Shown: piece after piece, positions 1 through 64,000 of the stretch
Layout: each line of letters begins with the position of its first letter
Numbering within the stretch: the first letter of the stretch is position 1
From: Sclerodactyla briareus
Lineage: Eukaryota; Echinodermata; Holothuroidea; Dendrochirotida; Sclerodactylidae
Direction: 5' to 3'
Length of the DNA: 64,000 nucleotides
Assembly (NCBI GenBank): GCA_026419785.1
Contig: JAODTK010000333.1
Location: forward strand, 310,001 to 374,000
Notes under the pieces: model-generated
What the model was told of the DNA's origin: nothing
Databases searched by the model: none
What the model saw: the letters and a program-made list of their open reading frames with translations, nothing else
Translations under genes and position numbers: made by a program

Positions 1-480
1 GCTGGTTTGAGCTAACAACGAATCAATCAGGGTGGGATGAAGATAGGAATTGACTTCTAACACCTCTACTGAATGACTGGAGGGAGACCAAAGAGTAGGC
101 GCCTCTGATATCAGGGTCAGAGTTGACCACACACCAGAGGTGTAATAAAGATTGGTTGCAAAGATATAGAACCAGATGGCAGGAAACAGTAACAAATTGA
201 TGCAGTCCCTCTTCGAATGGCCCAAACAGGAGTTAAACCCCAGCAGGCAGGTGCAAGATTTTTATAAATATATGTACCTGATTGGTCAGACTTCTCCAGT
301 CATCTCCTTCTCCACCTCCAGTCTTCTCAGCAGCAGCGCTGCGTTTAGTTTTACGGGAGGACCCTTTTTTGGTAAAGCTTGATGCAAAGAATGGCAGAAA
401 TGAAACAAATATTTAATATGTCGCTGACATCATATTCTGAAACTGGAGAATCAATGGTTTAGTACCGTAGAACATACAAC
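1..480. other. No recognisable feature
   Basis: I see no conserved coding motif, RNA gene or clear repeat here. Short open frames exist but have no recognisable content. The 86-bp array starts just after it. Confidence 0.5.
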
Positions 481-489
481 GTACCACTG

Positions 490-2095
490 GTATCCAAATA
501 TCAGCAAGCCCTCATGATGGGGGTGAAAATGCAGGGGTTAGTTGCAAGGTCACATGGAGTTAACAACATGCTGGATTGATCAGATGTTCAGCATCACCTC
601 AGATGGGGGTGGAAATGCGGGGGTTAGTTGCAAGGTCACATGGAGTTAACAACATGCTGGAGTGATCAGATGTTCAGCATTACCTCAGATGGGGGTGGAA
701 ATGCAGGGGTTAGTTGCAAGGTCACATGGAGTTAACAACATGCTGGATTGATCAGATGTTCAGCATTACCTCAGATGGGGGTGAAAATGCGGGGGTTAGT
801 TGCAAGGTCACATGGAGTTAACAACATGCTGGATTGATCAGATGTTCAGCATTACCTCAGATGGGGGTGGAAATGCGGGGGTTAGTTGCAAGGTCACATG
901 GAGTTAACAACATGCTGGATGATCAGATGTTCAGCATTACCTCAGATGGGGGTGAAAATGCGGGGGTTAGTTGCAATGTCCCACGAAATTAATGACATGC
1001 TGGATGATCAGATGTTCAGCATTACCTCAGATGGGGGTGAAAATGCAGGGGTTAGTTGCAATGTCACATGGAGTTAACAACATGCTGGATTGATCAGATG
1101 TTCAGCATCACCTCAGATGGGGGTGAAAATGCAGGGGTTAGTTGGCAATGTCCCACGAAATTAATGACATGCTGGATTGATCAGATGTTCAGCATTACCT
1201 CAGATGGGGGTGATGAAAATGCAGGGGTTAGTTGCAATGTCACATGGAGTTAACAACATGCTGGATGATCAGATGTTCAGCATCACCTCAGATGGGGGTG
1301 AAAATGCAGGGGTTAGTTGCAATGTCCCACGAAATTAATGACATGCTGGATTGATCCGATGTTCAGCATTACCTCAGATGGGGGTGAAAATGCAGGGGTT
1401 AGTTGCAATGTCACCTGGAGTTAACAACATGCTGGATGATCAGATGTTCAGCATCACCTCAGATGGGGGTGAAAATGCAGGGGTTAGTTGCAAGGTCAGA
1501 TGGAGTTAACAACATGCTGGATTGATCAGATGTTTGTTCAGCATCACCTCAGATGGGGAAAATGCAGGGGTTAGTTGCAATGTCCACGAAATTAATGACA
1601 TGCTGGATTGATCCGATGTTCAGCATTACCTCAGATGGGGGTGAAAATGCGGGGGTTAGTTGCAAGGTCACATGGAGTTAACACATGCTGGATTGATCAG
1701 ATGTTCAGCATCACCTCAGATGGGGGTGATGAAAATGCAGGGGTTAGTTGCAAAGGGGTTAAGTTGCAATGTACATGGGTTAACAACATGCTGGATTGAT
1801 CAGATGTTCAGCATTACCTCAGATGGGGGTGAAAATGCAGGGGTTAGTTGCAATGTCCCACGAAATTAATGACATGCTGGATTGATCCGATGTTCAGCAT
1901 TACCTCAGATGGGGGTGAAAATGCAGGGGTTAGTTGCAAGGTCACATGGAGTTAACAACATGCTGGATTGATCAGATGTTCAGCATTACCTCAGATGGGG
2001 GTGAGAAACCGCAGGGGGGGGGCTAGTTGCAGGTCTTCATGGAGGTAAGGACATGCCTAGATTGATCATGTGTTAAGCATACCTCAATGCATGTG
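490..2095. repeat. 86-bp minisatellite, about 19 copies, two alternating variants
   Basis: A unit of about 86 bp built around ATGTTCAGCATTACCTCAGA, GGGGGTGAAAATGCAGGGG and CATGCTGGATTGATCAG recurs about 19 times. Units begin near 584, 671, 755, 840, 924, 1012, 1096, 1186, 1270, 1359, 1443, 1529, 1616, 1700, 1804, 1890 and 1975, with decayed units at both ends. Two variants occur: type A has CACATGGAGTTAACAACATG and type B has CCCACGAAATTAATGACATG. The first five units are all A; from about 970 B and A largely alternate. The period is not a multiple of three, so the open frames that cross the array are not coding. Confidence 0.95.
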
Positions 2096-2629
2096 TCTAT
2101 AAGTGCATTCAATCTGTTCATTGCTTAATCAACATGGAAATCAGGTCTATATGTATGTACACGCATGGTGACTTATGAAAGGACTTAGCCACATATACCC
2201 GCCCCATCATCGCGGATTCAATTGTTCCCATTCTAGATTGGTATGTTGCAGAAGACTATAGAGGAGGTTGTACCACTTTCTATAGAGAAGAGGCGTGTCA
2301 GTATTTTTGACTAGCGTCACGATTTATAGGAGACAGTGATCTTCAGACTGGGACTGATTGTCAAAGCTCTGGCATCAACAGCCAGGCCCAAAAGCAGAGT
2401 ATCGCCAGTGAGCACTAGCAGACAGATGTTGTTTCAGTGTTATAATATTTACAGGAGGCGAACGCAACAGGATAATTGTACCATTTTATGCATTGATCAT
2501 CTTGGAAAAGCTCTAAAAATAATGTGACAGTCTCCAAAAAGACAGGATACCCTTCTGATTCAGCTGAGATGCGGCACCCCATGCGGAATGTCACGAGGAG
2601 TTGATCTTTGACGGACCAATGTCACTCAC
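2096..2629. other. Unassigned sequence
   Basis: Nothing recognisable between the minisatellite and the exon candidate at 2630. If that exon is real, this is intron or 3' flank of a minus-strand gene. Confidence 0.4.
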
Positions 2630-2747
2630 CGGGTAATGCTGTGACTGCTAGAGCAGCTCGAGCATTTGTCCAGCAGAATATCTTGGAAGAAGGAGTAGCT
2701 CATTCCCTCTGGGCCTCCTGCCTCATCCTTTCCATGTGCAGGAGGAT
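2630..2747 (-). CDS. Candidate internal coding exon C, unknown protein
   Basis: On the minus strand a pyrimidine-rich stretch ending TTCCAG precedes the exon, and a near-consensus donor, CCCG|GTGAGTGA, follows it. The 118-nt exon is open in one frame and reads DPPAHGKDEAGGPEGMSYSF followed by FQDILLDKCSSCSSSHSITR. It enters in phase 1 (AT completes a codon) and leaves in phase 2. I do not recognise the family. The content is polar and serine-rich, and mixed like real protein. It lies on the same strand as exon candidates A and B, but their phases do not join directly to it, so intervening exons or separate genes would be needed. The splice signals are strong. Coding status is inferred. Confidence 0.4.
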
Positions 2748-2984
2748 CTGGAATATTGAAGAACCATATGCTGATAGTGTGACATATGCACACCTCAAAC
2801 ACACACACACAACACAACAATTTCACAACATGGACACAATACAGAGCAAGAACTTGATTTGTCCATGATTCTATACAAAGAGCCTTGCATGTGCCACGAG
2901 CGAAAGTAGCACCACCCAAGGTACTCAGGACATGATGTCGTGAAAATCTGATGAACTTTGTAGGAAATACATTTCGTAATTTGC

Positions 2985-3281
2985 ACCAGATGGCCTAGTG
3001 TGCTACTTTATTGACTTTGACTCAACCTTCATGAGGTCAAACAAGGTCAAAATTCCCAGTGGCCAATAAACAGTGTTCCAAAATTTGGTCAACATCGTCG
3101 TAACTGAGTGAACAAGGGCCAAAAGGAGCAAAAGTGATGATGGATAGTGGATGGAGGATAAATGGAGGGGGGGACAGACAGAACAGACCAGACAGACAGA
3201 CAGGACAGACAGGACAGCTAGATAGATAAATGGACATGCGGCTCACAATAGCCATCAAGCCATAGCTGGTCAAGCTAAAAA
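2985..3281 (+). mobile_element. Hairpin-ended repeat family H1, short copy
   Basis: AGGTCA-type text (GAGGTCAAACAAGGTCAAAA, TTTGGTCAACATC) leads into a (GACA)n/(GATA)n microsatellite at about 3175-3232. The conserved terminus follows, with GGACATGCGGCTCACAATAG and CATAGCTGGTCAAGCTAAAA. The same terminus occurs at 25393-25443, again right after a GATA microsatellite. The end can fold into a hairpin. The architecture of tandem core, microsatellite and terminal hairpin resembles pearl/HINE elements; the class assignment is inferred. Confidence 0.55.
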
Positions 3282-4407
3282 CTGAAAGCTGTGGGAAATG
3301 CAATGCTTACATTCAGTTTGCGCACGATGTTGCTGTATGTCTTTTCATTGGGTATCCAGAAGAAAATCCTTTTCAGTGGTCGTTCATCAAAACCCTGAGG
3401 AGTCCATCTTTACCAGGTGTACAATGATCCCAGATGATCCGGAAGCATTGTTGCCGCTCCGGAATGACCTCTGTGGTTGATAGACACTTGCCCTCTGCTG
3501 GTTGACGTCTGGGGGACTTTAACCCATCGCTGACCAATTTTGCCTCTTGTCTTGTACCTGGCATAACCTGTGAGATTTAGTCAAGGGGTAAAAGGTTGGC
3601 AGTCTGTTCACTCCTGTGCGAAAATTGATTTGAGATCGCGATCCTGTTACCGCACGCCCTGACCAATTGATTTGCTAAACCCATTGGTGGAACTTTTAAC
3701 AGGCAGGTCTCTGTGTCTACGTAACAAACATGGCATTTAGAACTGTATACAGTTTTGATGATCCAGTTTCTTATCAATTTATGTTAGTAGAGTCCCTCAA
3801 AACAAATGGGTCTGTGTTTTCATGATTCATCATTGAGGAAAACCCTTTTTTCAACGATCCAAGGGGCTGAAAGATGGGGGGGGGGGGGGAGAGGGATCGC
3901 TTGCAACCAGATAAGAACATCAGGATCTATCTGAAGCATTACAGGGGTGGGAGGAGGGTTGTAGCTGTCAGTTGTTTCATAACTAGCACTACTCTCCAAA
4001 AGATTCAAAGTTCCAAAACTTCATATTCACTGAGACTGAAGTTGACCACGTCCACCAATCTGTGAAAATCTGTCAAAAAAGTCATCAGTGACCCTGAACC
4101 AACAATAAGCTCTCCGGGATGAAGGATAATCATATCCACCTAGTTTTGTGAAAATATTACCCTGACAGCAACTTGCAAATGACCTGCCCCTGGTTTGTCC
4201 CAGCTCGACCACATCTTTATGCTAAGTTTGCCCATGCAGCGAGAAAGCGGCAGATACCCACAACAGACGATACCCGACCCCACCGCGTCCCCCACCCCCA
4301 CGAGTGCAAGGCGCCACTGGGCTAAGTGCATAACCACATCGGTTGAGAGGTGAAGTGGAATGAAAACCTTGAAATAAAAAACTTTGTAAAACACATTGAA
4401 GACTTAC
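3282..4407. other. Unassigned, possible intron
   Basis: No conserved coding motif. It includes a run of G near 3878-3890 and text near 4040-4200 distantly like the H2 repeat family (CCACC.AGTTTTGTGAAAAT). Confidence 0.35.
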
Positions 4408-4508
4408 TAAGTTTATGTCTGTGGGATCCAGTTTGCCACAGTGCTTAGCATTTTTCCACCTGGCTTGAACCTGAGAAACGTCCATCATTGTTTTGACTTG
4501 GTTACTAC
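4408..4508 (-). CDS. Candidate internal coding exon A (pair with exon B)
   Basis: The minus-strand acceptor ATTATCCCACAG|GT is followed by 33 open codons: SNQVKTMMDVSQVQARWKNA, then KHCGKLDPTDINL. The donor is AACTTA|GTAAGTC, a near-perfect consensus. The exon enters in phase 1 and leaves in phase 0. Exon B at 11062-11156 has the same acceptor context (TTATCCCACAG|GT), the same entry and exit phases and a shared TGTGGCAAACTG near its 3' end. That suggests an exon duplication. Equal phases at both ends would allow the two exons to replace one another, but not to be spliced directly in series. I do not recognise the protein family. The splice evidence is good and the function is unknown. Confidence 0.5.
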
Positions 4509-6814
4509 CTGTGGGATAATGTAGAGTACAGTTTTTATGAGAGTTTTTAATGCTAATGATTTATCAGAAGCAGTAAGAAGTATGTCTATCTTCTTAAGTT
4601 ATCTGAAACTTGAATATTCCAGAGGTAATTATTCGAAGACTCCTATACTATACCAGTATCAATGTTGACTGCAATATGTACCAGTCCTAAACATCTAGGT
4701 CTTCCTCTTGATGGTCCAAGTTAACGAGGCGGCAAGAGCAACCTATGCTCTCAGCGGACCTTCTACATTCTCATTTTTTCTGATATATGCAAGTAAAGAT
4801 GTCAGTTTGCAGCCACTGTGCAGAACTATATGTCGTAGACAGCTAGCAAGGAAGGGTTTAGTGGTCCTTGGGGCTGCTACACATGACCCATGACCTCATG
4901 GAAGGAAAGAGTTCACAGCAATGATCGGTGTCAAGTTTAAGATGGAATAATCGATAAAGAATAAATGAGGGTGTCAGTTATGGGACTTTCACGTGTGAAG
5001 ATCCCTATGTTCACAAAACCTTGGGAGCTGGATGCCGCAGTGGGCAATTCTGTCAGACCATTAACCACAGGCATTGAAACAGATAGCCATTATGGCCAAG
5101 TATGAAAGCTAGTTTTCGTTTTTTTGTTGAAGAATATTCCTGTTCTCCAGATATTTGTTCCTGTTTTCGGGGGGTTCTTTGTTGTTTCATAAAAGAATAA
5201 TTATTCCTTCCTGTAAATTTACTTTTGGATTTTTAATCATTTTCCAAACATTATTTTTGTTCTCCAAAGATGATTTTTGTTTCCACCCAAATACTTTGGT
5301 ATTTCAAAAATATCCTTGATTCCAAAGAATATCTTGTTTCCCGAACATATTTCCATTTTCCAACTTCAATTTCTGAAAATCGATTCGCTGTTTCAAAGAA
5401 TATTTTGGATTTCCAAAAATTGATCTCGCTTCCCAAATAAGTCTGGGGGGGGGGGGTTTGGGTGGGGGATTGCTGCAAACAAGGAAAAATATTCTTCGGA
5501 CAACAAGAAATAATTAATATGAAAAGTATTTGTTCAATGAAACAATGAGAATTGTGACTATGAACCATCCAATAAAAGATAAAACAGTTGACCAATCAGG
5601 AAATTGTTAAATGATGTCACAGCCTATTCAGCTCTAGATGCTTTGAGCTGCATTTTCATGAGCTTAGGGCTATGGGCGTGACCACTTCAATGTTATTGTT
5701 GAAGTGGGACTGAGCTTTCATGATTCCTCCAATAATGAACTGATGGCATTTGCTATTGTGTCTTACACAATTGAAAATACAATATTTTCATTCATTACCC
5801 AAATTCCTAATTTCTACTGATGTTTAAATCAGAGGTATGCAAACAGAGAAATTTTTTTTATAGATGCTTCATCATTCATAATTTAAACCTACATGCGATC
5901 AGGTGAATTGGTTAGGTGGATGAAGCTTGCTACGGGCTAGCCTTAGCTACATTTATGTTCGAATGTCGCATTGATTTTAATGAAATCCATTAATTCCCAA
6001 TGTCCAACTTTAATTGAAACTATCGGACTCCCCATCCCTCGCAGCCCTGAGCGTGTTGTTTACTTAATCTGTCCAGGTCTGCAGCCTTGTTGACCATAAA
6101 ACTGTTGTCCAGGGAAAGATAATTTGTCTTTCTCCATCTCGCCCTAGTTAACATTAGAACCTGCCCCTCTGCCAGGAATTGTTTACATACTCCTTATCCT
6201 GGGGAGCCACAGCAACAGACAAGACCATCAAAGTCATAATCTTGTAACACATCTCGGTCCAATTTCCATTGGTGACCTAGGGAAATGTGTGGGACAGAAA
6301 GCTTCCATTAGCCAATAGGGGCGTGGGCACCCACGCTAAAGGCTGTTTAAGGTAACTTGTGCCTTGTTTGTTATATTGCTCTGGAGTGTCCAACTATAAA
6401 CTGAGTGTCAACAGTGAGATTATTCATTTCTGTGGGAAGTGTGTTCCCATGTTCACTGCTACAGGCTCAGGAATGAGTTGCGCTGCATACTTGTTGCTGG
6501 CTAGGATATCAAATATTGGGCCAATGTGGTCGACATGTTCCAAGTCATTTTTGGTTATGACAGTATGTCAGTAGAGGTCAGTTAAATGTGAACAAACAAT
6601 AAATGTGAAATGACGAAAAACTGAGTGTATTCGCCATGGGAATTTTGCTGTCTGCAGCTAACAAAACTTCCGACTTTAAGGACAAATATGAAACTGTAGA
6701 ATTTTACAATATTGTTGTTCCATTTCACAACCCTTGCCAACTTATCATTTTTACCTTACCACCCTTTTTTCGGCTATTTCAGTCGAAAACACCTATTGGC
6801 ACATCAATTAACAT
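4509..6814. other. Unassigned; degenerate A/T-rich minisatellite at 5110-5440
   Basis: No gene is recognised. From about 5110 to 5440 the sequence repeats loosely with a period near 28-30 bp around TTCCAAAGAATAT and TTTCC, ending in a G-run near 5444-5453. The 114-residue minus-strand frame across it is probably a by-product of the low-complexity sequence. Confidence 0.4.
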
Positions 6815-7112
6815 CTGGAGGTGGGATGACGCCTCATTCGGCAAAGCTCTGGACTAACGGTCGGGGTTTTTCAAATTCACCTGAGTTTGATCAGCTTTTC
6901 CAGTGTGACCTTGAGCAAGACACTTTCTCTCTACTGATCCACCCTACCCAGGCATAATTGGGGACCTGCGTACAGTCCCTGTGCCAAATGGCTGCAACTT
7001 ACCTCCTGGGATGTCAGAGTGGTGTACCTGGTGTCCCATGAATAGAATATAAATATCTGGGAGAAGCGCTTGAGCTCTTCAGGGGAAAGGCGTATTATGT
7101 ATAGAATACCAT
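6815..7112 (+). mobile_element. tRNA-derived SINE
   Basis: The head GGCAAAGCTCTGGACTAACG with a B-box-like GTTTTTCAAATTCACC looks tRNA-derived. The central part contains GTGACCTTGAGCAAGACACT, a stretch characteristic of conserved-domain SINEs. The 3' part has GAGAAGCGCTTGAGCTCTTC and GGGAAAGGCGTATTATGTAT, matching the AAGCGCT.TATA tail also seen in the SINE at 20360-20799. No clear target-site duplication was found. Confidence 0.7.
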
Positions 7113-7479
7113 TGCGAGATCATCTTTAACTACAGAAGGACTCACCCATTCTGGCCACAGCGGGGGAGTAGTTCGTCACCGGTTCGGTAGGGCCTGTCTT
7201 AAAAACATAGGGAAGACTTGTACCTGTTGACGAAATCCACAACTGGTGACATGACATGAATTGATGCTAATTTGATGTTAGAAATTTCCCATAGCTTGGC
7301 AATATTGACCCAGAAAAATTCAAATGGCCCAACTGCTGCATATAACCTTCGAAACCTTTGAGGAATTTGACCCGGATTCAAGTGGAGTATCATTTGTTGA
7401 CTCACTGATCTTACACAATTTTCAACTTTGACATGTTGAAGAGCAGTTAATAGGGTCCATGACTAATCATGGGAAACAG
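7113..7479. other. Unassigned spacer
   Basis: No conserved coding or repeat signal between the SINE and the H4 array. Confidence 0.35.
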
Positions 7480-10310
7480 ACATACCATATGAGCACCATC
7501 TTTCCAGCCCTGGCCCCGTAATCTGCGTTTTCACAAAAAATTTGCCAAATATCCACATATTTCACAAAAATCATTTCCTACAGTAGAATGATCTTGTTCT
7601 CCATCCACCAAAAAACTAGCGTTCTTGTGCTGCCCATAAGAAAGCCACACACCAATCAATAACTTGATCAAGCCAAGCATTTAATACTTGACATGTTTTG
7701 AAGAATTCCAGCGTTGGCCTCTGGTGACCTCAAGATGAACTCTGACCTCGGCATAGGGTTATGTACTCCATCAAAGGGGGTACAACGTACAAGTTACTTT
7801 GATCCATCCCGAACCTAGACGTTATCTTGTTTTCACATATCCACACGAGCCAAGGCACAAAAGCAACCAGCTGTGAGAAAGTAACAACATCACTAGATGA
7901 ACAGTTCCATGACTTTTACGGGCTCAAAACCTTTTCACTGACTTTCAACCTTATCCGCCTGGATTTTTTGTTGATGAAATTCCATGCTTTTCCAGGTTCC
8001 CTGAACCGGGAACCCTGATAAAAACAATCTTTTGAAACTCCCCTACAGAAATTATACATCCGGACTGCCCAGCAAAGTGAAAGATGTTACCAACTTACCA
8101 CATACTCATCAACGATAACATAGTGGAACATCAGATGAATTACCTCCAGACACATAAGGAGTGGTGACGGTTTTGAAGATAAAGCCATAAAATAGAGCTA
8201 TGGGGAGAAGCTTGTTTATGTTCCCCTTAACTGTTTAGAGTGGTGAGCTGCCCCAACCACATCAGGCCTATCATTCAAATAGATTGCTAACAGACCGCCA
8301 GAATGCATGGATAACTTTGTCAAACCAGAAACAGAAGCCAAAAGGCTTAGTGATTTCTGACTCTTTCTGACAACCTATATCCATACCAGGACAAATGGAA
8401 GATTTGCACAGCTCCTTATGGAAACCATAACGTCTGCCAAATTTCCTATATTCCCCAACCAACCAATAGGGCTCCTATACTCTTGATAATGAAGCCTACA
8501 ACACGAAATTTCAAAGTTTTCAGACTCTGACCTCGGTGACCTCAAATGAACTCTTGACCTTACCAAAAACAATAGGGTAATGTATCTCATCATGTGGAAC
8601 TCACATACCAAGCAAAATGCGCTCATCCATCTGGGTGGAGCCGAGTTATCGTGTTACAAGTCAAATTGGTCGAAATAATGTCACTTTTCACAATTTCATT
8701 TCTTAGACCAAAAAATCATCTTCGACCTGGACCAAAAACAATCGGGTTTCTGTACTCCCCGGCTAAGAATCTACACATGAAATCTCAACCTGAATCAGAC
8801 CAAACACTTCTGGACTTATTGTGTTTACAGAAGGTTTTCAGACTTTGGACCTCTGCTTACCTCAGCTTACCTCTGACCTGACCCCAACACATAGGGTTCA
8901 TTACTCATCATTCGGAACACACATACCCCGTATGAGCCTTCATCCATCCGTTTGGGGTGGCGTTATCGTGTTTACACGCGCCAAAATTTGCCAAATTTAT
9001 TGACTTTTCACAATTTTTATATTTTCAACCAAAATTCACCCCGACCTGAACAAAAACCAAAAAAGGTTCTTTTACTCCCATAAGAAAGCTATCCACCAGA
9101 TTTCAATCTGATCGGACCAACCATTCTGGACTTATCGTGTTTACAAGGTTTTCAGCCTTTGACCTCGTTTGACCTCAATATGACCTCTGACCGACCCCAA
9201 ACAATAGGGTTCATGTACATCATCAGGAACACACATACCAAGAATGAGCTTAACTCCCTCAGGTGGGGTTGAGTTATCGGTTTACAACCAAATTGGCCGA
9301 CATATCAACTTTTCACTATTTTCCCTATTTTTGACCAAATTTCCCACCAACACCCCGACCTGAACCAAAAACAATAGGTTCCTGTATCTCCATTAAGGAA
9401 GCTACACACTAAATTTCAACTTGTAGACCAACCATGCTGGACGTTGCTGTTTACGAAGTTTTCCGACTTTGACCTGTTGTTGACCTTGGATGACCTCTGA
9501 CCTGGCCCCAAAACCATAGGGTTCATTACCTCAATCATGGGGAAACCAACACATATCAAGTATGACCTTCATACATCCAGGGGGGTAGAGTTACCGTGTT
9601 ACAAGCCCAAATGGCCAGAAATCGACTTTCACATTTTTCCTTTTGGACCAAATTCACCCCCGAACTGAGACCCAAAAAACACCTAGTTGGTTCCTGTATT
9701 CCCCATAAGAAAGCTTATACACCAATTTCAACTTGATCAGACCAACATATCTGGACTTATGCATGTTACAGGTTTTCAGTCAGACTTTGACTCTGTTGAA
9801 CCTCTGACCTTACTCCAAACAATAGGTTCATGTACTAATCATGGGGAACACAACATACCAAGTATGAGCTTCCTCCAATCCATGTGGGGAGTCGAGTTTA
9901 GTTCGTGTTTTTTTTAACAAAGCCAAAATTGGCCAAAAAATCGACTTTAAATTTTTCTAATTTTGACCAAAATCACCCAGGACCTGAACCAAAAACAATA
10001 GGTTCTGTACTCCACATAAGGACGCTATACCCCCAAATTCAACTTGATCTGACCAAACCATTCTAGACTTAATCGTGTTTACAAGGTTTTCGACTTGACT
10101 CTAGTACCTAAGATGGGGACCTCTGACCTGACCCAAAAACAATAGGGATCATGTACTCATCATGGGGAAACACATACCAAGTATGAGCCTTGATCTACTC
10201 AGGACCTGATCAAGTCCGGTGTACAAGCGGGCGTCACACACACACCTACAAACACACACAACACGACTGACTGCATAGATTCCTGACTTCTCAAGGAATC
10301 AAAGCAAAAG
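7480..10310 (+). mobile_element. Hairpin-ended repeat family H4, long tandem copy
   Basis: A block with CAATAGGGTTCATGTACTCA followed by GGGGAACACACATACCAAG recurs near 8570, 8891, 9208, 9515, 9819 and 10138, with spacings of 304-321 bp. Each unit contains a second, homologous half with CAATAGGGTTCCTGTACTCC and AAGAAAGCTACACACC, so the period is a dimer of monomers of about 158 bp. The copy ends in a CA-rich microsatellite (about 10229-10262) and the hairpin GATTCCT...AGGAATC at 10278-10300, then AAAGCAAAA. TGACCTCTGACCT motifs recur throughout. It closely resembles bivalve pearl elements, whose core repeat is about 160 bp. No transposase is encoded. Confidence 0.65.
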
Positions 10311-11045
10311 GCATCGTGATTCCTTGCCTGACTCTGACTTGATCGAGCTAAGCATTGTCAAGTTCACATGTTTACAAGATTGACAATAGAGATAATGTAG
10401 TAGTCATATGGGGAAACCCACCTACCACGTATGAGCTTCATCCACTGCCGAATGGGCCAAATATCAATTTTTCATTCTTTCTCCCAGAACGGATCCCGGC
10501 CCATACGAAATTACAATAGGGTTATGTCTCCCATAACAAAGCTACCATACAGATTTTCACCCTGATCGGCCCGGGCATAGGAGGATCCTGGTTTAAAGGA
10601 ATTTCAGACTTTGCCCTCTGTGACCTCAGATGACCTATGACCGGACCCAAAAACAAAGGGTTCATTAATCATTATGGGGAACCCAAATACCAGGTATGAC
10701 AGCGTCATCCATCCAGGTGGGGGTCGAGTTACGGTTCACAAGCTAGGATGACCAAAAATATCATTTTTTAGTTTTCTTTTCCATCACCAACTGATGCCCT
10801 ATCCGAAAACAACTTTTCAACAAGATTCTCAGATTTGACCGTTGACCCCAAGATGACCTTTACCTTACCCCAAAACAATAGGCGTCATTACTCATCAGGG
10901 GGAACACACCTACAAGTATGAGCTTGATCTATCTAGAGAGGGGACGCATCGTTAGCGAGTTTCACAAGCCAGTCGTCACATACACATTACATAATTACCA
11001 CAAAAAACACACACACACAAACACATTCCTCAGAAATGTTTGGTA
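10311..11045 (+). repeat. Further H4-family monomers, decayed
   Basis: H4 text continues after the hairpin, with anchors near 10655 and 10872, and ends near a second (CA)n tract at 10996-11022. It may be a second, damaged copy or the remainder of a larger array. Confidence 0.5.
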
Positions 11046-11061
11046 CACATTCGAAGCTCAC

Positions 11062-11156
11062 GATTGGGGTCTGTGCTCTCAGTTTGCCACAGATGGTGGG
11101 CTTCTCTTCCGCTGAGCTTGAATCCTGATGGGTCATCAATCTGGATTTTGACACAC
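11062..11156 (-). CDS. Candidate internal coding exon B (pair with exon A)
   Basis: The minus-strand acceptor ACTTATCCCACAG|GT precedes 31 open codons: VSKSRLMTHQDSSSAEEKPT, then ICGKLRAQTPI. The donor ATC|GTGAGC follows. Entry is phase 1 and exit phase 0, as in exon A at 4408-4508, and both share TGTGGCAAACTG near the 3' end. A third, weaker acceptor of this type (ATTCCCACAG|GT) lies at 18057-18059. The family is not recognised. It may be alternative to exon A within one minus-strand gene, but the 6.6 kb between them leaves this open. Confidence 0.45.
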
Positions 11157-23829: not shown

Positions 23830-25443
23830 CCTGTAACGACCTTTGAACTTGATCTTCATATGGCCACAAAGAAGTTTTAGCAGTTAATAAACATTGTATT
23901 CAAGTTTGATCAACACCTATCAGAGAATGACCGATTGAGAGAGAAAAGGGCAATTTTACACAGGGGCCTATTGTGTCCCTTCAATGACCATTGACCTTCA
24001 CATGGTCAAAGATGTCGCAAAGGTTGATGAACATTGGGTTCAAGTTTGGTCAACATCCATCAAAGAATACTAGTTTGCTCTTCCATCAGATGTTGCCGCT
24101 TTAATTCTAACAGCACTATATGATGTTGGATCTAAAAAATCTGCAAACGAGCTGGAAAGAGCACCTCCAGAGAAACATAGACAGTTTCAAAAAAATCTAA
24201 TGTACTTTGCTAAGAAAACATTTGAAATATTACACATGATAGGTTATATGGCACCTTTAAGACTTTGACTTGACATTCACAGGGTCCAAAAATGTCTCAA
24301 CGGTCAATGAGCAGTGGGTCAGAGGTTGGTCAAAAATCATCGAAGAATAATATTGGGGGTCCGTAATGCTTCTTTTCAACAGATGTCACTTTTTCTTTCA
24401 ACTGTCAAAGTAATATCTGCGAGAAGAAGCATTATGGACCCCCAAAAAGTCATTCTTTGATCGCTGTTGACCAAACTTTGACCCAATGGTATTATGACCG
24501 AACATCAGTGCTGATCGCATGTGACATCAAAATTTGGTGTAGTAATCGTTTTGCCATGATTTACATTGGCTAGAAGTTCGCAAACACACACGATGAACCA
24601 CCGCAATTGAATGTAAAAATTACATGTACCTTTGAAGAAATTCATTGAAATTTGTGAGATTGCACTCCAAGTACCATTGCATGAAATTTCATGAAATGGG
24701 CCCTCTGGCTCAAGTGGGACCTTAGACAAGAATCCCTGAACAATTAGTAGGTACGGCGGTTACTCCGTTAGACCATTAATATGAACGAATGTCAGAACTG
24801 TGCACCAAAAGTGAGAGGGTGAGGAAGCATTTTATGTATTTCACACAATGGGCCCCAGGGCCCACACTGGCCTTGGGTCCTAATTCCCTGGGCACCCTGA
24901 AGGTATGGCTAATAGACCTCATTATGACTGAACATCAGCAATGTGCAACAAAATTTGTAGGAGATACAAGATTTTGAGGTCATTTCATATAATGGACTCC
25001 AGGGCCCAAACGAAATCCCTGGGCCCAAAATTCCTGAAACACCCCAATGGCTCTCCACCAAAGGACCATTACAAACTAGGAGAAAAATCAATGAAACTTA
25101 TGGGAGGAGATGCATTTCAAGTACCATTGTGTGAAATGTCCTAAATTGGGCCCGCGGGGCCCAGGTGGGACCTCTGATAAAAAACTTCCTGAACACTCCC
25201 GAAGGTACAGCTATTAGACCATCATTATGACCAAACATCAGCACTGTGCACGAAAATTTGTAGGAGGAGAAATTGAAATTTTATACACATAATGGTCATA
25301 TTGCCCCTTAATGGCCTTTGACCTTTACATTACCCATTGGTCAATGAACATTGTGTCCAACGTTTGGTCGACAGATAGATAGATAGATAGAGTGACATGC
25401 AGATTCCAATAGCTCAACCAGCATAGCTGGTTTAGCTAAAAAA
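23830..25443 (+). mobile_element. Hairpin-ended repeat family H1, long copy
   Basis: Modules with GAACATCAGCACTGTGCACG and AAAATTTGTAGGAGGAGA recur near 24496, 24780, 24927 and 25231, with spacings near one or two times 145-150 bp. TGACCTTTGACC-type text and GGTCAATGAACATTG recur as well. The copy ends in a (GATA)n microsatellite at about 25373-25391, then GTGACATGCAGATTCCAATA and the hairpin AGCTCAACCAGC/GCTGGTTTAGCT, then AAAAAA. The same terminus occurs at 3230-3281. Pearl/HINE-like architecture; class inferred. Confidence 0.6.
24300..24490. repeat. Fold-back inverted repeat
   Basis: GGGGGTCCGTAATGCTTCTT at about 24355-24374 pairs with AAGAAGCATTATGGACCCCC at about 24424-24443. Homology continues outward into GGTTGGTCAAAAATC against its inverted partner, giving arms of about 80 bases around a short loop. 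It lies inside the H1 copy and could arise from head-to-head monomers. Confidence 0.7.
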
Positions 25444-27690
25444 CTACACAGTTACTGCCTATACAACGTGTTTGGCTCTGATAAATTACATTTTGCGTGC
25501 TCCCAAAATTTAGCGATATCGCTTCCACCTTTATCGTATAATAATGCACCCAAGAAGATTATGTGTGTTTGAGTTACGTAAGTTGTGAGTTTTGGTTTTT
25601 GAAATAATTGATTTAGGCCTGATTTTTGGACTGTATATATGTCGATGTGATTTGTCTGAAAATATTTCGCAAAGCGTTTAATCACTGCGGGCTATTAGGT
25701 TCACTGCGGGTTATTGGTAGAGCCCTATTAGGTTCAACTGGCTGGTGCTATCTGGCTTTGTACTGGCCACTGTGGGCAAGCCTACACCTTTTTCTCTCAA
25801 TGCATTGGGTACCTCTGGTGTGGTGACTCGTTATTCAGTAGCCCAACATCGCTAATTTCAGAGGATTCTCCCCCGATCGCATGTTTATCCGTAAGTGCTA
25901 ACATCGCCGATTCAAGATCTATCTGAATTGTGGTAGAGCCCTACTGATAATTGGTATGGTTGATTTGTACTTCTCATAGCATTCCTTAGTAAGCACCAAC
26001 TCCAGGGACACTGCTATTGCTCACCACTGTTGCTGGGGATCATCGACCATCATTCATACCTTGGGCAGAGTTGTTAGATGCTTTTTGGACTTTTCTGTGA
26101 CGTTGCGTAAAAAAAGTCATGGGATGCAATCTATGGGGTTTGCAAAAATTTATTTCTGATATTTCAGCAAGAGCCTATGTTGGGGAATGAAACCAAGCTG
26201 ACCTCATAGATGAGGTTAGAAAATCCTGAGGCAAATCAACCAGGAAGAACGGAATAATGGCGGTAGTTGTTTTGGTCAATGAAGTGGATAGTTCTATGCC
26301 TGCGAATCCAAATTAATTTTGTCATATCGAGCTGGGCCTAGGTATAGACATTGGGATAATTACGATTCATACAAGAGAATACTACTACTGACGTGATGGA
26401 GGCCCTACAATTTCTATGCAATTTGCACACAGTGAAAACATGATTTTTTATACTGTTATGTGGTAACTTCTCACTGCCATCTGAACTAGGAGAGGGGGGG
26501 CCTAGGGGGTGGAAGAGGTTTTTTCATTGGACTAACTATTTGTGCAGGTTTGAATCTAAAAAACAAAAAACTATAGCAGTATGCAGTCTGTCTTCGGTGA
26601 TACACTTTGATAACACAGTTCTGTGTGCTGGGGGATCCCTGCTGGTGGGAGTGTGGTGGCGCTTTGCACTTTCTGTGCGAAAAGAGCTACCAGTCAAACT
26701 CTATCCAGCTTGATAAAACTTGTGAGCTATAACCCCCACCCCCTCCCTTTGAACACTCAATTCTCACCTATGCACTGATGTTATCTTGACCATCAGTCCT
26801 CTCCACTGGGGCCACCCGTGGCTAGGGCTGCCGGTAACATCATCCGCAGCAGGTCCTTACGTTCTGTAAATAGATCAATCATCCTTCAAAATCACTTGAA
26901 TCATGGAGGATACATGTTCCAAAGCACTGGAAACACAGAAAGTGTAGAGAATTTCTAGAAACGGGTTCGTTTTCCTTTCAATCTCCTTCTTTCAGACTCC
27001 AAGTATAAAATGCCTGTATTCACACAAGGAATACAATGTACCAGGTCAGTGTATGTCTGGCTGAAGGAAATAGGCTAGCCTCACTCATCCCGCCACAAAG
27101 GTTCATGGGGCGGGTTTGTGGAGTTCTGATGCCTCTCAGTGTCATCTGGACAATTAGTCAGGTTGAAATGTCAGCTGTACTATAAGAAGTTCTCTATTTG
27201 TAAAAAAAGTCAACTGCGTTTACTACGGACTGATATTTCTACGTACTTCTCACAGAAAATTCCCTACAAAACATCACACTCATAATTGGAAGCAGACACA
27301 CCACCATTTCCATGGGAATTCCCAACATGTCCATAAATTAATGCAAAGTAGACCCACCATTGACTGAATGACTGCGAGTGTTCCTGGATCTGTGTTGGAA
27401 TTTGTCGGGAGGTGAAAGTAGAATATAGTCACTAGACCCACCACTTCCACGAAAACTGATAAGGAATGTTTGCATGAATCATGTAAATGAGACAACCAGG
27501 ATTAACCTAAAGAGCTGTACTAGTGACAAACAGATTAACATAGCTCCTATAGGTTGTTCACTATTCTGCCTGTCAGCTCAAACAAACAGAATAGAGTATT
27601 TATTTTACCTAAGGGGTGACTTTCTCATCTGGATATCTGGATATCAGATTGTGTACATCCCCCCCCTCGATATCAATACAAGATTAACGG
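25444..27690. other. Unassigned
   Basis: No gene or known repeat is recognised over about 2.2 kb. Short open frames at 27280-27495 (minus) and 27474-27785 (plus) have no recognisable content. Confidence 0.35.
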
Positions 27691-27693
27691 ACG

Positions 27694-28251
27694 GTTTCCA
27701 AAAAAATCATGCTGACAGTAAATTTGATCGATTCGAGTGGGGGGGGAACCGGAGAACGAACCCGGTGCGCCGCATAGAGAGCTGATCGCTGGTCCTGGGC
27801 CGCTGGGGAGCAGGTGAGGGAACCTGGAGACCGGTCCTGACTCTCCTGGAAGCGCTGACACCGGACCGGGCAGCTGGGGAGCGGAGCGGGAAACTGGAGC
27901 AGCCTTCCCTCCTAACATCTGTCCCCGGCTGGAACACGAGCAGGGGCGGGAGTTGAGATCCGGATTAACATCCCGCGCAACCTCCGAGCCTCAATCTGGG
28001 CTCTGGACATCGAAAAGAGATCGGAATGGCTCTCTGTAACTTTCTCTCCATAATTCCTCCACGGAAAACATGTAAATCCGTAATATATAATTAATATCCA
28101 GGGTCCTGAAGGCAATATGGGGGCATTTCAAATTTGCTCCTAGATTGTGGTAAATTAGGGTGCATGTTTGCAAATGGGTAAGTGAGTATGCGTAGTAGTA
28201 GTAGATTAATCCTACGGTTTTGGAAAAATTATGCTGACAGTAAAATTATGA
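27694..28251. repeat. CpG-rich segment between direct repeats
   Basis: CATGCTGACAGTAAATTTGA (from about 27707) and TATGCTGACAGTAAAATTAT (from about 28229) are near-identical direct repeats, each preceded by a GTTTCCAAAA/GTTTTGGAAAA-like word. Between them lies a GC- and CpG-rich stretch (about 27735-27990) with the repeated word GCTGGGGAGC. It could be an insertion, a tandem-duplication remnant or a promoter-like island. Confidence 0.45.
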
Positions 28252-29093
28252 CAGGTCTACTGTAAACACAATTGTGTAGAAAAAATTTGATCTGAATCCT
28301 ATGCTGGATGCCTTCACTGGCAATGGAAGTCCAAACTTTACCAGTCATCTGAGCAGTGGTCATAACGGAAAACCATGAAGGAACCCACGAAAGTAGATTG
28401 AATTATAACATGTATCAACACATGTATATAGTATCGGTTCAAGGGTGTTACACTACCTTTATTGGGTGCCCTCTTCATATTTCACAGCACTGATTGTTCA
28501 GATTAGGGTGCCAGACTTATCTCTAAACGGGCGATGTCATCGCTTACACTTGATGTCCCCGTTTCATATTTTCCACGGTTAGAGGCTCTTCTGATGTCAA
28601 TATAATGTGCAAAACCTTGGCAAGCCTGTTAAAAGATGAAGGAAATATGGACCTATTGTTCAAAAGTCTGGCAGACTTTTACTGTGTTACTGGTTGTACT
28701 TCAACATTGTATTTCATATGGTCTTCCATTGAGCAGAAGAGTCAATAATTATCAGAAGATTCGGTCTCACAAAGCCAGGGGCATGATTAATCCCACCCCT
28801 CCCTTGGCTACGGCCCCTGTACCATTGGTAAATTTTAAACACTGGTGAGGTTCAACATTTTGAAAATCAGCCTCATTCAGCGAACGCGATCAAAATTCGA
28901 ACATCAATCACACAGTGTTCAGGTATAAAACATCATGTTAATGAGCACTACCCTCGGGGATGAATACACATTTTTGACAATGTGTGGATGGAAAGAAATA
29001 CACGAGGTGCAATGGCTACAGGCACAACACCTGCCCGCGTCGCTCGTGGGAAAACACAGCTTGGGCCGACTATTGAGTTCGGGGATGATTCTA
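28252..29093. other. Unassigned
   Basis: No gene is recognised. The plus-strand 196-residue frame from 28935 into 29525 is mostly antisense to the LINE described next. Confidence 0.35.
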
Positions 29094-32090
29094 ATTCTTC
29101 TTCTTCTTTGGTGGGAATGCCCAACATTCCATAAGAACAAAAACGAGCAGGGGTGGTTGTGTGCAGTGCTACTAAACGGGAGTGCTAGTCCCGTGCTGAA
29201 GCCTCAGGTGTCGATCAACGCAGCTTTGACGTTCGCTGGGCTAACAAACTACTTGTCAATCTCATGTGGCAGTTGTTCAAGTCCCTTGTGGTTCTTGAGA
29301 ATGAAGGAGTATTGTAGCAGTTCCCGAAGTGTTGTGTGGTCATATATGTTCGAGTGGAGCGGCGGGTTCTACGTTGGCTGGCTGAAGGTGATCATGACTA
29401 GGAATGGCAAGGTGCCCCCCTATGGCTTTGTGAAAAGTAGAGCGCCTGTTAATCCCCCTCCTAGTGGTCAAATGATTCCACTGAAGGTTGAAACAAAGGG
29501 CAGATGCACGTGGTCCCAATCATAGTGTTGTGACCATTATGGGGACCGTCCTGAACCCTTTCAGGTCTGAGTGAGCTGTACAGCGTACGGGTCCCAAACA
29601 GCGGAACAGTATTCAATGCTTGGACGGAGGAGGGTCTTATAAACCTCGCCTTTGGTTGTCTTTAGTAAGGAGTTTTAGGTTTCAGACGAACGAAGCCAAA
29701 TTGTTTGTTAGCAGCAAGTGATATTCTGTTGATGTGATTATTCACTCAGATCATGTGTATGTCAACCACCAAGGTAAGTAGCGAAGCAGTGTCTTAAGAA
29801 TGGTGCTACCCCAAGGTGTAGTTGTAAACTATAGAGATCTACTTAGCAGGATACGAAGCACGTTGCATTTTAGATTGAATTTCATTTGCCATGTTTTGGT
29901 CCAGGCTTGACGATAGAGGTCAGGGTCACTTTGTAGGAAGATCAGAGTATTGGAGTCTGTATGGAATTAATGTTTCTATAAAGAACACCAATCGTCAGCA
30001 AACCGCTAACAGTGCGTGGAGGTGGTCTGGCAAATCATTTATTATAGGTGTTGAACAACAATGGGCCTAAAACGGTACCTTGCGAAACACCAGAGTCAAC
30101 ACTTGCCCAGTGAGAAAACCTCCCCACCAACACACAAGCGTTTGCGGTTTTGAGAAAAGGCAGGATAACCACCTATTCATTGTGCCATCAACCCCATATG
30201 GTCGAGTTTCAGAAGAAGCCGGTTGTGGGGAACGGTGGTCAAATGCCTTTTGGAAAAGTCCATGATGATCATGACATTCAGTCTGTTTGCTCTCTTTTAG
30301 AGAGAAAGCCAGATAATGGTTACGTCTGAATCAGTTGAGTTTCAAAGGAAATGTCTTTGTCCTACACCGTGCTTTGTGGTGTGAGGAATACTAGGGTGTC
30401 AAAATGAGTCCATTATGGGCGACCCATGAACAATATGCTCTAAAAACTTCCCTCGTGACTGAATCAAGGAAATGGGTCTTGTAATTGCATGGCTTTCACG
30501 AGGCCCCTTCTTATGAAGGGGAATATTTGCCTCCCTCCAGTCAGCAGGGAGTTCACCTGTGTCAAAAGAGACTTGAAAAATAATGGCCAAACATGGGGGC
30601 TTAATCGTGGCGTACTCTTTTAGGGGACAGTGGTGGTAATCGTCAGGGCAGTAGTAGCTTTAATTGGATTTAGTTAGCAACAGTTTTTCCACCCAATTCA
30701 CAGTAACAAAGATCTTGGCATGGCTGGATATCCATCAACCACAGTTGGCGGGGTTTCCATGTTTTCTTAGTGAAGACAGAAGTGAATTGCAAGTTCAGAA
30801 GCACGGCCTTCTGTATATTGTCAGAGCCCAAAACTCCCTGGTCCTTCAGTGTGGGAATGCCAGTTGTGTTTTCCTCAGTTTGTTTACAAACGACCAGAAT
30901 TTCTTTTTTGAGTCCATGCAAGTTTCCATAATATAGTTCCGGTATGCTTGTCTGGTGAAAGTTTGTGGGTAGATCGCCTAGATTCTCTAAAAATTTCCCA
31001 ATCCTCAGGATTTTGACTGACCCTAGCCCTGGTGTAGCTTTTTGTTTTTCCCTAAGAGATCTTGTATTTTCTGATTCAACCCCTGGGTGCTTCATTACAG
31101 TAATCATTTTAGGTTGGGATGTGAATATTCATTATCTACTTGAAGCGTGGTTTTTGAAATCTCTCCAGATATTGCCTAACATTCCCTGGGTGGGGGATTC
31201 TTCCGATAAGTAATACTGAATATGGGCAGATCATTCCTCATGTTTTCAGGTGAGCTTTCTTTTGTTAGAGGTAGACTTAGATGGTTTAAGATGAAAGAAA
31301 TTTAGGGTTGAGGCTGTGGTGTAAGCATTGGAATTCCATCATGGTCACTCAGACCAGGAATTAATGTTGTAGATTTTCAACGAGGGCGGGTTTGTTTGTT
31401 GAAAAAACAAGTTCAAGAATATGCCTTCTCTGTAGGACTCAGTAACAGCCCTGAGTTAGAGCAACGTCTTCCCACAATATCTAGCAATTGTTGACTCAAG
31501 TTTCGTGGTTATGGTAACCTGAGTGGGTAGTCCAGTCAATTCCAGGAAGATTGAAGTCTCCACCCAACCCAAAACAGTTATCGGTAGCAGTGATATTCAA
31601 TTGAGACAAGGAATGTCTTAGTATTTAGATACTCAAGACCAGTTTTGTTTGGTGGGCCGTAAAAGGCACCAATGTACAATGTTTTGCCCCAAACAAGCTG
31701 GATTTGTGTCACACCACATTTTTCACAGTCTGTATCAGGGTTGACCAATTCGGTGTATACGAGATCTCTTTTGACAGCAATCAGAACACCACCATAAACC
31801 TTCATTTCTATCCTTCCTAATCAGAGCAGATTCTTCAGGAAATATTTATATCTGTGATTTAGGGTTAAGCCAAGTCTCAGTACATATCACCAATTGTCCG
31901 GTTGTGCGTCGAGGGCCAGCGCCAGATCAGGTACCTTGTTTTTTCACGCTGATGGAATTCACAAACCGGGCCCTTAAAGTACTTGTACATGGTTTCCTCC
32001 CAATATTAGTTCTTAAACGGGGTTTAGGAGAAGAGGTCGCATTGCGGGGATCAATATGACTATCGCCGGATCGATCATTTAAGCTACGAA
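29094..32090 (-). mobile_element. Degraded LINE (non-LTR retrotransposon), endonuclease plus reverse transcriptase
   Basis: Reading the minus strand, the endonuclease comes first: GGVLIAVKRDLVYTEL and KTLYIGAFYGPPNKT lie at about 31810-31620. A linker with GIPTLKDQGVLGSDNIQKA lies at about 30830-30900. The reverse transcriptase follows: TGELPADWREANIPLHKKG near 30500-30560, MDFSK plus AFDTVPH-like text near 30200-30260, GTVLGPLLF near 30070 and an FADD-like motif near 30000. A C-terminal region follows, and the 3' end at about 29094-29110 carries (GAA)n. Domain order and motifs fit the CR1/L2/Jockey side of LINEs. Several frameshifts and stops break the frame, so it is not active as read. Confidence 0.85.
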
Positions 32091-32470
32091 AGCGTTAGAT
32101 GTTTCGAGAGACACCACTGTGAGAAAAGGGAGGTACTAAAATTTGGCATACCACAATTACAACACATCCAAGATATGTTTGAGTTCCCAAAATTCATAAT
32201 TAATAGGGTACCCCATGCAGGAATGCGTGATAACAGCCATCACACTCAAGCATTGTATCGCTTTCTGCTCCAGGGTAGTGGGCTCAGGCATATGGACAAG
32301 GAATTAGGAAGAGTCGGGTCCAGGATTTATCTCACAGTCACAAGCCTGCATGAGTAGGAGTGCGGCATTAATACAGCAGGGAAAACATTTTTTTTTTTTT
32401 TTTTTGTTTTTCTGATTGCCATATTCACCTATGGACATAATGAATACTAATGTGTACCTGGATGTATGAG
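32091..32470. other. Unassigned; poly-T tract at about 32388-32406
   Basis: A run of about 19 T is the only notable element, possibly the reverse-strand tail of a retroelement. Confidence 0.35.
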
Positions 32471-32474
32471 ATTA

Positions 32475-32830
32475 GTTTGTCAGGGATTAGGGGTGGGGTT
32501 AGTGAGGGCGACGGGTTACTGCAGGTTCAGGTTATGGTATAAATCTAAGACTTGGGATTAGGCCCAGCCTACATCTGAATAGGAATCTGATCCTAATCCC
32601 ACCCCCAGGCCTAATCGGGCATGATGCATACTGTGTGTAACTGGTTGATAAGGATTGGGTGTTAGGAATAGGAGTGGGGTAAGGTTTAGTGAGGTTTAGG
32701 GGTCACTGAAGGTTTAGGTGTTGGTAACAGTGAGGATGGGATTACATCTGTAATGGAATCTGACCCTAACCCCACTCACAGGCCTGATCCTACTCTCATG
32801 CAACCAGTTACACCAAAGGTCTACATTATG
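32475..32830. repeat. Tandem duplication, about 180-bp unit, two copies
   Basis: GGGATTAGGGGTGGGGTTAG ... GAATCTGATCCTAATCCCAC is followed by a diverged second copy with GGAATAGGAGTGGGGTAAGG ... GAATCTGACCCTAACCCCAC. Each unit begins and ends with roughly complementary GGGATTAGG/CCTAATCCC text, so each can also fold back. Confidence 0.75.
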
Positions 32831-34914
32831 CAATCATCCAGGTACTAATGGTTATACATAGCAATCATTGACCATCTTAAAGCTCATTCAGGGCTAGCCT
32901 AGCTGCGATTTCGCGGCTTTAGCACCTGTATAAAGCCGGCATTTACAACTCGGGCCTCTAGGCTGTTTTCTAGGGCTGCGCTAAGCGCCCAACTTTCTGT
33001 TTCAACTTAGTTTCTGACAAGCTTGCATCTCAATAGATACCCAAAAGACAAATATTGACTTAAGAAAAGGTTAACAATTATTCATATCCCCAGATGGTCT
33101 TTGGAAGGTGAGGATTACCAAATATTACCGGAATCAGTCAGGAATCTCCATTAAATGCCTTCCAACTCGTTGTGTTTCGAGTTGCCACTCTATAAGATAT
33201 GAATGATCATGCAGATTCTCCATAGTAATGTTTAGCATGTGCCCCAATATGAATAACAGGATCGCCAAAATGAGCCCTGAGTGGCAACACTTCTGTTTAC
33301 AAAATTTGTTTCGAAACAAGACAGTCTGGAAAAAACAGGTAGTGATTTTCCCCAATCATTATGGTCAAATTTAGGCTTGTTGTATCAACTTCATACTAAT
33401 GAAATTTTAACATTGTAGGGATTGGAATGTTCTTGGAACAATTGTTTGAGAGTTATAGAGGGATGTGTAATCGGAGGGAGAGAAGGTAGAGGCCCATGAG
33501 GTGGAGGATTTTGTCACCTTCAATGGGAAGTGATGCTTGCTCACAGTGAATGAAATTTCTTCTGATACGTGACTAGGCTAGCCTAAACTAGTTAGGGTGG
33601 TTCCTAAAACGAGGGACATACATTACTGTGTAAAATGGGCGCCGGGACAAACACGGGACCATACCTACAATGTGTAAATAATGGAGGGACAATTGAAACC
33701 CAGTTAAGAGTGGACGATGTCCATAGAGCCCTTTTGGTTGAGCGAAAAATAGTGTTTTTTAACGAATGGCCACAGATTGATTTGACGTTCCTCCTAATCC
33801 ATTTCATTCCATGATTTATTTGATCCATCAAATATATACAAACACACAATTGAGTGCCTATCAATATGGTCGAACAGAAGGATAGGGGCCTTACCTCGTA
33901 GATACTTGACCGCTGGTCCGGGACGGTGGCCCGTATATCCCCTTCAAGATCAAGACTTAGTATTAGCGTGGCCTTTCCTGTATCGTACTAGTGCCGCAAC
34001 CGGCACCTGTCCTTTTCTTCAAGGTGCCGCCAGAATATTTTTAGGTGCCGCATGCCGGCTCTCGGTGCCGCGTTTAGACATGGCTGCTGTCAACTACTAC
34101 ATGTTATGCCGGCCTAACACAAACATCCAATTGTCCTGCGCTCATTTTACACACTATATGTATTGTCTCGCGTTTGTCCCTCGTTTTAGTGACACCCTAA
34201 CTTTAGCATAGACTAAGTTAGGCTGGCCAGGCTAGGCCTCTGGGTGGCTAAGTAGGTCCAACGGGGTCCAACGTTGGGCTTGGGCGTGCAACTTGATTTC
34301 ACCCTACCACAACGGATGATAATTACACTGGTAACGTAAAAGGATGGTTTCAAACACTCAGTTCGGCAGGATTCGTAGAAGAACAGAAAACCACTAAAGA
34401 AAGTCGAAACTGATCTTGATTCGATGAGAGTTGAGGATGTCTCCAAGATGTAGGATAATTTTCGCAAATTATTTTTGCTGCCTGCCGCCGGTAGCTGCTC
34501 CTTAGCACCCAAGGCACACTGCACAGTTCACCCCGGCTATTTGGATATATGGACGCCAGGGTGGGGCAAAAAAACATACCATGTTATCCGAACCCGCCGG
34601 GCCGGTCGCCCATATGCCATTTCCGCCTGCATACCAAATTCATATCAAATCGATATGTCACAAAACATTGTAGCCTCAGGCGCGTCCCAGTGAGAGATTC
34701 GTCTTGGGGAGGGGCGGGGGGGAGGGGGAGGGCATTCCGACATGTGTGAGGCTAAGGGGGTCATGCCCCCTCCCCTTTTGGCGCGGGAGAATGCGATTTT
34801 CGGCTCCCTCAGACACCAAATGTGGCAATATTCTGTGGGACAAACAGAGTGTTTGAATGGTGGTTGGTGGAATGTGTGATATGATTATCATTACCATGTA
34901 ATGGTATGGATGTG
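32831..34914. other. Unassigned; GGTGCCGC cluster at 33990-34072
   Basis: No gene is recognised. The words GTGCCGC and GGCACC occur about five times at 33990-34072, like the GC-rich subterminal motifs of some DNA transposons. There are no clear ends. Confidence 0.35.
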
Positions 34915-36480
34915 TCAAAAGCAGCTGCGTCCAGACCAAAATACCCAATAGGGCACTGAAACTGGGTGGGTTCTGTCGAGCTTGCTCCAAACCTTGCCCA
35001 ACTATTCCAACAATCAGTCGACACAGGAATACCGTCAGAAAGGACTGGAAATTGGCGAAATAACACCAATATATTTTAAAAAAGGGGGAACCGTCCCCGA
35101 CCATCCACTTACAGGCTGTATCACTAACACCTGTCTGTTGCAAGATTTTAGAGCATATATAATAAGACAGTCAGCCTATGAAACATCTGGATCAAATCAA
35201 ATCACTTGCTTGATAATCAATATGCATTCCGGAGAGGTCGGTCTTGTGAAAGACAAACTAACACTAACAGTTAATGAACCTTGCCCGTCATCATAATAAC
35301 ATTACCACCGACGTACGGTTTTTTTAGACTTTTCCAAGTCCTTTGACGTTGGCCTCATCGAAAATCCTCTGGAAAACTGATGTTAATGGTATTAGCGGAG
35401 AGGAAGAGAGAGAACAAAGAAACTGGATAGTCGGAGAGTTTGTCTACAACCCGCCTCAGCGTGTGGCATGGATGGCAAATTCTCCAGGCTGGCACAGGTA
35501 CTCAGTGGAGGTACCGCAAGGAACAGGATTTAGCGCGCACCGCACTTGTTCCATTTATTCATCAACGACATTCATACAGCCGTGAACAGTGTCACTAGAC
35601 TTTTTGCGGATGACTGTTAATTTACCGCCAATTAATCCGGACACTGACGAGGACTTTTTCAAAAGGATTGGACAACTCACAAAAAGTGGGCCCATACCTG
35701 GGGAATGAGGTTTAATACGGGTAAAGTAAAACGAAAGCCGTAGGTATCGCCAGGAGAACAGTCTACACCATGTGTGCAACCCACTGGAAACACAAGGGAA
35801 TTACTTACCTGAGAATAATTATTCAAGATGACCTGGGACGGGACTAACAGACAATCAAGGCGTTATAAGGCAACCAGAGTCCTGAATTCCATTAACGTAA
35901 CTTTACATGAGCTCCAAACAAGTTAAGGAGAAGCTGTATCTACTCTGGTTCAAGGCCTCACCTAGGAATAATGGAGTGGCCAGCCGGAACCCATACAAGA
36001 ATGTCAACTCTCACTCGAGAGTGAAGAACAGAGCAGCAGCCCAGATATGTGCAAGGTGATTACAGACGATCCAGTAGTCCTGTTCTCGTCATGGAAATTC
36101 CATGGGATGGGAAAACCTGTACTCGACTTTTCGGCGTGAAAAATACACCAATTAACTCAAACTTTCTAAGATGATTCACAAGATTAGATATTGACATCAT
36201 GGGTTACCTCACGGGCAAGCCGCAGAGATCAAGGAGGGGGAACAGTAGGCAATTGAAATGCCTCAAATCACACAATCATCATCTTTTAGGAATTTGTTTT
36301 TTTCCACGTACTTGAGAATTTGGAATGGACTGCCCCATGATGTCAAGACTCATGAGATAATCAGAGGGAATTTCGTTGCTACTTGAAATTTAGAATTCAT
36401 AAGAATTAATGATAGCCACTCCTAGTGACCTCCCTAGTTAAGCTCCACAGTGGAGATTCAGGAGGAACCAGGCAAAGTAC
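34915..36480 (+). mobile_element. Degraded LINE reverse-transcriptase region, plus strand
   Basis: Plus-strand frames read APNLAQLFQQSVDTGIPSE (about 34984), then FKKG-like and ILEHI-like text, TQLTLTVND, LDFSKSFD-like text (about 35320) and VPQGTGF (about 35510). RLFADDC follows at about 35598, with KEKLYLLW near 35925, then FFPRTLRIWNGLPHD-like text (about 36298-36345). These are the ordered motifs of a non-LTR reverse transcriptase and its C-terminal tail. The endonuclease half is missing and the frame is broken repeatedly. It differs in sequence from the LINE at 29094-32090, so it is a separate family or subfamily. Confidence 0.85.
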
Positions 36481-37200
36481 GAAGTAAGTAGTACAGTATA
36501 TTTTTGCCAATAAATCTCATAGTTAAGGGGACCAATCAGATGATAGCACACGTAATTGAATGCTTTAGTACTTCAGAGAGTACCGTCTTCCAATCAGCAT
36601 ATTCTCACTCTGCTGTCCAGCCGACACCTATCCCAGTATCCCGTTAGTCATAAATTAAACAGAGACCCAAGGTCGAAGTTGATAAGATTAGCCTAGACGT
36701 TCACACGAACAGAGGATTCAAATGAGATAGTGCATCGGATCGCTTCATTTCTTTAAAGCGCAAGGATGAACGCTCCAGAGGGATCAAGGGGGATGGGTTA
36801 GCATTTTAAGAGCATGTCGAGGAAGGGCATTTGATCCCTCTATTCGTGTGACGTCTGGGCATAATCTCTATCAAACTAGACTAGGGTCTCGTTTAATTTA
36901 TGATTAGCCTGACGGCATACTCCTACGGTCCCAAATGAGGACTTTAAAAGCCAGAGGCGTTCAGACATGCAATAAAATATAGATATGCAGAAATGTTGGA
37001 ATGTGTTTAATGAAACCACTTATGAATAACACAAGGAAATGTTGCATATCTGAGGACAAACATAGCAAATTAGTTAATCCTTCTTTAAGGAAACGCTCAG
37101 ACTAAAACCGAACATCTTTGTAAGGGTGGGAGTCATAAAAAGAACATTTCTCATTAGTGTGGCAAATCATAGTGTTAATTACATATGGACAGTAAGACTA
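36481..37200. other. Unassigned
   Basis: No coding motif or repeat is recognised between the plus-strand LINE and the DIRS-like fossil. Confidence 0.35.
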
Positions 37201-38254
37201 AGGTACCCCTAGGCTTCGGGCTAATGTAAACTTCCAACGAAACAGAACAGACAGGATTTCAGTCACGCAACAAAGTATGAACAAATGCCGTTTTGTCCGT
37301 CATGTATGGTTGTCCTAAAACTGAGCAAAGTTTTCCTCGGACTCATCCCTATACTCGAGCAGAGATGTCAGTTATGGAACCCCTTTTGGTACGGCTAGCG
37401 ATGTCGCGGCTGCACGAGTACTGTGAGCTTTATAGGTGGAGGTATCAATCCAGCGTTCGGTTTTTATGACAGCTCGAAGCAATCTATGCCTAACGTTATC
37501 AGTAGATACTCGCTTATGTGGTGACGTATAACTTACAAACAGGCTGGTTTCAGTGCCTTCTCGATCCTGAGTACTTTCGATGTAGTGAGTGAGGACCTTC
37601 AGTACATCCATTCTATTGTCGTGAGGATAACTAGATATCACAACCGTGTTGTGCTTTGAGCCAGGGACTCCGCTGTTTCATGGGAGTTATAGGAAATACC
37701 GCGCTGTTGGTTCCCATAGTCGCAAATCTCTGCTGCTGTTGTAGACAGTAGCATTAATTAGCAGTATAAGTTTTTCCTTTAGTGATAGTTGACTGGTTGG
37801 GTAAAGACTTCGAAGTAATTGGACTACAGATGCGTACAGATTGGGGATATCTAGCTGACGGGGGGGGTCTAACGCTCAAAACTCCTTTAAGGAATCGAGA
37901 CGCGGACCGTGGGGCTGCGATGGACCATCGTTGAATGTTTGTAACAAGGGGCGATGAAGCATCTTGCTGTAGTGAGGGAGCTGTAGCCAACATCCTTCTT
38001 AAAGGGGGAAAGAGATGAGTCCATGAAATCTAGAATTGACGAGTAGTGGGAACTGGCATCAATTGCCGTTCCAGCGCAGGAACTAATCACCGTGTTATAA
38101 GAATGATACTGTTTCCGGGTGGCCGCCTTACCCATGAGGCAATGAGTATGTCCAGGGGCGGCGATCTGTGTAAATATTGGGGGGGGGGACATATGTGGGT
38201 ATCACCATGCTAAGCGGAGCGGCACCATGGGCTGGCGCGTATCGTACAAGGGGA

Positions 38255-38960
38255 ATTTTCGTTTTACAGACCCCAAGATTGCAGGAAACGGCCACTTCTG
38301 CGGGTCATCTGGCAGCAAGCAACATCTCTAAAATTGTCAAAAAATCCCGATTTTTTTTCAAGAAACATTCTGAAGGAACTGATCAATGTGTCTTCAGTAC
38401 AATTCGGGACACGTCGGTTGTGACGCGTAGGGTTCAGAAAAAAATAGGTTTTAGCCCCCCCCCCCCCCCCTTAGATTGCAGGAACGCCCATATCCGCGCT
38501 GTAGGCATGGAGCAACGCTCTCTAAAAATGGCAATCACTTTCAGAAATTAGCATTTTCAAGAACGTTCTCTGAAAGAACGAATCGAGGTTTATTCATACT
38601 AATTGGGCCAACATCAGTGGTCTCGTATTAGGTACAAGGACATTTCGAGCCTCACGAATCCCGGAATAGCCGGAAACGGTAGCATATCCCAAAATTGACA
38701 GTAAACTTCTGAAATGTATACCTCAAGAACCAATCTTGAAGGAAACGGTACGTTCATTCATTACAAATCGCGCCGCCATCAGTTGACGTACCGTACAAGC
38801 AAATAGTCTTACAAGAACCCCCCCCCATAGTCTTACAGACCACCCCCCCCTCCGCCCAGATTGCAGGGAGCGGCACTTCCGCGACTTATGGCAGTTAGCA
38901 TCATTGAAATTGACAGTGAATTGAAACCTGATCAGGTAATCCTTACCATTTTTCATAGTG
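38255..38960. repeat. 195-bp satellite, about 4 diverged copies
   Basis: AGATTGCAGGAA-type anchors with GGCCACTTCTGCG or similar lie near 38276, 38473, about 38665 and 38857, giving a period of about 192-197 bp. Long C-runs sit just before or near three of the units (38456, 38818, 38844). It interrupts the DIRS-like fossil. Confidence 0.75.
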
Positions 38961-39739
38961 GGGCTGGTGGTCTCCATTTTCTACCATAGCCATGTCTTAG
39001 GATATTCCATCGAGGACCTCCAATGGGTTGGAGGCTGCCGCAAATTGCCTGAACATCACTGTCATGGAAAGTGTGTGCATTTTCGCGGCATTTGATTAAG
39101 AAGGAAATGAGCCAGTCAGAAGACATGGGTCATTTTCACATTTTTTTCCGCTAATTTTTTCGTCAAAAATTTTATGTGTCATAATTGTTTCGCCCCCCCG
39201 CGCCTGTATAGTTCCATACGTTAATCACGTGAACTTCCATACTAAGGTTGCCAGATCGCTGGCCTGTCGTTGTTCGTTACATATAGCGTCATCTCTATTA
39301 AAAAAAGCACGTTCAGAGCTGGCGAGGCCAACTGAACAATACGGACTCAGAAGCTAGACTAAACTGGCCGTGTTGCAGTGTTAAGAAAATGGCAGTTGGA
39401 TGCCGGCCATTGTGTAGTGGGGGGGGGGGGTGACCAACATGAATCAAGTCCGAAACCCAAATTTCCCGTGTCCTACCTACTGTTCACCACAATTGAGAGG
39501 GACACATATGGACAGAAATCATATTGCCAGAATCTGAAAAAAGTTATTGTACACATGGGCCTACTGAATTATACATGGTACGGAAAAGATGGAAGAAAGC
39601 GCGCGCAGCGCGATTTTTTTTTTTCTTCGCATTTCGGCTTTTTCAACATAAAATTTTAGGCAAATCTATCAAGAAATATGAGTTTGGAACTTTGGTGTTA
39701 TGGCCGTACTGTACACCTGATTATAGGATTTTTTCACCA

Positions 39740-39845
39740 GTCCGCAAAATATTGGGGGGTGGGGGGATATTTGATAGTATGTCCCCCCACCAAAAATATG
39801 GGGGGGGGACCTGTCCCCCCCTTCCCCCCCCCCCCCCCCCCCCCG
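39740..39845. repeat. G-run/C-run inverted repeat
   Basis: ATATTGGGGGGTGGGGGGA is followed by its inverted counterpart TGTCCCCCCACCAAAAATAT. GGGGGGGGGACC and a C-run of about 20 come next. A related AAATATTGGGGGGGGGGACA lies at about 38172. The segment can form hairpins or G-quadruplexes. Confidence 0.75.
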
Positions 39846-40799
39846 ATGATCGCGGCTCTGCGTATTCAGTGTGGCATCTTGAAAAGCCAGCCACCTCCGA
39901 AGGTCGCCTGAAAAACGGCAGAATCATCAGCTAGTTGTCGTGGCGCGGGTGTGGGAGTGCGCTCGCTTATTGTTGTAGGGACAGCAGCCGCTGTTCGGGT
40001 TGGGATGAGCCTTGGCATATCGGTGATCATTTTGCACAACTGGCAGTAAACCATGGCTGGGTGGTCCAAGATGGTACAACAATAAGTCCCTGTGCTCTGT
40101 CCTCTCTCACTTTGGAAGCAACCGGCCAATCAGGCTGAACGGGGGAAAAAGCATAAAAGAATTTGTCACGCCAATTGAAGGAAAAGCATCGATAAATTGA
40201 GGCAGAAGGGTCCGGCTTCCAAGAAGCGTAAACTGCAATACTGTGGGTTCAGCCTGGACGCAATTAATCTATGTCTGGCGTGCCCAAGAGTTCACATATT
40301 TTGGGAAACACAGTCCATTCAAATCAGTCTGTATTATCGGAGGAATTGCGGGCTAGGGAATCTGCCGCCGCATTTCACTTTCCAGGAATGTGGGCACACG
40401 TCAGCCAGTTTTGATTTTGTTGGGCCATAACCACATTTGTTTAGTAACGTAATTGCAAGAAACTGAATGAGTGCCCCCTAGAGCATTGATATAGCAACAG
40501 CTGTGGTGTTGTCAGTCATAATTCGGACAGCTTGTTTTTTTGTTTTTTGTTTGTGACTCATGTTTCTACACAAAGTTTGGAGGGGAAATTTTATGGCCAA
40601 TTTTCCAAAACATTAATGATAGCGTTTTTCTGCACCTCCATTGTCCATTGCTGCATGTTCGGAGTGGTGCAATAGGCACTTCAACCTGAAGAAGGATCCG
40701 TGAAATGACAAGCCGGCTCTTTGCAGTAGGCAACTTGTGGCTGTGGGCAAATTCTTCTTCCACAGTTGAATCGTCAATAGCCTGTATTGATAAGGTCTG

Positions 40800-40867
40800 C
40801 CTTGGATATATATATCTATATATATAGATAATAAATATAGATATAGATATATATATAGATATATTAT

Positions 40868-40899
<32 letters not shown>

Positions 40900-40925
40900 G
40901 AATATATAATATATTTAATAATCAA
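40800..40925. repeat. AT/ATAG microsatellite
   Basis: Alternating TA with interspersed TATAGA words, including a pure (AT)n stretch near 40865-40892, inside the DIRS-like fossil region. Confidence 0.95.
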
Positions 40926-42114
40926 TGTAGGAACAACATAAGATTCCCAACTACGTAAATGAGAAAGCAATGTTAAGTATCTTTGTAAAGGCGAGGGCAG
41001 ACGCCAAACCATTGGGAGGCAGGATAGTGAAACACTTGTTCTCTAATAGCGAACCGTAAGCATTTCCTGCTTTCTGACTTGATCGGTCAACATGTATTAA
41101 GCATTCATTCAAGTCCACTGAGGACATAAAACAATTGGGTTCTAATAGATGTGGACAGTCTGAAGGTGTTACATTTAAAATGATGGTACTTGATACTTTT
41201 GTAGAGTCTTAGGTTCAGGATCAGTCGGAATGTAAATCAGGTTTTGCCTGAAGAAGATATTGATAGGAACTCCTGAGGAGTCATGCATGACTTTTCTATT
41301 CACGCCTTCTGCTAAGCTGGACAATTTTGCAGCTGCTTAAATCTGCTTTGTAGGCGAAAGCGAACCACTGCTTTTGACAACGTAAAAAATCGTGGGCAAC
41401 ATCATGAACTATTAAAGGCAAGCCTGTAATATTGTTGCAAAGCTCACGAGGGGTTTTGAGGGTATGTCTCCAGATGAAACAAAGTGTTTCAGTCTTCCTG
41501 CGATGGCCCCGAAAAGGGAGCGCGTAAAGATGGGCAGAATGACGGGAAAGAACTAACCTTACCATTGTTCACATTTTCTTGTTCAGTCGATGCCTCGGTG
41601 GCCTGAAAAAGGCGACGGCCCGACGGTCGGAACCCCCGACCTCGACCCCGTCTTCTTGCAGGGGGGTGTGTAAGATGGCACCACCATACGAACTTGGTTG
41701 CGCTACATGCGGCTGACTCTGTTCGCCTGTTATATCCCCATCTTCTATGGGGGACAGATATCCCCGAAAAGCAATAGCGAAGTTATCGGACGGGTGGGCT
41801 AATCGGTTCTATCGGGTGAATTGAAACTTTTACAGATCACGAAGCACATGGTCGAGTCGCTATGGCATGGCCCAAGAGTGACAATGCGTCGGTGACATTG
41901 TCATGACCGTTCTTTATCAAGCGCATTGTCGCAACGAGGATCCCATGAGAGACGAAGCAAGAGCAGTTCATTGCCTTGACATAATCACTTGCAATCTCTG
42001 CATCTTCATGTCTAGTTGCATGCAATACCGGCAGGTGACCCATATCAAGCCTATTTAAGTGTGGTCGTCTGTAGGCCTGCTCACATTGCTTGGGCGCTCA
42101 AAGTGACAGCGCTG

Positions 42115-42260
42115 CTTCATGGCAGGTTGCGAGGCTCGAGCCGGCCTCGCTCGAGGGCCGGCCTCCGAGGGCCGGTTTTGGCGGCCTCGGGCCTCGCCTC
42201 GGCCTCGGAGCTTACGGCCTCGGATTTTGGGGCGAGGCCGGGTCGAGGCCAGACAATATT
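42115..42260. repeat. GGCCTCG-rich cluster, left
   Basis: Many overlapping copies of GGCCTCG and GAGGCC are packed into about 140 bp, ending inward with GAGGCCGGGTCGAGGCC and then ACAATATT. A similar cluster in inverted orientation lies at 44698-44790. The pair resembles the subterminal repeats of some DNA transposons. Confidence 0.6.
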
Positions 42261-42894
42261 CTTGTGCTATTAAAATGAAGAACAAATGAAAAGTTTATTG
42301 CACAACTGATGCTTTTTGATTTGTTTGATTTCGCGACAACTTGAACTAAACGTAGATACTCGGATATCACCCAAAAAGGATGCCGATAAAAATGTTTGGC
42401 CTGCGCTCGGCCGCCGTGCAATTCCCAGTGCAGTGCTAGAGTGCCGGCTTGCCTAGCGAGCTCGTGGCCATTGACATCTACGACGAACAAACTTCCACTG
42501 CAAAGTGCACAGATACGCACATGTATAGCTTGGACAGAGCAGCGAATCCTGCACAGGCGCGCGGCCACGTATGAACACTCACTCAAGATTCGACCCTTAT
42601 GTCGTAGTAGGAGTGTAGATGAAATTCTAGCTCCAGTGCATGAAACTGTGCATAAAAACCTGGACCATCAAAATACGAAGAATGTGGTCGGGCTGCAGAT
42701 CGTGAATGTATTTATTATTCAATATAAATTGTGTACGGGGACTTGGGAACAGTCCTGGACTGTTTAAAAAACTGATGAATTGACAATTTGTGTTAAACAG
42801 ATATTAAAAACTATTAAGTACTTCTGTCCAAATAGCCTGACGACACTGTAGTGTGTACATGAAAAATCCACACCAAAATATTTTTAATTCCTTC
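42261..42894. other. Unassigned CpG-rich stretch
   Basis: CpG is frequent between about 42400 and 42600. The open frames on both strands have no recognisable content. Confidence 0.35.
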
Positions 42895-43080
42895 ATTATA
42901 TTCCCACCTGGGGATATTATGGTTCTGTCTTCGCCAGCGCGGCCGCCGCCGACGGAGAATTTTTATGTTAGCGCGATAATTCTCCACGCATTGTCAGGGT
43001 ACTTGAAACTTTGCACACTGTTTATCGAAAAAATTCGGATGAGTTCAAATTCGGCGTCGCCCAAACTACTAAGTCGAGGC
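42895..43080 (-). mobile_element. Hairpin-ended repeat family H3, inverted partial copy
   Basis: Read on the minus strand, GTGTGCAAAGTTTC, a CGCGCTAACA word, a CGGCGGCGG-rich stretch and CATAATATCCCCAGGTGGGA match the end of the copy at 63060-63750 in the same order. The terminal ATATCCCC/GGGAATAT can pair as a hairpin. Confidence 0.6.
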
Positions 43081-43139
43081 GGTATCTTGGATTTTTGGAC
43101 GAACTGAATTTTTCACAGATTTGCATGTTCTGGAACAGG

Positions 43140-43535
43140 GCGATACGTTTTTAACGATATAATAGATATAGATTCTAATATATAAATATACTATATTATA
43201 TATATATATATATATTATAAGTGGTTTATCCCGCCAGGCGGTGTCGAGTTTATGATTGAGTTTAGTCAAAGGAAAATCTAGCAGTCAGACAGTGTGTGTT
43301 TGTGTGTGTGTGTGAGATTTAGTCAAAGAATTTCAGTCATTGACAGTGTGTGTGTGGGGCGGGTGTGTGTTTGTGAGTGTGTGTGTGTGTGCGTGCCGTG
43401 TGCTGTGTGTGTGGTGGGGGCTGGTGTGTGACGCCGGGATTGTTAACAAGATAACACTCGACTCACCTTGGTGGATCAAGCTCACTTGGTTCAAGTAGTA
43501 TAGTTATCAGTAGTATGTGTAGTAGTAGTAGTAGT

Positions 43536-43569
<34 letters not shown>

Positions 43570-43580
43570 AGGTAGTTAGT
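43140..43580. repeat. Cluster of microsatellites: AT, GT and AGT
   Basis: An (AT)n-rich tract at 43155-43220 is followed by interrupted (GT)n at about 43290-43435 and (AGT)n at about 43498-43570. A short segment around GATTTAGTCAAAG is duplicated between the AT and GT parts. Confidence 0.95.
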
Positions 43581-43589
43581 AGTTAAGTA

Positions 43590-44190
43590 GGTTGAGTCCG
43601 TCTATCCAACATGCCAAGTGATCAATCTCCGCCACGTATCACGATCTTGCGCAAGTGTTATTGCTTCCTCAAAACTGGGTGATGTTGAGGGTCCCTGACT
43701 GCGATTTGTTTGATTTTTCCGAGCAAATTAGTCACAGGTCCCACATGCCTTAGTAGATGTCTCAATGCTTCTCTCAGAAGCGATCTTCGCTGGAGCTTTT
43801 TCTTGGAGTATCGCGACGTGACCGAAAAATCTCAAACGTCTATGTGTACGACGGAAGACCAAGGGATTTGATTGTCACATCATAGAGTTCATAGTTTGGT
43901 ATCAATGGTATTGGTCCATCTGATGTTGAAGAACATTGCAGGAGTAGTCTTCTTGGAAAGTGTCAATTTGTGATCAGATTCTTAGTTGTACCCCACATTC
44001 GTAATATACAGAAAAATACTCTGTATAAGGGCCTCGAAAATCCGGAGTTTGATGCTTGTACTTACTGTTGCCTCCTGCAAATTGTGTGATAGGTTTCGAA
44101 AGCGTTGTAGGTATACCAGTTCTTCTGTTAATGTCTTATTCGGTTCCCAACAAATTCCTACCTAGTTACATTCTTCCAAAACGCCATGGT
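43590..44190 (-). mobile_element. Possible C-terminal LINE reverse-transcriptase fragment
   Basis: Minus-strand frames contain ATVSTSIKLRIFEALIQSIF (about 44075-44010), RRLRFFGHVAI (about 43835-43800) and EEAITLAQDRDTWR (about 43675-43635), in that order. This order (thumb region, then R.LR.FGHV, then A.DR..WR) is typical of the C-terminal part of RTE- or CR1-like LINE polyproteins. The frame changes several times. No upstream reverse-transcriptase motif is seen. Confidence 0.5.
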
Positions 44191-44199
44191 ATCAAGTAC

Positions 44200-44690
44200 T
44201 CTGCTCTATTTACACTTGCTAGGAATGTGTAGAATGTGCTAGGAATCGTAAGCTAAGTAGGCGCCAGTGGAAAGAGTGTTTAGACATGGGGTGGGGGATA
44301 ATTCTGAACCCATGCACCACGGGCCAAGCTTTCCCCACAGATGCTGGAATCTTGATGTTTTCAAATGCAGTGGAATGTCCTTAGCATCAAAGGCTAGTAT
44401 CGTCTGTCTGTGCGCTTATGAACGGTCATATGAAGAGTGTATTTAAGTGATGGTGAAGTAAACCTGTATAGTGACAAATCTAACAAGCAGTGACATTTTC
44501 ACCAACTGCATTCATTAGTTTCTCCTTTCTGATACTGACTTCAAGATTAAAAGTTGTTGCATATCAACTCTTGTGCGTGTTCAATCCTCATTGTCGGGAC
44601 AGTAATTATAATGACTAGCTGTAGCCATGGGGAAGACAAAACAAAAATTATTTATGTATTAAAAAGTTAATTAAAATTTTACGCTGTTAT
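44200..44690. other. Unassigned
   Basis: No gene or clear repeat is recognised. Confidence 0.35.
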
Positions 44691-44697
44691 ATTATTG

Positions 44698-44790
44698 GGC
44701 TCGAGAAGGTGTTGGCCCTCGGCCCGGCCTCGAGGAGCGCCTCGTCCATCGGCTGTAGGGGTGCGGCCCGGCCTCGGATGCAGCGCCGAA
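44698..44790. repeat. GGCCTCG-rich cluster, right
   Basis: GGCCCGGCCTCGAGG and GCGGCCCGGCCTCGG lie here, inverted relative to the cluster at 42115-42260. Inward of it lies ATTATTGGGCTCGAG, whose reverse complement recalls the left inner boundary. Confidence 0.55.
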
Positions 44791-45594
44791 TAAAACACTG
44801 TTCATGGCCATCCTGAGTAAGTTCTTAGTGCAAAGTTAGTTACCAGAATTGCCACCTGTCATGAAACTGGTGGCCCACTTTTTGCCAAAGGCAAGATCTG
44901 TAACGAGGCAGACAATATATTCGATCCTCCAAAACCGGCGGGGCTGACGCTGAGCACACCAGCACTAGAGTCAGCATCATCATTTAACAAAAAGCGAGAT
45001 TAAATCATCTTATACAGAGGAGTTGTCTCTGCCCTGGCGCACTTGGGGGAGTATCAGCCAGAATGTCTTCTGCAGCACGTTTCGCAGATCCTTCTGGTGG
45101 GTGCCATCCAACTGCACAATGAAGCGACAGATTGGCACTATATCAGTGGGACCGTAGTGATTGTGACGTCAGGCTAATCGGTGTCTGTAGTTAGTCATGA
45201 TTACCCAACGTTTATAGTATAATAAGTTGTTCATGCTAGTTAGTTCTCACGTGCTTTATTATCGTCTCACCATGCGGGACCCAGAACGCAACAACATATC
45301 CACATGGTGGCAGCGAAAGAGGAACATTTTTCTACTATCTTATATGTGATAACCTATGGACCTAACACTCACTGACATTTCACACCAATGGCTGTGAAAA
45401 TTACTACTCCGAGTCCGGGCAGACAGGGTTACGAGGCCAGTCGTCTTTATTTCTTTGTAATATCCAGTAGGCAATTAATTTCACCGAGATGACTTTTCGA
45501 TCCTTGGCAAAAGTCGAGGAATCTATGTAGTCATGTTCGTATGTTGTGTGGTAGGGTGTGGGGTGTGTGTGAAGGGGATGACGCTTTGCTTGGA
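44791..45594. other. Unassigned
   Basis: No recognisable feature in about 800 bp. Confidence 0.35.
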
Positions 45595-46385
45595 TAGTCA
45601 AGAACAGTTGTCCGATCAAGCTGAAAATTGGGGTGTAGCTTTCTTATGGGAGTTACAAGGAACCCTATTGTTGGGGTGTTGATTGGGGGTCATTTGGGGG
45701 AGAAATTAGGAAATTGTCAAAACTTGATGTTTTGTCCAATTCTGGCTTGTAAACACACTAACACGACCCACCTGGATGGATGGATGAAAGATCATAATTG
45801 GTATGTTGTTTTCCCCAAATGAGTACATGACCATTGTTTGGGGTCAGATCAAAAGGTCATATGAGGTCACCAGAGGTCACAAGTCTGAAATCTTGTAAAA
45901 ACACGATAAGCAAAACCAGTGGTCCAATCAAGCGAAATGATGTGAGCTTTCTAGGGGGAGTACAAGGAAACCTATTGCTGTGGGTGTGATTTGTTGGTCA
46001 TTTGGGGATGACATAGGAAATAGTCAAAAATTGATTATTTTGGCCAATTTGGTTGTAAACACACTAACTCGACCCACCTGGATGGATGAAGCTCATATTT
46101 GATATGTGTGTTCCCCATAATGAGTACATGAACACTATTGTTTTGGGGTCAGGTCAAGGTCATCTGAGGTCACCAGAGGTCAAAGTTTGAAATCCTTGTA
46201 AACACGATAAGTCAGGACCGTTGGTCTGGTTCAAGCTGAAATTTGGTGTGTGGCTTCTCAATGGGAGTACAAGAACACTATTGTTTTGGGGTCAGGTCAG
46301 AGGTTAACAGGATACGTCCAGGAATGCTTGATTTGATCAAGTTGAAATTTAGTGTGTGGTTTTCTCATCAAAGGTAAGGAACCCT
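45595..46385 (-). mobile_element. Hairpin-ended repeat family H4, inverted copy
   Basis: Read on the minus strand, the H4 dimer is present at least twice: ATGAGTACATGAccattG-type anchors lie near 45820 and 46119, about 300 bp apart, each paired with the AAGCTG/CTTTC half-unit. AGGTCATATGAGGTCACCAG-type text recurs. No terminal hairpin is clear. Confidence 0.65.
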
Positions 46386-47079
46386 ACTGTTTTGTCGAAA
46401 TGTGTCCAGTTTGTAAAAAAAAATGGGAACAAGTCTGTGAGGAAATGGCGTCCCCCATATCCTGCAGCTTGTACAATGTCCCATTTATCCCAGTGTCAAG
46501 GAAGTCTATCCTTTGCTTTCGTGTTATGTATTTTATACTTGATTCGCGAATTAACAAGCCATGGCAACCTACGGTACAGAACTCCTACTATCGATCTACT
46601 CCTTAGACAAAACAGGAACACAATGCTATTATCCATCCATCTGCTGATATGTCGGCAATAGTCTACGATGACGCTAATCCCATTGCGTCCAGGACCTTAT
46701 CTACTACGGGATTGGAGCAGGATTGATTGTTACTACAGGTGCCTGGTCGTGTCGTCTCCGAGGGTCCAACGATCCTGGGACTGGGTGATCTACTATACTC
46801 TCACTGATCTACTATAAAACTCAACATGACTTGCCACATCACGAAATTGGCACTTATGTTGAGATTAGCCACCAGTGTGTAGGGGTGTCATTATATGCCA
46901 TAACTACGACATCAGATGGTTGCAGGAATTTTAGATCAGGGTCACCATCCTACCCACACGACGTTGATACCATTCGACGATAAATTCTCAATGGGAGGAC
47001 ATTTCCCTCTGGCCCCTGTGTCAACTTAACTTTAGGTTCCCGGCTTGTCATTAACAGCAATATTCAGGGTTGTATAGGC
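46386..47079. other. Unassigned, perhaps decayed retroelement
   Basis: No clear motif; it immediately precedes the Gypsy fossil and may include its unreadable 5' part. Confidence 0.3.
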
Positions 47080-47495
47080 TTCATTATTATATCTTTCCCC
47101 ATTAATGTTGTAGATGTACACAGAATCAAAATTCAGACTCTCAAATTATCGACTTGGTCTGTATCGGAAACATTTTCATTCCTCAAACCCTGCAGCTACT
47201 CTAGCACGAGTGACATTCTGCTCAGACGTTTTGGGTTGGCGATTTTGACCTACGCCTCCGATTCAATTGGAATCGGGTGCGTTCTATTGCAAGATTCAAA
47301 CATGTAGGCTTTGCGTCAAAAGCTCCGACCGAAACTGAGCAGCGCTATGCAAACATTGAGCGTGAAAAGTTAGCTGTGGGCGTACGCTTGTGCAAAGTTT
47401 TCACATTGTATGATATGTAAAGAATTTATTGGCGGAGTGATCACAAACCACTTGAAATGATTAAGTTAAAGAATCTTCGTGCAGCACCACCTACC
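47080..47495 (+). mobile_element. Gypsy-type LTR retroelement fossil, RNase H region (broken)
   Basis: Plus-strand text includes TETEQRYANIEREKLAVGVR and EMIKLKNLRAAPP, characteristic of the RNase H domain of Gypsy/Ty3 elements. Only this part is recognisable, with a few breaks at least. No LTRs were found. It looks old or poorly sequenced. Confidence 0.8.
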
Positions 47496-47507
47496 CAGCT
47501 GAAAATT

Positions 47508-47622
47508 CCAGTTAGTTCCAGTTGAACTGGAACCCAATGGTCCGCGTCCAGTTCAACTGGACCAACTGGTCCAGTTCAACTGGACTGCTCGGAATTGGAC
47601 CAAGTCCAGTTTGAACTGGAAA
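47508..47622. repeat. Cluster of four CCAGTT-x-AACTGG palindromes
   Basis: Near-perfect palindromes lie at 47517-47533 (TTCCAGTTGAACTGGAA), 47547-47563 and 47570-47586 (both GTCCAGTTCAACTGGAC) and 47605-47622 (GTCCAGTTTGAACTGGAA). They begin right after the Gypsy remnant. Confidence 0.9.
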
Positions 47623-47814
47623 TTCGTACACGAAAAGTGTGACTTACAAAGTCTCAAGATGGCCGGAAAGTGGAAACGCACTTCACGAGTGTCTAGCCTG
47701 CATGTTCCCAGCTTCGAAATATAGATCTCGTGATGCCAAATTGAGAGAGTGAGCTGCGAGACTACTGGGGAGAGTGCAATTTGTATCCAGCGGAGCACAA
47801 GACAGCAGTTGTAA

Positions 47815-47960
47815 CGAGTCACGACTCGAGTCATTCGTTTCAAATATGAGTTGACTCGAGCACTTCATGGAAATGTTCTCCATTGAAACAGTACAGTGAT
47901 CGAGTCAGTGACTCGAACTCGCAGATATCTCTGAAAATAAACGACTCGAGTTATAACATT
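47815..47960. repeat. Cluster of GACTCGAGTC-like motifs
   Basis: ACGAGTCACGACTCGAGTCA, TTGACTCGAGCA, ATCGAGTCAGTGACTCGAAC and ACGACTCGAGTT occur within about 145 bp. Such clusters are often subterminal repeats of DNA transposons; no terminal inverted repeats were identified. Confidence 0.6.
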
Positions 47961-48982
47961 TACGTGAATCGTTACAACACTGCAAGACAGAGGCCCATGG
48001 AGAGATCGTGCTGAGGCCTTCATCCTGCAGTGGATCGACAACGGCTGCGTAAAGTAAGTAAAGTCTGCAAATTTCCAATTAACGTGAAACTGTCTGCAAA
48101 AAATAATATCAACATGATATCACATGGGTACTGCAATATAAAGAATCTTTATTGGGGTGGGGAAGTGACAATGGCACGGGCAAAGATAAGTAGTGAATTG
48201 CCGTTTCAGAGGTACTGTGTCAAAGTCTAACATATGTATATGTGCCAAGCAAAATAGTGTGGGTGAGCGGCTCGGAAAGCACAGAAACACGATAAACAGT
48301 CAGGTTAAACCGCGTGGTATAGATTTCCAGAGAGGGTCTACAGACACAGTGTCATGCACATCGCTTAAACAACGAGACATGTATGCAGTAGAGACACATT
48401 GAAAAACATGGAGAAACTAGAAGAACGGCAAAAAAGAGAATTGGCGGGTCACGTAGGATTCGCACAAATAGTGTGCCAGGCGTGGTGTGACGCAGGGAGG
48501 AAGGTCTGCCCTGGCTTGATGTCGGGAGCAACACCAAGATGCGGCTTCCACTAGACAATATCTCAAATTCTGATTGTGGATGACACGCCGCAAATACAAC
48601 TGGCCGCGATTCCTTACTCTGCAATACAGAACCCTGACAATTTCCATTTCAGTCGGTTTTCCTTATATGCCCTAGTAATAAAAAATTATGCACGCAGGAC
48701 GTAAAAACGCTGCTGAGCCCCCCCCCCCCATCCCATAGAACCGCGCCTGCCTCTGCCCTCCCACCTAGAAATGTATAGGCCATCCGTAATTGTTCAAATG
48801 GCCAATCTGGAGCACGCTTGAAGCCGCGATGGAGCGCGGTTTCCATGGATGGCTAGGGAGATCTTACTCTCAAAAGTACTCTGCCTTCAATCGACTTTTG
48901 CTTCTCCGACCCTAAACCGATACTAGGAAATATTAGGGTTCTACCTATTTCATCAGGCCATATAAATGTCTTCTTTGATATT
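47961..48982. other. Unassigned
   Basis: No gene or known repeat is recognised. A C-run lies at 48718-48730. Confidence 0.35.
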
Positions 48983-49381
48983 TCACTGATGCTTGAAATA
49001 CCGTCTGATATCGAGCCCACGAGGCATTTTTCTTGGCTCCTCCTGAACTTGAACCGCTACCAGGACTCCAGGAGCCAATGCGGATATTGTGCTAACACCT
49101 TTTCCGTCTTTGTCCTCCCCGGCCTTGAGCTGGCACCGGAAACGATAGAGATTTTCCTCTCGATATTTGAAATCCTTATGCCGAATTCGAACTTGATGAA
49201 TGCTTGCGCTCTCATATATCAAATCATTCTCGTATGCCAGGTTGGTGCGTAAGATTCTGTTGCCTCCGCAGATCGAGAAGGGAGTGAAGCACACACAGTC
49301 AACTCTCGCCATGGTAAACGTCAGACTTTCCACACAATGCTGTACGAAGCTACACATGCAGCGTGTCGGTGTGTGATTCAT
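48983..49381 (-). CDS. Open frame of 132 codons, weak ZP-N-like features
   Basis: The minus-strand frame runs from ATG at 49381 to a stop at 48983 without interruption, which is notable in indel-rich sequence. Its middle, with FSICGGNRILRTNLAYENDL, then YRFRCQL about 40 residues later, loosely fits the pattern of an invertebrate ZP-N half-domain (Cys-Gly, then Tyr-x-Asn, then a Phe-x-Cys strand). No signal peptide or transmembrane segment is visible and no splice junction is convincing. It may be a single exon, or a chance frame. The ZP suggestion is inference only. Confidence 0.3.
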   Translation of the reverse strand: MNHTPTRCMCSFVQHCVESLTFTMARVDCVCFTPFSICGGNRILRTNLAYENDLIYESASIHQVRIRHKDFKYREENLYRFRCQLKAGEDKDGKGVSTISALAPGVLVAVQVQEEPRKMPRGLDIRRYFKHQ

Positions 49382-49779
49382 TAGTCGACCTAGCGAAGAA
49401 ACCGGGACGGAATTTTCACTGACCTGTCAGTGCCATGTCCAGACAGGGAAGATGCTAGAGATTGGGTAGTGCTACACTGCGAAATGTGAGTAGTTGATCC
49501 AATCGGTAATTGAACTCATTTCAGTAATGACTAAAGACACAACACTATACATCCGCATAACTTGTACTGTTGTCAGGGTTTATGCAAAACTGCAGTGCTG
49601 GAACACGGTTCCACTACGGAATTAGCCCACCAGATGTCTAGGACTACAATCTTAATTGTTAAGGTTGTGGGTGGTTTTCAACACATATTACCGGCGTTGT
49701 TTATGCAGCGACAATAGCTACATAAATTCCACTCTACCAACCTCTCAATCCATTTGGGACCAACTGTGTGATGTTCCAT
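49382..49779. other. Unassigned
   Basis: No recognisable feature in about 400 bp. Confidence 0.3.
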
Positions 49780-50300
49780 CCTTTCAACTCAGATTCACAC
49801 TGGGAAAACCGGTGTCTAATGCGAATTAAAATCAAACGCTCTGAGTTCCCACTGGGAACCCGACTGCACTCCATCCAAATCTAGATTCCCAACTGGGAAA
49901 ACTGGGTGCTAATGCTGCCTTTTCATCAACTCTCCATATTCCCACTGGCTGCTATGCTGCATTCAAAACCGTTTTCCAATGCTGCATTCATATCAACTCT
50001 CTGATTCCCACTGGGAACTGGGTTTGCTAATGCTGCCTTTTCATCAACTCTTTATACCCACGGCTGCTAATGCTGCATTCAAACCGTTTCAATGCTGCAT
50101 CATATCAACTCCCCAATTCCACTGAGAGTGTTTGCTAAGGCTTCAGTCCTCTAAATCTAGATACCTACTGGAAGTTGCTAACGCGTATTTTTCATCACAC
50201 TCCCATTAGCAATGGAACCGATTCAATGCTGCATTCATTAAACTCTCACGATTTTCCACCTCGGAACGGTTGATAATGTTGCATTTCATTACTCTTTCCT
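49780..50300. repeat. Degenerate minisatellite, unit about 50-60 bp
   Basis: The words GATTCCCACTGGGAA, GCTAATGCTGC and CATTCATATCAACTCTC recur in order at least eight times with strong drift in length. CCCACTGGG is itself palindromic. Confidence 0.8.
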
Positions 50301-50569
50301 TGTATTTTCAATCTGTACCGGAATAAATCAACAGGAAATCAGTACCACGGGTTGTATTCCAGGGTGGAGGGATCATCCTCATGGCACGAGTTGAATAAAA
50401 CAGCTCAACATCAATGTGTCTATTGAGCCACTAGTCTATATAGTTTGGCCATTATGGAGCATTCGTGACCATAAAGGTACATATCTAGTTGGAATTCCCT
50501 TAGCAGGGATGCCTCTTAGGTGTGGGCAGAATCCACAGTGGAACACGTTTTGATGTGTTTTCCAAAATT

Positions 50570-51020
50570 CCGAATGTACAATCAGAACAACATCCATCCA
50601 TATTGATTGTAGGAGGACTATATCATGTCAGGTCACCAATGTACAATCAAAACAATCACCCTATCTGATTGTCTAGGAGGACTATTCAGTCAGGTCATCC
50701 AAGGTACAATCAGAACACATCCATCATATCTGATTGCTAGGGGACTATAAATGTCAGGTCTCCAATGTACATCAGAAAACATCCATCCATATCTGATTGC
50801 TAGGAGGACTATACGTCGGCCTTGTTCAGGTCATAAAATGTGCAATCAGAACACATCCATCCCATATATGATGCTAGGAGGACTATATCATGTCAGGTCA
50901 TCCAATGTACAATCAGAACACACATCAGCACATATCTGATTGCTCGGAGGACTATATCATGTCAGGTCATCCAATGTACAATCAGAACACATCCATCCAT
51001 TTGATTGAAGGAAGACCATA
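50570..51020. repeat. 67-bp minisatellite, 7 copies
   Basis: TCAGAACACATCCATCCATA, TCTGATTGCTAGGAGGACTA and TATCATGTCAGGTCATCCAA form a unit of about 67 bp, with copies near 50580, 50645, 50708, 50770, 50848, 50920 and 50985. The units are contiguous, with no unique spacers. Confidence 0.95.
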
Positions 51021-51245
51021 TCATTGTAATCAAGGTTCAGTGAGGGAGGGAGGGAGTGGTAGGCAGGTAAATGTAAAATATGTAACACCTCAATGTGTCA
51101 CCAGATGAAACTAAGCCCTCCTGTGAGAGACAAAAAATGAGCCTCAACGCCTCTACAGGACACACACGGGGGGGGGGACCCAACATTTTGGGGGGTGGAA
51201 ACAGGCAGACGTACTCATAATATCACTATGCTTTGAATTTCACGA

Positions 51246-51566
51246 CAGGGACGCGAGCTAAAACATATGACGTAATGTTTTCCACGCTGTAGACCTTGCA
51301 CCGTCCTACAGTACGGTGGGCCTTAGATTCCTACAATGTGGCCAGTTGCGTGATGTAATGCATGCTTTACGATCGCGCTTTGCTTATTGACGGAATTCCT
51401 GATCCATTGTCTAGCCTGTTTGAATGAGCCACGCCCTGGGTCAAGATGTAGCAATACGTTGAAAAGTGAGTGGCTCCCATCGTTCTACAACGGTAGAGCA
51501 GCAGTTGTTGAGGTGTCGCATGCGAATACGTTTAACATTACGTCATACGGTTAGCTCGCATCCCTG
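51246..51566. mobile_element. MITE with about 33-bp terminal inverted repeats, hAT-like
   Basis: The left end, CAGGGACGCGAGCTAAAACA then TATGACGTAATGTT, is matched by the reverse complement of the right end (CAGGGATGCGAGCTAACCG then TATGACGTAATGTT). The element is 321 bp with no coding capacity. The CAGGG start is typical of hAT elements, but the flanks (TTTCACGA and TTTGTGAA) are not a clear 8-bp duplication. Each inverted repeat contains TGACGTAA, a CREB/ATF-like half-palindrome. Confidence 0.7.
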
Positions 51567-52739
51567 TTTGTGAATCTAGAGCTCCCTACTATCTGGGATG
51601 GGAGACAACAAAAAGGGGGACTCATAAACCTTGAAAACCCTTTTGAGAGACAGAGAGTGGCTTGATGATTTCCTCTACCGAACACAGTAGGGGTTGTGGT
51701 CGATAAACTGCGATATTCCCATACATCCCCGAGTATGACCAATGGGGCACATTGTAACCATATTAGAACTTGGAGACCCCAATCATGCCGCCATGTGCTG
51801 AACTGTGTTAACATTACCTATCTACAGGCACAGAATCGGTAGACTAATAAAGAAAAGGAACATCTATTACTTTTCTCCTTTTTAATACGTTACATCTGTC
51901 GTAATTACAGCGACAACAAATGATTGAATCCAGTCTCGCTTTCTTCTGTCTTCTAATGGAGAAACATCTCACTGCAAAGAGAGGAAAGAAAGAAACATGA
52001 TACTTGAGATGGATTGTATCTCCTGCAATTGCTGTGATGGGTGCGTTTATTTGCGTTTAGTTCAAAATGAATGTGAATATTATTGTGTAATCATATTATA
52101 CTGTATTTGAACTCAAAAGGACGAAGGCAGGCTCGGATACAACAGAGGTTATTTGATGGAGAATGGAAAACTTAACCTATCCATAGGTCCAAACCCCATT
52201 TCATACGATGTTCCTATGTGGAGTTATTGGCCTTCAAAGCTTGGTCACATATGCAGAGGAATGGGGGAGAGAGAATCCAATGTGCACATAGAGCAGACAT
52301 CACCACTTGGACAACCAGGAAGCTAGTCATTTATTTTATGTTCCATTTGGGGATAAGTTAACATTTAGCAGAAGTTCTATTGAATTCCTCTCATCAAAAG
52401 TAACCATCAACACCTACCAATCCACTACAGCAATCCTCTCCCATAGACTGATTGCTTTTGAAGGAAAAAATGTTGTGTGAATTTCAATACAAAACAGAGA
52501 GGTTTGCGGGTTGTGCAAGTATGAACAGTCAGTTATCATTTGCACGAGGGATGCTTTCGATCTTGCACAATACACATGCACAAACTTCAAAGAACTAACT
52601 CCGTAACGGTGGAAGTCGTATGAACTTTGGATTTGAATGACGGCATTTAGTTTCTCCGGCTAATATATTAGAACTTTATAATTCATCCAGCAGTTAAATT
52701 GTACAGCATTGGAGTCGTTGTTAGGTGGGACTAGTTCCT
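51567..52739. other. 3' flank of RPS24; no other feature recognised
   Basis: Minus-strand AATAAA occurs near 52330-52336, about 400 bases after the readable RPS24 stop, and is a possible polyadenylation signal. No convincing small terminal exon was located by eye. Confidence 0.4.
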
Positions 52740-52883
52740 TCAACATTGGGCCCCTCCACCCTCAGTGACGTACTTCTTGCCAGACCCAATCTTGGCCTTG
52801 GCCGTGCCTCGGACCTTCTTCTGCCTGTTCTTTCGTTCTTTCCTCTGCTTGCTGGAGGGCCTCTTCACCTCATAGAGGCCGTG
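52740..52883 (-). CDS. RPS24: RPS24 last readable exon
   Basis: The acceptor CTTACAG precedes CAC. The 47-codon frame begins [20 protein letters not shown] and ends [15 protein letters not shown] before TGA at 52740-52742, with no indels. The animal family usually ends close to GKK, with small alternative 3' exons in vertebrates. Here GGCAAGAA|GTACGT puts a usable splice donor exactly at GKK (donor at 52768-52773), so the [10 protein letters not shown] tail may be intron read-through. Either form is possible. Confidence 0.9.
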
Positions 52884-55800
52884 CTGTAAGATAGGCAGTG
52901 AATCATTCATCAATAATTACAGAGTTTAATGCACAACACCAGGGCCAATCAGCTGCTGTCAGGGAGCATAAGGCTCTTCAGATGAGCAAAATTGCCAGGG
53001 GTGGTAGATGGGCAATTCAGGAGGATCCCTGTCAGGAAATCTTGAGTGAAACCACTCTTCTTCAGAATGCAACGTCTTCTGAAGTACCAGGCCCTGGATG
53101 TTGAAGTCTGTATTATTTTTGTACAACATCTGAACTAGCAAAGAATGACCCCTTTGTTGGCCCTTGACACTATACACGTCAGTCAGTGATGATATTACTG
53201 ACAATTCCTGCATTACCCGAAAAACATTGTGCTGCTTTGCACAACTGATTGTTAATTAACCCCTTGATGAAATTTCAAATGAAGCCATTGTGGCAATTGG
53301 CACTTACAAATTTATGTCAGCCTTCTACACAGATGAACCTACACTGTTAGTCTGGTTAACGGGCAAAAGTGATGTTCTTATCTGACAACTCTTTATTTTG
53401 TATCTATCAATTCTAACCAGCGCTCAGGTAGAGAGAGCCTCAAATCCCTTGTAATGTAGCGGCCAATATGCAATCATCGACATGGTCCACTGCAGAACAG
53501 AAGTTAAAAATACATATCAGCACTGGCAGGGTTAACAATTTCTTCATGACGGACCCTTCCCTTTGGGCATCTCTCAGGGCTGGAATTAACCGACGGCACC
53601 GGCGGCCATGGCCTTCGTGTTTTTCATGATGGCCGCAGTGCCCTAAAAAATTGCCTATAGCTCACGGCCACGATGGCCGTCCTGCCCAAATTCCTTTGCC
53701 GTCATGCCCTCTGAAGTTGGTCTATCACTCGAGACTCGTCACCAGAGAAACATGGTCCGATTTCCTTTTAATGATCCTAAATACATCCTAAAATTATCCT
53801 AAACACCTGAATTACGATCACAAATTTCTGCCAAAACGGCCGAAATTTGCCGGTATAGGCCTCGATTTGCCTATGCAAACAGTGTGTTAGGATAGCACTT
53901 TTTTTTTTCAAACATGTGTATCTCGGATCAGTGATCTTGAAATCACGAAAATACCACTTGTTTTCTGCCTAATATATCAAAACATGTGAGCGGAGTATGG
54001 GGAGGCTATATCCACCTCTGAAAATTATTTGGGCACAATTTCGGTGGAGATACTAAGTAGGCCATGGTGGCAAAACTGGGAGGGGGCTGTCTTGATGTAT
54101 TTGTATGGTCTAGTACAAACGAAACACTTGCGGAATGTTGTTGTCAACTTTCAGGCCATGTTTAGCCGCACGTCACAGTTCAATGAAGCACTACTAACTA
54201 AAACTCAATGTCTATGTCACTTGGAGCAGACTTGAAAGATTTAACATCAGCGGCCTCCTGAATCTCACAGGGTATAGCCTTTCCATTCAGGTATTGTCCT
54301 CGGGTACCGATAATACGGTAGCAATCCTATTTGTGGCAATGGGGTCATTAAGGTCGTTACTTAGTTCCAGTATGGGGTAAATATAACCCTTTCTAAAATG
54401 TGTGGGCACCAATTTGATAATCATACAATTGGATTTTCCTTATGGGTCACCATCATATGCGTAGAAGCATTTAGATGCAGTAAGCGACATTTGCCAGTCC
54501 CTTTCCTACATGATGTGAGTGTGTTAATGTCCCGTTGGAGTTGAAGACAATCACTATGGGACTTGATCTCACGATAGAGAACACACTCATCCGCAAGAAG
54601 GCGTAATGTCGAGGGATATTTTGGGAAGGTCATCTATGTATATATACCAAGAACAGGAGGGGGGCCCAAAACAGTTCCTGAGGGACGCCTGAGTGTAACT
54701 TCCACTTCAGATGAGATGATGTCTCACTCTGTAGAAAACTTCCTGTTGAACGTTTGGTGAGAAATGACTGAATCCACTTTGAGCCGTGATTCTGATACCT
54801 GCACTTTGAGGCTTGGGTAAGAGACGTTGATGGGGCACACTGTCAAATGCTTTTTTGAAGTCCATCGTCAAGTCAGGCCTAATCATGCATTGCCTGTTTC
54901 TACTGCAGTAGTGGCATGTGTCATGAAATTGTGCGTGCATGCAGGGATGAATTCAAATTCATTTTAAATATTATTCCCATTTGTAGCATCGCTTGGGCTT
55001 TGAGTAAACAATGAAAAAAAAAAACTTCAACCTCGTAGACCAAGAAATGGGAGTAGCCACCAACAAGGGTAGGTGTAGGTATGGTGTTAGGAAAGCAGTA
55101 ATGGTCTCCGTCAGTGTGGTGGTGTTTGGCAAAGTGTTTGGTAGGCGGGGAGATGGGTTTATGCAAGTGCGTTCTGATAGGGGAACCCCCCCCTCCCGAC
55201 GCCCCCCCCCCCCCCCCCCTCCCTCAAGAAATCACGTGCAGGTGGACCAAAATTAATTTGACCTTCATATGGGCTGCATACCCTGTCCTGAGGCTTTTTA
55301 CTTTTATCAATTCACATAGTGTTGGGTATTTTTGCCTGGTGGCCCTGCCAATATGACGGAAAGTTGCCTTGGTGCCCTACCCATGCCTGGTGCCCCTACC
55401 CAATGGCCGTGGTGCCTGCCCTCCAAAATTTCTAAATATACAAAGGCCAATGGCCGTAGCCCTCTCTCACCTTATCCCACCCTGACTCTCTTAATGGAAT
55501 TTTTATCAACGGAAATAAGAAACCTTACCACCTGGCCATGCGGTACTTTGGCTCGTACTCTTGCGTATCCAGCGTTCCGTAGATGAGGGCAAAGCAGTGG
55601 TCCTGCCGCACCAAACTGGGTCTTGAACCCAAAGCAGAAGATGACATCTGGAGTGGTCTTAGCTGTCTTTAGTCCCTAGTCCTCTCACGCAATGCTCTCC
55701 GTCTTCGACACAGTGGCCTTGCCATGGGTGGAAGAACATCGCCAACCTGAGAAACAAGAGATAGTTGGAAATTGGAATAAATCATGCACTTAGGCACATA

Positions 55801-58800
55801 CAATGACCTCTACTGACCCCAGCTGTAACCTCAAATTGATCAGGATCAAAGGGGGATCACCTCTACCATGTTTTGTGGAATCTAACAATTTCAAATTGCA
55901 ATACATTATGCAAATTAGACACCTTAAAAAATGACGCCCAGTGACCCTGACATCCCACTTTTTCGGGAAACATAGTAGACCACATCCACCAAGTTTTGTG
56001 GAAGTCGAAAGACTTGAAGTTCACATAAATTAGGCAACTTAGACACTTATTATCATATTTTAGGCTGAAAATCTGATCAGTTCATTACTACATCACTGTA
56101 GCACATACGGTTCGAATGTAAATCTTGCGAACGAGCAGCTTTAAACCAATAAATACATATAAAATGAGCTAATTATCCCAAACTTAATTAAGGTTCTTTG
56201 CTGCCAAAATCTAATCAGATCTTGTACACCAATCCAAGGGTGGGGAAGCCATTCGAAACAACACTGAAACAAGGGCAAACCTAAACTCTGAATGAAAACT
56301 AAAACTCTGATCACCCTTTTCTTGGGAGGAAAAAAGTTAGCTGGGAAAAAAGGTAGAGGTTCACACTATGAAGGTAGTACGAAGCCACACCCATATTACA
56401 GAGTTTCTAGCTTCATCAAGGGTTCAAAAGCCTTACTCGTGGGCTTTTTGTCACCCCTTAATGATGGACAGGAATATCGAAGGCAAGGGGCAATTATCAG
56501 ACCATCGAAAATTAACTAAATGGTTGAGTTAACACCTCCCCATTCAACATTTTCCAAACTGTCAGCAGGTATTACGTCTCAAACATTGTCTATCAAGTGT
56601 GCCTTGTGGTAGTGATGGAGTGCGAAATTCCGGGCAACCCCTAAATATAGCTAGTACAACATGTCATGTCTATTGTGACTCAGCTGATGGGCGGGTATTG
56701 GAGACATGAAAAAAAAAATCAGTGGGTTTAGGTTTCAACCATTCTTTCCAACCCTTTGATTAGCAGCGACCTCTTAAACATTTTCATTTCCAGTTGTGTG
56801 GCACTGGGAGGTGATTATGGTAGGTGTTTTGCAAATATGACTTTTCCAAGGATTGTTTTGATAATGGGGGCATACACACAATTAGCACAAACGGTTTGTC
56901 TTTTTTCCACTGTTGAGGTTGTGTCTCCGACTACATGTGGAACCTCTAGGCTGCTCTACTCACTGAAAAAACAAGGCGATCGCCCCAGTGTTCTCGCCTG
57001 GTTGCGCATCAGTGTGATTCTTCTTTTATCCCATGCTAACAATTTACAAGGCATTTCATATATGTTGCTGTTAATATCCATACATATAAATTATTCAACA
57101 GTCATTGCAACATTCACTACACCCCTTGATCCTACCCCTACGCACCCTACCATATAAACCCAATAATGACGGATGTTAATAGTTCCCTTCAGATTACTGT
57201 ATCGTCCAAAACAATGTAAATGGAATCCTAAATCTAATAAAGTTATCTATATATCATCCAAGAAGAGTATGCCCTTTATACATCACTACTTCCATCAAAC
57301 TCCTAGGGAGTTAACACCCACACCCCTCACATCCCTGTCTAGAGTGGAAGAAGCAATCTAATTAGGCTTCCTGGAGGAGTCATGAGGCCCTACTGGTGAA
57401 AGCTATGACTATATAAGTGATCAAGGGAGTCCATCCCTCCCCCCCCAACATCTCACACACCAGAGCTACTGCAGGTGACACCTGACACCATTCATTCTTA
57501 ATAGGTGCCTGGGAGTTAAGTTAAAAACAATGTTGGTGTTTCACTTTATATGTCAGTGTAGGGGCCCAAGAAGAGGTTAGGACAGGCTGATGGTGAACCT
57601 CAAGGTTTAAAAGAGGTTTGAAAGGTTGAAATCTCTGTCTGTTCACAGATGGGAATACATAGTTAGGAGGAATGGAAATAAAACATGCCTGAGGGGTTGA
57701 ATGGTTGAATGGTTGTAAAACATTTTTGTAATTGATAGCATGCTATAGTAATAGCGAGTTCAGCATCATGCTGGTCAGCTATGCTGCCCCAAGACTAAAT
57801 CATTTTAAAAGGTATGTAGCGTTACAGTCTCTGAGTTGTGTGCAGTAAAGTATTATTTGACCAGTTTTTGGTCCAAAGTGACCTTGAATGACAATTGATG
57901 ACATAACGGTTTATGAAAATGTTACCCCTTGATCATATGCAGCTAGCCCGAAATTTCAGTTAATAACACAAGTCATCTAAAAATGATTTGCAGAGAATGT
58001 TAATATTTGGCAGTTTCTTGACCTCGAATGACCTTTGATGATTTGACGGTTTTTATGAAAAAATGCTTGCCTCACTGATGAGCACCAAGCCCCAAAAGCA
58101 TTTGTAATCAGATACACCCAACCCGTATGCTATCGCCACAAAGTATTAAACCAACCTTGAGCCCCTGTAACTTGAAGACCCGGGGTCAGATAGAAGCGGG
58201 GAGTTGGAGTTGGTTTCGTCTAGTAGCAGATATAGAACGATACATATCCAAAAACGGACAGGTTTTATTTCTTTGGCCTGTGACTCCTAAAATAAGCAAA
58301 ATTTTTAAAACTGACCTTGGACCTTTTGAACTGGTCTAAGATGTTGTCTGAGACTGAACCAAAAATTACCATGACAAATCTACGAGCACCCTAGTGCATA
58401 ATTCCAATTGTTATGGCCATTTAACAAAATTCAAACAAATTGTGTCTGTCAAGTAGCAAATTAATTATCACATTAAATGACCTTAGGTGAAGTTACACTG
58501 TTGTAAATTTATCGGGATTCAAAGGTTTGTACCATCTCCAACAAGTTCATGAGGATTCCAAGAAACACGCCTAATGTTATACGAGAAAAAGCTAATATTA
58601 AATTAAATTTGACCTCTGGTAAACTAACCAAGTATGCGTCCGATCGAAGCGGGAGTTGGTTTCCTCCAGGAAACCCAAAGGTCGCCCGTCGTAATCCTTT
58701 AAATAAGACCATATTATTCAAGACTACAACCGTCAACCCACATACCACGCCGACAGAGTAAATTGGGGTCAGAGGTCACCACATGCAGGTCACAATTATA

Positions 58801-61800
58801 TGACAATAGGTGAAACCCTCCCAGCCTTCACCGATATTCAATTTTCCGATTAGGCCAGAAAACAGTTGTGGACCCCTAAGTGACCCGTGAATGACCTTTA
58901 ATGACTGGCAGTTTTTATTGAAAATTGTAAGCTACTCATGTGTATCATTCCACTCCTAGCGAGATTTTACATTCTGATGAACATGCCCCAGTGCTATTGC
59001 CAAAAAGTACGATATCAGTTTTTTACCCCTACGTGACCTGAGGACCTTCAATGAAATGACGGTTTTTATAAAGATGTTATCTCCAGGGATGCCCACTCCT
59101 AGAAGCTATGCATTCCATTACAAGCCTAATGTTATTGCGAAAAAGCATTTAAATTAAATTAACCCTTGGAAAATACCCAGGAGTATGGTGGCCGAGCGAA
59201 CAGGGGAGTGGTTTCCATGAAGCACCACAAAGGTTATCACATATCCAAAAATAACCAGGTTTCTATTTTTTTGCCCGTAACTCCTTAAATAAAATAAGCA
59301 CATTTATTCAATGACTTCAACCTTTACCCACATGACCACCCGAAGAGGTCAAATTGAGGGTCAGAGGTCACACACATGCAGGTCAACAACTATATGACAA
59401 TAGGGAACCTTCAAGCCTTCACAAATATTCAATTCTCAAATTATGGCCAGAAAACAGTTTTGCCCCTTAAGTGACTTGAATGACCCTTTAATTGCATGGC
59501 CCGTTTTATTAAAATTGTAATTCTCCATGCGATACATCAACTCCTAGGAGCATTTGCATTCTGATGAACATGCCCAGGTGATATGACCTAAAAAGTACAA
59601 ATTCAGTTTTGACCCCGAAGTGACTTTGAGGGGACCTCCAATGACATGGCGGTTTGGTTTTTTATAAAAAAATTGTTACTCCCGTGATGCATCCACTCCT
59701 AGAAGCATATTGCATTTCAATGAACACGCCAAGGTATTGCGAAAAAGCGATTAAATTAAACTTTGACCCCTTTTATACACTACCAAAGGATGCGTCCGAT
59801 CGAAGCGGGGTCTCCTCCATAAAGCACAACAAAGCTCTTCACATATCCAAAAAATAAACAAGTTTCTATTTTTTGGTTGCCTGTACCTCCTCAATAAGCA
59901 AATTTATTCAAGACCAACCTTAACACAGTGACCACCCGACAGAGGTCAAATTGAGGTCAGAGGTCAACAACATGCAGGTCAACAATACTATGACTAGTGA
60001 ACCTTTCCAGCCGTACAAATATCAAATTCTCCGATTATGGCAGAAAACAGTTTTTTTTGACCATTAAGTGACCTTGATGACCTTAATGACATGGCAGTTT
60101 TATGAAATTGTAACTCTCCATGGGATACTCCCACTCCTAGGGGCATTTTGCATTCTGATGAACATGACCAGTGCTCTGACTAAAAAGTCAAATTCAGTTT
60201 TGCCCCTAAGTGACCTTTGATGACTCCAAGACATGGCGGTTTTTAAAAAATTGTTACTTCTCCATGTGATGCATCCCTCTAGAAGCATATTGCATTCCAA
60301 TGAACAGCCCCCCAAGTTATTGCGGTAAAAAAGCATTACCGTATTCATTCCGACCTAAGAGACCAGGGCGCTTGCAAAGTGTCGGATGGGCGCTACGAAG
60401 AGTATAAAACTTACAACCGTCTGGGTGTGGTTTTGCGTGACTGACACGTGTTCGTAAACACACATTCAACATCGCATAATGGGAAACAAACAATGCCGTG
60501 CTATGTCCAAAGCAGGTAACCGTCCCTCTTCCAAACCCGCACTTCCCGATAAAGAAAACTCACAAAAATGATGTTCATTCGCCGTAATATAACTAGGTAT
60601 TTGCTATGCATCTGCGCTGTACAATATAGAAACACGCCTAAACTACGAATGGGCGCGATGATAAAAGAGGCGTACGGACACATACTGCAAGCCACCACAT
60701 AACCATTGTCTCGATTGGGCATGGATACAGAAGCAAGACAAGGCTTGGAATTTGATTGTGAAAGAGCTAAAATCATTGCTAAAACTATCAATTATAATCG
60801 TTGTATCCAGTTGAAATTGTTAATTCACTCATTCATTAATGAGTTTTTTTACCGTAGGTATACGAGAGTCAAGGACATAGCATCGTTACGCGGAGCGGGC
60901 GATGGCGAGCGCTCGAACGGATTCGGCTCTTCTTTAAGACCATGTTTCTGTGTGGTGTATGGTATGGCTGTATGCCTGAAATACAATCGAGCAATCAACT
61001 GATCCGAGATAGCGCACAATGCATACGTCACAATAGCGAATACCACCTACTGACGTCAGTAGGTGATAAACGGTAGAGCTGAACCCGCACAAAAGTCAAT
61101 GGGACAGTTTCTTACATCCGTGACGAACTTTTCGATGGTTCATGTACATTCCCTTCCCGTCGGCCGAAAGGTTGAAACAATTTCATCGATATTTGGTACC
61201 TGTGCAAAAAATTGCAAACACGCACCACTAGAAAACGGGAGTGAGTTTTTAATTCGACTTTCAAAAAAAAAAAGCTTAGGATAAGCCCTTCAGTGTGTGT
61301 AATGAATAACATTAGGTCACCGTGCGTACACGCGCTGACGTAAGGCGAATCCCTGAATAGCGACTGTGTACGCCGGCATGCAAAACAAAAAATATTTTCA
61401 GGCTTTTCTGGCCGCGCCATATCGGCTTTAGATTAAAGTTTGAAAAAAAAGTTGGGGGGCGCTTCTTACGGGGAGATGCGGCGCTTTAGCCGGAATGAAT
61501 ACGGTAAATTAACTTTGACCCATTATAACTACCAAAATATGCGTCCGATTGAAAGCGGGAGTTCCTCATAAAGCACACAAAAGCTCTATCACATAACCAA
61601 AAATAACAGGTTTCTATTTTGGGCCGTACGTCCTCAAATAAGCACATTTATTCGAAACTCAACCTTAACCACATGACCACCGACAGAGGTCAAAGTGAGG
61701 TCAACGGTCACACACATGCAGGTGCACAATTATAGTACCAATGGTGCACCTTCCAGCCTTCACAGACATTCACTTCTCGATTATAGCCAGAGAAAAAAGT

Positions 61801-62446
61801 TTGACCTAAGTGACTTTGAATGACAGCTTAGTAACATTAAATGACTTGGGGCCCTTCCCTACTGTAAAATTCATTGGGATTATAGTATTAAAACCATCTC
61901 CACCAAGTTTCGTCCAAATCCAACAAACTTCAAAAAAATCACAGGACGAAATTATGCAAATAGACAACTTAATTAGCATATAGCATGCCGGGAATCTGAT
62001 CAATTCGTGTACTCTTATAGTGGTTATATACCCTGAACGGCGCACCCAAGCATCTACCGATCAAGGGATCTTGTACACCAAGCTCCAGGCCAATTTTCAT
62101 TACATATGCAAATTTTAATTCATGCAAATGAGAATGGTCGTTTGGGCCGAACAGTGGGGCAATCGGCAAACTCGTCACGCAACCTCCACAAGAAGGTACC
62201 AAGCATGATGGCTTCCACGGTAAGGAGGAGATCTAACCGCACATACGACAGAAAGAACGGACAGACAGGGGGACACGACAGACTAGGACAGACACACAAC
62301 AAAAGGACCACTATGTCTCTCCTTGAACAAAGTTCAGGGAGACAAAAACCAAACCCAATATCAAAGATGACTACTCAACCATCTGTCTGCGGTAAAGCAG
62401 ACGGTGTGTCAGACTTCCTGGTTCTGATTGTTACTGCGGCGTCTCC
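52740..62446 (-). CDS. RPS24: Small ribosomal subunit protein eS24 (RPS24), partial at the 5' end
   Basis: RPS24 is a core protein of the small ribosomal subunit needed for 18S rRNA maturation. Three coding exons are readable on the minus strand: 62380-62446, about 55532-55746 and 52740-52883. Together they give about 140 codons, close to the usual 130-135. Diagnostic text includes [24 protein letters not shown] and [19 protein letters not shown]. Intron positions agree with animal RPS24: one right after the start codon, one after the residues that end LLQRKQM in human, and one after the LAR residues. The exon with the ATG is not found and probably lies beyond 64000. Conserved introns argue against a processed copy. 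Indels in the two upstream exons are likely sequence errors, or mark a decayed duplicate. Confidence 0.9.
53577..55450. mobile_element. Possible hAT-like element relic with GC-rich ends
   Basis: The left end AGGGCTGGAATTAACCGACG with GGCACCGGCGGCCATGG faces an inverted right side with CCAATGGCCGTAGCCCT. CTCTC flanks both sides (53572-53576 and after 55450). The ends share AGGGCT and GGCC/GGTGCC words but only short identity, so this is tentative. The LINE fragment would then be an internal insertion. Confidence 0.25.
54415..54945 (-). mobile_element. LINE reverse-transcriptase fragment in an RPS24 intron
   Basis: Minus-strand frames read [15 protein letters not shown] (about 54870-54820), then text around 54640-54690 recalling GTVLGPLLF and [19 protein letters not shown] follows at about 54610-54570, then [10 protein letters not shown] and [11 protein letters not shown]. 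The order and spacing are those of a non-LTR reverse transcriptase. It is truncated at both ends and frameshifted. It has the same orientation as the gene. Confidence 0.8.
55532..55746 (-). CDS. RPS24: RPS24 central exon, with indels
   Basis: The acceptor TTTCTCAG precedes GTTGGCGATGTT. Family text appears in shifting frames: a VGDVL start, then GKATVSKTE, then [23 protein letters not shown] and [10 protein letters not shown]. The length of about 215 nt agrees with 210 nt in human. About five 1-2 base indels relative to the family break the frame. The 3' boundary is uncertain: CCAGGTGGTAAGG offers GTAAGG two bases too far for the expected frame, probably another indel. Confidence 0.85.
55795..56240 (+). 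repeat. Truncated H2-family 3' segment
   Basis: CATTATGCAAATTAGACACC, CCAAGTTTTGTGGAA, CTGAAAATCTGATCAGTTCA and AATCTAATCAGATCTTGTAC match the region just before the terminal hairpins of the two larger H2 copies. The microsatellite and hairpin are absent. Confidence 0.65.
56972..62348 (+). mobile_element. Hairpin-ended repeat family H2, copy 2, with a 590-bp higher-order repeat
   Basis: The 5' end CAAGGCGATCGCCCCAGTG matches copy 1. A unit of about 590 bp recurs: ACATGCAGGT anchors lie at 58781, 59374, 59970 and 61714, and the last gap becomes about 576 once the inserted TIR element is removed. Each unit is built of four blocks of about 140-150 bp, the first two clearly homologous. The copy ends in a (GACA)-rich microsatellite (about 62245-62300) and the hairpin GTCTCTCC...GGGAGAC at 62315-62343, then AAAAA. 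It is antisense to RPS24. The 5' part to about 57850 is unassigned. Class: HINE/pearl-like, inferred. Confidence 0.65.
60339..61504. mobile_element. DNA transposon with TA target duplication, nonautonomous
   Basis: The ends are inverted: CCGTATTCATTCCG at 60339-60352 and CGGAATGAATACGG at 61491-61504. TA flanks both sides (60337-60338 and 61505-61506), and removing the 1166-bp element restores the H2 unit (GCATTAAATTAA). TA duplication points to the Tc1/mariner/pogo group. Open frames inside (such as 60706-61002) show no DDE transposase motif, so it is probably nonautonomous. Confidence 0.85.
62380..62446 (-). CDS. RPS24: RPS24 exon 2, coding start region
   Basis: The acceptor CCTTTAG precedes GGAGACGCC. 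The frame reads [11 protein letters not shown], then, after a frame change at [21 protein letters not shown] before ATG|GTTGAG. Human has 66 nt here and this has 67, consistent with loss of two bases from a 69-nt exon. The preceding exon would supply only the start codon. Confidence 0.85.
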
Positions 62447-63059
62447 CTAAAGGAAGAAAGAAAAGAACAATGTAAATCTACACAATACAGAGATATAGAG
62501 AAATGGCAAATTGAAAATGTTGGGAAATGTTCAGTGATGCATTGTGGATAGGGGAAACCATTAGTATCAGCTATACATGGAGGGAAAGGAATTAGTGAAA
62601 ACTGAAGAAGGATTGGGAATTTAAATGTAAATACAACAGGAAATTAGTAGACAAGGTTGCGAATCAGATAAAAAGCTGATAGATGATGGGTATCATCAAA
62701 CAGAAAGTTCACCAACTCTGATCTAAGGTAGCACTGAATCTGTACAAATCCTGTGAGTGGGACAGGGGGATCTTAGCTGGAGCCAGGGGCAGTTGGGACC
62801 CGGAGCAGCGGGTTTGGTGCCCATCGAGCTGTGAAACTGTCTAATACATATTCGCAAATTACAATTACTCCTCTCCTCTCAAAAATGGAGCCTAGTCCCA
62901 TTTTCACTGAAATCCCGCGTAGTGATTCCACATCTGGATTAGGTGTACAGCTGGGAACCATTTACTGAAGAAAGACATTGAGTATTAGGAAGCAGAGGAG
63001 AACTAGAATGTTGCAGGGGGTAAACCCGCCCATGTGATATCCCACTTTTGAGAAATCAT
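62447..63059 (-). other. Probable RPS24 first intron, unassigned
   Basis: No good start-codon exon (ATG followed by GTRAGT on the minus strand) was found here or up to 64000. Confidence 0.5.
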
Positions 63060-63757
63060 TGGGAAGAAGTATCTTTCTACATCCATAAAAGACCCCCATT
63101 TTTGGTCAGAACCAGACACACTTCATCAACAAGTTTGTTGTAATCCATGGGGTTAATAGGCACAGAATTATGCAAATTTTTTGACACATGATGGCTTTGA
63201 AATGATTCTAACTTTGTGATGGAACAAATGTAGCCCCCAGTCACCCCAAGTTCGTTCAAATTGACAAAGTTGGAAAATCGCATAAATTTTGCAAATTTAC
63301 CTTTGATGACCTGAAAGACCTCTCCCATGTTTCGGGGATCAACTATACTCCCTACCCACCCCAAGTTCAGTCAAATCCGACTCACTGAAAATTTAGCGAA
63401 AAAAATTATGCAAATTAGCGGACCCCCCAGCTTGCAACGGGAACTCTCCGAGATTCACTAGGGAGGAAAGTGTACCCAAGTTTCAGATCAATCGGATGAT
63501 AAAGCATGAAACAGTTCTTGCGCTAACGGGGAAAATCTCCAAATCATGGAAATTATGCAATTAGAGGACCCCGTTCATGGGCGACGCCCCACTTCGAATC
63601 ATCCGAGATTCATCAGTGACATGTGTGCAAAGTTTCGGCTCAAACGGCGGACAAAGTGTTGGAGAGTTTATGCGCTAACAAGAAACGCGGCGGACGAGGC
63701 GGGAGACGGCGAAGCCGAAACCATAATATCCCCGAAGTGGGAATAATGACAACCAGA
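63060..63757 (+). mobile_element. Hairpin-ended repeat family H3
   Basis: Blocks with TCCGAGATTCA ... GTTTC ... GCGCTAAC recur at about 63446 and 63601, 155 bp apart. Earlier blocks with CACCCCAAGTTC and ATTATGCAAATTAG lie at about 63240 and 63357. The copy ends with a CGGCGG-rich stretch (about 63687-63715) and TATCCCCGAAGTGGGAATA at 63727-63745, a hairpin, then ACAACCAGAAAGACAAAAA. An inverted partial copy is at 42895-43080. Confidence 0.6.
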
Positions 63758-64000
63758 AAGACAAAAAGGCTTAGTGATTCCTTGGACTCTTTCTGACAAC
63801 CTATAGCCAGACCTCAAGGACAAATGGGAGATTGTGTACCAGCTCATGGTGGGAAAAAACTAACGTTCTGACAAATCTTGATAAGATCGCTACACACTAA
63901 TTTCAAGGACTTCAGACCGGACCTCTGGTGACCTCTGACCTGCCCAAAAACAAATAGGGTCCTGTACTTCATCATGGGGAACACAATACCAAGTATGAGA
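63758..64000 (+). mobile_element. Hairpin-ended repeat family H4, runs off the window
   Basis: GGCTTAGTGATTCCTTGGAC and CTTTCTGACAACCTATAG match 8345 onward, followed by TGACCTCTGACCT and the GGGGAACACAATACCAAG anchor at the edge. It starts directly after the H3 hairpin end. Confidence 0.65.

Follow-up and report, generated by a model that had tools for sequence, protein, structure and literature searches.

Four families of repeats (H1 to H4) in a 64,000-nt stretch of Sclerodactyla briareus DNA (GCA_026419785.1, contig JAODTK010000333.1, positions 310,001–374,000 of the forward strand) are probably, at a rough probability of 0.78, non-autonomous rolling-circle transposons of the Helitron2/Helentron group and of the HINE type, lying on the strand opposite to the one on which they were first described. 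They most likely carry no proteins, are short and in most cases contain a row of ~150-bp repeats. This whole stretch is called the window, and all coordinates are positions within it (position 1 is the first letter). It yields two well-delimited families, H2 and H4, with the anatomy seen at both ends, and two families seen at one end, H1 and H3, the latter without a microsatellite. Elements built in this way have been described before in oysters, mites and flies, and the example is ordinary but instructive.

HINEs are non-autonomous Helentrons, with a published order of 5′ subterminal inverted repeat (subTIR, about 11–15 bp), complementary inverted repeat, microsatellite, central repeats, 3′ subTIR and palindrome. 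When the other strand is read, H2 and H4 follow this order: T-run, 5′ subTIR with its complement, microsatellite, array and 3′ subTIR, with a candidate palindrome or stem in H2 and in the copy H4a. The hairpin with its A-run, which the preliminary description took for the terminal end, corresponds to the 5′ end of the published layout, and the elements therefore run on the other strand. HINE-type elements are easily misread back to front in this way, the conspicuous hairpin being the start and not the end.

The H2 and H4 families

A profile search of the window returned 16 matches for H4, 10 for H2 and two each for H1 and H3. The element H2a (13973–16567, minus strand) is complete. Its outer ends lie at 16567 (5′, TTTTTGTCTCGCCTG...) and ~13973 (3′, ...CAGGCGAGACACTGGAGGCGATCGCCTTG), and both align with those of the second element, H2b (56972–62348, minus strand). 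The 5′ end of H2a (16536–16567), earlier seen as hairpin plus A-run, consists of a T-run, the subTIR TGTCTCGCCTG and a complementary repeat; a GT microsatellite follows in the left flank (16478–16515, repeat finder), then the array (14838–16216, base period ~150 bp, 3-mer ~456 bp, with gaps between profile matches). The 3′ end (13973–14001) is made up of the inverted subTIR (13991–14001) and the palindrome GGCGATCGCC, present in both H2 copies (56975–56984 in H2b) and so short that random DNA can give such a match.

The subTIR of H2a is exact over 11 bp, as much as was reached by 2 of 4977 random 45/50-bp pairs, and H4 has an exact 10-bp subTIR between copies (5′ end of H4a against the 3′ ends of H4b and H4d; 5/4977 random pairs), the end segments having been picked after the sequence had been seen. 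In a scan of 3197 windows, 2 (H2a) and 4 (H4) were as good, true sites included. Inside H2b, H4a, H4b and H4c the same test failed (5–6 bp exact, reached by 1620–3863 of 4977 random pairs); for H2b (5 bp exact) 301 and for H4a (5 bp exact) 612 of the 3197 windows scored as well. We read these weak matches here as decay. The HINE- or pearl-like architecture proposed earlier is supported, with the orientation reversed, for H2 and H4, whose best copies pass the test for asymmetric subTIRs.

H2b is interrupted by a nested TIR element (60337–61506), whose inverted ends match exactly over 17 bp and which is accompanied by a TA duplication; when the H2b sequences on its two sides are joined, they align to intact H2 units. 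This insertion is a contrast to H1–H4 when the latter are considered as TIR transposons of a MITE- or foldback-like kind that contain tandem repeats and depend on a DDE transposase. H2 and H4 do have inverted repeats at both ends, and HINE-like elements were formerly classed as MITEs in the published accounts. Their repeats are, however, subterminal, short and asymmetric, and terminal inverted repeats with a fixed target-site duplication, by which TIR transposons and MITEs are recognized, were not found here. In five copies the longest flank match was 3–5 bp, equalled by 24–265 of 300 random site pairs, so that no duplication above chance was seen. We consider a TIR origin very unlikely.

At least four copies of H4 are present in the window, with two head-to-tail junctions. 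The range 7480–10310, earlier given as one stretch, is not a single unit. One copy, H4a, extends from 8325 to ~10309 (minus strand), with a dimeric ~312-bp array between two ends, and a second, short copy, H4b, lies at ~10304–11047 (minus strand); H4-type array pieces outside H4a were found by profile search at 7445–7851 (minus strand), outside both copies. The 5′ end of H4a (10303–10309) has a T-run, the subTIR TGATTCCTTG with its complement and a GT microsatellite. H4b lies head-to-tail with H4a and has a decayed 5′ end and a 3′ end with an exact 10-bp subTIR complement; the junction falls within a TTTT common to both copies, and the T-run of H4a may belong to H4b. H4c (45491–46530, plus strand) has the opposite orientation, a 5′ end with a GT-rich microsatellite and ~306-bp dimers. 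Its hairpin-side end at 45491 lies outside the limits first drawn (45595–46385), and its far end, ~46530, is a guess by eye that the H4 3′ profile did not recover. H4d (63753–64000, minus strand), a 3′ end with the start of an array, is cut by the window end and abuts the 5′ end of H3a. A possible left-flank remnant from the microsatellite side lies at 43386–43463 (plus strand; E 0.0099 against 0.081 for the best match on the reversed window); the match is a weak one, as two other profiles that contain a microsatellite gave values of 3.6e-4 and 9.7e-4 when run against the reversed window.

The end of H4 opposite the hairpin resembles the 3′ end of a rolling-circle element. H4a (at 8325, minus strand) has the stem AAGCC-TTTT-GGCTT 10 nt upstream of its terminal CTGG, and both H4a and H4d (CTGG at 63753) stop at CTGG with TT next. 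Canonical Helitrons (Helitron1) begin with 5′-TC, end in CTRR-3′ with a hairpin 10–12 nt from the end and insert between A and T. The CTGG of H4a and H4d fits CTRR before a T, with a stem 10 nt upstream in H4a, and H4 could be a non-autonomous member of that class. This is very unlikely: H4a lacks a 5′-TC start, as do H1a, H1b, H2a and H2b, CTRR is absent in H4b and at the H2 3′ end, and asymmetric subTIRs are no feature of canonical Helitrons.

H1, H3 and the terminal features of the four families

H1a (23830–25443, minus strand) has its 5′ end at 25443, with a T-run, the hairpin TAGCTAAACCAGC and a GATA/TATC microsatellite, followed by a ~150-bp array with a 3-mer of ~450 bp. H1b (2985–3281, minus strand) has a 5′ end with a GTCY microsatellite at 3281. 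A 3′ end was looked for in H1a and a further end in H1b and none was found, the left limits 23830 and 2985 being those of the preliminary description; no 3′ subTIR partner of H1 was found in the window. A motif match at 1–18 (minus strand), which the search with the H1 end profile did not return, is a probable further H1 5′ end (H1c) of an element extending beyond the window start. H3a (63060–63750, minus strand) has its 5′ end at 63750, a CGG-rich flank in place of a microsatellite and repeats ~150 and ~114 bp apart; its left limit was likewise taken over. A candidate 3′ end near 63015–63050 was not significant, its match being equalled by 125 of 4977 random pairs. H3b (42893–43079, plus strand) is a 5′-end fragment in the opposite orientation.

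Seven 5′ ends were folded with DNA energies. The hairpins first noted stood out from chance in H1a (z = −5.4), H2a (−4.2), H4a (−2.9) and H2b (−2.7), with −1.6 in H1b, and did not in H3a (−0.8) and H3b (−0.3). Among the folded 3′ ends, H2a (−0.4), H2b (−0.9) and H4b (+0.1) were not above shuffles, while the stem of H4a reached −2.2 and that of H4d, which differs from it, −1.8. By inspection, a microsatellite lies in the left flank of H1a, H1b, H2a, H2b, H4a and H4c; the repeat finder reported those of H1b and H2a only. Its place beside the hairpin, with an A-run after the latter, was borne out by inspection in H1a, H1b, H2a, H2b and H4a. As H1, H2 and H4 all have this A-run on the same side, it could be taken for the poly(A) tail of a retroposon, but in the best copies it is short (4–6), matched inverted repeats stand at the other end in H2 and H4, and no target-site duplication exceeds chance; we regard a retroposon as extremely unlikely.

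On the element strand the A-run becomes the T-run of the rolling-circle reading. T-runs of at least four lie at the 5′ boundary, before the subTIR, in 6 of 10 ends by inspection (H1a, H1b, H2a, H2b, H4a and H4c) and are absent in H1c, H3a, H3b and H4b. It is possible, though we give it the smaller weight, that the mover within the same group is Helitron2 proper, with a Rep-helicase lacking the endonuclease, and that the T-run is host target TTTT after which the element begins. Helitron2 is described with asymmetric terminal inverted repeats, hairpins and insertion between TTTT and T or C, whereas a left flank with a GTCY/GT microsatellite and a central array is the published HINE/DINE layout. 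Non-autonomous copies alone cannot decide between Helitron2 and Helentron as the mover. In 164 distinct window ORFs (119 and 50 scanned, 5 in both) no Rep/helicase or endonuclease was found.

Likeness to known elements

The HINE-type reading agrees with several published systems. In the oyster, 11 HINE types are reported from one genome, with monomers of mostly 140–180 bp; they share with the window elements the order of parts (for the palindrome tentatively), a GTCY-like microsatellite in several types and the lack of target-site duplications, whereas the arrays here form higher-order units of ~300–600 bp and H3 lacks a microsatellite, a comparison by description and not by sequence. HINE-Mo families and DINE-1 (PMC4067079) have subTIRs of 12–15 bp near the 5′ end, a 3′ palindrome and T-rich insertion, and some contain microsatellites or tandem repeats. 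In the window elements ~20 nt separate the 3′ subTIR from the end, compared with 38–60 nt in mite HINEs (PMC4067079) and ~20–40 nt in Helitron2-like elements of Fusarium (PMC5148889). Bivalve pearl elements, as described in PMC7492417, are alike by description, being HINE-like and containing ~160-bp repeats in short arrays. In DINE-TR1 of Drosophila (PMC9957191) tandem repeats of ~150 bp occupy the centre, with a conserved block on either side, but they belong to one homologous repeat family as against several unlike ones here. FoHeli of Fusarium (PMC5148889) shares the asymmetric terminal inverted repeats and the 5′ hairpin, but comprises mostly protein-coding fungal elements, and its description, as far as available, does not mention central arrays.

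Period of the arrays and proposed mechanism

The array period was determined by banded self-alignment, taking the best score in the bands 138–162, 288–318, 438–468 and 582–636 bp. In this order the scores were 44/63/72/13 for H1, 34/31/50/17 for H2a, 57/16/43/324 for the first part of H2b, 28/359/25/318 for H4a and 54/205/31/42 for H4c. Five of six control 3-kb stretches stayed at or below 16 in all four bands; the sixth (37–40 kb) reached 28 and 25 in the bands and 44 at 198 bp, and blastn found no repeat there at E 1e-3. H3 scored 34 at both 150 and 114 bp, hardly above this control, although its 5′-end profile matched again ~150 bp further on (E 1.9e-6 against 2.4 for the best match on the reversed window). 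H4b peaked at 222 and 264–270 bp, off the ~150-bp ladder, and no period was seen by this method in H1b or in the final part of H2b. Central tandem repeats of ~140–180 bp are therefore present in H1, H2a, H2b, H4a and H4c, in H3 through the profile match only, and not in H4b. The four families with ~150-bp modules first described are real, with a clear period in H1, H2 and H4, a weaker one in H3 and the exception of H4b. Their arrays also appear unrelated as had been stated, since none of 12 comparisons between consensuses exceeded the best of 100 shuffles (the nearest pair, H2 and H4 in opposite orientation, scored 19.5 and its best shuffle 20.0), apart from a diverged module that connects H2 to a locus at 56 kb.

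Monomers of 160–180 bp are said to be favoured among satellites generally, and H1 and H3 have no proven second end, so the families might be satellite-like tandem arrays merely alike in length, with coincidental hairpins and microsatellites. That seems very unlikely, as copies of H2 and H4 at different places in the window have kept the ends that flank their arrays, and matched subTIRs are present in both families.

In the rolling-circle reading, a left flank with T-run, subTIR and hairpin-forming complement (plus a GT, GTCY or GATA microsatellite in H1, H2 and H4), a central array whose ~150-bp repeats have in many cases expanded to 2-, 3- or 4-mers, and a right flank containing the inverted subTIR (and a candidate palindrome or stem in H2 and H4a) would together make up the mobile unit. 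A Rep-helicase encoded elsewhere, with or without an endonuclease, would start at the T-rich 5′ end, copy the element by rolling circle and stop at the subTIR/palindrome end, and the internal repeats may expand through slippage or recombination.

AGGTCA is a nuclear-receptor half-site. It is a long shot that HINE families with non-aligning arrays came by convergence, or by repeated acquisition, to have clusters of TGACC(T) half-sites, about one per ~150-bp unit and often 7 or 10–11 bp apart, as an iteron-like docking array for the transposon Rep or for a host nuclear receptor; if true, this would help to explain why such elements retain nucleosome-sized arrays. One ~150-bp repeat takes different higher-order forms in related copies, a 3-mer in H2a and a 4-mer in H2b, which offers a clean case in which to study how rolling-circle elements seed satellite-like DNA.

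Repeat families and their unit length

The preliminary description had set out four repeat families (H1–H4; the letters a–d denote individual copies), and all four were borne out as real by self-comparison of the window and iterated profile searches. A module spacing of ~150 bp had been ascribed to each of them. Banded self-alignment revealed such a ladder in H1, H2a, H2b, H4a, and H4c, with the strongest step at ~450 bp in H1, ~456 bp in H2a, ~594 bp in H2b, and ~312 bp in H4. As these steps lie at multiples of ~150 bp, one unit length exists as dimers, trimers, and tetramers. The spacing did not hold throughout, however: the peaks of H4b (222 and 264–270 bp) were off the ladder, no period was detected in H1b or in the last part of H2b, and H3, scoring 34 at 150 bp and 34 at 114 bp, hardly exceeded the control from 37–40 kb. 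Five of the six 3-kb control stretches scored at most 16 in the ladder bands; the sixth, at 37–40 kb, reached 28, and 44 at 198 bp, and blastn found no repeats in it at E 1e-3. The self-similarity of this stretch (37000–40000) peaked at 162, 198, and 360 bp, without confirmation by blastn. A profile of the H3 5′ end gave a second match ~150 bp further on (E 1.9e-6).

Other tandem arrays were observed in the window: 86-bp units at 510–2017, ~90% alike and also readable as 172-bp dimers; units of 73–74 bp with dimers of ~147–149 bp at 19677–22016; and units of 63–69 bp with 136-bp dimers at 50573–51024.

The families had also been called unrelated. For the array consensuses this stands at the sensitivity used, since none of 12 cross-family alignments exceeded the best of 100 shuffles (the nearest pair being H2 and H4, on opposite strands). 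It does not extend to an H2 module that flanks the H2a array (14560–14760 and 16190–16345), also occurs in the left flank of H2b (61835–62080), and matched a locus at 55.8–56.1 kb with E-values down to 5.6e-8 (H2a) and 1.9e-5 (H2b); a reversed-window control with six queries yielded one match up to E 0.5. The same locus matched H3 only at E 0.026–0.06, no better than its stray matches at 4079 (0.023) and 27331 (0.038), so that a link between H2 and H3 is unproven. The repeat locus carrying the H2-type module spans 55763–56136 and is possibly a fifth family.

The motif TGACCT occurred at 3.15 per kb in element regions vs. 0.26 per kb elsewhere. Compared with shuffles, the excess of TGACC/GGTCA stood out clearly in just two places, the H2 unit and the left part of H1 (0/500 each), and was marginal in H1b (11/500); none was detected in one H4 unit (72/500), the H1 3-mer (348/500), or H3 (211/500). 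With such mixed tests, an excess is not established for all four families. In a narrow literature search for the term, none of the titles listed dealt with TGACC clusters in arrays of HINEs (non-autonomous Helentrons).

Ends and orientation

The published accounts of HINEs, as far as their text was available, give the order 5′ subterminal inverted repeat (subTIR), short complementary repeat, microsatellite, array, 3′ subTIR, and palindrome (PMC7492417; PMC4067079). Judged from sequence, H2 and H4 match this order only on the strand opposite to that of the preliminary description, where they read T-run, subTIR, its complement (which forms the hairpin), a microsatellite of GT or GTCY type, array, and subTIR. 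The hairpin and A-run, previously placed at the 3′ end, are therefore assigned to the 5′ end by the subTIR positions and the published order, and the A-run becomes a T-rich 5′ boundary. By inspection, at least four Ts stood at this boundary in six of ten 5′ ends.

In H2a, the hairpin arm TGTCTCGCCTG was found again as an exact 11-bp match near the opposite end (13991–14001), and the H4a arm TGATTCCTTG recurred as an exact 10-bp match in H4b (10317) and H4d (63775), in each case at the far end; matches of this quality were reached by 2 and 5 of 4977 random end-sized segment pairs, respectively. Within H2b, H4a, H4b, and H4c themselves just 5–6 bp were exact, equalled by 1620–3863 of the 4977 random pairs; most ends of these copies align with better copies.

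After the 3′ subTIR, both H2 copies carry the palindrome GGCGATCGCC, and the folds of these ends were not above shuffles. In H4a this position holds a stem AAGCC-TTTT-GGCTT (z −2.2), followed 10 nt later by a terminal CTGG and then TT; H4d has the CTGG-TT without the stem, and H4b has neither. The hairpins of H3 folded no better than shuffles.

In a generic scan for a segment with a nearby and a far complement, AT microsatellites and fortuitous matches dominated; neither the H2 nor the H4 ends were among the matches listed. The de novo scan for T-run, hairpin, and microsatellite, too insensitive for family counts, found 30 hairpins vs. a mean of 18 (range 13–25) in 20 shuffles; three had a microsatellite (none in shuffles), one of them from the H1–H4 elements (H1a).

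Copies and insertion sites

H2a lies at 13973–16567 and H2b at 56972–62348. The latter is split by a nested 1.17-kb element (60337–61506) whose inverted ends TTACCGTATTCATTCCG are exact over 17 bp (counting the TA) and which shows a TA duplication; taking this element out in silico restored an H2 unit. H4a (8325 to ~10309) stands head-to-tail with H4b (~10304–11047), H4c (45491 to perhaps 46530) is oriented opposite to the other H4 copies, and the 3′ end of H4d (63753 onwards) adjoins the H3a 5′ end at 63750. Two junctions of a 3′ end with a 5′ end are thus found at 10303–10316 (H4b–H4a) and 63749–63753 (H4d–H3a). H4-type array pieces occur at 7445–7851. A possible remnant of the H4 left flank at 43386–43463 (profile E 0.0099) is a weak match, because on the reversed window E-values of 3.6e-4 and 9.7e-4 were obtained with two other microsatellite-bearing profiles. 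A cluster of AT, GT, and AGT microsatellites beside H3b (43178–43583) is perhaps in part this remnant.

H3 has one 5′ end at 63750 and another at 42893. Its candidate 3′ end (~63015–63050) was picked by eye and is equalled by 125 of 4977 random pairs. For H1, 5′ ends lie at 25443 and 3281, with a probable third at 1–18, seen as the motif only and absent from the profile matches; no H1 3′ end was found in the window. Within H1, an imperfect 177-bp inverted repeat (24312–24488) looks as if H1 units stood head to head.

In the flanks of five copies the best direct match was 3–5 bp, equalled by 24–265 of 300 random site pairs.

Known elements of this kind and coding content

All results are based on the 64-kb window, which to judge by its repeats looks like animal DNA, and on published descriptions. 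In the oyster, 11 elements of this type have been described; their repeats measure mostly 140–180 bp, several have GTCY-like microsatellites, and they show a preference for TT and no target-site duplication (PMC7492417); ends of the same kind are described in the accessible parts of studies on mites (PMC4067079), flies (PMC9957191), and fungi (PMC5148889). Given these precedents the architecture of H1–H4 is already known, and the families themselves are the additions. They may be mobilised either by a Helentron or by a Helitron2. Published work, in the portions available, has already remarked on nucleosome-size monomers. Readings of H1–H4 as retroposons, as satellite only, as MITEs, or as canonical Helitrons were set aside.

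The few searches run with H2 and H4 yielded no relative outside the window: exact-pattern scans found no match for one H2 pattern in viral_contigs or for one H4 pattern in viral_contigs and genome_contigs, and distant DNA searches gave none for H2 against phages only or for H4 against plasmids only. Rfam and ARAGORN returned nothing over the window.

Outside the masked repeats, 282 ORFs of at least 55 aa were obtained, and 119 of the 148 longest (at least 67 aa) were scanned with Pfam; the other 29 were left out without a fixed rule, many overlapping others or being of low complexity. Inside the repeats, the 50 longest of 118 ORFs of at least 50 aa were scanned. With five common to both sets, 164 distinct ORFs were covered, and no Rep, helicase, or endonuclease was detected among them. 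The Pfam matches comprised one tyrosine-recombinase-like ORF, one match each to reverse transcriptase and RNase H, and one to a family of unknown function. The reverse transcriptase and RNase H matches may represent a decayed retroelement. The tyrosine-recombinase-like ORF lies at 37375–37677 on the minus strand, and its match to Phage_integrase (E 4.4e-4) is below the curated cut-off.
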